Assembly (NCBI GenBank): GCA_017476545.1
Contig: JAFUZP010000038.1
Location: 1 to 45,806 of the forward strand
Direction of reading: 5' to 3'
Length of the DNA stretch: 45,806 bases
From: Alloprevotella sp.
GTDB lineage: Bacteria; Bacteroidota; Bacteroidia; Bacteroidales; Bacteroidaceae
Both the position numbers and the translations under genes were made by a program. The notes below the pieces were generated by a model that saw only the letters and a program-made list of their open reading frames with translations, was not told the DNA's origin and ran no database searches. Shown here piece by piece: positions 1 through 45,806 of the stretch; the first letter of the stretch is position 1; the number at the start of each line of letters is the position of its first letter.

Positions 1-1
1 A

Positions 2-586
2 ATGAACAACGAAAAGACACTTGACGGCGCGCTGTGCGCCGGTGTAGGGACTGCGGACGCTGCGACGGCGCAACCCATGGATGCTTCGGGATCCGCTCCC
101 GCAGAAGGTAAGAAGAAGTACGTGCCGCCTACGATGCAGGTCATCCCGCTGGGCCCGCAGCGGCTGCTGGCGACGAGCGGGGCGCTTCCTCACGAGGAAT
201 ACTGTTATGTAAGTATCGAAGACCCGCTTGGTGCCGCCTGCGGGGGGGACTGCACAGCCGAGATAAGGCAGAAAATTACCGCTGGCAACATTAAGAGCAA
301 CCCGCGCCAGTTTGTGCAGGACATGGAGAGTTTAGGTCTGGGGCATGTTTTTTCGTACTATAACGGGCCGGACCTCAAGGGACTATTGAATTCGGCCGTG
401 ATTACTGATGCCACTATTGATTTATATACGTTTCACGGGACGGGGGCATCCTACACTTACGTAGATTTCAGCTTTGCCCTTGACGGCTATGTCCCCGATG
501 AGTATGCATTCCATCTTGAGGGCTTCATAGGAAGTTATGGTAGTAGTAGAGTCTATTTTCCACCCTGCGTGGAGGAACTGTTGTAA
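2..586 (+). CDS. P-family protein 1: conserved leader segment, Cys-containing C-terminus
   Basis: Function unknown. The protein has 194 residues if it starts at the first ATG of the window; an upstream start cannot be excluded because the window begins here. An Ala-rich N-terminus (residues 1-36, with EKTLDGALCAG) precedes KKYVPPTMQVIPLGPQRLLATSG (about 38-60). The rest holds five Cys residues. It is homologous over its length to the protein at 19048-19650: both share LL.SAVIT and GYVPD.Y.F.L. The first 50-60 residues are also shared with the proteins at 12527-13102 and, more distantly, 37280-37867. There is no hydrophobic signal peptide or membrane segment. Seven consecutive G (242-248) lie just after the conserved part. 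A palindrome array follows at 742-830. A leader-peptide-like N-terminus is an inference from the sharp change in conservation at LLATSG. Confidence 0.75.
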   Translation: MNNEKTLDGALCAGVGTADAATAQPMDASGSAPAEGKKKYVPPTMQVIPLGPQRLLATSGALPHEEYCYVSIEDPLGAACGGDCTAEIRQKITAGNIKSNPRQFVQDMESLGLGHVFSYYNGPDLKGLLNSAVITDATIDLYTFHGTGASYTYVDFSFALDGYVPDEYAFHLEGFIGSYGSSRVYFPPCVEELL

Positions 587-741
587 TTAATATCCATAAA
601 CTCGCTTATTCATAAACCACTAAAGAAGATGGGGTACGCGGGCGATAAAGAGCCCGAAGGACAAGGGTATGGCCTACTGCGTGCGGAGCGCGCGTCAGGC
701 CGCCGGGGCTCCGGAAGGGGAGGGGGGATAGGTGTGCTGGA
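587..741. other. Intergenic stretch between P1 and palindrome array
   Basis: The stretch is GC-rich after position 630 and holds no convincing gene. The sequence before 629 (ttcataaaccactaaagaag) resembles the upstream region of the HU-like gene at 19718. The ATG at 629 opens only a 54-codon frame that runs into the array, so I do not call it. Confidence 0.4.
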
Positions 742-830
742 AGTTGACATAGTACTCAACTGCCAGTTGAGTACTATGTCAACTATGAGTTGAGTTATAT
801 GTCAACTGGCAGTTGAGTTATATGTCAACT
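742..830. repeat. Palindrome array A, four 20-nt units, 23-bp period
   Basis: Units start at 742, 765, 788 and 811, exactly 23 bp apart, with 3-nt spacers. The type unit is AGTTGAGTTATATGTCAACT, with inverted arms AGTTGA/TCAACT. The first unit is in the opposite orientation to the second, so 742-761 and 765-784 form a perfect 20-bp inverted repeat around gcc. The array lies between the convergent genes P1 and tsf. Each unit could fold as RNA or bind a dimeric protein. Confidence 0.9.
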
Positions 831-957
831 CGGGGCTGAGTTAGGGCGTACTTGCAACTCGCTTGCTTCCAGCGGCTTACATCGGGTGCAGGGAGGGGGC
901 TCCCGAGGGGGGCGGGACGGGCTCCTGAGTGCGGGTCTGCCGGGACTTCGCAGGCGC

Positions 958-995
958 AAAAAATCCGGGCGGAACACTTCGGTGTCCCGCCCGGA
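958..995 (-). terminator. Intrinsic terminator of the rplM-tsf cluster
   Basis: A stem with arms TCCGGGCGG/CCGCCCGGA and an extended inner stem around a CTTCGG-type loop spans 964-995. It is followed, in minus-strand reading, by six T (958-963). It lies 22 bp past the tsf stop, which is the expected place for the end of the operon. Confidence 0.9.
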
Positions 996-1016
996 CGGCT
1001 GTTTTGTAGGGATGCC

Positions 1017-2009
1017 TTACTCGGCTACGAGCGTGAAGCGGTGGAAGGCTGTTACCTTGAGGTCGGCGTCGGCCTGCCTGAGGTACTCTGCGACGGTAGG
1101 TGTGCCGTCAATGAGGGCCATCTCCTGGTTCACGAGTGTGAAGTCCTTGTAGAACTTGTTCATGCGCCCGTTGGCGATGTTCTGTATCATCTGCTCGGGC
1201 AGGTTCTGGAGCTTCTCGGCTGCGGTCTTCTCCTTGAGCTGGCGTATCTCGTCGGCTTGCGCCTCGGTGATGTTTCCCTTGCGGATGCCTTCCTCGAGGT
1301 GTTCCTCGCTCTCGGCGATGTAGAGGTTGAAGCCGGCTTTCTTCAGGGCGGCCTCGACGGCCTTCTTCACCTGCTCTTCGCGGGTCTTCTCGAGGGCTAC
1401 CTTCATCTCGTTGTCCTTCACGTCCTGGGGCACGCTGGCCTCGTCCACGGCTACGGGGTTCATCGCGGCAATCTGGATGGCGATGTTGTGCCCCTGCTCT
1501 TCTGCGGGCTTGGTGAGCTGCACCATCGTGCAGAGCGTGTTGCGTCCCTGGTGGTTGTAGGTGGAGATGTACTCGCCCGTGAGGGTGAGGTATCCGTCGA
1601 GCTCCATCTTCTCACCCGTGATACCGCTGCGGTCCACTACGGCGTCCTGCACCGTGCCGCCGCCCATCGGGAGGGCTTTCACCTCGTCCAGCGTCTGGCA
1701 CTTGTTGGCCACGGCCAGGTCAAGTATCTGCTGTGTGAGGGCGACGAAGTCCTTGTTGTTCGCTACGAAGTCCGTCTCGCACTTCAGGGCGATGATGGCT
1801 GCGAAGCCGCCGTCCGCCTTGACGAGTACGCACCCGTTGGAGGTCTCGCGGTCGGAGCGCTTCGCGGCTACGGCCTGTCCCTTCTTACGGATGATTTCGA
1901 TAGCGGCTTCCATGTCGCCGTCGGCCTCGGCCAAGGCTTTCTTGCAGTCGCCGAGACCGGCTCCGGTCATCGTACGGAGTTTCTTGATATCTTCAATCGT
2001 TGCTGCCAT
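1017..2009 (-). CDS. tsf: Elongation factor Ts
   Basis: EF-Ts exchanges GDP on EF-Tu during translation elongation in the cytoplasm. The protein has 330 residues, longer than the enterobacterial form, as is usual in Bacteroidetes. The N-terminal UBA-like segment carries KLRTMTGAGLGDCKKAL (about residues 10-26). The core carries the diagnostic ALKCETDFVA stretch (about 74-83) that contacts EF-Tu. The start gives MAATIEDIKKLR, the normal family N-terminus. It is the last gene of the minus-strand cluster rplM-rpsI-rpsB-tsf, 34 bp after rpsB, and ends at a strong terminator. Confidence 0.98.
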   Translation of the reverse strand: MAATIEDIKKLRTMTGAGLGDCKKALAEADGDMEAAIEIIRKKGQAVAAKRSDRETSNGCVLVKADGGFAAIIALKCETDFVANNKDFVALTQQILDLAVANKCQTLDEVKALPMGGGTVQDAVVDRSGITGEKMELDGYLTLTGEYISTYNHQGRNTLCTMVQLTKPAEEQGHNIAIQIAAMNPVAVDEASVPQDVKDNEMKVALEKTREEQVKKAVEAALKKAGFNLYIAESEEHLEEGIRKGNITEAQADEIRQLKEKTAAEKLQNLPEQMIQNIANGRMNKFYKDFTLVNQEMALIDGTPTVAEYLRQADADLKVTAFHRFTLVAE

Positions 2010-2043
2010 GTGTTGTAATGAATAATCGTGAGCAATGGTTCGT

Positions 2044-2910
2044 TTACTCTGCTGCGGGCGCTTCCTCGGCGGTCTCCGCTGCGGGAGCTTCGGGCTCGGC
2101 CGTCGCTACGGGAGCCTCCTCTGCGGGAGCCTCGTCCTTGGGCTTGCGGGCACGTGTGGCACGCTTCCGGGGAGCCTTCTCGCCTTCCTGCTGGGCCTGT
2201 GCCTCGCTGTCGGCTTTCTCAATCTTGCGCTCCTCAAGTCCTTCCGCGATGGCTGCGCAGCACGCGTCGAGGATTACCTCGATGCTCTGCTTGGCATCAT
2301 CGTTCGCGGGGATAACGAAATCGACGTTGTTGGGGTCGGAGTTCGTGTCCACGATGCCGAACACGGGGATGCCTAGGCGGTTAGCCTCGGCCACGGCGAT
2401 GTGCTCCTTCATCACGTCCACGACGAACAAAGCCGCCGGGAGGCGCGTGAGGTCGGCGATGCTGCCGAGGTTCTTCTCCAGTTTCGCGCGTTGGCGGGAA
2501 ATCTGGAGTATCTCCCGCTTCGACAGGTTGGCATAGGTACCGTCCGCTGTCAGCTTGTCAATGTTCGCCATCTTCTTCACTGCCTTGCGGATGGTGGGGA
2601 AGTTGGTGAGCATTCCGCCGGGCCAGCGTTCTGCGACGTAGGGCATATTGACGCTCGTAGCCTTGTCGGCGATGATTTCTTTGGCCTGCTTTTTAGTAGC
2701 TACAAAGAGGATGCGCTTTCCCTGCTTGGTGATGTTCTTCAGTGCTTCTGCGGCTTCATCGATTTTTGCCACCGTCTTGTGGAGGTCGATGATGTGGATG
2801 CCGTTGCGCTCCATGAAGATGTAGGGAGCCATAGCGGGGTTCCATTTGCGCTTGAGGTGGCCGAAGTGGCAGCCAGCCTCGAGTAGTGTCTCAAAATTTG
2901 TTCTGGACAT
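2044..2910 (-). CDS. rpsB: 30S ribosomal protein S2
   Basis: S2 is a small-subunit protein on the back of the 30S particle. The N-terminus MSRTNFETLLEAGCHFGHLKRKWNP is typical, as are RILFVATKKQAKEII and RWPGGMLTNF in the middle and VDTNSDPNNVDFVIPANDDA near 190-210. The length is 288 residues, because an Ala/Glu/Lys-rich low-complexity tail follows residue 235. Such tails are common in Bacteroidetes S2. The gene is paired with tsf downstream as in most bacteria, and rpsI lies 135 bp upstream. Confidence 0.98.
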   Translation of the reverse strand: MSRTNFETLLEAGCHFGHLKRKWNPAMAPYIFMERNGIHIIDLHKTVAKIDEAAEALKNITKQGKRILFVATKKQAKEIIADKATSVNMPYVAERWPGGMLTNFPTIRKAVKKMANIDKLTADGTYANLSKREILQISRQRAKLEKNLGSIADLTRLPAALFVVDVMKEHIAVAEANRLGIPVFGIVDTNSDPNNVDFVIPANDDAKQSIEVILDACCAAIAEGLEERKIEKADSEAQAQQEGEKAPRKRATRARKPKDEAPAEEAPVATAEPEAPAAETAEEAPAAE

Positions 2911-3045
2911 TGTTTTTGTTGTTTGTCGTTTACTTTCTTGTTAATTGAATGTTGTGTTCAACCAACCGCCGGGTAAACTCCGCATCGGAGTGCGATGTGT
3001 CGCGGCGGTTTAGATGCTAAACGTATTTTCAGCAAGCGGTGCCGA

Positions 3046-3432
3046 TTAACGTTTGCTGAACTGGAAGCGGCGGCGTGCCTTGGGCTGTCCCGGCTTCTTG
3101 CGCTCCACGGCACGCGGGTCGCGTGTCATAAAGCCTTCCTTGCGCAGGGCTGACTTGTCGTCTGCGTTGATTTTTACCAAAGCGCGTGCAATGGCAAGGC
3201 GGAGTGCCTGGCTCTGGCCGGTGTATCCACCGCCGTTCAGGTTGGCCTTGATGTCGTACTTCTCAATCGCGTCGAGCAGTTGGAGCGGTTGTTTCACTAC
3301 GAACTGCAGGATGGGGGAGGGGAAGTACTCCGTGAGGTCGCGCTTGTTAATGGTGATTTTGCCAGTACCTTCGGTGACGAAGACGCGGGCTACGGCGCTC
3401 TTACGGCGGCCAAGTGCATTTATCATTTCCAT
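3046..3432 (-). CDS. rpsI: 30S ribosomal protein S9
   Basis: The protein has 128 residues and full family length. It begins MEMINALGRRKSAVARVF, has the central GGGYTGQSQALRLAIARAL motif, and ends in the basic tail KARRRFQFSKR, which in this family reaches the P-site tRNA. The gene is 15 bp downstream of rplM, the conserved L13-S9 pair, and is surely co-transcribed with it. Confidence 0.98.
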   Translation of the reverse strand: MEMINALGRRKSAVARVFVTEGTGKITINKRDLTEYFPSPILQFVVKQPLQLLDAIEKYDIKANLNGGGYTGQSQALRLAIARALVKINADDKSALRKEGFMTRDPRAVERKKPGQPKARRRFQFSKR

Positions 3433-3447
3433 ATCTTCTTCGTTTTC

Positions 3448-3909
3448 TTATTTGTACTGGTTGATGTCAATTGCCTTCGGCTGTTGTGCCACGTGGGGGT
3501 GTTCGCTTCCGGCATACACGTAAAGGTTGCTGAGGATATGCGCGCCGAGCTTGTTCTTCGGGAGCATACCTTTCACGACACGGCGCAGGAGGCGGTCCGT
3601 TCCGTTGGGCTTGGCCAGAATGGTTGCAGGCGTATTCTTGCGCTGTCCGCCGGGATACCCCGTGTAGTGCAGATATACGCGTTCCGTCATCTTCTTGCCG
3701 GTGAGGCGCACCTTGTCTGCGTTGATGATGATTACGTTGTCGCCACAATCCACGTGGGGGGTGAAGTTCGGTTTGTACTTGCCCCGGAGAAGTTTGGCGA
3801 CCTTCGAGCAAAGGCGGCCGAGGATCTGGTCGGTAGCATCCACTACGACCCACTCTTTTTTGGCGGTCTCTTTGTTCGCGGAAATGGTCTTGTAGCTTAA
3901 AGTGTCCAC
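3448..3909 (-). CDS. rplM: 50S ribosomal protein L13
   Basis: The protein has 153 residues. It contains WVVVDATDQILGRLCSKVAKLLRGK (about 20-44), NVIIINADKVRLTGKK (58-73) and the GMLPKNKLG motif near 118, all characteristic of L13. It is the first gene of the minus-strand ribosomal cluster. A canonical promoter lies about 140 bp upstream, leaving an untranslated leader that could carry ribosomal-protein autoregulation; no specific element is recognised. Confidence 0.98.
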   Translation of the reverse strand: MDTLSYKTISANKETAKKEWVVVDATDQILGRLCSKVAKLLRGKYKPNFTPHVDCGDNVIIINADKVRLTGKKMTERVYLHYTGYPGGQRKNTPATILAKPNGTDRLLRRVVKGMLPKNKLGAHILSNLYVYAGSEHPHVAQQPKAIDINQYK

Positions 3910-4049
3910 TTTCTCGTTTTGTTTTGTTTGTAACTACTAATTTTTTATCGTTCGCCTGCGTGAGTCCGATAGGGCGTGTCCGGCCAAAGACTGCACCCGT
4001 AACTTGCAGACATACAGCGCTAAGACGCTGCTTGATAATAATCGGCGTG

Positions 4050-4080
4050 CAAAAGTAGTGCATTCCGTTGAAACGGCAAA
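4050..4080 (-). promoter_or_regulatory. Promoter of rplM-rpsI-rpsB-tsf
   Basis: In minus-strand reading, TTTG (4080-4077), 19 bp, then TACTTTTG (4057-4050). This matches the Bacteroidetes consensus TTTG-N19-21-TAnnTTTG completely and predicts a start near 4043, a leader of about 135 nt. Confidence 0.85.
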
Positions 4081-4244
4081 GGCGTTACGGTGTTTTTTGC
4101 ATTCTAAAGGCTTCGGTATAGGCGGAAAAGTGTCCGGGAAGGGTGGGGGTATGCCGCTAAACGGACGCTTGGATCCGGCCAGGCCGGAGGGTGGGGCTGC
4201 TTGTAGGTAGTCTGGGCGCGGTGGGCATATCGCGCTGCGGCTTC

Positions 4245-4326
4245 TTACCCATAGGGTTAGGACGAATTACCCCTTGGGTCAGGGAAAATTATCCCTAGGG
4301 TTAGGGAAGGTTAGGCCTAGGGTTAG
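4245..4326. repeat. Palindrome array B, four units, 22-bp period
   Basis: Units start at 4245, 4267, 4289 and 4311, exactly 22 bp apart. The type unit is TTATCCCTAGGGTTAGGG, palindromic around CCCTAGGG. The same family recurs at 12011-12093 and 32067-32127. The array sits in the 535-bp gap between the end of the ComEA-like gene and the rplM promoter. The rest of this gap (4081-4244, 4327-4444) shows nothing I recognise. Confidence 0.88.
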
Positions 4327-4444
4327 CGCGGTTCCTGCCGTGTGGCGGTTTTCCCCGCGTAGGAAGGGGCGTGCGCGAAAGTCTGGGTTAGTCGGTCAGG
4401 GTGCGTCGGGAGATTTCCGCCATCCCGTGCGTGGTGGCGTCTGC

Positions 4445-5350
4445 TCAGAAGTCGAAGTAGGGGCGGAGCCGCTCAAAGTCCCGCTCCGTGAAGTGCGGGG
4501 AAAGGCGCAAGTCCTCCCAACTGCGCAGCGGCCCTTGCAGGCGGATGAAGTTGGCAACTTCTTTGACTTGTTCGTAGTTGAGGTACGGGTGGCGCACCAG
4601 TTGCTTGAAAGTCGCCTTGTTTACGTTCATTCGTCGGGGTCGCGCGTCGGAGCTTACGGTGAACCAGCGTTCAATGCCTTCGGGCAGGTCGTCTATTTCC
4701 TTCAGCTGGTCTGTGCTGATGAAACCGCCCAGACGTTCGCGGTAGCGGGTGATGGCCTGTGCGCGCCATGTACCTATTCCGGGAATGCCTTTCAGGGCGG
4801 TCGTATCTGCTTCGTTGAGGTCCAGGACGGTTCCTTCCGCATACTTCTTCGGCCATGTCGCACGTAGGCTGTCGTGCCGCTCCTGCCTGCGTTCGCGCTC
4901 AATCTCTTCCGCGCTCGGCGCGATGCGGATGTAGGGGCGCAGGCGGCTGTAGTCGGCTTCGCTTAGGCCATATAGGCGGCGGAAATCCTCGGGGCTGCGC
5001 CACCGCCCGCCGCGCTTTCGGTATTTCATGGCATTGGCGGCCTGCCACGGATGCAGGCCGAGGCGGACGAGTGTGGCAGAGTCGGCGGTGTTCGGGTCGA
5101 AGGGAAAGCTTTCCGGTGTGCGCCTCCCTGTGCTGTATCCGTACTTCTCGTACTGGTGCTTGGCGGCCCATTCGGCCGAGTCGCGCCTCAGCTCGTCCTC
5201 GAAGTCGGCCAGCGCCTGCCATTCTTCTTCGCTGACGGGGGCGGGGGACTCCGCTTCCGTCCGCCCTTCGCAGAACCGCAGGAGGAGGAATACGGCGGCC
5301 AGTGCCACGGCTGCGGCAGCCAGCGTGCGGCGTTCAGCCTTTGCTAGCAT
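4445..5350 (-). CDS. ComEA-like helix-hairpin-helix protein, membrane anchored
   Basis: A 301-residue protein with one N-terminal membrane segment (about 9-25, LAAAAVALAAVFLLLRF). Three helix-hairpin-helix repeats of the ComEA type follow: about 82-140 (DPNTADSATLVRLGL…), 176-232 (LDLNEADTTALKGIPGIGTWRAQAITRYR) and 240-299 (MNVNKATFKQLVRH…). The family binds double-stranded DNA without sequence preference. A role in DNA uptake is known for ComEA but only inferred here. The second repeat has the most canonical GIPGIG hairpin. The start overlaps the preceding gene's end by 17 bp, suggesting co-transcription with the maturase at 5334-6596. Confidence 0.85.
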   Translation of the reverse strand: MLAKAERRTLAAAAVALAAVFLLLRFCEGRTEAESPAPVSEEEWQALADFEDELRRDSAEWAAKHQYEKYGYSTGRRTPESFPFDPNTADSATLVRLGLHPWQAANAMKYRKRGGRWRSPEDFRRLYGLSEADYSRLRPYIRIAPSAEEIERERRQERHDSLRATWPKKYAEGTVLDLNEADTTALKGIPGIGTWRAQAITRYRERLGGFISTDQLKEIDDLPEGIERWFTVSSDARPRRMNVNKATFKQLVRHPYLNYEQVKEVANFIRLQGPLRSWEDLRLSPHFTERDFERLRPYFDF

Positions 5351-6596
5351 CGTTGCGCTTGGGGGGATAGGCGGGGCGGCCGTCCTTGAGCCACTGCATC
5401 ACATTGGCCGGCGGTTCGCCCTGCTGGAGTTGGGCTTTCATGAAGTCCATGTAAGGAGCCACATGGTCAAAGAATTGTCGGTAGCCGGCGCAGAGGTAGT
5501 TGTGGCCGGGTTCGCCGTGTTTGTCCGTAGCGAAGCGTAGGCGCGGGCATTCGCCGTTGCAGGCGAAGAGCCACTCGCACTCGCGGCACTGGCGGGTCAG
5601 CTTCGTGCGTTTTTCGGCTCCGAAGCGCAGCTGCCTGTCGCTGTACATCATCTCCGCCAAGGGGTGTTGGCGGATATTGCCAAGGAAGTATTCGGGAAAG
5701 ACGAAATGGTCACAAGAATACAGGTCGCCGTTAAATTCCAGCGCACCGGCGTGCCCGCACGTCTCGGCCAGCGTGCAGATGCCGGGCGGTACGCCTGTCC
5801 AGTTGGCCAGCGTGGCGTCAAAAAGCTGCACATAGAACTCCCCGACGTCCTCCTTAACCCATTCATCGAAGACCGCGCATAGAAAACGTCCCCACTGGCC
5901 TGGGGTGACGGAAAAGTCTGCCAGTTCGGCCGTTGCACCTTCGGTGGGCGAGGCCAGAATGCGTCCGTCCGGGTGGCGATAGATGCGTTCTACAACGGGT
6001 GTGAACTGGATGTAATGACAGTCAATCTCCTTGAAAAAGTTGTAGAAGTCCAGCGGGTAGTCGGCATTGAAGTCGTTTACGACAGCCAGCGCGTTCCACT
6101 CCACGCCGTTGCGGCGTAGCACCTCGATGCCTTGCATCACCTGCCGGAAGGACGGGCGTCCCGTCCGGGTGCGGCGGTACTCGTCGTGAAATTCCTGCGG
6201 ACCGTCTATACTGACTCCCACGAGGAAGTGGTTCTCGCGGAAGAAACGCGCCCATTCGTCCGTGATGAGCGTGGCATTGGTTTGTATGGCGTTGTCTATC
6301 TGCCGCCCGCCCGCATATTTCTTTTGCAGTTCAATCGCCTTCTGGTAGAACGAAAGCGGGCGCATCAGCGTCTCCCCCCCATGCCATGTGAAAAGCACCT
6401 GCGGCATGGTCTGCATACCGATGTACTGGCGCGTATATTCCTCCAGCATCTCATCGCTCATCAGGTGACGCGGCGTGTCGGAATAGAGCTTTGCTTTTTC
6501 CGTATAGTAGCAGTACTTACAAGCGAGGTTGCACAGCGCACCGGCGGGCTTTGCCATAACGTAGGCGGGGCGTGCGAAGGGGGAGATGGTATTCAC
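5334..6596 (-). CDS. Anaerobic sulfatase-maturating radical SAM enzyme
   Basis: This radical SAM/SPASM enzyme oxidises an active-site Cys or Ser of sulfatases to formylglycine. CNLACKYC (CxxxCxxC, radical SAM cluster) lies just after YVMAKPAGA. It is followed by TWHGGETLMRPLSFY, VGVSIDGPQEFHDEYR and, at the C-terminus, the SPASM cysteines (CGHAGALEF, YSCDHFVFPEY, CRECEWLFACNGECP). The match to Bacteroides-type anSME (ChuR) is close along the whole length. I place the start at the GTG at 6596 (MNTISPFARPAYVM, 420 residues). The open frame continues upstream to 6833, but that part runs through a terminator and into nagB and does not match the family. No sulfatase gene lies in this window, so the substrate is elsewhere. 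Confidence 0.9.
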   Translation of the reverse strand: MNTISPFARPAYVMAKPAGALCNLACKYCYYTEKAKLYSDTPRHLMSDEMLEEYTRQYIGMQTMPQVLFTWHGGETLMRPLSFYQKAIELQKKYAGGRQIDNAIQTNATLITDEWARFFRENHFLVGVSIDGPQEFHDEYRRTRTGRPSFRQVMQGIEVLRRNGVEWNALAVVNDFNADYPLDFYNFFKEIDCHYIQFTPVVERIYRHPDGRILASPTEGATAELADFSVTPGQWGRFLCAVFDEWVKEDVGEFYVQLFDATLANWTGVPPGICTLAETCGHAGALEFNGDLYSCDHFVFPEYFLGNIRQHPLAEMMYSDRQLRFGAEKRTKLTRQCRECEWLFACNGECPRLRFATDKHGEPGHNYLCAGYRQFFDHVAPYMDFMKAQLQQGEPPANVMQWLKDGRPAYPPKRNDASKG

Positions 6597-6642
6597 GTGC
6601 GGCGGTTTTCGTTGGTAGGCGTTTCGGATCGTGTGGGGGTGC

Positions 6643-6671
6643 AAAAAGCCCTCCCCGGTCACGGGGAGGGC
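6643..6671 (-). terminator. Intrinsic terminator of nagB
   Basis: The stem GCCCTCCCC/GGGGAGGGC spans 6648-6671, followed in minus-strand reading by TTTTT (6647-6643). It lies 14 bp past the nagB stop and separates nagB from the maturase gene. Confidence 0.9.
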
Positions 6672-6684
6672 CGGAAGCGGTGGC

Positions 6685-7479
6685 TTAGATGAGGTTTTCC
6701 TTCTCCACGTCCTTGAAGAAACGGTACGTGCCGTGCGTGATTTCCTCGCAGGCGGCCTCGTCGCAGACGATGATGCCGTGCGGGTGCAACTGTAGGGCGG
6801 ATATGGTCCACATCTGCGTGATGGGGCCTTCAACGGCGGCGTGGAGGGCGCGGCTCTTGTTATGGCCGTTGCAGAGGATGATCACTTCGCGCGCGCTCAT
6901 CACCGTACCGACACCTACCGTCAGGGCCGTGCGGGGCACATTGTCCGGGTTGCCGCCGAAGAAGCGGGAGTTGGCCACGCGCGTGTCGGTGGTCAGCGTC
7001 TTTACGCGCGTCCGGCTGGAGAGCGAGCTGCCGGGTTCGTTGAAAGCGATGTGCCCGTCGGGGCCGATGCCGCCGATGAAAAGGTCGATTCCCCCGGCCT
7101 CGGTAATCATCTGCTCGTAGCGCAGGCATTCGGCCTCCAGGTCTGGTGCGTTGCCGTTCAGGATGTGTATGTTCTCCTGCGGGCAGTCAATATGGTCAAA
7201 AAGGTTCTGGCGCATGAAAGAGTGGTAGCTCTCCGGGTGTTCCTCGGGAAGTCCGACGTACTCGTCCATGTTGAACGTCAGCACATGCTTGAAGCTGACG
7301 CGCCCGTCCCGGTAGGCCTTGATGAGTCCCTTGTACATGCCGATGGGGGAAGAGCCTGTCGGCAGCCCCAGGACGAAGGGTTTCTCCGCCGTAGGCTTGG
7401 CTGCGTTAATCCTGCTGACCACATAGTCGGCAGCCCACTGGGACAATTTCTCATAATCCGGTTCGATAATAACTCTCAT
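6685..7479 (-). CDS. nagB: Glucosamine-6-phosphate deaminase
   Basis: Converts glucosamine-6-phosphate to fructose-6-phosphate and ammonia in the cytoplasm, feeding amino sugars into glycolysis. The protein has 264 residues, full length. It shows [11 protein letters not shown] (about 39-49, phosphate site), FNMDEYVGL (69-77, with the proton-abstracting Asp72) and [18 protein letters not shown] (136-153, with the catalytic His143). It is a single-gene unit with its own promoter and terminator. A Bacteroidales making a mucin-type M60 peptidase next door would plausibly use host amino sugars; that link is inference. Confidence 0.97.
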
Positions 7480-7528
7480 GTCGTTTTTTGTATTTGGTTT
7501 GACTTCGGTTAGTTTGCGCTTGTTTGCG

Positions 7529-7560
7529 CAAAAGTAGGCATTCTTTCGCGCATAAGCAAT
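7529..7560 (-). promoter_or_regulatory. Promoter of nagB
   Basis: In minus-strand reading, a -7 box TACTTTTG (7536-7529) with a weak -33 (TTGC with 19 bp or ATTG with 20 bp). The predicted leader is about 45 nt. Confidence 0.65.
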
Positions 7561-7630
7561 AAAAAACGCCTAAAAGTGGGCGTTTGGCGCACGGTTCGCG
7601 CGCGCGTACGTAAATAAATACGGTGTAATG

Positions 7631-7662
7631 TTTGCTCGTCCCGAAAGAAATACCCATCTTTG
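7631..7662 (+). promoter_or_regulatory. Promoter of LRR-M60 operon
   Basis: TTTG (7631-7634), 20 bp, CATCTTTG (7655-7662). One mismatch to the Bacteroidetes -7 box. The predicted leader is about 75 nt. Confidence 0.65.
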
Positions 7663-7744
7663 TAACGCAGAAATTCGGGGCGTTCCGTTTTCTGCACTAC
7701 GGTAAAGCGTGATAAATAACCAGCAATACTAAAAACTAATCCAA

Positions 7745-9199
7745 ATGGAAAGAAAAACTTTACTTTCTTCCGTGCTGTTGGCGGCGTGCTCTTTCGGCGT
7801 GCTCGCCGCTACGGCGCAAGACCAGGTCATCCGAATGACTACGGACAAAGCCGTGGGCGAGGAACTGGTAATCCAAGTGAACCGTATGACAACCGCCGTG
7901 ACAGTGGACTGGGGTGACGGCACGGCTGTGGAATATACGGCCGGTGACGGTGCCCTGACCACCATCCAGGGTAAGCTCAAAGGCAGTGAGGTCGTCCTGA
8001 CCGGCGGCTCCTACCTGAATACTTTGGTGTGCGAGGATGCCGGGCTGACCTCCCTCGTCGTTACCGGTGCACCCAAGTTGCAGTCCCTTTATTGCCACGG
8101 CAACAAACTGACAGCCATCAACCTTAACGGCCTTTCCGTCCTGAGGGACTTGGACCTGTCCGGGAACCAACTGACCGCCTTGTCCATCAGCGAGTCCGCC
8201 CAGCCGCTTCTTGAGAACATCAACGTTGCGTTCAACGACCTGCAGAAGATAGGTTCTAATAGCGCCTTTGTGTTCCGCAGCAGTAACGTGCAGCACATCA
8301 ATATCGCGGGGAATAAATTCTCCCGCGTGTACACCACGTCCAACCCGAACCTGGACGCGCTTATCTGTTCCGGCAACGCACTGACGAGTTTGGACCTCTC
8401 AAAGAATCCGCAGGTATCGACTGTTGTCTGCCATGACAACCAAATCGCGCGTGTATCGCTGCCCACATCGGGCGGTCTGCCCGCGTTGCAGCAGTTCATC
8501 TGCGACAACAACGAGATTACCTCCCTTGATTTTTCTTCCAGCTCTTTGCTCACGGACCTTTCGTGCGCCAACAACGGGCTCTCCGACCTGTCCATCCCGA
8601 ACCGTAAGCTGTCCTCTTTCAACTGCGGCGGCAATGCCCTGACGTTCCGCTCCCTCCCGTCGGAGGCCAACCGTCCGGCGGAGGGCTTCTTCAGCTACTT
8701 GCCCCAGGCCGACCTTGACGTGGTGAACCTGCTGACACCGAGCGCGAAATATGGCGGCCACTACCTGCCGGTTTGTCCCGACTGGGCCAGCCGCACCGCC
8801 GATGAGTATGTCCTGGACCTTTCTTCCCACCGCTTTAATGGCGGTAACCGTGCGACGGTAGTCTTCAACTGCTACGCCATCGAGTCCGGCGGCGTGGAGA
8901 CGCCCCTCGTGCAGGCCACTTCCAAGGACCGCGAGCAGGACTATGCGCTCACCTCGGGCCGTTTCGCGTTCCTGAAGCCCTTCGAACGCGTCGTTATCCA
9001 GCTTACGGAGCCTTCCTATCCCGGACTGGTCATCCGCACGACCCCCTTCGTCGTCGGCGAGGACAACATCTCCGGCATCACTTCCGTAGGGGTGAGCGGA
9101 GAGAAGGCCGGGGCGGTTTACGATATGCAGGGCCGCCGCGTGGCCCATCCCGCAAACGGCATCTTCATACAGAACGGTAAGAAAGTAATCATCAAGTAA
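7745..9199 (+). CDS. Secreted leucine-rich-repeat protein with type IX-like C-terminal tail
   Basis: A 484-residue exported protein. Residues 1-24 form a signal peptide ending near ATAQ. Residues 27-90 contain VDWGDGTAVEYT, a WGDG motif as in PKD-like beta domains. From about 90 to 310 there are irregular leucine-rich repeats of the L..L.C..N.LT.L type (CHGNKLTAINLNGL, LDLSGNQLTAL, CSGNALTSLDLSKN). The C-terminus VYDMQGRRV…NGIFIQNGKKVIIK matches the short tail used for cell-surface sorting in Prevotella-like bacteria. The next gene starts 7 bp later, so the pair is an operon. Ligand binding at the cell surface is likely; no enzyme domain is visible. Confidence 0.85.
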   Translation: MERKTLLSSVLLAACSFGVLAATAQDQVIRMTTDKAVGEELVIQVNRMTTAVTVDWGDGTAVEYTAGDGALTTIQGKLKGSEVVLTGGSYLNTLVCEDAGLTSLVVTGAPKLQSLYCHGNKLTAINLNGLSVLRDLDLSGNQLTALSISESAQPLLENINVAFNDLQKIGSNSAFVFRSSNVQHINIAGNKFSRVYTTSNPNLDALICSGNALTSLDLSKNPQVSTVVCHDNQIARVSLPTSGGLPALQQFICDNNEITSLDFSSSSLLTDLSCANNGLSDLSIPNRKLSSFNCGGNALTFRSLPSEANRPAEGFFSYLPQADLDVVNLLTPSAKYGGHYLPVCPDWASRTADEYVLDLSSHRFNGGNRATVVFNCYAIESGGVETPLVQATSKDREQDYALTSGRFAFLKPFERVVIQLTEPSYPGLVIRTTPFVVGEDNISGITSVGVSGEKAGAVYDMQGRRVAHPANGIFIQNGKKVIIK

Positions 9200-9206
9200 C
9201 GGAACA

Positions 9207-11843
9207 ATGAAGACTCTATATCAATACATCAGTGGCGCGCTCGTTGCCCTCGCCGGCCTGATGGCACCGGCGCAAGTCGAAGCCCAAGTAATCCTGCCCG
9301 ACGGGGCGTTGCCCATGCTTGTGACCGGGCATCACCAGACTGTCGGCTATGCTGCGCGGACCTTCCAGCTGCCCCTGACGGGGAATGTGGACGCCACGTA
9401 TGCGTGCGACGCCGACTGGGTTACCATCACCCGGGGGGGCACCGGCCTCTATGTGAGCGTATCGACCAACCTCCTCTCCGTGCCGCGCGAGGCCCACATT
9501 ACGCTTACGAACGCCGAGAAGGGCCTTACCCAGACATTCACCGTGGAGCAGACATGCTATGTCTATGGTGAGGATATCCCGGAGGACCCCTCCATCAAGC
9601 CAACCTCGGTCACAGCGAACAATTCCCACAGCGGCGAGGGGCCGAACCTGACCCTTGACGGCGACTATGGCACCTTCTGGCATACGGCATGGGGCTCCAA
9701 TAATAAGTTCACAGTCTCCGAAACGAACCCCGCAGTGCTCACTTACACGTTCAGCAACGTGGATCATATTGACTATATCAACTACGTACCCCGTCAGGAC
9801 GGCGAGCCAAACGGAAATTTCCTTAAGTTTGAACTGCTTGTGAAGTGCGTGGGCGACAGCGACTACCGTCTCCATGGCACTTATGAGTGGCCCAGCAACG
9901 CCGCTCCGAAGACCATCGAGTTCGAAGGCGGCTTGCAGAAACCCGTGAATATCCAGTTCCGCGTCTTGCAGGGTGCAGGCGACTTCGCCTGCTGTGCAGA
10001 GATGGAGTTCCGCCTGAAGACTGGTGTGATGGATGAATACGAGATATTCGGCGACGACCTGTACACCACGCTCCGTCCGGGCACGACGTTGGCGGAAATA
10101 GAGGCTCTCACTAATCCTCTCGTGCGCACCCTCGCTTACCAGATATTCAACGGAAACTATTCCACGGAGTACCGTGCGGCCAGCTATAAGTGCTACAACT
10201 CGCCCGGCTATTACTCCGACCAGTGGAAAGCCCCCGGTAAGTATTACGACCAGATTGCAGGGGTAACGGGTATCCACATAGAGAAGGGCAAGCACGTAGT
10301 GCTCGTCCGCGACATTCCGGACGACATCAGCGTACAGCTTAAGGTTGTGGCCTGGTACGTCGGCAAGGACGGTAGCAACTTCGACGGCGGTAACCCCAAC
10401 ACGACTACCTTCAACTTGCGGAACGGTCTCAACGTCATAGACTACACCTACGACTGGCCCGGTCTGGCATACATCTGCTACTACTCCTACGGCAACTCCG
10501 CCAACTACCAGCCCATCCGCGTCCATTTCATCAACGGCGTGGTGAACGGTTACCTCTCACCCGACAAGACCAACGACGAGATGCACAAGCTGACGGCGAA
10601 TGCCACGAACGTCTGCATGGACGTACTCGGTAGCAAGGTGCACTCCATCTGGACTTCGCAGGGACTGAACAGCTATTGCAAGTCCACGTCCGGTACCATC
10701 GGCTACAGGCAGTACATGAACGTGATGGACAGCCTCGTCATGTGGGAGCAGCGGCTCCTCGGCTTTGAGAAGTACAACCGCCTGCCCGACCTCCGTACGA
10801 TGGCCTATACGAACTACACCTACTACATGTTCCAGGGCGGATTCGGCGTCAGCTTCCACCACAACCAGGAAAGCCGCGTCCTCAACTGCGCGACCATCGT
10901 CTATAACGACGAGGACGCTATCTGGGGACTCAGCCACGAGTGGGGCCACCAGCACCAGATGAACCCCTACTTCTGCTGGGCGGGTATGGCCGAGGTGACC
11001 AACAACATGAACTCCTACTACAACATCATGCACATGGGCTACCCGAACTACCGCGACCGAGACCAGTGGAAGACGGCGGCAGGCTACTTCATGAACGACA
11101 ACAAGTATGGCAGCGGCACGCAGACCAGCGGTTACCGCACGTCCGCAAAGGCCAACTCCAGCGACTTCGACTGGAACCAGAAGCTTAAGACCTTCTGCAA
11201 CAGCATGGGGAACGGTGTCATCACGGCCTATGCCGACAATCCCCGCACGGCACTGGCCCACCAGGAGTCCAGCATGGAGAGCCTCGACATCTCCCTCGGC
11301 GCTTTCGTGAAGCTCTACTGCTACTTCCGCGACAACGGATTCCCCGAGGTGGCCGAAGACTGGTACGAGGCGCTCCGCCAGAACGACAACGACAACGGCT
11401 CGCAGATAGAGAAGCAGGGCGGTGTCGATAAGTATGAACTCCTTGCCAGCTCCCAGAACGGCTGGAGCGACAAGTGGACAAAGTTCAAGCGCGACTACCC
11501 GCAGTCCGTCTGGACGCGCAACAACTACGTAGAGCCCTCCAAGGGCTGGTGGATGAACAGCGCGCCATTCATCCTGAACTATATCCGCAAGGTCAGCCGC
11601 ATCACGGGTTACAACCTCGTGCCCTACTTCGAGAAATGGGGCTTCATCCGTTGCGTCGCCATGCGCATCGGTGACTACGGCGACAAGTGGTACGTACTGA
11701 CAGACGATATGTACGACGAGTTCATCGCCGACATGGACGCCCTCGTGCAGAGCGGCGAGCTGAAGGTGATGCCCGCCGGCATGGTTGAGGAAATCTCCTG
11801 GGCTGAGGACAAGCTCTTCGCCCGTCCGCGGTTCCCGAACTAA
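9207..11843 (+). CDS. Secreted M60/enhancin-like metallopeptidase with BACON and F5/8C domains
   Basis: An 878-residue exported protein with a signal peptide at residues 1-26. A BACON-like beta domain lies at about 40-117 (CDADWVTITRGGTGLYVSVS…) and an F5/8-type C (discoidin) carbohydrate-binding domain at about 129-270. A peptidase M60 domain covers about 275-800, with the zinc motif HEWGH at residues 577-581. M60-like enzymes of gut Bacteroidetes cut mucin-type glycoproteins, and BACON plus F5/8C modules fit binding of mucin glycans. The substrate here is inferred. Unlike its operon partner it has no sorting tail. A run of seven G (9433-9439) in the BACON part does not break the frame. Confidence 0.9.
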   Translation: MKTLYQYISGALVALAGLMAPAQVEAQVILPDGALPMLVTGHHQTVGYAARTFQLPLTGNVDATYACDADWVTITRGGTGLYVSVSTNLLSVPREAHITLTNAEKGLTQTFTVEQTCYVYGEDIPEDPSIKPTSVTANNSHSGEGPNLTLDGDYGTFWHTAWGSNNKFTVSETNPAVLTYTFSNVDHIDYINYVPRQDGEPNGNFLKFELLVKCVGDSDYRLHGTYEWPSNAAPKTIEFEGGLQKPVNIQFRVLQGAGDFACCAEMEFRLKTGVMDEYEIFGDDLYTTLRPGTTLAEIEALTNPLVRTLAYQIFNGNYSTEYRAASYKCYNSPGYYSDQWKAPGKYYDQIAGVTGIHIEKGKHVVLVRDIPDDISVQLKVVAWYVGKDGSNFDGGNPNTTTFNLRNGLNVIDYTYDWPGLAYICYYSYGNSANYQPIRVHFINGVVNGYLSPDKTNDEMHKLTANATNVCMDVLGSKVHSIWTSQGLNSYCKSTSGTIGYRQYMNVMDSLVMWEQRLLGFEKYNRLPDLRTMAYTNYTYYMFQGGFGVSFHHNQESRVLNCATIVYNDEDAIWGLSHEWGHQHQMNPYFCWAGMAEVTNNMNSYYNIMHMGYPNYRDRDQWKTAAGYFMNDNKYGSGTQTSGYRTSAKANSSDFDWNQKLKTFCNSMGNGVITAYADNPRTALAHQESSMESLDISLGAFVKLYCYFRDNGFPEVAEDWYEALRQNDNDNGSQIEKQGGVDKYELLASSQNGWSDKWTKFKRDYPQSVWTRNNYVEPSKGWWMNSAPFILNYIRKVSRITGYNLVPYFEKWGFIRCVAMRIGDYGDKWYVLTDDMYDEFIADMDALVQSGELKVMPAGMVEEISWAEDKLFARPRFPN

Positions 11844-11861
11844 TCCGCGCTTCCTGTATGG

Positions 11862-11899
11862 GGGACGGCCTGCCGCTCGGTGGCAGGCCGTCCCTTTTT
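11862..11899 (+). terminator. Intrinsic terminator of LRR-M60 operon
   Basis: The stem GGGACGGCCTGCC/GGCAGGCCGTCCC is followed by TTTTT at 11895-11899, 18 bp past the stop of the peptidase gene. Confidence 0.92.
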
Positions 11900-11929
11900 G
11901 TATCGCGCTGCGGTGGGGCGGCCCCCCGG

Positions 11930-11990
11930 AGGAAGTTAAACTTCCTAAGCTAAGAAGTTAAGCTTCCTATGCGAGGAAGTACTACTTCCT
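11930..11990. repeat. Palindrome array C1, three 17-nt units, 22-bp period
   Basis: Units AGGAAGTTAAACTTCCT (11930), AAGAAGTTAAGCTTCCT (11952) and AGGAAGTACTACTTCCT (11974) are exactly 22 bp apart. Each is a near-perfect palindrome with arms AGGAAGT/ACTTCCT. Confidence 0.9.
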
Positions 11991-12010
11991 GTTTGGAGGC
12001 GGTGCGCTTC

Positions 12011-12093
12011 TTACCCCTGCGGTTAATGATTCCTAACCCTACGGTCAGTGCACCGTAACCCTGGGGTTAGTTCTTCCTGACCCTGCGGTCAGG
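12011..12093. repeat. Palindrome array C2, four units, 22-bp period
   Basis: Unit starts at 12011, 12033, 12055 and 12077, exactly 22 bp apart. Units include TAACCCTGGGGTTA and TGACCCTGCGGTCA, whose arms change together (TAACC/GGTTA versus TGACC/GGTCA). This is the same family as arrays B and H. It lies 21 bp downstream of array C1, and the P2 promoter starts 33 bp later. Confidence 0.88.
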
Positions 12094-12125
12094 ATTTTGC
12101 CAAAGTTGATTATTTCCTCCCGTCC

Positions 12126-12156
12126 TTGGCGGATTGGGAATGTTTGCTTACCTTTG
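12126..12156 (+). promoter_or_regulatory. Promoter of P2 and its long leader
   Basis: TTGG (12126-12129), 19 bp, TACCTTTG (12149-12156). The sequence and spacing are nearly identical to the P3 promoter at 18679-18709, including the shared spacer start CGGAT(T/C)GGGAA. The predicted leader is about 360 nt. Confidence 0.8.
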
Positions 12157-12526
12157 CCCGCGAAATAAAGTACTTGAAGATGCCTTACGCGTATATATAT
12201 AATATAGGTATGTCGGCTTCCGCGTGCGCGGAAGCTGACTTTGCCCGTATTTACTGGGTGGGTAGTGCCCGAATTACCCCCCCATATGCCCTGGGAATCA
12301 AGTAGTTACAGATATATACGCAAGCATTAAGCGGCGCACTGCGCCCCTGTTGAGGGGGAGCGGTGCGCCGCTTGGCGTGTATCAGTCCCAAACCCAACAG
12401 CCCCCAAAGCCCCCCTCCCGTCCCCCCGGGAGGGGGAGGCGAGGCGCTTACGCGCGGGGAGGCTTGTGGTCGGTGTGAGCGATAATAAACCAATTCCTAT
12501 TATATACAAATTAAAACTACTAAGTA
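12157..12526 (+). ncRNA. Long structured 5' leader of P2
   Basis: Conserved with the P3 leader (18710-19047) in order and sequence: an acgcgtatata…taatataggta segment, a hairpin GCTTCCGCG/CGCGGAAGC, a poly-C tract (7 C), aatcaagtagttaca, a long GC-rich stem (arms AAGCGGCGCAC/GTGCGCCGCTT, with an inner CCCC/GGGG stem), and GGTGTGAGCGATAA before the gene. The order suggests a folded regulatory RNA. A possible 41-codon upstream ORF lies at 12180-12305. No known riboswitch class is recognised. Confidence 0.65.
12180..12305 (+). CDS. Possible upstream ORF in P2 leader, 41 codons
   Basis: The frame opens at ATG 12180 and reads MPYAYIYNIGMSASACAE… to a TAG at 12303. The P3 leader has a frame at 18730-18885 that reads …RIYNIGTGASACAE…. 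The two leaders differ by a 2-nt indel just before this block, yet both ATGs stay in frame with IYNIG..ASACAE. The remainder of the frames diverges. Nucleotide conservation alone could explain the similarity, so translation is uncertain. Confidence 0.3.
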   Translation: MPYAYIYNIGMSASACAEADFARIYWVGSARITPPYALGIK

Positions 12527-13102
12527 ATGAACGAAAACAAACAACTTGGCGGCGCGCTGTGCGCCGCTGGAGGGAATCCAACTGCGGCGGAGGCTGCCGC
12601 TCCCGCCGAGGGTAAGAAGAAGTACGTACCGCCTACGATGCAGGTCATCCCGTTGAGTACTCAGATGCTGGCGGGGTCTGCGCCTTCAGTACAGATTCCC
12701 GGCTGGTGCATGGCGCAAGGGGGTGATTTTGGCTGGTCTTGGACGGGTGCCCCGGTGATTCATAAATTTGTTGAAATGGTGCCTTCGTATGATCCAAACG
12801 CTTTAGCTGACTTTATGGAGGACCTTGATGCAGGGCGCATAGAGGTGCCAGGCGTAAATATGAGTCTGTACAGATGGGGTATATACCCGGAAACCATCGC
12901 GTTTCTGCGGGAGCATCCGGAGCGCGTGGAGGTTGTAAGATATAACGCTGCGGTCGACGGCAGTTGGGTAACTGCAGATATCCTTTTGCTTTTACATGGT
13001 GACGATAGCAGTTGCCCAACCTTTATAACTATAGTCGCTAACGGTTATGGCTCTGAACTAGGGTGTCAAGAACCGTTTGATACGGCCTTCTGGCTCTGTT
13101 AG
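12527..13102 (+). CDS. P-family protein 2: conserved leader segment, Cys-containing C-terminus
   Basis: A 191-residue protein of unknown function. It starts MNENKQLGGALCAAGG, matches P1 and P3 through KKKYVPPTMQVIPL (about 30-43) and then diverges at TQMLAGSAPS. The C-terminal part is unrelated by eye to P1/P3, has Cys at GWCMA, SSCPT and LGCQEP, and ends in WLC. There is no signal peptide or membrane helix. The start follows the AT-rich sequence typical of Bacteroidetes translation starts and aligns with the other family members. Array C2 lies upstream of its promoter, and array D begins 8 bp after its stop. Confidence 0.75.
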   Translation: MNENKQLGGALCAAGGNPTAAEAAAPAEGKKKYVPPTMQVIPLSTQMLAGSAPSVQIPGWCMAQGGDFGWSWTGAPVIHKFVEMVPSYDPNALADFMEDLDAGRIEVPGVNMSLYRWGIYPETIAFLREHPERVEVVRYNAAVDGSWVTADILLLLHGDDSSCPTFITIVANGYGSELGCQEPFDTAFWLC

Positions 13103-13109
13103 TTGCTCC

Positions 13110-13219
13110 GAGGTGTGCGCACACCTCGTGTTGAGGTAAGCGCACACCTCAGCGTGAGCTTCCCGCACACCTCTAACCAAGCAAAGCGCACACCTCGATT
13201 TGAGGTGTGCGCTTACCTT
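13110..13219. repeat. Palindrome array D, five 18-nt units, 23-bp period
   Basis: Units start at 13110, 13133, 13156, 13179 and 13202, each 18 nt with 5-nt spacers. The first is the perfect palindrome GAGGTGTGCGCACACCTC. Others mix half-sites, such as GAGGTAAGC with GCACACCTC. The array at 42541-42673 uses the same units. A single GGATTACGCGTAGTCC (13223-13238), like the units of array G, follows. It lies between convergent P2 and panD. Confidence 0.93.
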
Positions 13220-13250
13220 TGTGGATTACGCGTAGTCCGGTGGGGGTATG

Positions 13251-13604
13251 TCAGGATCGGGGGAGGCGGTTGTGCTCGTCGGGGAAGACAACGGTGGGCT
13301 TCATGCCCTGCGCTTCCTGTGGGGTGGCGGTGGCGTAGGCCATGATGATAACTTCGTCGCCGGGCTGGAAGCGGCGTGCGGCCGCCCCGTTCAGGCAGAT
13401 GCAGCCCGAGTCCCGGGGGCCGCAGATGACGTAAGTGACGACGCGTTCGCCGTTGGAATTGTTCACGACGTGCACCTGTTCGTAGGGCAGTAAGCCGGCA
13501 GCCTCCATGAGGGTCTCGTCGATGGTGATGCTACCCATGTAGTGGAGGTTGGCCTCGGTAACGCGGGCGCAGTGTATCTTGGATTTGAGTATGGTGATGT
13601 GCAT
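13251..13604 (-). CDS. panD: Aspartate 1-decarboxylase proenzyme
   Basis: Makes beta-alanine from aspartate for pantothenate and coenzyme A synthesis. A 117-residue proenzyme. Residues 24-25 (Gly-Ser in YMGSITID) are the self-cleavage site that yields the pyruvoyl group, and NGAAARRFQPGDEVIIMAY (about 72-90) is the conserved C-terminal part. The N-terminus MHITILKSKIHCARVTEA is typical. It is 4 bp downstream of panC and translated as a pair with it. Confidence 0.97.
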   Translation of the reverse strand: MHITILKSKIHCARVTEANLHYMGSITIDETLMEAAGLLPYEQVHVVNNSNGERVVTYVICGPRDSGCICLNGAAARRFQPGDEVIIMAYATATPQEAQGMKPTVVFPDEHNRLPRS

Positions 13605-13608
13605 GGTT

Positions 13609-14460
13609 TCAGCCTTTGTACCTGATGTTGTCGATGAGGCGTACGTGCCGGCTTCCGCAGTAGGCGGTGAGGCAGCCTACGATGCCGGGCGCGTCGTCCC
13701 AGCCGGCTACGGGCTGCAGGGTGCTGTCGTCCACTATCTCGAAGTACTCGGCTTGGAGGCCTTCGAGGGCGTCGATGGCGCGGAGGACTGTAGCCTGTGT
13801 CTCGCTGACGCTGTGGCTGCGCGCGTAGTCGCGGCTGTAGAAGAGCACGCGGCTGATGTTGGCGGCCAGGCTGCGCTCTTCCGGGGTAAGGCGGGCGTTG
13901 CGGCTGCTCATGGCGAGGCCGTCGGGCTCGCGCACGATGGGGCAGGCGCATATCTCGACGGGGAGTGCGAGGTCGGCAGTCATGGCGCGGACTACGGCAA
14001 TCTGCTGGAAGTCCTTTTCACCGAAATAGGCGCGGTCGGGGCGCACCATCCGGAAGAGTTTGCTGACAATCTGGCACACGCCGTTGAAGTGTCCCGGGCG
14101 GCGTGGCCCCTCCATGACGGAGGTAATCGGCGGGTAGCTGAAGGTACGCGTGTCCGGCTCGGGGTACATCTCCTCTACGCCCGGGGCGAACATGACGTCC
14201 GCGCCGAGACTTTCCAGCAATTGGGCATCAGCCTCCAGCGTGCGGGGGTAGGTGGCAAGGTCGGTCTGGTCGTTGAACTGCGTGGGGTTCACGAATACGC
14301 TTACCACCGTCGCTGCGTTCTCCTTCACGGAGCGTTCCACGAGCGAGGCGTGTCCGGCGTGCAGCGCGCCCATCGTGGGGACGAAGCCTATTTCCGCACC
14401 TTTCCCGCGCAGCGCGTCAAGCGTCTCTGCCAGTATGCGGGCGTTGTCAATGATAACCAT
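13609..14460 (-). CDS. panC: Pantothenate synthetase
   Basis: Joins pantoate and beta-alanine with ATP. A 283-residue protein from the ATG at 14460. The frame stays open to 14592, but the upstream part lacks family similarity and crosses the promoter. PTMGALHAGHASL (about 28-40) holds the nucleotide-binding HxGH motif (His34, His37), and GLAMSSRNARL is the KMSKS-like motif. PVEICACPIVREPDG and GEKDFQQ are also diagnostic. The product of the adjacent panD is its substrate. Confidence 0.97.
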   Translation of the reverse strand: MVIIDNARILAETLDALRGKGAEIGFVPTMGALHAGHASLVERSVKENAATVVSVFVNPTQFNDQTDLATYPRTLEADAQLLESLGADVMFAPGVEEMYPEPDTRTFSYPPITSVMEGPRRPGHFNGVCQIVSKLFRMVRPDRAYFGEKDFQQIAVVRAMTADLALPVEICACPIVREPDGLAMSSRNARLTPEERSLAANISRVLFYSRDYARSHSVSETQATVLRAIDALEGLQAEYFEIVDDSTLQPVAGWDDAPGIVGCLTAYCGSRHVRLIDNIRYKG

Positions 14461-14486
14461 GGTCTTGTAAGTTCTTGTTCGGCGGG

Positions 14487-14517
14487 CGAAGTTACGGTAA
14501 AGCCTTGGAAGTGCCAA
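14487..14517 (-). promoter_or_regulatory. Promoter of panC-panD
   Basis: In minus-strand reading, TTGG (14517-14514), 19 bp, TAACTTCG (14494-14487), one mismatch to the -7 consensus. The predicted leader is about 20 nt, which supports the 14460 start. Confidence 0.65.
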
Positions 14518-14603
14518 GTGATGCCTGCGCTTTTTCCCTTCCGCGCGTCGGTATTTTAACGGTATGTGGGTAAACGGAGGAAGAATTTGCACCTCAAGAT
14601 TAC

Positions 14604-14631
14604 AATAAGTGCAGAAAAGTTTGCACTTATT
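14604..14631. promoter_or_regulatory. Inverted repeat over the -33 region of the glycogen-synthase-like gene
   Basis: AATAAGTGCA (14604-14613), 8 nt, TGCACTTATT (14622-14631): a perfect 10-bp inverted repeat. It covers the -33 element of the plus-strand promoter at 14620-14653, a classic repressor operator position. The related motif TTTGCAC also occurs at 14586 and 14651. Confidence 0.6.
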
Positions 14632-14653
14632 TCGGCTTTTTTGTATATCTTTG
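14620..14653 (+). promoter_or_regulatory. Promoter of glycogen-synthase-like gene
   Basis: The -7 box TATCTTTG (14646-14653) is a full match. The -33 is TTTG (14620-14623) with a long 22-bp spacer, or TTGC with 21 bp. Confidence 0.65.
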
Positions 14654-14717
14654 CACTTCGAAACGATGAATTACGCGCGCGTACCTCCGTCGGGCGCGCC
14701 GTGAAACCGATAACAGT

Positions 14718-15539
14718 ATGAAGCCGGAAAGAATCTTATTCATCAGCCAAGAAGTGGTTCCCTATGTGCCGTCCTCACCGATAGCCGACATGGGGGCGAA
14801 ACTGCCCCAGCTCCTGCAAGATCGTGTGCGGGAGGTGCGCCTCTTTATGCCGCGATGGGGCATCGTGAACGACCGCCGCAACCAGCTGCACGAGGTGAAG
14901 CGCCTGACGGGCATGAACATCATCATTGACGATACGGACCACATGCTCATCGTCAAAGTGTCCTCTCTGCCTACGGCGCGCGGCATACAGGTTTTCTTCA
15001 CCGTTAATGACGAATTCTTCCAACGCCGGCAGATGCTTACGGACGAGTCCGGTGAGGAATTTGCGGACAACCCCGAGCGCGCCATTTTCTTCGCCCGAGC
15101 CGTACTTGAGGCTGTGACGAAGCAGAACTGGATGCCTGACGTTATACATTGCAGCGGTTGGATGTCGGCCCTCCTTCCGCTATATATCAAGACGGCTTAC
15201 CGCGATGCGCCGCCCTTCATCAATACGAAGGTGGTTTTTTCCGCTTTCGGTGATGTACCCAAACGCTCCGGCGGCAGCAAGCTCCGCCGCCTACTTCCTT
15301 TCCGCTCCCTCACGGAAGACGTGCTGAAAGAAGCTGGCGTAGATTTCGCGGCTTCGGACGTACTCGCCCAACTGGCCCTTACGTACTCCGACGGCTTCGT
15401 GCAGGGGCAGCGTAACGTGGCGAAAAAAGTCATGAAGTTGGCCGGTACAAAGGGCTTGCCCGTGCTCGAATATCCCGGGGCGGAGAACCTCGGCGACGCC
15501 TATATGGGCTTCTACGAGCAGTTGTGCGCCGCCGAATGA
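14718..15539 (+). CDS. Glycogen/starch synthase-like protein, N-terminal GT5 domain only
   Basis: A 273-residue protein that begins ERILFISQEVVPYVPSSPIADMGAKLPQLLQ, like the ADP-glucose-binding N-terminal domain of glycogen synthases. Full enzymes have about 480 residues, and the C-terminal GT-B domain is absent here. The usual KxGGL motif is replaced by SPIADMG, so classical catalysis is doubtful. Short proteins of this kind divergent from panC are common in Bacteroidetes and are usually annotated as glycogen synthase. Residues 133-150 (NWMPDVIHCSGWMSALLP) match the family's conserved HxxDWH-like region, with changes. No other glycogen gene lies nearby. Confidence 0.75.
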   Translation: MKPERILFISQEVVPYVPSSPIADMGAKLPQLLQDRVREVRLFMPRWGIVNDRRNQLHEVKRLTGMNIIIDDTDHMLIVKVSSLPTARGIQVFFTVNDEFFQRRQMLTDESGEEFADNPERAIFFARAVLEAVTKQNWMPDVIHCSGWMSALLPLYIKTAYRDAPPFINTKVVFSAFGDVPKRSGGSKLRRLLPFRSLTEDVLKEAGVDFAASDVLAQLALTYSDGFVQGQRNVAKKVMKLAGTKGLPVLEYPGAENLGDAYMGFYEQLCAAE

Positions 15540-15549
15540 CGCCGGCCAT

Positions 15550-15610
15550 ATAGCTTACGGACAAGTCCGGTGCGCCCTTTTGCCGCATCGGGCTTGTCCG
15601 TTCCGACCAC
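15550..15610 (+). terminator. Stem-loop after the glycogen-synthase-like gene
   Basis: CGGACAAGTCC and GGGCTTGTCCG pair across a loop of about 19 nt, 15-20 bp after the stop. There is no T-tract, so this may be an mRNA end structure and not a true intrinsic terminator. Confidence 0.4.
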
Positions 15611-15730
15611 TACATGCGGCGGGTGCCCTTATCCGCGAAAAGGGCAAAACTTTCCTCCGTATGTGCAACCCTCCGTCCATGCATTTCTTCTTAACTTCGC
15701 CATGGAAACATAACACTATATCTACGCCTT

Positions 15731-17215
15731 ATGCTACGAAAATACCGCATCGCTCTCGGTGCAGCCTTCTTTCTGGGCATCACACTGCTCCTGCTGGACG
15801 TTTCCGGCCTGCTCCACCGCTTTCTGGGCTGGATGCCGAAGGTGCAGCTGCTCCCCGCCATTTTGGCATTGAACGTCGTGGTAGTGGTACTTCTTGTGCT
15901 GCTTACGCTTGTGTTCGGGCGCATTTACTGTTCCGTGATATGCCCGTTGGGTGTGTTCCAAGATGCCGTGGCGCACTTCGGGCGCAGGCATAAGCGGAAC
16001 CGCTATACCTATTCCCGCCCGCAGGTGTGGCTCCGTTACGGCGTGCTTGCAGTCTTTATCGCCCTTCTCCTTCTTGGGCTGACGGGTATCGCCGCCTTGC
16101 TGGCCCCTTACAGCACCTATGCCCGTTTCGTGACCCACCTGTTCCAACCGATCTGGGGGCTGGCAAACAATGGGGCGGCTGCGGTAGCTGATGGCGTGGG
16201 GAGCTATGCCGTTTCGGGTACGGACATCGTGTTTTGGGGCTGGCTGCCCCTTGTCGTTGCACTCGTTCCGTTCCTGCTGATTTCCGTACTGGCATGGCGC
16301 AATGGCCGGACGTGGTGCAACACGGTGTGCCCAGTCGGGACGATGCTGGGCGTGCTGTCCCGTTTCGCTTGGCTGAAGGTGCGCTTCGATGCGGACAAGT
16401 GCCGCAACTGTTCCCTCTGCACAAGGAACTGTAAGGCGGCCTGCATTGACTACAAGACCCATACCGTGGACTACACACGCTGTGTTGCCTGCGGAAACTG
16501 CCTGGGGGCCTGCAAGCATGGGGCATTGACCTATTCACCACCTTCCGCCGCAAAGGCTTCTCCTCTCCCAGAGGACAGGACAGAAGGAGAGCTTTCCCGT
16601 CGCTCCTTCCTCATCTCCACCGCAGCGCTTGCTACGGTTGCGCTTGCGCAGGAGGCAAAGAAGGTGGACGGCGGCTTGGCCGTTATTGAGGACAAGGTCG
16701 CGCCGAAACGCCAGACACCCATCACGCCGCCGGGTTCTTTCTCGGCGCGGAACATGCAGCAGCACTGCACGTCCTGCCAACTCTGCATCTCGGAATGTCC
16801 CAACAAGGTGTTGCGCCCCTCCACGGACCTCACGCGCTTCATGCAGCCCGAGATGGGTTACGAACACGGCTACTGCCGCCCCGAGTGCAGCCGCTGCTCG
16901 CAGGTGTGTCCTACAGGGGCTATCTGCAAGATACTTCCGCCGCAGAAAACCGCCATTCAGATAGGACATGCCGTATGGCTGAAGAAGAACTGCCTGCCGC
17001 TGACCGACGGCGTGCAGTGCGGCAACTGTGCGCGCCACTGCCCCACAGGGTCGATAACGATGGTGTCTTACGACCCGCAGGACGACACCTCGCCCAAGGT
17101 GCCCGCCGTGGATGCGGAGACGTGTATCGGCTGCGGTGCGTGCGAGAACCTCTGCCCCGCACGACCCTTTTCCGCCATTTTCGTAGAAGGGCACGAGGTG
17201 CACCGTTCTATCTGA
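15731..17215 (+). CDS. Membrane polyferredoxin (NapH-like N-half, Tat-like linker, ferredoxin C-half)
   Basis: A 494-residue electron-transfer protein. The N-terminal half has about four membrane segments (8-26, 37-60, about 100-125, about 172-192) and the CxxxCP motifs CSVICPLG and CNTVCPVG of NapH/MauN-type proteins. Two 4Fe-4S motifs follow (CRNCSLCTRNCKAAC, CVACGNCLGACKHG). Residues 290-305 are a second hydrophobic segment headed by RRSFLI, a Tat-like signal inside the protein. Several more 4Fe-4S motifs come after it (CTSCQLCISECP, CSRCSQVCP, CGNCARHCP, CIGCGACENLCP). It looks like a fusion of a membrane NapH-type and a periplasmic NapG-type subunit. The redox partner is probably the next gene product, 30 bp downstream. 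Confidence 0.85.
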   Translation: MLRKYRIALGAAFFLGITLLLLDVSGLLHRFLGWMPKVQLLPAILALNVVVVVLLVLLTLVFGRIYCSVICPLGVFQDAVAHFGRRHKRNRYTYSRPQVWLRYGVLAVFIALLLLGLTGIAALLAPYSTYARFVTHLFQPIWGLANNGAAAVADGVGSYAVSGTDIVFWGWLPLVVALVPFLLISVLAWRNGRTWCNTVCPVGTMLGVLSRFAWLKVRFDADKCRNCSLCTRNCKAACIDYKTHTVDYTRCVACGNCLGACKHGALTYSPPSAAKASPLPEDRTEGELSRRSFLISTAALATVALAQEAKKVDGGLAVIEDKVAPKRQTPITPPGSFSARNMQQHCTSCQLCISECPNKVLRPSTDLTRFMQPEMGYEHGYCRPECSRCSQVCPTGAICKILPPQKTAIQIGHAVWLKKNCLPLTDGVQCGNCARHCPTGSITMVSYDPQDDTSPKVPAVDAETCIGCGACENLCPARPFSAIFVEGHEVHRSI

Positions 17216-17245
17216 ACGAGCGGGCAGAAAAGAACAAACAACATT

Positions 17246-18658
17246 ATGGCAAAAGACATACAACGCAGGGACTTCCTGAAGCGCTTCGGCGCAGGAATGG
17301 CGGCAACAGCAGCCGCGCTCGTCGCTTGCAAGCGTTCCGAGAGTACGCAGGCTGTGGAGGAGTATAAGCAGCAACAGGAACCGCCTACGGACAAGATGAC
17401 CTATCGTCTCAATCCCAAAACGCAGGAGAAAGTTTCACTCTTGGGCTACGGCATGATGCGCCTGCCGACAACGGACGGCGGGTCGGCACGCGGCAGCGAG
17501 GCTCCCATCGACCAGGAGCAGGTGAACCGCCTCGTGGACTATGCCCTGGAACACGGCGTGAACTACTTCGACACATCGCCCGCATACTGCCGCGGCGAGT
17601 CGGAAACGGCCACGGGCATCGCCCTCTCGCGCCATCCCCGCAATAGCTACTTCATCGCCACGAAGCTCTCCAACTTCAACGAACAGACGTGGAGCCGCAA
17701 GGCCAGCATCGAGATGTTCGAGAATTCCCTCCGCGCCCTCCGCACGGACTACATAGACTACTACCTGCTCCACGGCTGCGGCATGGGAGGCATGGAGGCT
17801 TACAAGGGGCGCTACGAGGACAACGGCATGCTGGACTGGTGCATCGAGCAGCGCCGCCGGGGCCGCATCCGCAACCTCGGCTTCTCCTACCACGGCGACA
17901 TCGCCGTCTTTGACTACCTGCTCTCCCGCCACGACGAGGTGCATTGGGACTTCGTGCAGATAGAACTGAACTACCTGGACTGGGACTACGCCAACGAAAT
18001 CAACGAGCGCAACACGGACGCGCGCTACCTCTACGGCGAACTGCAGAAGCGCGGCATCCCCAGCGTCATCATGGAACCCCTGCTGGGCGGACGCCTCGCG
18101 AACGTGCCGCAGTACCTCGTGGAGGAGATGAAGCGCCGCGACCCCGAAGCCAGCGTGGCCTCGTGGGCCTTCCGCTACGCCGGTACGCCCGAGGGCGTGC
18201 TGACCGTCCTGAGCGGCATGACCTTCATGGAGCACTTGAAGGACAACCTCCTCAGCTACTGCCCCCTGCGCCCCGTCACGAAGGAGGAGGAGACTTTCCT
18301 CTACGACGTTGCACGGCAGATTGTGGATGTGGAACTCATCCCCTGCAACGACTGCAAATACTGCATGCCCTGTCCCTACGGCGTGGATATCCCGGGCGTG
18401 TTCGTACATTATAATAAAGTGAAGAACCAGGGACGCCTGCCCCTGGACGCACAGAGTCCCGAGTATCGCCGCCTGCGCCGCGAATACCTCGTCGGGCAGG
18501 ACCGCAGCGTGCCGCGCCTGCGCCAGGCCGCCCACTGCATCGGCTGCGGGCAGTGCAAGCCCCACTGTCCCCAGAACATCGACATCCCGACGGAACTGCA
18601 CAGGATAGATGCTTTTGCGGAGAAGGTGCGGCAGGATTCCCACGGTAAGATGGTGTAG
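17246..18658 (+). CDS. Tat-exported aldo/keto reductase with C-terminal ferredoxin motifs
   Basis: A 470-residue protein. The N-terminus carries a twin-arginine signal (QRRDFLKRFGAGMAATAAALVAC), possibly also a lipoprotein Cys. An aldo/keto reductase barrel covers about 55-350, with NYFDTSPAYCRGESE (catalytic Asp and Tyr) and YIDYYLLHGCG. Two 4Fe-4S clusters lie near the C-terminus: CNDCKYCMPCPYG from residue 367 and CIGCGQCKPHCPQ from 431. Such proteins are found in Bacteroidetes next to the membrane polyferredoxin, as here, and probably act as its redox partner. The substrate is unknown. Confidence 0.88.
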   Translation: MAKDIQRRDFLKRFGAGMAATAAALVACKRSESTQAVEEYKQQQEPPTDKMTYRLNPKTQEKVSLLGYGMMRLPTTDGGSARGSEAPIDQEQVNRLVDYALEHGVNYFDTSPAYCRGESETATGIALSRHPRNSYFIATKLSNFNEQTWSRKASIEMFENSLRALRTDYIDYYLLHGCGMGGMEAYKGRYEDNGMLDWCIEQRRRGRIRNLGFSYHGDIAVFDYLLSRHDEVHWDFVQIELNYLDWDYANEINERNTDARYLYGELQKRGIPSVIMEPLLGGRLANVPQYLVEEMKRRDPEASVASWAFRYAGTPEGVLTVLSGMTFMEHLKDNLLSYCPLRPVTKEEETFLYDVARQIVDVELIPCNDCKYCMPCPYGVDIPGVFVHYNKVKNQGRLPLDAQSPEYRRLRREYLVGQDRSVPRLRQAAHCIGCGQCKPHCPQNIDIPTELHRIDAFAEKVRQDSHGKMV

Positions 18659-18678
18659 TGCATTCCTGCTTCCGGGTC

Positions 18679-18709
18679 TTGGCGGATCGGGAAAGTTTGC
18701 CTATTTTTG
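18679..18709 (+). promoter_or_regulatory. Promoter of P3 and its long leader
   Basis: TTGG (18679-18682), 19 bp, TATTTTTG (18702-18709). The arrangement is the same as at P2 (12126-12156). It lies only 20 bp after the reductase stop. Confidence 0.8.
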
Positions 18710-19047
18710 CAGCCGTAACCACGGACTTGATGATGGATTTTACGCGTATATATAATATAGGTACGGGGGCTTCCGCATGTGCGGAGGGTGCCGCCTGCGG
18801 GCGTGCCTGCCGCGTGGTTGCTGCCGGGTTTACCCCCCCCCCCCGTTGGAAATCAAGTAGTTACACGCAATCATATAGATGCTGAGCGGCGCATCGTGCC
18901 CCCTGTGACGGGGGTGCGGTGCGCCGCTTGGCGTGTGTATAGTCCCCCCTTCCGTCCCCCCGAGCGGGGGGGCAAGGCGCTCCCGCGCGGAGCGGCTTGG
19001 GGGCGGTGTGAGCGATAAGAAACTAATCCTAATAATTAACCAATAAA
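18710..19047 (+). ncRNA. Long structured 5' leader of P3
   Basis: Homologous to the P2 leader. The first hairpin is CTTCCGCA-TG-TGCGGAGG; the G-C pair next to the loop in P2 is A-T here, a compensatory change. A run of 12 C (18833-18844) stands where P2 has 7. The GC-rich stem AGCGGCGCA/TGCGCCGCT with an inner GCCCCC/GGGGGT stem follows at about 18883-18930, then GGTGTGAGCGATAAGAAA before the gene. Conserved hairpins and the covarying pair favour a functional RNA. Confidence 0.65.
18730..18885 (+). CDS. Possible upstream ORF in P3 leader, 51 codons
   Basis: The frame starts ATG-ATG at 18730 (MMDFTRIYNIGTGASACAEG…) and ends at TGA 18883-18885, at the start of the GC-rich hairpin. The block IYNIG..ASACAE matches the P2 leader frame. 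The poly-C tract of 12 lies inside it, so slippage would change its downstream reading. Translation is unproven. Confidence 0.3.
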   Translation: MMDFTRIYNIGTGASACAEGAACGRACRVVAAGFTPPPRWKSSSYTQSYRC

Positions 19048-19650
19048 ATGAGTAAAGCAATGAAAGACGAAAAGACACTTGGCGGCGCGCTGTGCGCCGG
19101 TGTAGGTACTGCTGACGCTGCGGAGGGTGCTGTTCCCGCTGCGGGTACGAAGAAGTACGTGCCACCTACGATGCAGGTCATTCCGCTGGACCCGCAGCGG
19201 CTGCTGGCGACGAGCGGGGGGCTTCCTGTCTATGATGTATGTGATGGTCTTATCTACGATCCCCTGTATATCTTCTTCCCGGATGGAGATTGGAGTGCAC
19301 ATATAGATGAGGTTACACGTATGCTGAGCAGTGGGAGCCTTACGAGCGACCCTGCTGGGGTCGCCTCGTGGGCGAACTCTCAATCTTGGTCCGCCCCCGC
19401 ACCTTTTAGCTATCCTTTTTACGACTTGCCCGGCCACGTCTCCCTCACGACGCTGCTGCAGTCGGCTGTCATCACTTCTGCCGAAAGCTCAGTAAAAGCG
19501 GGCAAAGCCTACACTAACGGCAGGATAATTTCTGTCAACTGGGGCTTCACGATTTCCGGCTATGTCCCCGACCAGTATAGCTTCACCCTTAACGGCTCTT
19601 TTGGTGACACCGAATGCTTTACAACCGACGCCTGTTATGGTTCCTTATAA
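19048..19650 (+). CDS. P-family protein 3: conserved leader segment, Cys-containing C-terminus
   Basis: A protein of 200 residues from the ATG at 19048, or 196 from the ATG at 19060 (MKDEKTLGGALCAGVG), which aligns better with P1 and P2 and may be the true start. KKYVPPTMQVIPLDPQRLLATSGG is nearly identical to P1, and similarity to P1 continues to the C-terminus (LL.SAVIT, GYVPDQYSFTL). Cys residues are at DVCDG, ECFTTDACYG. There is no membrane segment. A six-G run (19216-19221) lies at the end of the conserved segment. The HU-like gene follows after 67 bp with no promoter visible between, so the two may be co-transcribed. Confidence 0.75.
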   Translation: MSKAMKDEKTLGGALCAGVGTADAAEGAVPAAGTKKYVPPTMQVIPLDPQRLLATSGGLPVYDVCDGLIYDPLYIFFPDGDWSAHIDEVTRMLSSGSLTSDPAGVASWANSQSWSAPAPFSYPFYDLPGHVSLTTLLQSAVITSAESSVKAGKAYTNGRIISVNWGFTISGYVPDQYSFTLNGSFGDTECFTTDACYGSL

Positions 19651-19717
19651 TTTGTAGTCCCGGCTGATACTATGCATAATTCACATATTCATTAACCATT
19701 AAAACACAAGAGAGACA

Positions 19718-20140
19718 ATGGCTGTTTTATTCAAGAAGATGGCGCGGAAGCATCCGCGCACGAAGTTAGTGAGCTACCACCCGGTGGTGAAGTCCGTGAA
19801 GCGTGTGGACCGTCACGACGTGGCGAAGCTCGTCGCCGACGAGACGACGCTGAACCCCATGGAGGCCGAGATGGCGCTGGCTCAGCTGGAGAAGGTGCTG
19901 GTGCGCCTGCTCCTGCAGGGCTACACGGTGCAGATGGGTGAGTGGGCGTCGTTCAACCTGACGGTTACGTCGGACGGCGCCGCGAGCGAGGCGGAGTGCA
20001 CGGCCGCGCTCATCAAGCAGGTGCGTGCGCACTGCCGCTTCACGGCGAAGTTCCGGGCGCAGCTTCAGGATGCGGACTTCGTGCTGGCTACGAGCCTGAC
20101 GGAGACGCGTAAGAAGAAGGAGCAGGAGGAAGGGGAGTGA
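19718..20140 (+). CDS. HU/IHF-like DNA-binding protein (Bacteroidetes type)
   Basis: A 140-residue basic protein of the HU-related family widespread in Bacteroidales. It has the N-terminal extension MAVLFKKMARKHP, helices with DRHDVAKLVADETTLNPMEAEMALAQLEKVLVRLLLQGYTV, then VQMGEWASFNLTVTSDGAASEAECTAALIKQVRAHCRFTAKFRAQLQ in place of the classical HU arm region. A Lys/Glu-rich tail ends the protein. It is likely to bend or coat DNA. It lies between P3 and array G. Binding of this protein to the palindrome arrays is an attractive but untested idea. Confidence 0.88.
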   Translation: MAVLFKKMARKHPRTKLVSYHPVVKSVKRVDRHDVAKLVADETTLNPMEAEMALAQLEKVLVRLLLQGYTVQMGEWASFNLTVTSDGAASEAECTAALIKQVRAHCRFTAKFRAQLQDADFVLATSLTETRKKKEQEEGE

Positions 20141-20166
20141 TCCCCCTGCCGCACTGTGCGCTACGG

Positions 20167-20209
20167 GAGCGCGCGGCCTTCATGGTGAGGGCGGCGCGCT
20201 CTTTCTTTT
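20167..20209 (+). terminator. Intrinsic terminator of HU-like gene
   Basis: GAGCGCGC (20167-20174) pairs with GCGCGCTC (20194-20201), followed by TTTCTTTT. It lies 27 bp past the stop and directly before array G. Confidence 0.85.
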
Positions 20210-20211
20210 GC

Positions 20212-20434
20212 GGAGTACGCGTAGTTCGTGGCGCGGAGTACGCGTAGTTCAGGGTGTGGAGTACGCGTAGTTCAGGGTGTGGAGTACGCGTAGTTCAGGG
20301 TATGGAGTACGCGTAGTTCAGGGTGTGGAGTACGCGTAGTGCGTGGTGTGGAGTACGCGTAGTGCATGGTGGGGAGTACGCGTAGTGCGTGGTATGGAGT
20401 ACGCGTAGTGCGTGGTGGGGAGTACGCGTAGTGC
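20212..20434. repeat. Palindrome array G, ten 16-nt units, 23-bp period
   Basis: Ten units GGAGTACGCGTAGTTC or GGAGTACGCGTAGTGC start at 20212, 20235, 20258, 20281, 20304, 20327, 20350, 20373, 20396 and 20419, every step exactly 23 bp. The core TACGCGTA is a perfect palindrome. The first six units end TTC, the last four GTGC. The 7-nt spacers vary slightly. The array fills the gap between the convergent HU-like and repeat-protein genes. Confidence 0.95.
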
Positions 20435-20524
20435 GTAAAATGAACTTCCGCAACTCCGTTGGCGGGGGTTGCGGAAGGGGGAGGGCGGGTGTGCGCCGCG
20501 CTGCGGCTGCGGGGGCGGGGCGGG

Positions 20525-20944
20525 TCAGTCCAGCATCCCGCCGAAGTAGATGAAGGCGAGCCAGTCTTTGCGGAGGCGGCCTCCGTGGCCTATGGTGCGG
20601 TGTGAGCCGTCCTGCACGGTGCCGTCGGGCCTGATGTGTCCGACGGTGCGGTAGCTGGCGTCCTGCACGGTGCCGTCGGGTTTGACGTGGCCTATGGTGC
20701 GGTAGGAGGCGTCCTGCATGGTGCCGTCGGGCCTGATGCGGCCTATGGTTCGGTAGGAGCCGTCCTGCACGGTGCCGTCGGGCTTGATGTGGCCTATGGT
20801 GCGGTAGCTGGCGTCCTGCACTGTGCCGTCGGACCTGACGTGGGCGACGGTGCGGTAGGAGGCGTCCTTGAGGATGTCGTCCGCGCGTGCGGCCGTGCTG
20901 CAGAGCAGGGCGAGGGCGGCGAGGAGGAGGTGGCGTTTCTTCAT
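20525..20944 (-). CDS. Secreted protein of 17-residue DGTVQDASYRTIGHI repeats
   Basis: A 139-residue protein: signal peptide 1-21 (cleaved near ARA), then about six tandem 17-residue repeats with the consensus DGTVQD.SYRTIGHI.P, and a short C-terminus with the hydrophobic FIYFGGML. The repeat resembles the 'DGxVxDxxYxxIG' units that I recall being called a five-fold beta-flower fold in Bacteroidetes; that name is a tentative recollection. Function unknown. The 51-bp DNA repeat is very regular, so copy number may vary between strains. The gene has its own promoter. Confidence 0.8.
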   Translation of the reverse strand: MKKRHLLLAALALLCSTAARADDILKDASYRTVAHVRSDGTVQDASYRTIGHIKPDGTVQDGSYRTIGRIRPDGTMQDASYRTIGHVKPDGTVQDASYRTVGHIRPDGTVQDGSHRTIGHGGRLRKDWLAFIYFGGMLD

Positions 20945-21103
20945 GAGTTGCGTGTCGTTTGGGGTTGTGGTTACTTGTACTCCAGCGCATGCGGCGCGGC
21001 TGGTTGGTTAAAGGGCGGCGGGGTTCTCACCTCACCGCCCTTGCTTTCATCCGGTAGTAGTAATCTAAGGTATAGAGATTGGTGTCAGGGTTATTGACGG
21101 GGG

Positions 21104-21134
21104 CAAAGGTAGAGCGAATCTGCTATACGTACAA
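21104..21134 (-). promoter_or_regulatory. Promoter of the 17-residue-repeat gene
   Basis: In minus-strand reading, the -7 box TACCTTTG (21111-21104) is a full match; the -33 is TTGT (21134-21131) at 19 bp. The predicted leader is about 155 nt. Confidence 0.65.
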
Positions 21135-21226
21135 GGCAAAATGGTATGTTAAGAAACATACGCCTTCCTGGGCTCCGCTATACCTTCTGCGCGGCTGCGG
21201 CTTGGTGTGCCGCGGGCGGGCGGTTC

Positions 21227-22105
21227 TCAGAGCCGCTGGAGGACTGTGCGTATGAGCGTGCGGATGTCGTTCTTGTAGTTGGGCGACGCTTTCCCGGCCA
21301 CTCGGTTGGCGATGACCATGCAGCAGGTCAGTGCGCGGTGGCCCAGCAGGCGGGCGAGACCTGCCACGGCGCTGCTCTCCATCTCGAAGTTGGTGATGCG
21401 CATCCCTTCGTGCTCGAAGGCCATGATCTTGGCGTTCTGCGCGGGGTCGGCCAGGGGTATGCGGAGCTCGCGTCCCTGCGGCCCGTAGAAGCCGCCACAG
21501 GCTACGGTGACGCCGCGCACCATGTCGTCTGCGGCGATGCGACTGAGGAGGTCGGGGTCGGCGTCGATGACGTACGGGTGGGGGATGCATACGTTGCCGG
21601 TCCAGCCCATGTGGCGCACGAAGGCGGCCTCGAAGGCGGTGTCGCAGGCCGCGTCGCGCCCTGCGTAGAAGTTGAGCAGGCCGTCAAAGCCGATACTCTT
21701 CGCGCTGGCGATGAAGGAACCTTCGGGGGTGTAGGGCTGCAGTCCGCCGCATGTCCCGATGCGGACGATGCTGAGGCTGCGGAGGGTTTCCTTCTCCTGG
21801 CGGGTGTGGAAGTCGATGTTGGCGCAGGCGTCGAGTTCGTTGAGTACGATGTCGATATTGTCGCAGCCGATGCCTGTGGATACGCAGCTGACGCGCTTGC
21901 CGCCGCAGGTGCCTGTGATGGTGCGGAACTCGCGGTTGCTGACGTCGCACTCCTGCGTGTCGAAGAACGAGGCCACGAGGGGCACGCGTCCGGGGTCGCC
22001 TACGAGGATGACGTTGTCGGCCAACTGTTCGGGCCTGAGGTGCAGGTGGAAGCAGCTGCCGTCCGGGTTGATGATGAGTTCGGATTCCTTGAATGTCTTC
22101 TTCAT
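21227..22105 (-). CDS. Nucleoside (uridine) phosphorylase
   Basis: Phosphorolysis of a nucleoside to base and ribose-1-phosphate in pyrimidine salvage. A 292-residue member of the PNP/UDP family: VILVGDPGRVPLVASFF (about 33-49, phosphate site), STGIGCDNIDIVLNEL (76-91), VRIGTCGGLQP (113-123) and FEMESSAVAGLARLLG near 245-260, with the Met-Glu that binds ribose. The assignment to uridine is from overall resemblance to Bacteroidetes enzymes; purine specificity cannot be excluded. The gene lies 49 bp after the envelope-protein gene on the same strand. Confidence 0.9.
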   Translation of the reverse strand: MKKTFKESELIINPDGSCFHLHLRPEQLADNVILVGDPGRVPLVASFFDTQECDVSNREFRTITGTCGGKRVSCVSTGIGCDNIDIVLNELDACANIDFHTRQEKETLRSLSIVRIGTCGGLQPYTPEGSFIASAKSIGFDGLLNFYAGRDAACDTAFEAAFVRHMGWTGNVCIPHPYVIDADPDLLSRIAADDMVRGVTVACGGFYGPQGRELRIPLADPAQNAKIMAFEHEGMRITNFEMESSAVAGLARLLGHRALTCCMVIANRVAGKASPNYKNDIRTLIRTVLQRL

Positions 22106-22154
22106 GGTATGTATATATTATATATGTGTGTTCGTGTGTATGCCGGGCGCGGGT

Positions 22155-23426
22155 TCAGCGTGTGCCGAGTTCGGCCTTGCGGAAGTTCTTCTCCATCGTG
22201 CGGAGGGATTCCGCCGCCTCTTCCGCGCTCCGCTCCAGCCGCAGGATGTCGTGGCGCAGGGCGCGCTTCTCCGCATCCGCTGCGGCGGTATACCGCAGCC
22301 TCAGCCGCTCCAGCTCCCGCTGCTGCCGCTCCGTCTCCTCGCGCAGTGCGAGCCACCGGGTGGCGATGCGACGGGCCTGCTCGTTGCTGAACTGGCCGGG
22401 GTCGGTATAGACGGTCTGGTCGTTTATTACGATGCGCACCGCGTCCCCGGTCTCCCGCGTCTGCCGCTGCCGCAAGTCCGCGAGCCGGCGGAGTGCTTCG
22501 GCGACGGTGGCGGAGTCCGTCTGCGTGGCGGCTATGGAGGTGATGCGTGCCGCGTTGCGCTGCTCGGCTTCGCTTCCTTCGAAGACTTCACGGCCGGGGT
22601 TGGGCAGGAAGTAGTAGATGCACACGCTGTCGGGTGCCTGCCCTCGGTCGGTGGCGAAGCAGCCGATGCCGCTCGCCTCGTCAATGATGAAGAGGAGATC
22701 GTTTGCAGGCGAACTGAAGGGCATCCCCATGTTCTCGGGCTTCAGGAAAGCTTTGCGCTCCGTGTCGTAGCGGGTCACGTAGATGTCGTACCCGCCCAGG
22801 CTTCCTTCTCCCTTGGCGGCATAGTAGAGCGTCGCCCCGTCCGCCATGAGGAAGGCGTAGTCCTGCTGCGTGTCGCCGGGGGCGGGCAGGGGGAGGTGCT
22901 CCGGTGCTTCCCAGCTTCTTCCGATGCGGTTGGCAGCGGCTAAGCGCGGCGTTCCTGCGGAGTCTGGTATCGCGAGTATAGCCTTGTCGTTCAATCCGTT
23001 GATGTAAACAGTGGTCCCCTCCCCGCGAACTTCTCCCCATCGCTCTGCGGGCATCAGCCTGCCCTCGCCGACTTCCGTCCGAACGTAGTCGGTCAGCGCC
23101 GCCAGCGGAACTACGAGGCTGTCCACGAAGGTGACACGCTCCGTGCCGCGTAGCATCTCCGCCCCGAGCCGTGCGCGTCGCAGCAATGCGGCGGCTCCAT
23201 TGTCCGCCCCGTCGCTCCCCTCGTCTTCGGCCTGTACATGCCCGATAGTAGCCGCAGCTTCATCGAAACGGTACGCCTTTATCAAGTCGGCAGCAGCCTG
23301 TAGCGGCGACTTCACCTCTCCGCTGTTCTCCTTCCCGACTCCCCCCGCATTCTGCGCGGCAAGCGGGCTGGTTGCCAGACCGATGGTCAGCATTGTCAGC
23401 AGTGCCATATCCCGAAGTCTCATCAT
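22155..23426 (-). CDS. Exported PD40-like protein with C-terminal coiled coil
   Basis: A 423-residue protein from the ATG at 23426. The frame is open further upstream, but a -7 promoter box at 23448-23455 and a signal peptide starting MMRLRDMALLTMLTIGLA favour this start. Residues 150-270 resemble PD40/WD40-like beta-propeller strands (LMADGATLYYAAKGEGSLGGYDIYV, PFSSPANDLLFIIDEASGIGCFATDRG). Residues about 345-420 form a long charged coiled coil. The layout recalls envelope proteins of Bacteroidetes that accompany gliding or type IX secretion, such as PorE, but no OmpA domain is present. The function is not known. Confidence 0.7.
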   Translation of the reverse strand: MMRLRDMALLTMLTIGLATSPLAAQNAGGVGKENSGEVKSPLQAAADLIKAYRFDEAAATIGHVQAEDEGSDGADNGAAALLRRARLGAEMLRGTERVTFVDSLVVPLAALTDYVRTEVGEGRLMPAERWGEVRGEGTTVYINGLNDKAILAIPDSAGTPRLAAANRIGRSWEAPEHLPLPAPGDTQQDYAFLMADGATLYYAAKGEGSLGGYDIYVTRYDTERKAFLKPENMGMPFSSPANDLLFIIDEASGIGCFATDRGQAPDSVCIYYFLPNPGREVFEGSEAEQRNAARITSIAATQTDSATVAEALRRLADLRQRQTRETGDAVRIVINDQTVYTDPGQFSNEQARRIATRWLALREETERQQRELERLRLRYTAAADAEKRALRHDILRLERSAEEAAESLRTMEKNFRKAELGTR

Positions 23427-23447
23427 GTATGTACTTGTTTTAAGCCT

Positions 23448-23505
23448 CAAAAGTACAGTTTTCTTTTGAATACGCGGTATGTTTTTGTAAAATTCCGTAC
23501 ATTTG
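23448..23505. promoter_or_regulatory. Divergent -7 boxes between the PD40-like and LysM genes
   Basis: The minus-strand -7 box TACTTTTG is at 23455-23448 and the plus-strand box TACATTTG at 23498-23505. Neither has a clear -33 element. Confidence 0.5.
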
Positions 23506-23527
23506 TGCCTGAATAACCGAAAACGCA

Positions 23528-24835
23528 ATGAATCTTACGCAGAGAATCCACACAACCGCCCGCTGCACCATGCTCTTACTGGCCCTAGCTTGTGGGCGGA
23601 CGGCTGTCGCACAGACGCAACACACGGTGGAGCCGGGCGAAACGCTCTACCGCATTTCTAGAACTTACGGCCTGACAGTTGCCGATCTGGAACAGGCGAA
23701 TCCCGGCCTGACAGCCGACAACCTCAAGGCGGGGTCCGTCATCCGTATTCCCTCGGCAGCCTCCATGACTGACCAGTCAAAGGAGCAGGTGAACGTCGCC
23801 CTCGTTCTCCCGTTTTCTGCCAAGGGCTTGGAGGGCGGTCGTAGCATAGAGTTCTACCGGGGCTTCCTGCTGGCTGCAGAGCAGTTGGCCGGGCAGGGCT
23901 GCAACATAGACTTCCATGCTTACGACGAGCGGGTAGGCGAAGCGCTCGCCGTTCCCTTGGACCGCATCGGCAATGGTGAGGTGCAGGTAATGGTGGGGCC
24001 AGTCTATCCCGAGCACTTCCAGGAGATGGCGAACTTCGCCCGCGCCAGAAAGATTCGTATGGTAGTTCCTTTCTATTCCAAGGCCGACCAAGTGAACACG
24101 AATCCTTACGTTTACCTTGCGAATACGCCGGAGAAGTTTGAGTTGGAGTTCGTTGCCGACCTCTTCCTGCGGAACTTCAAAGGAGCGAACGTTGCCTTCA
24201 TGCGCCTTGGCGGCGGTAACGAGAGCAACTTTACGCAGTACCTTCGCAAACGCCTCATGGCTCGTGGGTATGCGGTGACGGAGTTCGCTTACGATGCGCC
24301 GTTGGAGCAGATGAAAACGGCCTGCAACGCGAGTCGTAATACGATAGTTATCCCCGACGCTTCCAGTGAGGAGGGGCTCGCCAAGGCCTTGGCGAAGATA
24401 GAAGGATTCCGCAAGTATTATCCGAAGTATGGCATCCAGCTCTTCGGTTATCCGGATTGGCTTGACTTTGCGGATAAGTATAAGGAACGCCTGCACATGG
24501 CTGATACACATATCTATACGGGGAGTTTTTACAACAAGCATGATGCCGCTACTCGCGCCTTTGTGTCCGCTTACGTAGCGCGTTATGGCGATCAGTTGCA
24601 GGAGGTTTCTCCGCGCATGGGGCTGCTGGGCTATGACCTTGCGATGCACCTCATTCAGGGCATCGCAAGGTATGGGAAGTCTTTCAGCACGCAGGCTTCC
24701 GGCGCGCCGATGCTGCAAAGCAATCTTCGTTTCGAGCGGACGGAAGAGGACGGAGGGCTAGTTAATAACAGCATGTTCTTCATCCATTATAAACCGGACG
24801 GTACGGTGGACAAACTGGCCGCCGCCCATAAGTGA
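23528..24835 (+). CDS. LysM protein with periplasmic-binding-like domain
   Basis: A 435-residue exported protein with a signal peptide at about 1-28 (MLLLALACGRTAVAQ). A LysM domain (about 31-76: HTVEPGETLYRISRTYGLTVADLEQANPGL) binds peptidoglycan. From about 85 onward the fold resembles type I periplasmic-binding or receptor ligand domains (VNVALVLPFSAKGLEGGRSIEFYRGFLLAAEQLAGQG…). Such proteins are common in Bacteroidales. The ligand is unknown. It overlaps or abuts the PorT-like gene, so envelope assembly is the likely context. Confidence 0.85.
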   Translation: MNLTQRIHTTARCTMLLLALACGRTAVAQTQHTVEPGETLYRISRTYGLTVADLEQANPGLTADNLKAGSVIRIPSAASMTDQSKEQVNVALVLPFSAKGLEGGRSIEFYRGFLLAAEQLAGQGCNIDFHAYDERVGEALAVPLDRIGNGEVQVMVGPVYPEHFQEMANFARARKIRMVVPFYSKADQVNTNPYVYLANTPEKFELEFVADLFLRNFKGANVAFMRLGGGNESNFTQYLRKRLMARGYAVTEFAYDAPLEQMKTACNASRNTIVIPDASSEEGLAKALAKIEGFRKYYPKYGIQLFGYPDWLDFADKYKERLHMADTHIYTGSFYNKHDAATRAFVSAYVARYGDQLQEVSPRMGLLGYDLAMHLIQGIARYGKSFSTQASGAPMLQSNLRFERTEEDGGLVNNSMFFIHYKPDGTVDKLAAAHK

Positions 24836-24840
24836 GCCCG

Positions 24841-25563
24841 ATGCGCCGTCTTTACCTTACGCTCGCCTTGGCTTCTTTGGCCTTTCTCCCGCTGTCCGCG
24901 CAGCTTGGCCAGGTGCGGCGCGGCATAGCTGTAGGGGCGAATGCGGGCTTGGCGATGAACAAGGTTGGCTTCAATCCTACGATTAAGCAGTGGTGGCACA
25001 TGGGGCCGCAGGTCGGCATTACTGCGCGCTTCACAAGCGAACTTTATTTCAAGACGCTTTGCTCCCTACAGGTGGAGTTGAACTACGCCCGGACGGGTTG
25101 GCGCGAGCATATACTGAGTGCCGACGGCGATGAGCTGCCCGATACTTACAGCCGCGACCATAATTACTTGCAGCTACCCATACTGGCTCACTTGGCTTGG
25201 GGGCGTGAGGGGCGCGGGTTGGCGGGCTTCCTCCTCGCCGGTCCGCAGTTGGGTTTCCTGCTTGGGGAAAAGTCTCGTTTCGGCGACGTGTGGACGGTTG
25301 GCGCATCAGGTAATCCGAGCCGCCCCAACGGGATGTTCGCGCAGTACAGCATGGATGCGGACCATCGTTTCGACTATGGCATCACGGCCGGGGCAGGATT
25401 GGAGTTGCAGACCGCCGCCGGTCGTTTCATCGTGGAGGGGCGGTATTATTACGGTCTTGCGGATATTTACAAGAACAGCAAGAAGGACGTTTTCGGACGT
25501 TCTAACAACGGGACGATTTACGCGAAGGTCACTTACCTCTTTGACCTGAAGCGCGGGAAGTAG
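24841..25563 (+). CDS. PorT-like outer-membrane beta-barrel protein
   Basis: A 240-residue protein from the ATG at 24841, whose product begins with the signal peptide MRRLYLTLALASLAFLPLSAQ. An overlapping GTG at 24832 would add three residues. Alternating beta strands with aromatic girdles (GIAVGANAGLAMNKVGF, GPQVGITARF, LQLPILAHLAW, RFIVEGRYYYGLADIY) and a C-terminal strand YAKVTYLFDL mark an outer-membrane barrel. Size and pattern fit the PorT family, required for type IX secretion in Porphyromonas. Orthology is uncertain because related 'porin family' proteins also exist in species without that system. Confidence 0.75.
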   Translation: MRRLYLTLALASLAFLPLSAQLGQVRRGIAVGANAGLAMNKVGFNPTIKQWWHMGPQVGITARFTSELYFKTLCSLQVELNYARTGWREHILSADGDELPDTYSRDHNYLQLPILAHLAWGREGRGLAGFLLAGPQLGFLLGEKSRFGDVWTVGASGNPSRPNGMFAQYSMDADHRFDYGITAGAGLELQTAAGRFIVEGRYYYGLADIYKNSKKDVFGRSNNGTIYAKVTYLFDLKRGK

Positions 25564-25582
25564 CCCGTTCCCTTCTCATACG

Positions 25583-25618
25583 TTACCCCCGCATCAGCCT
25601 CGGCCGGTGCGGGGGTAA
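25583..25618. terminator. Stem-loop between convergent PorT-like and GH5 genes
   Basis: TTACCCCCGCA (25583-25593) pairs perfectly with TGCGGGGGTAA (25608-25618). There is no T-tract on either side. It probably serves both convergent genes as a 3' end structure. Confidence 0.55.
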
Positions 25619-25654
25619 ACGGTAAGGTGCGGGACAGTTAGCCACTATAGGGCT

Positions 25655-27862
25655 TCAGGGAATGATGACCTTCCTGCCGTTCATGATGTATACGCCTCTC
25701 TTTGTGGGCTGCGTCCGCAGCAGACGGCCGTCCAGTGTGTACCATGTTCCGTTGGCAGGCCGCAGTTCGTTCCCGATGCTGGTGATGCCGCCCGTCAGTT
25801 TCCCATCCGTTTCGGGAATGGCGAAGCCGGCAATGCGCGCCTCGCTTTCGGGTACGGCAAGGTAGGCCTTGTGTGCGCCGTTCATGAATGCCGCGCCGTC
25901 CGCCGCACCGTAATAGAATCCGACGGTGCCTTCCTCGTTCCCGTGGTTCAGTGATAGCTTGTAGTACTTGCTGCCGCCCGTGGTAAGCTCTTCCGTGTCG
26001 GAGCCGCGTAGCATATTACCTGTGGCCGCAAGCCCCTCTTCCGTCGTCTTGATAAACTTGAACGTATTAGCTTCCGTCGCATTGAGCACAACCCCCGTGC
26101 CGGCAGGTAGCACCTCCCCGGCCTCGTAGTCCCGCACAGCCATGACGTGACCGTTGCTGACAGCGTATGCAGATGCCGTGATGCCGGCGGGTACGACAAA
26201 GTTCGTGTCACTATAGTACAGGGTGGCATAGTGCGAACTGCCGACAGGCACTTTGATGAAATTGGGAGTTGCCTGGCTGCCTATCCAGCAATTGTTAAAC
26301 ATGTAGTTCGTATTGGGTACTACTTCGACTTTCGTCCCGTTGGACTTAATCCACCACAGGTGCTTGATGCCAAAGGCTTTGCTTCCTGTCTTCCGCCATT
26401 GCAGCGTGACACGGGTTACCGGGTTGCTTGTCTGTGTACCAAAACCGATATTTTTCGTTGCCGTGCTGAAGTTGGTTGGCGTGCTCTGCGTGTTATTGTT
26501 CCGGTATGTCACGAGGCGTAGGTCAGTAAGTCCAGGCTTCTCGCTCAGTTCAAGTTCAATGCCACTGTAGTCGTCTTGCGGTCCTTGGTATAGATCCAGT
26601 TCGGCCCATTGTTGGTAAAAGTTCACGACGGGGTAGTATTCATAATCGTCCTGTACAGGCAGCATGGGGGTGTAACTGTTCCCGTAGTAGGCTTGAAGTA
26701 TCGTCTCGGCTAAGTCAGGCTGTGTGAAAGCGGGAAGTGTGCGGTCGATTTTGTCGGACAGCCCCAGCCAGTAGAAGGTCGGCATACCGTACTCCTTTGC
26801 TTTTGCCACGAAGAGTGAGGCGAAATCAAGCATGTGTTGGCGGCGCGCATCGTAGTCCGTTGTCGCCGCATCCACGTTCCCCGAGCTCCATTCGCCAATG
26901 ATAACGGGCGCGCCCTTTACTGCCAGGATGTTTGTAAGTGCCTCGAACATGTCGATGAGTTCGGCTTCTATCGCTTCGATGTCGCGGTTGGATACGACAT
27001 TGTTTCCGTCGGTTGTGGTGATGACCGGGTAGGTGTGCACCTCTACGGCCAGGTGAGTACCGTCGCCGTCCTCGGGTAGTTGCAGCTTGTCCAGCGGTTG
27101 TTTCAGCGCATCGCGCCATCTACCTCGTCCGCTGCATGCCGCGTAAGTGTTTAGGATGAGGTTGCGTTGCGTGTTGTTTCCGCCAGTGGCGCGCACCGCC
27201 GTGACAAAACTTTGCGCATAACTGTTCACTGCGTTGTAGGCGGCGTTTGCAACGTCTTCGTCATACTTGTTCTCAGTGTTCCACGAGGCGTAGTTCCACG
27301 AGCCGTAAGCGTCGAGCAGTTCGTTGTAGCCTTCGAAGAGTAGCAACTGCCCGTAGTCTTTGAAGGCTTCGGCAATCTGTGTCCAGAGATACTCAAATTT
27401 GTCTTTGTTGGCCGCATAGTTACTTTCGTCCGCGCGCAGCCATCCTTTGTCCGGCGTGCTGCTGTTCGGAACCCCCGTGTCGTGGTGTACGTTGACGATG
27501 CAGTACATGCCCTGCCCTATCACATAGTCCACTACCTCTTTCACGCGTGCGATCCATGCCGCGTCCACCGTGCCGTCGCTGGCCATGTACGGGTACCAAG
27601 TGACGGGTACACGTACCGCGTTGAAGCCGGCTTCCTTCAGCATCTGCATCAGGGCGGCGTTCGTGACGGGTTGTCCCCGGTAGGTTTCGGTTTTTGTGAC
27701 ATTGGTGACGCCTGTGGCGTGGGAGTCGAGCGTGTTACCCAGGTTCCAGCCCACTTTCATGTTCTGGGCGGCTTCGGTAGCCGTCTCGAAATTTCCGCCT
27801 TGTGCGTACAGGGCAAGTGTGAGCAGCGCGCTTGCTGCCGCAGTAAGTAGTCGTTTGGTCAT
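25655..27862 (-). CDS. Secreted GH5 family glycoside hydrolase (cellulase type)
   Basis: A 735-residue protein from the ATG at 27862, chosen because it begins a signal peptide (MTKRLLTAAASALLTLALYAQ). The GH5 catalytic domain is about 25-420: VGWNLGNTLDS, NAVRVPVTWYPY, the catalytic acid in GYNE (Glu181), HTYP (276-279) and the nucleophile in IIGEW (Glu324). A long beta-rich region follows. The end, WYTLDGRLLRTQPTKRGVYIMNGRKVIIP, is the same kind of sorting tail as in the leucine-rich-repeat protein at 7745. It likely hydrolyses beta-1,4-glucans or related hemicelluloses at the cell surface or outside. No SusC/SusD pair is nearby. Confidence 0.92.
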   Translation of the reverse strand: MTKRLLTAAASALLTLALYAQGGNFETATEAAQNMKVGWNLGNTLDSHATGVTNVTKTETYRGQPVTNAALMQMLKEAGFNAVRVPVTWYPYMASDGTVDAAWIARVKEVVDYVIGQGMYCIVNVHHDTGVPNSSTPDKGWLRADESNYAANKDKFEYLWTQIAEAFKDYGQLLLFEGYNELLDAYGSWNYASWNTENKYDEDVANAAYNAVNSYAQSFVTAVRATGGNNTQRNLILNTYAACSGRGRWRDALKQPLDKLQLPEDGDGTHLAVEVHTYPVITTTDGNNVVSNRDIEAIEAELIDMFEALTNILAVKGAPVIIGEWSSGNVDAATTDYDARRQHMLDFASLFVAKAKEYGMPTFYWLGLSDKIDRTLPAFTQPDLAETILQAYYGNSYTPMLPVQDDYEYYPVVNFYQQWAELDLYQGPQDDYSGIELELSEKPGLTDLRLVTYRNNNTQSTPTNFSTATKNIGFGTQTSNPVTRVTLQWRKTGSKAFGIKHLWWIKSNGTKVEVVPNTNYMFNNCWIGSQATPNFIKVPVGSSHYATLYYSDTNFVVPAGITASAYAVSNGHVMAVRDYEAGEVLPAGTGVVLNATEANTFKFIKTTEEGLAATGNMLRGSDTEELTTGGSKYYKLSLNHGNEEGTVGFYYGAADGAAFMNGAHKAYLAVPESEARIAGFAIPETDGKLTGGITSIGNELRPANGTWYTLDGRLLRTQPTKRGVYIMNGRKVIIP

Positions 27863-27932
27863 GGTCTTGTCGTGTGTATGTTTACGTTTGTCCGCCGCTT
27901 TGGGATTGCAGCCGCTCGGATATGCTGTTGTT

Positions 27933-28700
27933 TTAGTGGAGTTCTGCGATTTCCACCTCCTTGACTTTGCGGAACAGGTCGGAGGCAAAGATGAAGTCGT
28001 TGAGGCGTTTGTTGTCCGAGTTCACCACCTCGTCTTTCGTTCCCTCCCATTCGGCGTGCCCTTTATATATATATAATATGTGTTCGCCGATGCCCATGAC
28101 GGAGTTCATGTCATGGGTGTTGATGATGGTAGTGGTCTGGAACTCCTGCGTGATGCTGTGGATGAGTTCGTCGATGACGAGGCTCGTCTTCGGGTCAAGG
28201 CCGCTGTTGGGTTCGTCGCAGAAGAGGTAGCGCGGGTTAAGGCTGATAGCGCGCGCTATGGCCACGCGCTTCTGCATTCCGCCGCTTATTTCTCCGGGAA
28301 ACTTGTCCACGGCGTCCAGCAAGTTTACACGGTCCAGGCAGTATTCGGCCCTGCGGCGGCGTTCCTTGTAGCTCTGGTCGGAGAACATGTCGAGGGGGAA
28401 CATGACGTTTTCCAACACGGACATGGAGTCGAAGAGCGCCGCACCCTGGAAAATCATCCCCATCTCGCGGCGCAGCTGCGTGCGCTCACGCTTCGTCATG
28501 CGCACGAAGTCGCGCCCGTCGTAGAGCACTTTTCCGCTGGTCGGGTCAAACAGTCCGACGATGCACTTCATCAGTACCGTCTTTCCTGAGCCGCTTTGCC
28601 CGATGATGAGGTTCGTCTTGCCGTTTTCGAACATCGTGTTGATGTCCTGCAGGACGTCCTTGTCCTCGAAGGATTTGTAGAGTCGCTTCAGTTCAATCAT
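27933..28700 (-). CDS. mlaF: ABC transporter ATPase of the Mla (phospholipid/MCE) type
   Basis: A 255-residue ATPase: Walker A GQSGSGKT (34-41), signature ISGGMQ (138-143), Walker B YLFCDEP (158-164), then SGLDPKTS and the H-loop NTHDMNSV. Together with the upstream permease it forms the inner-membrane engine of an MCE-type lipid transporter that maintains outer-membrane asymmetry. It starts 3 bp after mlaE. The MCE substrate-binding subunit (mlaD) is not adjacent and must lie elsewhere. Confidence 0.93.
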   Translation of the reverse strand: MIELKRLYKSFEDKDVLQDINTMFENGKTNLIIGQSGSGKTVLMKCIVGLFDPTSGKVLYDGRDFVRMTKRERTQLRREMGMIFQGAALFDSMSVLENVMFPLDMFSDQSYKERRRRAEYCLDRVNLLDAVDKFPGEISGGMQKRVAIARAISLNPRYLFCDEPNSGLDPKTSLVIDELIHSITQEFQTTTIINTHDMNSVMGIGEHILYIYKGHAEWEGTKDEVVNSDNKRLNDFIFASDLFRKVKEVEIAELH

Positions 28701-28703
28701 AGG

Positions 28704-29450
28704 TCAGGAAAGGAGGTTCGTGAGGAATAAGTCCGAGAAGAGAATAAGCATGGAACTGGAGACTACCGCGTTGGTTGAGGCCTTGCCCACGTCAATGCTG
28801 CCACCCTCGACGGTGTAGCCGAAGAAGGAGGATACGCTGGCGATGATGAAGGCGAAGAAAAGGCTCTTGATGGCTCCCATCCAGAAGAACCAGGGTACGA
28901 AATCGTGCTGCATTCCCGCCGTCAGGTCGGATGCCGTGATGATATGCCCGATCCACGCGGTGGTGTATGCGCCGATAACACCGCTCACGGTACTGAAGAT
29001 CACGAGCAGGGGAATCATGGTCACCAGTCCGAGAATTTTGGGCAGGATGAGGAACGAGGCAGAATTGACCCCCATAATTTCCAAAGCGTCTATCTGTTGC
29101 GTCGTGCGCATCGTGCCGAGTTCGGAAGCGATGTTGGAGCCTACTTTTCCGGAGAGGATTAGGCACATGATACTGGAGGAGAATTCCAAGAGCATTATCT
29201 CGCGGGTCACGTAGCCCGACACCCACAGCGGCATCCATGCGCTCTGGATGTTCAGCTTGATCTGTATGCAGATAACGGCTCCTATGAAGAACGATATGAG
29301 GAGCACGATGCCGATGGAGTCCGTCCCGAGCTGCGCCATCTCCTTCACGTACTGCCGTCCGAACATACGCCAACTCTCGGGTCGCTGGAACGTGCGGCCC
29401 ATCAACTCTACATATCGCCCGAATGACGTAAGGAAACGCTTGATGAACAT
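28704..29450 (-). CDS. mlaE: MlaE-type ABC transporter permease
   Basis: A 248-residue integral membrane protein from the ATG at 29450 (MFIKRFLTSFGRYVELMGRTF). An upstream extension of the frame overlaps the promoter. There are five or so membrane segments, with the family-typical ELGTMRTTQQIDALEIMGVNSASFLILPKILGLV cytoplasmic loop and FFGYTVEGGSIDVGKASTNAVV near the end. Co-transcribed with mlaF. Confidence 0.93.
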   Translation of the reverse strand: MFIKRFLTSFGRYVELMGRTFQRPESWRMFGRQYVKEMAQLGTDSIGIVLLISFFIGAVICIQIKLNIQSAWMPLWVSGYVTREIMLLEFSSSIMCLILSGKVGSNIASELGTMRTTQQIDALEIMGVNSASFLILPKILGLVTMIPLLVIFSTVSGVIGAYTTAWIGHIITASDLTAGMQHDFVPWFFWMGAIKSLFFAFIIASVSSFFGYTVEGGSIDVGKASTNAVVSSSMLILFSDLFLTNLLS

Positions 29451-29471
29451 GGTCTTGTTGCTTCTTGGCGG

Positions 29472-29502
29472 CGAAATTACCGATTTCCTGCGGTAGGGCA
29501 AA
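29472..29502 (-). promoter_or_regulatory. Promoter of mlaE-mlaF
   Basis: In minus-strand reading, TTTG (29502-29499), 19 bp, TAATTTCG (29479-29472), one mismatch in the -7 box. Confidence 0.75.
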
Positions 29503-29622
29503 GCCCTCGCGGCACCAAATTTCCCTGCAGCCCGTGCCGGTGCGAGGGGGAGAAGCCGCAGCTTCCCCCTGTTTACTTCGGGGATTCCAATTCCTTAAAA
29601 AAGCAAAAAGGGCGGGTTTCTT

Positions 29623-29653
29623 TTTGCCGACCCGCCGGGTTTGCGTAACTTTG
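29623..29653 (+). promoter_or_regulatory. Promoter of DUF4270 gene
   Basis: TTTG (29623-29626), 19 bp, TAACTTTG (29646-29653), a full consensus match. The predicted leader is about 45 nt. A GGCGGGT/ACCCGCC stem overlaps the promoter. Confidence 0.85.
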
Positions 29654-29704
29654 GCGGCCGTAAGCGGCAGGGTGTCGGCCTTGTCGCACTTCCAAGACGA
29701 TAGT

Positions 29705-31189
29705 ATGAAGAAAATTTCCCTATTCCTGACTTTCGCAGCACTGGCCGGCCTCTTTACGGCCTGCGATGAAGACACGCTGACCGTCGGTGCGGAAGTGATG
29801 CCCGGTATGGACGTAGTGGCCTCTTCCCGCCAGTCCTTTAGCGTTGTTTCCCGTTCTATCCACGTGGATTCCGTCCTAGCCAACACCAACTCGTGCTACC
29901 TCGGCTCCGTCATAGACCCTGAAACGCGCGCGAAGACCACCTGCGATTTTCTGGCGCAGTTCTACCTGATGGAGAACTTCGCCTTGCCCGCGCCCGACCG
30001 CCTTGCCTATCGCGACGAAAGCGGTGTGCTGGCCGATTCCTGTTTACTCCGGCTCTATTTCAGCGGTTATTATGGCGACTCCCTGGCCACGATGAAACTT
30101 ACCGTGACTGAGCTTGACACCAACCGGGTCATGGACGAGGGCGTTTCCTACTATACAGACATCGCCCCAGCAGACTATGTGAACGCAGCCTCCCCCTATG
30201 AGGTTTCACAGACCTACTCCCTCAGGGGAGTTAGCCGACAGGTGACTTCCAGCTCCGCTGCCTATGCTGGCAGCCTCGTCGTGAAGCTTCCTGCGGAATA
30301 TGCCACCGCAATCCTGCGCAAGTATCATGCAAACCCCGAGTTTTTCCAGAACTCCTATAGCTTCATCCACCACGTGTGTCCCGGCTTCTATGTCCGCACT
30401 TCGGGCGGCGTGGGTTCTATGCTGAATGTTGAAATGTCCGTCTTGGACCTTTTCTTCAGCTACCACACGACTACCGCAGCCGGTGCCGACACCATTGAGG
30501 GCGGTATGCAGCGGCTGGCGGCCACTGAGGAGGTCATACAGAATACGCACATTGAAAACACCATTCCGGCGGAGATGCTGGACGAGGGCAATGCCTATAC
30601 CTATCTCAAGTCGCCTGCCGGAATCTTTACGGAGGTGACGCTTCCCGTCGGCGATATAGTTGCCGGGGAGCATTATACGGATACCATCAACGCCGCACGC
30701 ATCACCTTCCCGCGTATTAATACGGAAGCGGGTGTCACCCCGCTACTCAGCCCCGCTTCTACCATTCTCATGTTGCGCAAGTCCGAGTTGTTCAGTTTCT
30801 TTGAGCAGGGCCGCGTGGCGGACGGACGTACGGCTTTCATCGTGGATTACCAAGACGCTTATAACGCTTACGTCTTCTCCAATATCGCTTCCCTCATCAC
30901 GCAGATGAAACTTGAGCGTGACGCTGGAGCCGGTGTCAGCCGCACGGAGAGCGAGGCGGTGCGCAATGTGAAGTATGCAGCTTGGGAAGCAGCCAACCCG
31001 GACTGGAACAAGGTGGTACTCGTCCCCGTAGCGGCAGACTATAGTACCACGAGCAGTTCCTACAGCACTACGACAAAGACGCTGCTCCGCGTGCGCAATG
31101 AACTCGGCCTTTCCAGCGCGAAGCTCGTCGGAGGTCCTTCCGGCGACCTGAACATTGCCGTCACTTACAGCCGCTTCAACGCCGACTGA
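29705..31189 (+). CDS. DUF4270 lipoprotein
   Basis: A 494-residue protein from the ATG at 29705, supported by the promoter and a lipoprotein signal (MKKISLFLTFAALAGLFTAC). The DUF4270 pattern is clear: DEDTLTVGAEVMPG, SRSIHVDSVLANTNSCYLGSVIDPETRAKTTCDFLAQFY, and ADSCLLRLYFSGYYGDSLATMKLTVTELD. The family is restricted to Bacteroidetes, and its role is unknown. The nucleotidyltransferase gene starts 3 bp after its stop, so the two are an operon. Confidence 0.9.
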   Translation: MKKISLFLTFAALAGLFTACDEDTLTVGAEVMPGMDVVASSRQSFSVVSRSIHVDSVLANTNSCYLGSVIDPETRAKTTCDFLAQFYLMENFALPAPDRLAYRDESGVLADSCLLRLYFSGYYGDSLATMKLTVTELDTNRVMDEGVSYYTDIAPADYVNAASPYEVSQTYSLRGVSRQVTSSSAAYAGSLVVKLPAEYATAILRKYHANPEFFQNSYSFIHHVCPGFYVRTSGGVGSMLNVEMSVLDLFFSYHTTTAAGADTIEGGMQRLAATEEVIQNTHIENTIPAEMLDEGNAYTYLKSPAGIFTEVTLPVGDIVAGEHYTDTINAARITFPRINTEAGVTPLLSPASTILMLRKSELFSFFEQGRVADGRTAFIVDYQDAYNAYVFSNIASLITQMKLERDAGAGVSRTESEAVRNVKYAAWEAANPDWNKVVLVPVAADYSTTSSSYSTTTKTLLRVRNELGLSSAKLVGGPSGDLNIAVTYSRFNAD

Positions 31190-31192
31190 TCC

Positions 31193-31939
31193 ATGCGATG
31201 CATGATTTTTGCCGCCGGCATGGGGACGCGTCTGCGCCCCTTGACGGATAGGATGCCTAAAGCCCTTGTGCCCGTCAGCGGCCACCCACTCCTTGAAATC
31301 GCAGCTGCGCGCCTCCGCCGTGCCGGAGCCACGGAGCTGGTAGTCAATGTCCACCACTTCGCGGACCAGATAACGGCCTATCTCGCAGAGCACGACCTTG
31401 GGCTGCCGATTCGCGTTTCGGACGAAAGTGCGGAATTGCTCGATACCGGCGGCGGACTGCGACACGCGCTTCCCCTTTTCAGCCGTTCTGCAGGGGACGA
31501 GCCCATCCTCATTCACAATGTTGATATCCTGAGTAACGCCGACCTGCCTGCCCTCCATGCGCAGCACACGGCAGGTGATGGTGCCCTACTACTCGTGAGC
31601 GAGCGCGAGACGAGCCGTTACCTGCTTTTTGATGACGCCATGCGCCTCGTCGGCTGGACAAACACCGCGACGGGTGAAGTGCGCAGCCCGTACACCGACT
31701 TGCGGCCCGAGGGCTTGCGCCACTATGCTTTTAGCGGCATCCACAGTTTCTCGCCGCGCTTGTACCCCTTCATGGAAAGCTTTCCGCCGCGCTTCTCTAT
31801 TATCGATTTCTACCTTTCCATCTGCGACCGCATCCCCATTCGCGCCTGCTTGCAGCCTGGGCTTCGCCTGCTTGATGTGGGCAAGCAGGACACCCTTACC
31901 CGCGCTGAGGAGTTCCTGCGCGCTACGGGCGGTTGCTGA
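31193..31939 (+). CDS. Sugar-1-phosphate nucleotidyltransferase (MurU-like)
   Basis: A 248-residue protein. MIFAAGMGTRLRPLTDRMPKALVPV (3-28) is the nucleotide-binding signature, and LLDTGGGLRHALPLF and HNVDILSNADLPAL carry the metal-binding Asp. Length and motifs fit N-acetylmuramate-1-phosphate uridylyltransferase-like enzymes used in cell-wall recycling, although mannose- or glucose-1-phosphate transferases look similar. The AmgK-like kinase often found beside MurU is not in this window. Confidence 0.85.
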   Translation: MRCMIFAAGMGTRLRPLTDRMPKALVPVSGHPLLEIAAARLRRAGATELVVNVHHFADQITAYLAEHDLGLPIRVSDESAELLDTGGGLRHALPLFSRSAGDEPILIHNVDILSNADLPALHAQHTAGDGALLLVSERETSRYLLFDDAMRLVGWTNTATGEVRSPYTDLRPEGLRHYAFSGIHSFSPRLYPFMESFPPRFSIIDFYLSICDRIPIRACLQPGLRLLDVGKQDTLTRAEEFLRATGGC

Positions 31940-32066
31940 GGCTATCGCAGCTTTTTCGTTTCTATTGACAAATTTGTGTCAGAAAAGCGGAACCGAAAAA
32001 ATGTCCGCAGGGGTGTCCCTCCGTTTCCGGCGGGGTATGATGTGCTTGATGCAGCGGTTATTTCCT

Positions 32067-32127
32067 CTTACCCCTGCGGGTAATTTCGCCTATCCCTATG
32101 GGTAATTCTTCTTAGGGCGCGGGATAA
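32067..32127. repeat. Palindrome array H, three units, 22-bp period
   Basis: Units start at 32067, 32089 and 32111, exactly 22 bp apart: CTTACCCCTGCGGGTAA, CCTATCCCTATGGGTAA and CTTAGGGCGCGGGATAA. The first has perfect arms TTACCC/GGGTAA. Same family as arrays B and C2. A degenerate fourth copy may start at 32133. Confidence 0.8.
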
Positions 32128-32354
32128 TTCCACCCTGAACGGGGGCGGAAATCTTCTCTCCGCAGCCTTGGATCGGAGCTTTTGAACAAAAAAGGCTTTT
32201 ATTGTACAAATAGGACAATTTCCTATAGCGATTTTCTTCGCTTCTGTGCGGGCGTGGGCTTTACTTGTGGGAAATACGCGATTCTCCACCCCCTGTTTCA
32301 GTAAAAAGAATTGACACGCCTGGGGCTTTGGAAGGCGGTGCGTATAAAATATGC

Positions 32355-32382
32355 GCGCCCACGGAAACGTTTCCGTGGGCGC
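32355..32382 (-). terminator. Perfect 28-bp palindrome after pheS
   Basis: Half-site GCGCCCACGGAAAC with its exact reverse complement, no loop. In minus-strand reading it is followed by gcatattttata. It lies 37 bp past the pheS stop and is probably its intrinsic terminator. The length of perfect symmetry is unusual. Confidence 0.7.
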
Positions 32383-32419
32383 ACGGAATTGTCCTATGCC
32401 CCGTGCTGGGGCGTAGTGT

Positions 32420-33442
32420 CTAATAGGCTGTTGTGAACTGCTCGAGGAAGCGCACGTCGTTTTCCGAGAAGAGGCGCAGGTCGCGTACACGGTAGAGCAG
32501 ATTGGCAATGCGCTCTACGCCCATGCCGAAGGCGTATCCCTTGTACTTTTCCGGGTCGATGCCGTTCAGCTTGAGCACGTTGGGGTGTACCATGCCGCAG
32601 CCGAGGATTTCCAGCCAGCCCGTCCCCTTGCAGAGCGAGCAGCCGTCGCCGTGGCAGATCTGGCAGCTGATGTCCATTTCCGCGCTGGGTTCAGTGAAGG
32701 GGAAGTAGCTGGGCCGGAGACGTATCTCCGTTTCAGGGCTGAACATCTCGCGGGCGAAGGTGAGCATCACCTGCTTGAGGTCGGTGAAACCGACGTTCTC
32801 GTCGATGTAGAGACCCTCCACCTGATGGAAAAAGCAGTGGGCGCGGGCGGAGATGGCCTCGTTACGATAGACGCGTCCGGGACAGATGACGCGGATGGGG
32901 GGCTGTACCTGCTCCATGACGCGGCTCTGTACGGAACTGGTGTGCGTGCGGAGCAGGATGCCTGCGTTCTGGTCGGTGAAGAACGTGTCCTGCATGTCGC
33001 GCGCGGGGTGGTCGTCGGCGAAGTTCATCGCGCCGAACACGTGCCAGTCGTCCTCCACTTCGGGACCATCGGCTAGCGTGAAGCCCATGCGCGAGAAGAT
33101 GTTGATGATGCGGTTGCGCACGATGGTGAGAGGGTGGCGCGTCCCGATGGGGGCGGGGTAGGGGGTGCGCGTCAGGTCAAGGGCATCAAGGCCGTCGTCC
33201 TCCCGCACGGCCAGCGCCTGCCGCAAGGCGTTCAGTTTGTCCTGTGCCGCCGTCTTGAGCTCGTTAATCTTCATGCCGATTTCGCGCTTCTGCTCGTTCG
33301 GTACGTTGCGGAAGTCGGCCATGAGGTCGTTCACGCGGCCTTTCTTGCTCAGGTACTTGATGCGGAGTTCCTCCAGTTCCTGCGCTGAGGCGGCCTGCAG
33401 CCCCTTGATTTCTTCAAGCAGGCCTTGTATTTTGCTTAACAT
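32420..33442 (-). CDS. pheS: Phenylalanyl-tRNA synthetase alpha subunit
   Basis: Charges tRNA-Phe as an alpha2-beta2 enzyme with PheT. A 340-residue protein: N-terminal coiled coil (1-90), class II core with HPLTIVRNRIINIFSRMGFTLADGPEVEDDWHVF, RTHTSSVQSRVM (motif 2 region), YRNEAISARAHCFFHQVEGLYIDENV, and GFGMGVERIANLLYRVRDLRLFSEND-type motif 3. pheT is not adjacent. It is a single-gene unit with a perfect promoter. Confidence 0.98.
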   Translation of the reverse strand: MLSKIQGLLEEIKGLQAASAQELEELRIKYLSKKGRVNDLMADFRNVPNEQKREIGMKINELKTAAQDKLNALRQALAVREDDGLDALDLTRTPYPAPIGTRHPLTIVRNRIINIFSRMGFTLADGPEVEDDWHVFGAMNFADDHPARDMQDTFFTDQNAGILLRTHTSSVQSRVMEQVQPPIRVICPGRVYRNEAISARAHCFFHQVEGLYIDENVGFTDLKQVMLTFAREMFSPETEIRLRPSYFPFTEPSAEMDISCQICHGDGCSLCKGTGWLEILGCGMVHPNVLKLNGIDPEKYKGYAFGMGVERIANLLYRVRDLRLFSENDVRFLEQFTTAY

Positions 33443-33473
33443 GTCGCGTAATGGTTTTGTTTAAGAATGCCCG

Positions 33474-33504
33474 CAAATTTACGGCCTTGCGCGCAAAACG
33501 CAAA
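33474..33504 (-). promoter_or_regulatory. Promoter of pheS
   Basis: In minus-strand reading, TTTG (33504-33501), 19 bp, TAAATTTG (33481-33474): full consensus match. Confidence 0.88.
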
Positions 33505-33524
33505 GAAGAAAGGCGCATTTTTGC

Positions 33525-33555
33525 TTGGTAGTATAGCGGCGTTCCTGTATCTTTG
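33525..33555 (+). promoter_or_regulatory. Promoter of DUF4348 lipoprotein-murB
   Basis: TTGG (33525-33528), 19 bp, TATCTTTG (33548-33555). The predicted leader is about 15-20 nt. Confidence 0.82.
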
Positions 33556-33578
33556 CCACAACTTTTAACATTTAGCGA

Positions 33579-34409
33579 ATGAGAAAGATTTACGGCTTGC
33601 TGTTCTTGCTCGCCCTTTCCGCCTCCTGCGGTCGCAACCGTACGACGGAGCCCCTGCCCGGTGAGCAGCCGGACTCGGACAGCGTGCGGACGGACACCCT
33701 CGCGGACACCCTCGCGTTGGAGGAACCCGAGCCTCCCCTTGCCGCCGACGGACTGTTTGATGACTTTGTCTTCAACTTTATGCGCAACCATCGCTTCCAG
33801 CGCGAACGCGTCCGCTTCCCCCTGATCGTCAGGGAAAATGGAACGGAACGCCTCCTCCCACGCGAGGAGTGGAAGCACGACCGGCTGTATGCCAAGGCGG
33901 AGGTCTATACGATGCTCTTTGACGATGTAAAGTCAATGGGTAATTCAAGGGATACGACCGTCAAGTGCGTCATGGTGGAGATGCTGGACTTCAGGCAGAA
34001 ATCCGTGAAGCAATACATATTTAATAAGGAACGCGGGGCCTGGCTGCTCACGGGGCTGGACATCCACCCCCTCGCGCAGGACGTGAACAGCGACTTCTAC
34101 ACCTTCTACCTACGTTTTGCGGGCGATGCAGCCTATCGCCGCAGCCACGTGGCGAGCCCCTTCGCCCTAACCATTACCGACCCGGACTCTTTCGAGCCGA
34201 TGAAAGGCGATGCCAATGCGGCGCAGTGGGACGACTATGCGCCCGAACTGCCCCGTGACCTGGTGGCGAACGTGAACTACGGCCAAACCTACGCTCCCAC
34301 GGGGCGGCGCGTGCTGCTTGTGTCTAGCGTGGACGGCGCGATGACGAGTAGCATCACCTTCCGCAAGCGCGGGAAAAACTGGTTTGCCGTGAAACTGGAG
34401 AATGACTGA
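33579..34409 (+). CDS. DUF4348-like lipoprotein
   Basis: A 276-residue exported protein. The lipoprotein signal MRKIYGLLFLLALSASC ends at Cys17, followed by an acidic linker (18-60). The domain from about 62 (FDDFVFNFMRNHRFQRERVRFPLIV…) resembles the Bacteroidetes DUF4348 family, with an apparent pair of related segments (FDDFVFNFMRNHRFQ… and …FYTFYLRFAGDAAYRRSHVASPFALTI). The role is unknown. murB starts 42 bp downstream with no promoter seen between. Confidence 0.78.
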   Translation: MRKIYGLLFLLALSASCGRNRTTEPLPGEQPDSDSVRTDTLADTLALEEPEPPLAADGLFDDFVFNFMRNHRFQRERVRFPLIVRENGTERLLPREEWKHDRLYAKAEVYTMLFDDVKSMGNSRDTTVKCVMVEMLDFRQKSVKQYIFNKERGAWLLTGLDIHPLAQDVNSDFYTFYLRFAGDAAYRRSHVASPFALTITDPDSFEPMKGDANAAQWDDYAPELPRDLVANVNYGQTYAPTGRRVLLVSSVDGAMTSSITFRKRGKNWFAVKLEND

Positions 34410-34451
34410 GCCGACACCCGCAAGTACAGATTTTCCAATGACCGTTTCCTT

Positions 34452-35465
34452 ATGCGTGACTTCCAAGACTATTCCCTGCTGAAGCACAACAGCTTCGGCG
34501 TTGATGCGCGCTGCCATCGCTTCGTGGAGTATAGCAGCACGGACGAACTGCGCGCCCTACTGCCCCAACTGCGCGGCGTCCGCTGGATGCACATCGGCGC
34601 AGGCTGTAACCTGCTCTTCACGGGGGACTATGACGGCACTATCCTCCACTCCGCCATACGCGGTGTAGAGGTGCTGGAGGATGCACCCGACGGGACGGTT
34701 CTTGTCCGTGCCGGGGCGGGGGAGGACTGGGACGGCTTCGTCGGCTATTGTGTGGGTGCCGGGCTGTACGGTCTGGAGAACCTGTCGCTCATACCTGGTG
34801 AGGTGGGTGCGAGCGCGGTGCAGAATATCGGCGCTTACGGATCGGAGGTGGCGCAGCGCATTGAGACGGTACACACCCTCTGTGCCGCAACGGGCGAGGT
34901 ACGGGATTTTGCCCGTGAGGAGTGCCGCTACGGATACCGCACAAGCATATTGAAGGAGGAGCTGCGGGGGCAGTACGTGGTGACGCACGTCACCTATCGC
35001 CTCTCGCGACACTTCGTCCCCGACCTGGGGTACGCCGCCCTTGCCCGCGAGGTAGAGGCGCGCGGACTGGGAGCGGGGCTGACGGCTGCGCGACTGCGGG
35101 AGCTGGTCATTGAGGTGAGGCGGCAGAAACTGCCCGATCCTGCGGAGACGGGAAGCGCGGGCTCTTTCTTTATGAACCCTGTTGTGGACGAGGCGACTTA
35201 TGCCCGGTTAGCGGCGGCCTATCCCGGTATGCCCTTCTACCGCGTAGCGGGCGGTGTGAAGATACCCGCAGGGTGGCTCATCGAACAAGCCGGCTGGAAA
35301 GGGCGCAGCCTGGGCAGGGCGAGGGTGTGGCACCGGCAGGCGCTCGTCCTCGTGAATACGGGCGGGGCTACAGGGGAAGAGGTGAGGAGGTTGAGCGAGG
35401 CCGTGCGGGACGACGTGCGCGGACGCTTCGGCATTGACCTGCGCTGCGAGGTGAATATCCTCTGA
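34452..35465 (+). CDS. murB: UDP-N-acetylenolpyruvoylglucosamine reductase
   Basis: Second committed step of peptidoglycan precursor synthesis, FAD- and NADPH-dependent. A 337-residue type I enzyme: HNSFGVDA (12-19), IGAGCNLLF (48-56), the FAD-binding LSLIPGEVGASAVQNIGAYG (111-130), GYRTSILK with the catalytic Arg, and SAGSFFMNPVV with the catalytic Ser238. The C-terminal half is complete. Confidence 0.97.
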   Translation: MRDFQDYSLLKHNSFGVDARCHRFVEYSSTDELRALLPQLRGVRWMHIGAGCNLLFTGDYDGTILHSAIRGVEVLEDAPDGTVLVRAGAGEDWDGFVGYCVGAGLYGLENLSLIPGEVGASAVQNIGAYGSEVAQRIETVHTLCAATGEVRDFAREECRYGYRTSILKEELRGQYVVTHVTYRLSRHFVPDLGYAALAREVEARGLGAGLTAARLRELVIEVRRQKLPDPAETGSAGSFFMNPVVDEATYARLAAAYPGMPFYRVAGGVKIPAGWLIEQAGWKGRSLGRARVWHRQALVLVNTGGATGEEVRRLSEAVRDDVRGRFGIDLRCEVNIL

Positions 35466-35515
35466 TATTTTCAGCCTTGCGTCCCCGGAGTTCAGATAAA
35501 ATTAGTACTTTTGCG

Positions 35516-35523
35516 GGCAAAAC
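35516..35523 (+). promoter_or_regulatory. -7 box upstream of the MBL-fold gene
   Basis: TACTTTTG matches the -7 consensus, 10 bp before the ATG. The -33 (TTCA, 21 bp away) is weak. Confidence 0.45.
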
Positions 35524-35533
35524 AGAATAAGGC

Positions 35534-36319
35534 ATGAAGTTCTTCTGCATGGGGTCCGGCAGCAGTGGCAACTGCTACTACCTGCTTGATGGCAACGATG
35601 GTATCATCATTGACATGGGGATAGGTATCCGGTACTTAAAGAGATATTTTGACGAATATGGCTTCGCGCTTGACAGGATACGGGCCGTCTTCGTCACGCA
35701 CGACCATACGGACCACGTGAAGAGCGTGGGCAAGTTGTCGGCGGAGCTGGGCGTGCCCGTCTATGCCACGGAGAGCGTCCACCGGGGGATGCTTACTAAC
35801 CCCTTCATGCACCGCAAGGTGGACGAGGCTCTGCGCCGCCCGATTTCCTTGGGGGAGGCTGTGGAGGTGGGTCCCTTCAGCGTAACGGCAGTGCATGTGC
35901 CCCACGATGCGAGCGACAACAGCGCCTACTTCGTCCGAGCGGGCGGCACGACCTTCCTGCTCATCACGGACGCGGGGCGCATCACGGAGGAGCTGGGTGG
36001 CTACATCCGGCAGGCGGAGAACCTCGTTATCGAGGCCAACTACGACCCCGCCATGCTGGAGAGCGGACCCTACCCGAAGTTCCTGAAGCGCCGCATCTCC
36101 TGCGGCACGGGGCACAGCAGCAACGTGGAGACAGCCGCCGCCTTGCAGCAGTACCTCTCGCCGGAGGCGCGCCGCGTGTGGCTCTGCCATCTGAGCGAGG
36201 AGAACAACCATCCCGAGCTGGCGCGCAAGACGGTGGAGACCGCCCTGCAGGCCGCCGGCCTCACGCCGGAACTCTGCGTGCTGAAGCGGCGCGTGCCCTC
36301 CGGCGTCACGGAGCTCTGA
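35534..36319 (+). CDS. Metallo-beta-lactamase-fold hydrolase (YycJ/WalJ-like)
   Basis: A 261-residue protein. FCMGSGSSGNCYYL at the N-terminus is typical of the YycJ group, with the metal motif HDHTDH (56-61) and HVPHDASDNSAYFV further on. Family members are exonuclease-like and linked to cell-wall or DNA metabolism in Firmicutes. In Bacteroidetes the role is not established. lpxH follows 51 bp downstream and may share the transcript. Confidence 0.88.
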   Translation: MKFFCMGSGSSGNCYYLLDGNDGIIIDMGIGIRYLKRYFDEYGFALDRIRAVFVTHDHTDHVKSVGKLSAELGVPVYATESVHRGMLTNPFMHRKVDEALRRPISLGEAVEVGPFSVTAVHVPHDASDNSAYFVRAGGTTFLLITDAGRITEELGGYIRQAENLVIEANYDPAMLESGPYPKFLKRRISCGTGHSSNVETAAALQQYLSPEARRVWLCHLSEENNHPELARKTVETALQAAGLTPELCVLKRRVPSGVTEL

Positions 36320-36370
36320 AACCCGTACGGCTAATCCCGCGCAGTGAGCGCACCCCATACTGACTGCCAC

Positions 36371-37141
36371 ATGAAACCTGTTTATTTCCTTTCCGACGCC
36401 CACCTGGGCAGCCTCGCCATCCCGCACCGCCGGATGCAGGAGCGCCGCGTGGTGAACTTCCTTGACAGTATCAAGCACAAGGCGGGAGCCGTCTATCTGC
36501 TCGGCGACATCTTTGACTTCTGGCACGAGTACCGTACCGTTGTGCCCAAGGGGTACACGCGGTTGCTCGGCAAACTCTCCGAACTGACCGACCGGGGCAT
36601 CGAAGTGCACTTCTTCACGGGCAACCACGACCTGTGGGTGCATGACTACTTCGAGTCGGAATGCGGCATGACGGTGCACCGTAACATCAGCCTGACGACG
36701 GAGATATACGGCCGCGTCTTCTACCTGGCTCATGGCGACGGGCTCGGGACGGGCGACCGCAAGTACCTCTGGCTCCGCAAGATGTTCCACAATTCCCTCT
36801 GCCAGCGCCTCTTCGCCTCCCTCCACCCCCGCTGGGGGATGCAGTTCGGGCTGGCGTGGGCCAAGCACTCCCGACTGAAGCATGAGGCGCAGGGAGGCGA
36901 GCCGCCCTATGCCGGTGAGGATAAGGAAGAGCTCGTTGTCTTCGCCAAGGACTACCTCGCCTCGCACCCTGATACGAACTACTTCATCTTCGGCCACCGC
37001 CACATAGAGCTCGACCTCTCCCTCTCCCCTTCCGCCCGGATGCTTATCCTGGGCGACTGGATCGGCAAGTTCACCTACGCCGTATTCGACGGGGAGAACC
37101 TCTTCCTGGAGAACTACATCGAGGGCGAGACCGAGCCCTGA
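36371..37141 (+). CDS. lpxH: UDP-2,3-diacylglucosamine diphosphatase
   Basis: Hydrolyses UDP-2,3-diacylglucosamine to lipid X in lipid A synthesis at the inner membrane. A 256-residue protein from the ATG at 36371; an upstream GTG at 36344 would add an unconserved extension. Calcineurin-like metal motifs: SDAHLG (Asp9, His11), GDIFDFW (Asp46), GNHD (84-87), AHGDG and FGHRHIE. In Bacteroidetes this group replaces or complements the E. coli LpxH form, so the name is by function. Confidence 0.85.
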   Translation: MKPVYFLSDAHLGSLAIPHRRMQERRVVNFLDSIKHKAGAVYLLGDIFDFWHEYRTVVPKGYTRLLGKLSELTDRGIEVHFFTGNHDLWVHDYFESECGMTVHRNISLTTEIYGRVFYLAHGDGLGTGDRKYLWLRKMFHNSLCQRLFASLHPRWGMQFGLAWAKHSRLKHEAQGGEPPYAGEDKEELVVFAKDYLASHPDTNYFIFGHRHIELDLSLSPSARMLILGDWIGKFTYAVFDGENLFLENYIEGETEP

Positions 37142-37159
37142 TTGCCCGACGCAGGAGCA

Positions 37160-37242
37160 TCCCTTATAATAGACCGGCCGCATCTGTTATAATAGATGCG
37201 GCCTATCTGTTATAACAGATGTGCCCGGTCTGTTATAATAGA
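37160..37242. repeat. Palindrome array F, four units, 23-bp period
   Basis: Units of the type TCTGTTATAATAGA start at 37160, 37183, 37206 and 37229, exactly 23 bp apart. The third has the perfect form TCTGTTATAACAGA. The spacers are GC-rich. The array lies between the convergent lpxH and P4 genes, 38 bp from the P4 stop. Confidence 0.92.
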
Positions 37243-37279
37243 TGCGCGGGCTTCGTCGGAGCGGGGTACTGAATGATGG

Positions 37280-37867
37280 TTAGCTATAGTCTCCCCATCT
37301 GTATATAAGCGTATAGCACTTACCGTCAAGCGTGAAGTCGGCCGAAGTTTCCCAGTAGCCATAGTCGTAAAATTCGTCACCCCAGCTTGTCCCCATCTCG
37401 CAGCCGGTCATCGTGCCATTACGCCGGATATAGTCCATCTGCGCATCGTTTAGAGCTCCCAAACGTAAAACTGAGCCCCCACGATACCAGTACTCCTCGG
37501 CATGTGCTTGCCACCCCCCCTCGCAATATGGTTTATAGACTCTATTGGCGGCATAGTTTTGATTTTCCAAGATCCAATTGCACCGATCTGTCATATATGC
37601 ATCAATCACCGCATCAAAGTCCACGGTCTGGAGTATATCACAGCCGAGTATAATGGAGCGGTCATCGCCCATACCAGCATTACCATTGCCCGGGCCGCCT
37701 CCAGATGTCCCGACCCGCTTGATTAGTTCCGTGCATCCCCCGCTCGCCGCGAGCAGCTGACAGCCTAGTGGTATCACCTCCATCCGTGGGCTTACGTAGA
37801 TCTTTTCCTTCACTTCCGCCTGCACCTCGTGCGCGGAAGCCTTTTTTTCTTTGTCCTGTTGTTGCAT
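37280..37867 (-). CDS. P-family protein 4: divergent member, Cys-rich
   Basis: A 195-residue protein of unknown function. The N-terminus is charged (MQQQDKEKKASAHEVQAEVKEK) and lacks the ALCAG block. IYVSPRMEVIPLGCQLLAASGGC (23-45) aligns with YVPPTMQVIPL…LLATSGG of P1/P3. The C-terminal part holds six to seven Cys and many Tyr/Trp and is not alignable by eye with the other three. There is no signal peptide. A run of seven G in the gene (plus-strand C at 37514-37520) lies in the variable part. The gene has a long leader with its own promoter, and array F follows it. Confidence 0.7.
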   Translation of the reverse strand: MQQQDKEKKASAHEVQAEVKEKIYVSPRMEVIPLGCQLLAASGGCTELIKRVGTSGGGPGNGNAGMGDDRSIILGCDILQTVDFDAVIDAYMTDRCNWILENQNYAANRVYKPYCEGGWQAHAEEYWYRGGSVLRLGALNDAQMDYIRRNGTMTGCEMGTSWGDEFYDYGYWETSADFTLDGKCYTLIYRWGDYS

Positions 37868-38229
37868 AATCGTATAGGTTTTGGTTAGACATTGGTGTGT
37901 GCGTTGTCACGTACCTATACAAAAAAGCGTGGAGTCCGTCTGTTGCCGTTCCACGTACCAAGGCTCTAGCACTGCCTATCCCTGTTGAACGAGCAATGCA
38001 GAAGCCCACGCCGATATGGCACGACACACCACGTACGTATATAATAATACATACGGCGGTCGGTCCACCATATCACGAAGGACATCTATCACTGCTTTGT
38101 ACTTGACAGGGATTGGAATTTGCTAGATTCGGTACGTCAAGGGCAAAGGCTGTGTAAACGCCTTAATGTATATATCCATGCAGACCGCCGTCCCGCCGCA
38201 GGCTGCTGCGGCCGGATGCGGTTGCGGGG
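37868..38229 (-). ncRNA. Long 5' leader of P4
   Basis: About 355 nt between the predicted transcription start near 38222 and the P4 ATG. It holds no gene on the minus strand that I would call, an AT stretch (tgtattattatatacgtacg, 38030-38050 region) similar in character to the P2/P3 leaders, and a terminator-like hairpin at 37921-37956. Sequence similarity to the P2/P3 leaders is otherwise weak. Confidence 0.45.
37921..37956 (-). terminator. Terminator-like hairpin inside the P4 leader
   Basis: In minus-strand reading, TCCACG-type arms (ACGTGGA 37956-37950 with TCCACGC 37933-37927, a 7-bp stem including one G-U) enclose a 16-nt loop and are followed by TTTTTT (37926-37921). It lies 54 bp before the P4 start, so it could act as an attenuator. 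Confidence 0.5.
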
Positions 38230-38261
38230 CAAAGATACGAAAACTTTCTTAAAACGCGAAA
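38230..38261 (-). promoter_or_regulatory. Promoter of P4
   Basis: In minus-strand reading, TTTC (38261-38258), 20 bp, TATCTTTG (38237-38230). Its -33 overlaps the terminator of the upstream radC-DUF59 unit. Confidence 0.7.
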
Positions 38262-38287
38262 GCGCGGGGGGCTTTCCCCCCGCGCTT
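38252..38287 (-). terminator. Intrinsic terminator of radC-DUF59 unit
   Basis: AAGCGCGGGGGG (38260-38271) pairs perfectly with CCCCCCGCGCTT (38276-38287) around a 4-nt loop. In minus-strand reading it is followed by tcgcgtttt. It lies directly after the DUF59 stop. Confidence 0.75.
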
Positions 38288-38288
38288 C

Positions 38289-38609
38289 CTACAGGAATCC
38301 GAGCTCGAGCTTCGCCTCCTCGCTCATCATCTCCTTGTCCCATTCGGGCTCGAAGACAAGGTTCACCCGGGCTTCCGTCACACCCTCCACGGCGGCGACT
38401 TTCGAGCGCACGTCCTCGGCGATGAAGTCGGCGGCAGGGCAGTTGGGGGCGGTGAGCGTCATGTCCACGTCGAGATGCCCGTCGTCCTGCAGGTCGATGC
38501 GGTAGATGAGGCCGAGGCTGTAAACGTCCACGGGTATCTCGGGGTCATAGACCGTCTTGAGTACTTCTACGATGCGCTCCTCTATCTTGAGTATTTCTTC
38601 TTGTTTCAT
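38289..38609 (-). CDS. MIP18/DUF59 family Fe-S assembly protein
   Basis: A 106-residue protein from the ATG at 38609. The frame extends upstream only inside radC and is not family-like. VLKTVYDPEIPVDVYSLGLIYRI and MTLTAPNCPAADFI (with the conserved Cys) are the SufT/MIP18 hallmarks, and the C-terminus EPEWDKEMMSEEAKLELGFL is typical. The family helps assemble or deliver iron-sulfur clusters. The start overlaps the radC stop by 4 bp (ATGA), so translation is coupled. Confidence 0.93.
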   Translation of the reverse strand: MKQEEILKIEERIVEVLKTVYDPEIPVDVYSLGLIYRIDLQDDGHLDVDMTLTAPNCPAADFIAEDVRSKVAAVEGVTEARVNLVFEPEWDKEMMSEEAKLELGFL

Positions 38610-39292
38610 AACTTTCCTTGTTCCTGATAGCTGTAGTAGGTGCCGTCGCCCACGATGATGTGGTCCACGAGGCGGATGTCCATCACCTCGGCGGCGCGGC
38701 GTATCTTTTCCGTCAGCTGGTTGTCCAATGAGCTGGGGTGCGGGTTGCCGCTGGGGTGGTTGTGGCACACGGCTATGTGCGGTGCCTTCTGCAAGAGAGC
38801 CTCGCGCAGGACGAGGCGCACGTCCGCCGCCGTGGCCGTCAGGCCGCCCTTGCCGATACATGCGGTGCCGATGAGGCGCAGGTTCTGGTTCATGAGCATG
38901 ACGTGGAACTCCTCGCGGTCAGCGTCCTCCAGTCGGCGGAAGTGGTCGTAGATGCGTGCCGGGGAATCCATTCTCGGACGTTCGTCGGCAGGCTCTGCCG
39001 CGCGCCGCCGTCCCAGTTCGCATGCTGCCAGTATGGTGATGGCCTTCGCCTCGCCGATGCCGTTGTAGCGGCAGAGCTCCTCTATGTCCATCTTCCCCAG
39101 GCGCTTCAGACTTCCCTCGCAGTCGTTCAGCACGCGGCGCATCAGCGCTACGGCACTCTCGCGTGTGGAACCCGAACCGATGAGGATGGCCAGCAACTCC
39201 GCCGGCGTGAGGGCCTCGGCACCTTGTACCATGAGCTTCTCGCGCGGTCTGTCGGCCTCGTCCCATTGCTTGACGGTCAGTCTTTCTTCCAT
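38606..39292 (-). CDS. radC: RadC family JAB-domain protein
   Basis: A 228-residue protein from the ATG at 39292. The N-terminal helix-hairpin-helix region (GMDIEELCRYNGIGEAKAITILAACELGRR-like, 68-97) and the JAB/MPN+ domain are intact, with Glu128, HNHPSG (His177, His179) and Asp190 as metal ligands. Its function is unproven; despite its name it is not an established repair protein. Genes of this family often flank accessory regions, as here, where the AT-rich island starts next to it. Confidence 0.93.
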   Translation of the reverse strand: MEERLTVKQWDEADRPREKLMVQGAEALTPAELLAILIGSGSTRESAVALMRRVLNDCEGSLKRLGKMDIEELCRYNGIGEAKAITILAACELGRRRAAEPADERPRMDSPARIYDHFRRLEDADREEFHVMLMNQNLRLIGTACIGKGGLTATAADVRLVLREALLQKAPHIAVCHNHPSGNPHPSSLDNQLTEKIRRAAEVMDIRLVDHIIVGDGTYYSYQEQGKL

Positions 39293-39314
39293 CGCATTTC
39301 TCTTGTTTCGGCTG

Positions 39315-39345
39315 CGAAGATAATGCAAAACCTCCACAGGACAAG
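39315..39345 (-). promoter_or_regulatory. Promoter of radC
   Basis: In minus-strand reading, the -7 box TATCTTCG (39322-39315), with CTTG at 19 bp or TTGT at 18 bp as the -33. The predicted leader is about 15 nt, which supports the 39292 start. The rest of the gap to 39584 shows nothing else. Confidence 0.55.
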
Positions 39346-39584
39346 CATTTGTGCTTGACTTTTGTGATTTCAGCACAGATAACCAAACACAACCTCGAAC
39401 TATTGTTCTTCCTCCGTTAGCCTCCTGATGCGGGAGTTTATTTACATTTGCCAGCGGTAACAGGCAAAACACTTTCAGTCCATCGTGATGTTTCGCCGTG
39501 TACTCCAGCTATTTTGTTTATTCCGCACTCTCTAACCCAAGTCGGCTCACAGGAATGTTTTTGACGTGAGTGGAAGTTCTTCTC

Positions 39585-40418
39585 TCAATATCTTACAATT
39601 TCTCTTACAGGAACAAGAACATCCTCACTGTCCGATGAAAACAAAAGGCTTTCCACTTTTCCCTTTCCGTCTCCCATCTCTATCCAATGGTAAGGAATTT
39701 TCCACATAATCAAACCTTTCTGCCAATTGAAATAGCAGCATGTTACCAAAATTCCGTCTCCAGAAAATTCGACTTTCGGGAATATCTTCTCAACATCATG
39801 CATACGGCAACAGTGAGCGATATAATCCTTAACATAGTCAGGTAATTGATTTATGTCTGAAGGAGCACATATCAAATTTCGACGGATATAGTTCCCATGG
39901 TTGAAGGTTGGCAGAAAATGTTTTAGTTTATCAAGCAAGAACGCTTCCCAAAGAGCTTTTTCTTCACAATTTAATCTAATATACTCCAAAGGAGAAGGCA
40001 CACTTTTAGCCAACACATCTATTAAGAGTTCTGGAATTAGCATGTCAGGAGAATACTCCTCATTAGAATAATACTCCTTTTTCCAAGGTTCACATTTTGC
40101 CAGATGCAATTTTTGAAGCCAAGTCTTCTTCGGAGGCTGAGTTGATTTTAGCTCTGGAGAGAAGAATTTCGTGGCATTCTCTTTATGAACGTATGGCATC
40201 GTATAGTAGTTTCTATAATTGCTTTCTATTGTCCCGAAACCATATCCATGTGGATAAAGCCCCAACACATAGCCTTGCTCTATTTCAAGTTGGCTAAAGA
40301 CATTCATGATAAAATGTGCATCTTCAATACACAGATCATCTGCAAATCCTTTATAGTCAACATTCTGACTAATCGTCAGATTTAAGTTCTCGTAGATATT
40401 GGCAAATTCTTGGTTCAT
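39585..40418 (-). CDS. Unknown soluble protein, last gene of AT-rich island
   Basis: A 277-residue protein I do not recognise. There is no signal peptide or membrane helix. It is rich in aromatic residues and Cys-Cys pairs (HCCRMHD, VTCCYFNW), with blocks LGLYPHGYGFGTIES and LIPELLIDVLAKSVPSPLEYIRLNCEEKALWEAFLL. AT-rich codon use contrasts strongly with the flanking genes and suggests acquisition by transfer. It is the fourth minus-strand gene of the island, 76 bp after the small membrane protein. Confidence 0.7.
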   Translation of the reverse strand: MNQEFANIYENLNLTISQNVDYKGFADDLCIEDAHFIMNVFSQLEIEQGYVLGLYPHGYGFGTIESNYRNYYTMPYVHKENATKFFSPELKSTQPPKKTWLQKLHLAKCEPWKKEYYSNEEYSPDMLIPELLIDVLAKSVPSPLEYIRLNCEEKALWEAFLLDKLKHFLPTFNHGNYIRRNLICAPSDINQLPDYVKDYIAHCCRMHDVEKIFPKVEFSGDGILVTCCYFNWQKGLIMWKIPYHWIEMGDGKGKVESLLFSSDSEDVLVPVREIVRY

Positions 40419-40494
40419 ATTTGTACAAGTTGTTTCTAAAGGGTATTAGTTGGGGCATTTGACAGTTTGAAAGATATAATCTAATGCGCCATCT

Positions 40495-40728
40495 TCAGGT
40501 ATGTCTAAAATGTTCAATGTTGCACTCATCAGCAAAGAATAGGACATAGAATATGGCACAGGTAATGAGTATTGCAATTATCCATCCTACTATTCCCATG
40601 CTTTCTTTCTCACCCTGGTCAATTTCATTTTTCACAAGTCCTGCTATCAATAGAAAAAGGGGAATGCCTACTATTATGAGGACAATAATAGCCCATATAA
40701 CAGCCAATATAACTTCAAATTTACTCAT
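40495..40728 (-). CDS. Small two-helix membrane protein
   Basis: A 77-residue protein. Membrane segments are about 5-31 (VILAVIWAIIVLIIVGIPLFLLIAGL) and 46-65 (IVGWIIAILITCAIFYVLFF), joined by a charged loop (KNEIDQGEKESM). The second segment resembles part of the 83-residue protein at 41948. The gene lies 10 bp after the 401-residue protein gene, so it is in the same operon. No family recognised. Confidence 0.65.
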   Translation of the reverse strand: MSKFEVILAVIWAIIVLIIVGIPLFLLIAGLVKNEIDQGEKESMGIVGWIIAILITCAIFYVLFFADECNIEHFRHT

Positions 40729-40738
40729 ACGTCAAATG

Positions 40739-41944
40739 CTAAAATGGTAAATCATCATCTGGTTTATTGCCGATTTCTTCTTTGGATTCAGTGTTATTTA
40801 AAAGCTCTATTTCAACTTCTTCCATAATCTTCAAACATTCCTCATCTAAAAGTGTGTTATGATCTATTCGATATAGATTAGCCATTGCTGCCAATGATTT
40901 ATCATTCTTCATTTGTTGATAGAAATTTGCGATTGCAGCTTTTAATGTTAAATATTTGAATGGCATTTCCATTTTGTTGTACGCTTCTTCTTTTTGGGTA
41001 TCTTCAATGAGTTCGTGAAAAGCATTTCTCAGTTTTGTCCTTATTTTTTTTTCTATGTTAGAGGTATTATGCGTGGTTGCATCATCAACAGAAAACTGTT
41101 TAATAACATTCTTGCTCTTTGCATAACAAAGACATGGTACATAATCGCTTCCACCAACGCTAGCCTCTACATAATAAAAATCATCAAGAGAACCTGTTTT
41201 CATCTTTTCCACTGCAGCAGGACTAACATATCCCTTTTTTCTACCGCAAATAAAAAAGATTTTTCCAGTTTTAGGGTTTTCAACAAATTGTAATTCTGAA
41301 TTTTCGGTAATAATTAAATCCCTTGCAGACGTCTTATTACGATATTTTATGTGATTTGCTGATGGAGCAGCTTCTTTTTGCAAACTTTCTGTGAGCCACT
41401 TAATCATAAAATGTGTACAAGTATTCTGTGTAGATATATTGAAACGATTCGCTTCTTCTTTTAGCTTAACATTCCTCAAATGTTCAAGTATTTCTTTTGT
41501 ATCAGCATTGTCAAATGTAGATTGGTAACTTTTCAGGAACTCTGTCTTTATGTCCTGTATCTGACAGCCAATACTTTTGGCCCATCTTTCCATTGATAAT
41601 ACAATTTCTTGCACATCTCTCTCACTCTGCGAAGACATCTTCCTCTTTGTAATTGCTTCTATTGCACTCGCTTTTGTCGGGTTAAGCCTTTTGTATTTCT
41701 GCCATGGACTTTCTTGGACAATTGAGGATTCTTGAGGTGAACTTCTATTTATGTTTTCTTGATTAGATGTGTCTTTCTTGCCACCAAAATAACATAGAAG
41801 TCCGCCTATCGCTCCCAACAAAAGAGAACTCGAAAACTTACTCCCGGCGGCATAAGTCTCGCCATTAGCGGAAGCAATAATAGCCACAAGTAGATTCCCT
41901 ATGGCAAAAACTAACAATACAATACCAACTTTTCTCATATTCAA
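40739..41944 (-). CDS. Unknown 401-residue protein with two N-terminal membrane helices
   Basis: Two membrane segments (about 5-25 and 39-54) anchor a cytoplasmic domain of about 340 residues with helical character (WQKYKRLNPTKASAIEAITKR…, KKIRTKLRNAFHELIEDTQKEEAYNKM). A central beta-like part reads ELQFVENPKTGKIFFICGRKKGYVSPAAVEKM, and YVPCLCYAKS follows. No known catalytic motif is seen. The gene is AT-rich and starts 3 bp after the 83-residue membrane protein gene, so they are surely one operon. The layout, a membrane-anchored large cytoplasmic protein with small membrane partners, is compatible with a defence or stress complex, but that is speculation. Confidence 0.7.
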   Translation of the reverse strand: MNMRKVGIVLLVFAIGNLLVAIIASANGETYAAGSKFSSSLLLGAIGGLLCYFGGKKDTSNQENINRSSPQESSIVQESPWQKYKRLNPTKASAIEAITKRKMSSQSERDVQEIVLSMERWAKSIGCQIQDIKTEFLKSYQSTFDNADTKEILEHLRNVKLKEEANRFNISTQNTCTHFMIKWLTESLQKEAAPSANHIKYRNKTSARDLIITENSELQFVENPKTGKIFFICGRKKGYVSPAAVEKMKTGSLDDFYYVEASVGGSDYVPCLCYAKSKNVIKQFSVDDATTHNTSNIEKKIRTKLRNAFHELIEDTQKEEAYNKMEMPFKYLTLKAAIANFYQQMKNDKSLAAMANLYRIDHNTLLDEECLKIMEEVEIELLNNTESKEEIGNKPDDDLPF

Positions 41945-41947
41945 TAA

Positions 41948-42199
41948 TTAATTACGTCTTATGGTTTCTTCAAATGGAATACTATTTCCTCCAGAGCAAT
42001 CTTTCATTGCAACAAGGTTAAACACAATAAAGGCAACAACAAAGAGGTATAGAAAGAATTTCGCAATAGCATCTCCTTCCTCACTCTGTTGTATACTCTC
42101 TCCTCGTTCTATTTTCTTGTCCCAATTGTTTATGGTAATCAAGAAAACTACAAGGACGAAAATCACAATTCCTGCTGCAATTATTCCAATGGTTTTCAT
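41948..42199 (-). CDS. Small two-helix membrane protein, first gene of AT-rich operon
   Basis: An 83-residue protein. Membrane segments are about 4-24 (IGIIAAGIVIFVLVVFLITI) and 46-66 (IAKFFLYLFVVAFIVFNLVAM), with an acidic loop (DKKIERGESIQQSEEGD). A promoter lies 265 bp upstream at 42464-42496, so the leader is long (about 255 nt). No family recognised. Confidence 0.65.
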   Translation of the reverse strand: MKTIGIIAAGIVIFVLVVFLITINNWDKKIERGESIQQSEEGDAIAKFFLYLFVVAFIVFNLVAMKDCSGGNSIPFEETIRRN

Positions 42200-42463
42200 T
42201 CGTTACCTGTTTTGCGACACACAAAAGAAAAGGTGCAAACAATCCTGTATTTGCACATTCGGAGGTATCGCCAAACACCCAAGTCCCACAAATAAGGAAA
42301 GCATGCACCTGCTAAGGCGCAAGCATTTCACAAACTTGCTATTGGGACACATTCTTCTAATTGGCGATTTTCCGAATGTCACATGCAAGAAGTAAAACAC
42401 TTCTTCTGATAATATGTCAGTTATACTTCTACTCCATTCTTTACAATTCTGATTTTCATGTGG
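42200..42463 (-). other. Leader region of the AT-rich operon
   Basis: An untranslated stretch of about 255 nt between the predicted transcription start and the first gene. An open frame crosses it, but its only long start is a TTG inside the -7 box, so I do not call a gene. It may contain a small RNA or regulatory structure; none is recognised. Confidence 0.35.
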
Positions 42464-42496
42464 CAAAGATACTCAAAGTTCCTTAAATAACGCAAA
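42464..42496 (-). promoter_or_regulatory. Promoter of the AT-rich membrane operon
   Basis: In minus-strand reading, TTTG (42496-42493), 21 bp, TATCTTTG (42471-42464). Confidence 0.7.
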
Positions 42497-42540
42497 TTTT
42501 GATGGCACATGAGTGTATTTTTGATACGATTTGCTTACAT

Positions 42541-42673
42541 ATCATGTCCGCACATCTCGTTTTGAGGTATGCGGACACCTTGCTTTGAGCTTTGCGCTTA
42601 CCTTGCCTCGAGGTGTGCGCACACCTCGGAGTGAGCTTTGCGCTTACCTCAAGTGGAGGTGTGCGCACACCTT
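42541..42673. repeat. Palindrome array E, six 18-nt units, 23-bp period
   Basis: Units start at 42541, 42564, 42587, 42610, 42633 and 42656, each 18 nt with 5-nt spacers. Two types alternate after the first two: GAGCTTTGCGCTTACCT(T/C) and the perfect GAGGTGTGCGCACACCT(C/T). Same family as array D, 29 kb away. It lies between the divergent AT-rich operon and restriction-modification genes. Confidence 0.93.
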
Positions 42674-42727
42674 TTTTAAGCATATACTAGAACATACTGG
42701 GAATGGAGTCTAACTTATTAACACAGG

Positions 42728-42824
42728 TATCTTTGTGAAATCATTCATTATCCCTATAGTCTGGCTGTACTAACACATCTTTTTAATAAAACCCTCCATA
42801 ATCCGTGCTTTTTCACTATCTTTG
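42728..42824 (+). promoter_or_regulatory. Two -7 boxes upstream of the restriction-modification operon
   Basis: TATCTTTG at 42728-42735 and again at 42817-42824, both exact. Neither has a good -33 element. The second is 20 bp before the first gene. Confidence 0.5.
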
Positions 42825-42843
42825 CGGACAAATATACGACACC

Positions 42844-43122
42844 ATGAGCAACATACAGGACATTCGGGCGTTAGAAACACGCATAATGGACATTGTGGAA
42901 GATTACATCCGACAAGTGTACAATGAGGACGACGTGCTCACTATCAGCTGCCGCCAAAGAAAAACCATCGTAGAAGTCGCCGCCCCGGAAACCGACAAGG
43001 TTGGAAAGGAAACGGAAAAGCACCCCCTCCAGGAGTTGGTGCGCATGGGCGATGACGGCAAACCAGAGGCCGACTTCGACAAAATCTCCGAGATTGCCAA
43101 CAGCTGGCTGTTTTTGGATTAA
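42844..43122 (+). CDS. Small acidic protein heading the restriction-modification operon
   Basis: A 92-residue protein from the ATG at 42844 (MSNIQDIRALETRIMDIVEDYIRQVYNEDDVLTI…). An upstream start in frame precedes the promoter box and is less likely. It is acidic, with a helical N-terminal half and no helix-turn-helix, so it does not look like a classical controller (C) protein. The endonuclease gene starts 28 bp downstream. The role is unknown. Confidence 0.65.
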   Translation: MSNIQDIRALETRIMDIVEDYIRQVYNEDDVLTISCRQRKTIVEVAAPETDKVGKETEKHPLQELVRMGDDGKPEADFDKISEIANSWLFLD

Positions 43123-43150
43123 TAATATAGCAACCTCTATATTTACCGAT

Positions 43151-43894
43151 ATGAGAAAATATAATTTAGGATTCGTCGCAGACGAAGAAATCTACGGGCA
43201 TGTAAAAGCTACGGTATTACAATATCGCCGCAGCATAAATCTGAAGGAATTCAATAAGAACATTATAGACCCAATTAAACTGACATTTGATTCGAAGATA
43301 TATGGTCAGACTATGGAGCAGACGATAGAATCCGAGTGCATTCGTCAGATTGACAAAACTAACAACAACCGCATCGGTTATTTCCACCAATACCTTTTTA
43401 AGTTGGCAGGAAATGGATGGGAGGTGCCTGCAAATGGCGACAAAGGTGGCTTTGATGTTTTGAATGACCAGCTACACATATACGTTGAAATGAAGAATAA
43501 GCACAATACGATGAATTCTTCGAGCTCTCAAAAAACGTATATGAAAATGCAGGACAAGATCTTGGAGGATGACAAGGCTACCTGTATGCTCGTGGAGGTC
43601 ATAGCCAAACGTTCGCAGAAGCGCAACTGGGTAGTAACAGTTGACAATAAGAAGTTCTCTCACGATCGTATACTTCGGGTTTCGTTGGATAAGTTCTATG
43701 AAATAGTTTTTGGAGATAGAGAGGCATTTTCTAAGTTGTGTAAGGCTTTGCCCGCTATCCTTGATGACGTTTTGGCGGAGGACGAGTCTGCTAAATTAAA
43801 GAATACGGTATATGACGAGTTGGACAAGACGGATTTCTATAAGAGCCTCTATCTGCTTGCATTTAAGACCTACGAAGGATTTGAGAAGTTCTAA
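43151..43894 (+). CDS. Type II restriction endonuclease, Eco47II family
   Basis: A 247-residue protein from the ATG at 43151. It closely resembles the Eco47II family: RKYNLGFVADEEIYGHVK, FNKNIIDPIKLTFDSKIYG, IGYFHQYLFKLAGNGWEVP, then HIYVEMKNKHNTMNSSSSQKTYMKMQ with the Glu-x-Lys (E-MK) catalytic core. By family it should cut at GGNCC. The methylase starts 5 bp after its stop. Confidence 0.92.
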   Translation: MRKYNLGFVADEEIYGHVKATVLQYRRSINLKEFNKNIIDPIKLTFDSKIYGQTMEQTIESECIRQIDKTNNNRIGYFHQYLFKLAGNGWEVPANGDKGGFDVLNDQLHIYVEMKNKHNTMNSSSSQKTYMKMQDKILEDDKATCMLVEVIAKRSQKRNWVVTVDNKKFSHDRILRVSLDKFYEIVFGDREAFSKLCKALPAILDDVLAEDESAKLKNTVYDELDKTDFYKSLYLLAFKTYEGFEKF

Positions 43895-43899
43895 CCAAG

Positions 43900-45654
43900 A
43901 TGCCTACATTTTTATCTGCTACTAACTTAGCCGACCTTACAGGGACGTCACTCGCCACAACTCAGAAGTGGGGTGAGAGTGGTGTATATCCATACCACAA
44001 GAACGAGAAAGGCAAGTGCGGCTTTTACATGGAGGAACTGACAGAGGTGGAGCCCGTTCGCATGATGCTTGATACTCGTTGGGATGAAGAGTTCCACGTT
44101 TCACCTCTCCGCGACTACACATCTGTAGAACTCTTTGCAGGTGCGGGAGGTTTGGCATTGGGTATGCACATGGCTGGGTTTCGCCATGTGCTGCTGAACG
44201 AGATGGATGCCATGGCTTGTCAGACGCTCCGCCGCAACCATCCCGAATGGAACGTGCTGGAAGGAGACATCCATAATGTTGACTTCACGCCATTGAGGGG
44301 CAAAGTGGACTTCCTCTCTGGGGGCTTCCCTTGCCAGGCGTTTTCTTACGCTGGTAAAAAAGGTGGCTTGAACGATACACGCGGCACTTTGTTCTTCGAA
44401 CTGGCACGAGCCGTAAAGGAAATACAGCCCAAAGTGTTCATGGGCGAGAACGTAAAAGGCTTGCTTTCACACGACGACGGTCGGACGCTTGACATCATAC
44501 GGGCAGCAATTGCCGAGCTTGGCTACACGTTAGTAGAACCACGCGTACTGAAAGCTATCATGTACCAAGTTCCGCAGAAACGCGAGCGCCTGATACTTGT
44601 GGCAATCCGAAACGATATTTACAAACAGGGATTCCGTTTCAAATGGCCGGATCCATATCGTCGCGTGATGACACTTCGCGATGCTTTCTACAGCGGAGAA
44701 CTTTTTGAGCATGATGTACCTGAATCCGAAGGGCAACTCTATCCTGCTAAGAAGGCTCGCGTGATGGCGATGGTGCCTGAAGGTGGAGACTGGCGTGACC
44801 TACCTGTAGAAGAGCAGAAGGAATATATGGGCGGAAGCTTCTATCTCGGAGGGGGAAAGACGGGCATGGCTCGTCGCCTTTCGATGGACGAACCGTCGCT
44901 TACCCTTACCTGCGCCCCGGCTCAGAAGCAGACGGAACGTTGCCACCCCACAGAGACCCGTCCCTTGACGGTTCGTGAGTACGCACGCATACAGACTTTC
45001 CCTGACTATTGGGAGTTTGAGGGAAACTTGTCCGACCAATATAAGCAGATAGGTAATGCTGTTCCCGTAAATCTTGCTTTTGCAATCGGACGTTCCCTTA
45101 TTCGTCTGTTCAATGATATTGACGCCCAACAACCTGAAAAGAGTCAGTATGAGGAAGCGGACATGGCTGGACATTCGATGCTACCGCCACAACTCTTTGA
45201 GATTGATATGCTTGATATGCACAAGCAATATCCCTGGGACATCAGCATCATTACCAATCCATTCAAGCGTAAACGGAATGTTGACAATAGTAGCCTTGAC
45301 GATTCCAAAAACGTACTAGTGAGTCTTGTGCCTGACAAATACATCGAGCCCTACACAAACCAACGAGCAAAGGCCTATTTTACGGGTAGGAAATTCCCTT
45401 CTACCGTAAAACTCAATAAGTTGTTTTATTTCATGCCCTATGCCAAAGGCAAAGGCATCCGCGACTTGTACCAAATAGAAGTGGCGCGTGTAGGAACGAA
45501 ACACGAGTTCGTGGAAACAGCTGACGAGAACGATTTTCGCCTGGTGTTCGAGATAAAGTTCGTTAAGCAGCTATTCGACGATTACAAACCTATAAAGCTG
45601 ACGATTTGGCGTACGTTTACGGACACAAATCTACGCGCGATTTTGTCAATGTAG
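43900..45654 (+). CDS. DNA (cytosine-5) methyltransferase with N-terminal HTH-like and C-terminal extra domains
   Basis: A 584-residue protein. Residues 1-60 (FLSATNLADLTGTSLATTQKWGESGVYPY…) resemble a MerR/excisionase-type helix-turn-helix. C5-methylase motifs: I FAGAGG (79-84), IV GGFPCQAFS with the catalytic Cys145, VI ENV (183-185), VIII QKRER (226-230), X GNAVPV (385-390); the target recognition region lies at about 235-345. About 170 residues follow motif X (415-584), with no family I recognise. It should protect the site cut by the adjacent endonuclease. The N-terminal part could bind its own promoter and regulate the operon, as some C5-methylases do. Confidence 0.93.
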   Translation: MPTFLSATNLADLTGTSLATTQKWGESGVYPYHKNEKGKCGFYMEELTEVEPVRMMLDTRWDEEFHVSPLRDYTSVELFAGAGGLALGMHMAGFRHVLLNEMDAMACQTLRRNHPEWNVLEGDIHNVDFTPLRGKVDFLSGGFPCQAFSYAGKKGGLNDTRGTLFFELARAVKEIQPKVFMGENVKGLLSHDDGRTLDIIRAAIAELGYTLVEPRVLKAIMYQVPQKRERLILVAIRNDIYKQGFRFKWPDPYRRVMTLRDAFYSGELFEHDVPESEGQLYPAKKARVMAMVPEGGDWRDLPVEEQKEYMGGSFYLGGGKTGMARRLSMDEPSLTLTCAPAQKQTERCHPTETRPLTVREYARIQTFPDYWEFEGNLSDQYKQIGNAVPVNLAFAIGRSLIRLFNDIDAQQPEKSQYEEADMAGHSMLPPQLFEIDMLDMHKQYPWDISIITNPFKRKRNVDNSSLDDSKNVLVSLVPDKYIEPYTNQRAKAYFTGRKFPSTVKLNKLFYFMPYAKGKGIRDLYQIEVARVGTKHEFVETADENDFRLVFEIKFVKQLFDDYKPIKLTIWRTFTDTNLRAILSM

Positions 45655-45676
45655 GCAATAAGATATAAGGTGAGTT

Positions 45677-45805
45677 CTAAAAATTAATATTTGTGAGTGG
45701 AAGCCGTACCTTCTGAATCAGTTCAGTTGGTTTCAGTGCCCCAAAGGGCATCGTTGGCTCGCGAAAGTGTTCGTTTATCCACTCATTTGACTTGATTATT
45801 TGACG
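45677..45805 (-). CDS. Partial reading frame at the right edge (C-terminal 42 residues)
   Basis: A minus-strand frame open from the window edge to a TAG at 45677-45679. It ends …SNEWINEHFREPTMPFGALKP… followed by a further 15 residues. The WxNxxF…P…LKPTELI pattern recalls the ends of transposases or of DUF2384-type antitoxins, but the fragment is too short to decide. If it is a transposase, a mobile element borders the restriction-modification genes. Confidence 0.35.
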   Translation of the reverse strand, partial: RQIIKSNEWINEHFREPTMPFGALKPTELIQKVRLPLTNINF

Positions 45806-45806
45806 T

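What the first reader, a model, noticed from the sequence alone, without database searches (positions are those of the whole stretch)
742..42673. Nine intergenic palindrome arrays phased at exactly 22 or 23 bp
Seen: arrays A, D, E, F and G have every unit start exactly 23 bp apart (28 of 28 units counted), and B, C1, C2 and H exactly 22 bp apart. Unit sequences differ completely between families (AGTTGA…, TTACCC…, AGGAAGT…, GAGGTGTGC…, TCTGTTATAA…, GGAGTACGCGTAG…), yet the size and phase are constant. Constant phase with free sequence argues for geometry being selected: about two helical turns per unit, or a fixed copying mechanism. As I recall, 22- and 23-bp direct repeats were noted in Porphyromonas gingivalis; I could not compare sequences.
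Basis: seen in the sequence. Interest (0 to 1): 0.85.

Follow-up and report, generated by a model that had tools for sequence, protein, structure and literature searches.

The report
Phase-locked palindrome arrays in Bacteroidaceae genomes
Bacteria related to Prevotella scatter short DNA elements between their genes, often rows of four mirror-image sites spaced exactly 21, 22 or 23 letters apart; the spacing is almost never broken although the letters differ from species to species, which points to rows of landing sites for an unknown DNA-binding protein.

Summary
The window carries nine tandem-palindrome arrays in exact 22- or 23-bp register, and its genome is full of them: 46 of 58 noncoding TRF rows sampled have period 22 or 23, against 2 in 20 simulated shuffles. 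In the dominant 22-bp family (a), 102 of 103 neighbouring sites are exactly 22 bp apart, though the letters between are near random; 24 of 35 arrays span four units. Families a and c were found in none of 57 congeneric species searched. Two other species have unrelated arrays of the same design: 27 of 30 and 28 of 29 copies examined have four 21-bp units. Such arrays are common in Bacteroidaceae and rare in the other Bacteroidota sampled. Arms are conserved while centres and spacers drift, and palindrome halves show no general compensation, which favours double-stranded DNA-protein recognition over hairpins. Family-a arrays are spaced more evenly than chance in the host, not demonstrably in a second species. 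Best reading: dispersed rows of side-by-side dimer sites for a fast-evolving DNA-binding protein. Protein and function are unproven. Nearest known: REP/BIME repeats and the BrickBuilt MITE of Porphyromonas gingivalis.

The parts
742..830 (.). Array A, family b: four 20-bp palindromes AGTTGA-N8-TCAACT, period 23; a degenerate fifth unit follows
4246..4325 (.). Array B, family a (TAACC-N4-GGTTA): four units, period 22, upstream of the genes for ribosomal protein S2 and EF-Ts and two small genes before them (probably rplM and rpsI)
   Evidence: S2 and EF-Ts by Pfam; rplM and rpsI named from size and order, recalled
11930..11990 (.). Array C1, family d: three palindromes of AGGAAG-N5-CTTCCT type, period 22
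12012..12091 (.). Array C2, family a: four units, period 22, 21 bp after C1
13110..13219 (.). Array D, family c (GAGGTGTGCGCACACCTC): five units, period 23
20212..20432 (.). Array E, family i: ten near-identical GGAGTACGCGTAGT units, period 23; outlier in copy number
32047..32126 (.). Array H, family a: four units, period 22, first and last degenerate
37162..37244 (.). Array F, family h: four units of TGTTATAATAGA type, period 23, first degenerate
42541..42673 (.). Array G, family c: six units (first degenerate), period 23, in a G+C-poor region

Best explanation
Each array is a row of dyad-symmetric binding sites (usually four; about five in family c) for a homodimeric, sequence-specific DNA-binding protein, one dimer per 21-23 bp, packed side by side so that neighbouring dimers touch. 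The row of about 84-92 bp (about 115 bp in family c), not the single site, is the working unit. Rows were scattered through intergenic DNA by copying, as small mobile repeats, and then kept: arms and spacing are constrained, the letters between are free. The likeliest role is chromosomal (REP/BIME-like: nucleoid or transcription-domain boundary) rather than control of a regulon, since sites occur beyond chance only in rows, at many loci, about every 12.6 kb for family a. The protein's specificity, and with it the site sequence, changes between species while its footprint stays. Shown: register, unit number, dispersal, arm conservation, lack of general hairpin compensation, absence of families a and c from congeners, even spacing in one species. 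Inferred: the protein, cooperativity, mobility, chromosomal role.
For: Register without single-base slips over 102 of 103 neighbours. Four units in 24 of 35 family-a arrays in stretches not chosen for that family, 45 of 64 non-redundant arrays, 27 of 30 in G056, 28 of 29 in G024. Sharp ends and unrelated flanks in G056 and own a. Nearest-neighbour copies in G056 differ at 2.3% of arm, 17.7% of centre and 39.1% of junction positions; G024 4.2% palindrome vs 15.3% spacer; own a 15.4% arms, 30.1% centre, 35.6% spacer. Compensation: in own a six of seven pairs at or below expectation; G024 unit, nested and junction pairs not above; G056 not above (most arm pairs there never or hardly vary and so say little). 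Sites outside rows are at chance level: at score 9, 141 in rows and 22 isolated, against 13-24 in five simulated runs. Row spacing in the own genome: 29 gaps, mean 12.6 kb, CV 0.47 against 0.82-0.88 under four nulls, p below 0.001. Array G, of a family not found in congeners, lies in G+C-poor DNA.
Against: No protein is identified. Families a and c are absent from 57 of 57 other species searched and four of eight congeners have only one or two 21-23 bp arrays in 100 kb, so the system is not essential. Even spacing was looked for after the fact; a first pass was marginal (25 gaps, CV 0.53, null 0.55-1.02), and G056 shows none (36 gaps, CV 1.03, p 0.72; only the 40 scored of 93 first-look candidates). 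Several families share one genome, needing several proteins or loose specificity. Array E has ten units and L047 one of 17. In own a pair 2-11 is somewhat above expectation (142 vs 127.5, sd 6.1), and in G024 the outer arms match each other more than by chance (109 vs 88, sd 6). Perfectly symmetric centres are avoided, which dimer binding does not predict, though CTAG depletion (0.24 of expected) explains part in own a. Arm conservation could reflect which copies stayed mobile.
Confidence: 0.5

Rival explanations
1. Selfish non-autonomous mobile element: the row of four sites is what an unknown transposase or nuclease must bind to move it. Target immunity (a bound copy blocks insertion nearby, as known for Mu and Tn7; recalled) would explain even spacing; only mobile copies keep intact arms. 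No host function.
For: Many dispersed copies with unrelated flanks and sharp ends; families a and c confined to one species among 58 searched; array G in a G+C-poor region.
Against: No clear target-site duplication in G056; own a shows only a slight excess of short matches at the best of many offsets (e.g. 4 vs 1.6 of 3 nt, 2 vs 0.3 of 5 nt, n = 45); no shared flank in either. Junction positions are near saturation between G056 copies while arms differ by 3.4%, which calls for constraint after dispersal or a special copying process. The genes beside arrays were not surveyed for transposases outside the window; Pfam scans of 20 window proteins showed none.
Confidence: 0.27
2. Atypical REP sequences moved by a tyrosine (Y1, HUH) transposase acting on single-stranded imperfect hairpins.
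For: Imperfect palindromes with avoided perfect centres, intergenic, species-specific. Quentin et al. 2018 report that TnpA-Y1 subclass 2.6 of Bacteroidetes is flanked by 'atypical secondary structures' with copies elsewhere (PMC6006769, section on 2.6 and passages). The own genome encodes a RAYT-like 332-aa protein (NF047646 45.9 bits, cut-off 80). In G024 a short 21-bp palindromic array of another family (AGTGGA...TCCACT) lies about 40 bp from one Y1 gene (L376), and two-unit TRF rows of 21 or 22 bp lie nearby in L370 (G024) and L372 (G056).
Against: G056 (99% complete) is array-rich but its one Y1_Tnp match is of IS200/IS605 type; G037 (array-rich, 91% complete) has none; G057 (array-poor) has a RAYT-like protein (69.5 bits, also under the cut-off). 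The main array family of G024 or G056 was not seen, by eye, in the TRF rows around their Y1 genes (about 1.4 kb each side). Halves do not covary in general.
Confidence: 0.12
3. RNA-level element: rows of hairpins acting as terminators, attenuators or mRNA stabilisers.
For: In codirectional gene pairs arrays lie nearer the upstream stop than the next start: own a 29 of 34, G056 10 of 11, G024 6 of 10. Some family-c arrays end in a T-run. Outer arms of G024 copies match each other above chance.
Against: No general base-pair compensation within units in three families. Orientation to codirectional genes is 19 same, 15 opposite. 13 of 28 G056 arrays lie between divergent genes. No Rfam match in the window at gathering thresholds.
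Confidence: 0.06
4. Ordinary minisatellites grown and shrunk by replication slippage, with no function.
For: Tandem repeats; array E and L047 look like expansions; neighbouring units of own family a are somewhat more alike within than between arrays (15.0 vs 13.3 of 22).
Against: Unit number nearly fixed, periods 21-23 dominate, families dispersed, arms conserved and phase kept.
Confidence: 0.03

Closest known systems
BrickBuilt MITE of Porphyromonas gingivalis (PMC4596501; abstract, opening part, sections on identification, secondary structure and locations, first part of the homology section read)
   Same: Tandem 23-nt direct repeats, always intergenic, dispersed, order Bacteroidales, 19 copies
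   Different: One sequence family, 1 to 22.8 units, non-repetitive leader and tail, IS5-like terminal inverted repeats; here many unrelated families, usually four units, no leader, tail or terminal repeats in own a, own c or G056
REP / BIME / REPIN elements with RAYT transposases (PMC6006769 and PMC3733652: passages found by search, and one short section of the first)
   Same: Short imperfect palindromes, intergenic, high copy, family- or species-specific, clustered
   Different: Those papers describe GTAG- or CGTC-tagged units found as singles, pairs or clusters; here isolated units are at chance level, register is strict at 21-23 bp, rows are usually of four, and no RAYT partner tracks them
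Tandem operator arrays with two-turn register such as ARG boxes bound by ArgR (recalled, not looked up)
   Same: Imperfect palindromes about 21 bp centre to centre, bound side by side
   Different: Pairs at a few promoters with conserved sequence; here rows of four at many loci with sequence that differs between species
TnsB / MuA end-binding sites of about 22 bp (recalled)
   Same: Rows of sites of about 22 bp bound side by side by a transposase
   Different: Not palindromic; they mark the two ends of a large transposon

Membership tests
REP/RAYT elements | Palindrome tagged at its foot by GTAG or CGTC | tested here: not met
   By inspection of aligned arrays of own a, own c, G056 and G024 there is no constant GTAG/CGTC at the foot of the units
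REP/RAYT elements | A RAYT gene in the genome, usually flanked by the repeats | tested here: not met
   G056 only an IS200-type protein, G037 none; own genome one sub-threshold RAYT-like protein with no family-c-like site near it. A different 21-bp palindromic array does lie beside one Y1 gene of G024
REP/RAYT elements | Intergenic, many copies, species-specific | tested here: met
BrickBuilt-type MITE | Tandem 22/23-nt direct repeats between genes | tested here: met
BrickBuilt-type MITE | Leader and tail shared by copies, with terminal inverted repeats | tested here: not met
   Flanks of G056 and own a carry little information beyond the first few bases; family c by inspection. G024 copies do have partly shared, partly matching outer arms
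BrickBuilt-type MITE | Target-site duplication | tested here: inconclusive
   None in G056; slight excess of 3-5 nt matches in own a at the best of many offsets
BrickBuilt-type MITE | Variable unit number | tested here: not met
   (array E with ten units is an exception)
Intrinsic terminator / RNA hairpin element | Compensatory base changes in the stems | tested here: not met
   Within units: (one of seven own-a pairs slightly above expectation; G024 outer arms above expectation)
CRISPR array | Constant repeat with unique, longer spacers and cas genes | tested here: inconclusive
   Gaps between palindromes in the window are 3-9 bp; cas genes not searched
Cooperative dimer-binding operator array | A protein that binds the units side by side | not testable with these tools
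   needs pull-down, footprinting or ChIP

The most novel reading that the evidence does not exclude
Bacteroidaceae chromosomes carry a common but fast-rewritten landmark system: rows of four side-by-side dyads, evenly spaced in at least one species, read by an architectural DNA-binding protein whose sequence specificity is replaced species by species while its 21-23 bp footprint and the count of about four stay fixed, rather like satellite DNA with a changing sequence but a constant unit length.
Probability: 0.33. Interest if true: 0.92.

Novelty: new variant of a known kind. Interest (0 to 1): 0.76.

Why it matters
Small dispersed palindromes such as REPs are usually explained by a transposase that keeps their sequence. 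Here the sequence changes between species and the ruler (21, 22 or 23 bp, about four units) stays. That is a clean, testable sign of a protein footprint under selection, in one of the main bacterial families of gut and rumen. If the protein exists it is probably abundant, unknown, and a handle on how these chromosomes are organised. If the arrays are selfish, they are a mobile element with a fixed ruler and no recognised transposase. Either answer would be new, and one pull-down could begin to decide.

Tried and rejected
RAYT/REP origin: Y1_Tnp sought in 21 genomes (own and 20 relatives) and in nine genus genomes, ten hit loci read, four of the proteins scanned; not consistent, but not excluded (a 21-bp palindromic array of another family lies beside one Y1 gene of G024, which raised this rival slightly, from 0.10 to 0.12, at the cost of the selfish rival). 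Rfam: no hit in the window. Target-site duplication and flanking inverted complementarity: none clear in G056 or own a; G024 has partly matching outer arms (my first G024 pass was out of register and was redone). Nested hairpin across the array: not supported. Empty-site comparison with near species at tsf/rplM and at one other array: synteny and identity too low to show a clean empty site. Strict same-face helical phasing: rejected, since 22 and 23 drift. Even spacing in G056: not seen with the partial list. Gene calls are by a home-made codon-usage caller that misses genes in the G+C-poor part of the window (about 39-43 kb); noncoding fractions and distances to genes inherit that. The own-genome stretches were taken in order from the starts of contigs shown, plus C1 and C2, so they were not chosen at random, though not by family a. 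Literature: ten searches; in their listings I saw BrickBuilt, REP and TnpA-Y1 papers and no title or abstract start describing these arrays; the library lacks most subscription papers.
Full report
WHAT IS IN THE WINDOW. Nine intergenic arrays of imperfect palindromes lie in exact 22- or 23-bp register. They belong to six families; B, C2 and H share one (a: TAACC-N4-GGTTA, 22 bp), D and G another (c: GAGGTGTGCGCACACCTC, 23 bp). H is weak (two good units of four), F and G begin with a degenerate unit, and E has ten nearly identical units.

WHERE IT COMES FROM. The window is C27, positions 1-45806, of a 1.98-Mb, 46-contig, 80%-complete genome. The 80 best named relatives of its EF-Ts (of 573) are titled Alloprevotella, Prevotella, Prevotellaceae, Bacteroides and the like, many from rumen. 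One unnamed genus mate, G057, has a contig of 1,231,770 bases, the length of the Prevotellamassilia timonensis contig NZ_LT629845.1, so the genus is probably Prevotellamassilia.

THE GENOME IS FULL OF THEM. In 20 stretches plus the window (440 kb), noncoding TRF rows are mostly of period 22 (30) or 23 (16); 22 of 23 coding rows are multiples of three. In 161 noncoding segments (68,910 bp) 46 of 58 rows have period 22 or 23; twenty first-order Markov shuffles yield 14 rows, 2 at 22-23. Tested singly, 15 of the 46 consensus units are palindromic at p 0.05 or less; arms of five bases are too short for that test. A whole-genome pattern search for the family-c palindrome with up to 3 mismatches gave 53 places and none for the reversed control. 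Family a had 132 first-look candidates and 35 arrays in 460 kb of contiguous sequence.

PHASE. Family-a palindromes were scored with a 14-position matrix and distances measured without assuming a period: the next site within 70 bp is 22 bp away in 102 of 103 cases, the other 67; at a stricter score 102 at 22 and 2 at 44. Simulated sequence gave 52 sites in three runs and one pair within 70 bp, at 27. At that score 141 real sites are in rows and 22 isolated, and five simulated runs gave 13-24 sites, so isolated sites are at chance level. Family c: 59 at 23, one at 46. G024: 76 at 21, five at 42. G056: arms 7 bp apart in 105 of 121 cases within 30 bp; left arms 21 apart in 70 and 42 in 11 of 110 within 70 bp, the rest scattered (fetched loci).

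UNIT NUMBER. Family-a arrays in own stretches span 2 units in 3, 3 in 4, 4 in 24, 5 in 3, 8 in 1 (n = 35, sites above score 7). All 64 non-redundant family-a arrays, fetched and sampled: 45 have four, 10 five, 4 two, 3 six, 1 three, 1 eight. Sixteen family-c loci have four to six units, edge units often degenerate. In G056 27 of 30 and in G024 28 of 29 copies have four; those copies were the best matches to a query of about five units, so that census leans to typical copies.

DISPERSED, AND MOSTLY SPECIES-SPECIFIC. Family-c arrays sit between unrelated flanks. Neither family c nor a occurs in any of 57 other species of the genus at E up to 1e-4. Other species have their own: G024 a 21-bp family (89 first-look candidates), G056 an unrelated 21-bp family (93), G017 and G037 others; G004, G057, G043 and G042 show only one or two arrays of period 21-23 in 100 kb each. 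One family is shared: sequences resembling array A occur in G037. At the tsf and rplM intergenic regions some relatives carry their own 21-23 bp arrays where the window has A and B; most carry none that TRF finds.

BREADTH. Non-overlapping noncoding arrays of period 21-23 per 10 kb noncoding: own 4.7; eight congeners 1.8; 74 EF-Ts loci of at least 8 kb (of 80 fetched; nearly all Bacteroidaceae judging by title, one titled Parabacteroides) 2.2; other Bacteroidales families 0 in 61 kb (14 stretches, 7 genomes); other Bacteroidia orders 1 in 82 kb; other Bacteroidota 0 in 24 kb; E. coli 1 in 8.9 kb. P. gingivalis, of another Bacteroidales family, is known to have 22- and 23-nt repeats (PMC4596501), so the habit is not confined to Bacteroidaceae. 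Of the 74 loci 42 hold at least one array. Consensus units of period 21 and 22 there are more palindromic than shuffles (mean z 1.1 and 0.9; 11 of 24 and 19 of 54 above 1.5); those of period 23 (0.3, n = 7) and of periods 7-20 are not; periods 31-60, which include double units, are (1.6, n = 21).

ANATOMY AND CONSTRAINT. In G056 the element is four abutting 21-bp palindromes, T-N-GTTTG-N7-CAAAC-N-A. Most arm positions carry 1.3 to 2 bits; outside, the first one or two bases carry 0.7-0.9 and the rest mostly under 0.6; no target-site duplication. Between nearest-neighbour copies arms differ by 2.3%, centres by 17.7%, junction letters by 39.1%; between all copies 3.4%, 30.5%, 67.9%. Own a: 15.4%, 30.1%, 35.6% for nearest neighbours. 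Shared descent alone would not give such unequal divergence, so arms and spacing are constrained, or were so in the copies that spread.

NOT A HAIRPIN CODE. If the palindromes worked as hairpins, halves should compensate. In 264 family-a units six of seven pairs are at or below the number expected when halves are dealt anew, one (2-11) is 142 against 127.5 (sd 6.1), and pair 5-8 is far below: 68 against 120 (sd 6). In G024 neither unit, junction nor nested pairing exceeds expectation, but the outer arms beyond the four units match each other above chance (109 against 88, sd 6, at 7-15 bp out). G056 units show no excess, but most of their arm pairs never or hardly vary. Perfect centres are avoided in own a and G056; in own a CTAG is depleted genome-wide to 0.24 of expectation, which explains part.

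PLACE. Of 68 family-a arrays (64 distinct) nine lacked a gene on one side; of the rest 34 lie between codirectional genes (29 nearer the upstream stop), 11 convergent, 14 divergent; orientation to codirectional genes is 19 same, 15 opposite. G056: 11 codirectional (10 nearer the stop), 4 convergent, 13 divergent, 2 dropped; G024: 10 codirectional (6 nearer the stop), 7, 11, 1 dropped. Most sit over 100 bp from starts, with exceptions. Along own contigs family-a arrays are more even than random intergenic placement: 29 gaps, mean 12.6 kb, CV 0.47 against about 0.82-0.88, p below 0.001 with four nulls; on contig C10 alone p about 0.002, on the rest 0.02-0.04. A first pass with 25 gaps was marginal (CV 0.53, null range 0.55-1.02). 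G024: 10 gaps, CV 0.51, p 0.018, contig ends assumed. G056: 36 gaps of a partial list, CV 1.03, no evenness. The test was thought of after seeing the data.

READING. Strict register without strict letters, a nearly fixed count, arm conservation and independent halves fit a row of side-by-side protein dimers on double-stranded DNA. Dispersal must have involved copying. Whether host or element benefits is open; unequal divergence and even spacing favour the host, turnover and array-poor species favour the element. RAYT enzymes, the usual movers of such palindromes, do not track the arrays in the genomes compared, though one Y1 gene of G024 has a 21-bp palindromic array of another family about 40 bp away.

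KNOWN RELATIVES. BrickBuilt (PMC4596501) shares the 23-nt tandem plan but not the count, clean ends or family diversity. REPs and BIMEs share palindromes and placement but not the register. TnpA-Y1 subclass 2.6 of Bacteroidetes is reported with 'atypical secondary structures' (PMC6006769); I could not compare those sequences, and they may be the same thing. In the listings of ten searches I saw no paper that describes this element.

Noticed in passing
L374:1252-2250 (own genome C25, about 5.2 kb): A 332-aa RAYT-like protein (NF047646 45.9 bits, below cut-off; Y1_Tnp 22.9 bits) with a long C-terminal extension; no family-c-like site in the 3 kb fetched. The nearest family-c array is about 4 kb away.
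   Followed up: partly
L376, about 1316-1363: In G024 a short 21-bp palindromic array (AGTGGA...TCCACT) lies about 40 bp from an IS200/IS605-like transposase gene (Y1_Tnp match); not the main array family of that species.
   Followed up: partly
window 12323-12382 and 18873-18940: Two copies of a longer palindromic element (AGCGGCGCA...TGCGCCGCT type), a further dispersed inverted repeat not in 22/23 register.
   Followed up: no
L181, L189, window 12139-12205: A recurring promoter-like block ending ..TTACGCGTATATAT.. lies downstream of some family-a arrays, perhaps a repeated 5' leader.
   Followed up: no
window 40000-44000: G+C falls to 0.35-0.42 next to a C5 cytosine DNA methyltransferase gene (43900-45654), perhaps acquired DNA; array G lies inside it.
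   Followed up: no
window 20585-20868: 51-bp tandem repeat, apparently coding (minus-strand ORF 20295-20990, which would run into array E), near a gene with an HU-HIG domain (19718-20140).
   Followed up: no
own genome sample: CTAG is depleted to 0.24 of expectation, yet survives in the centre of about a quarter of family-a palindromes.
   Followed up: partly
L047:7966-8339: A 17-unit, 22-bp array in another genome: like array E, an expanded case against the rule of four.
   Followed up: no
L375:1230-1465 and 1946-2132: 66- and 69-bp tandem repeats on both sides of a Y1_Tnp (IS200/IS605-like) transposase gene in G004, an array-poor species.
   Followed up: no
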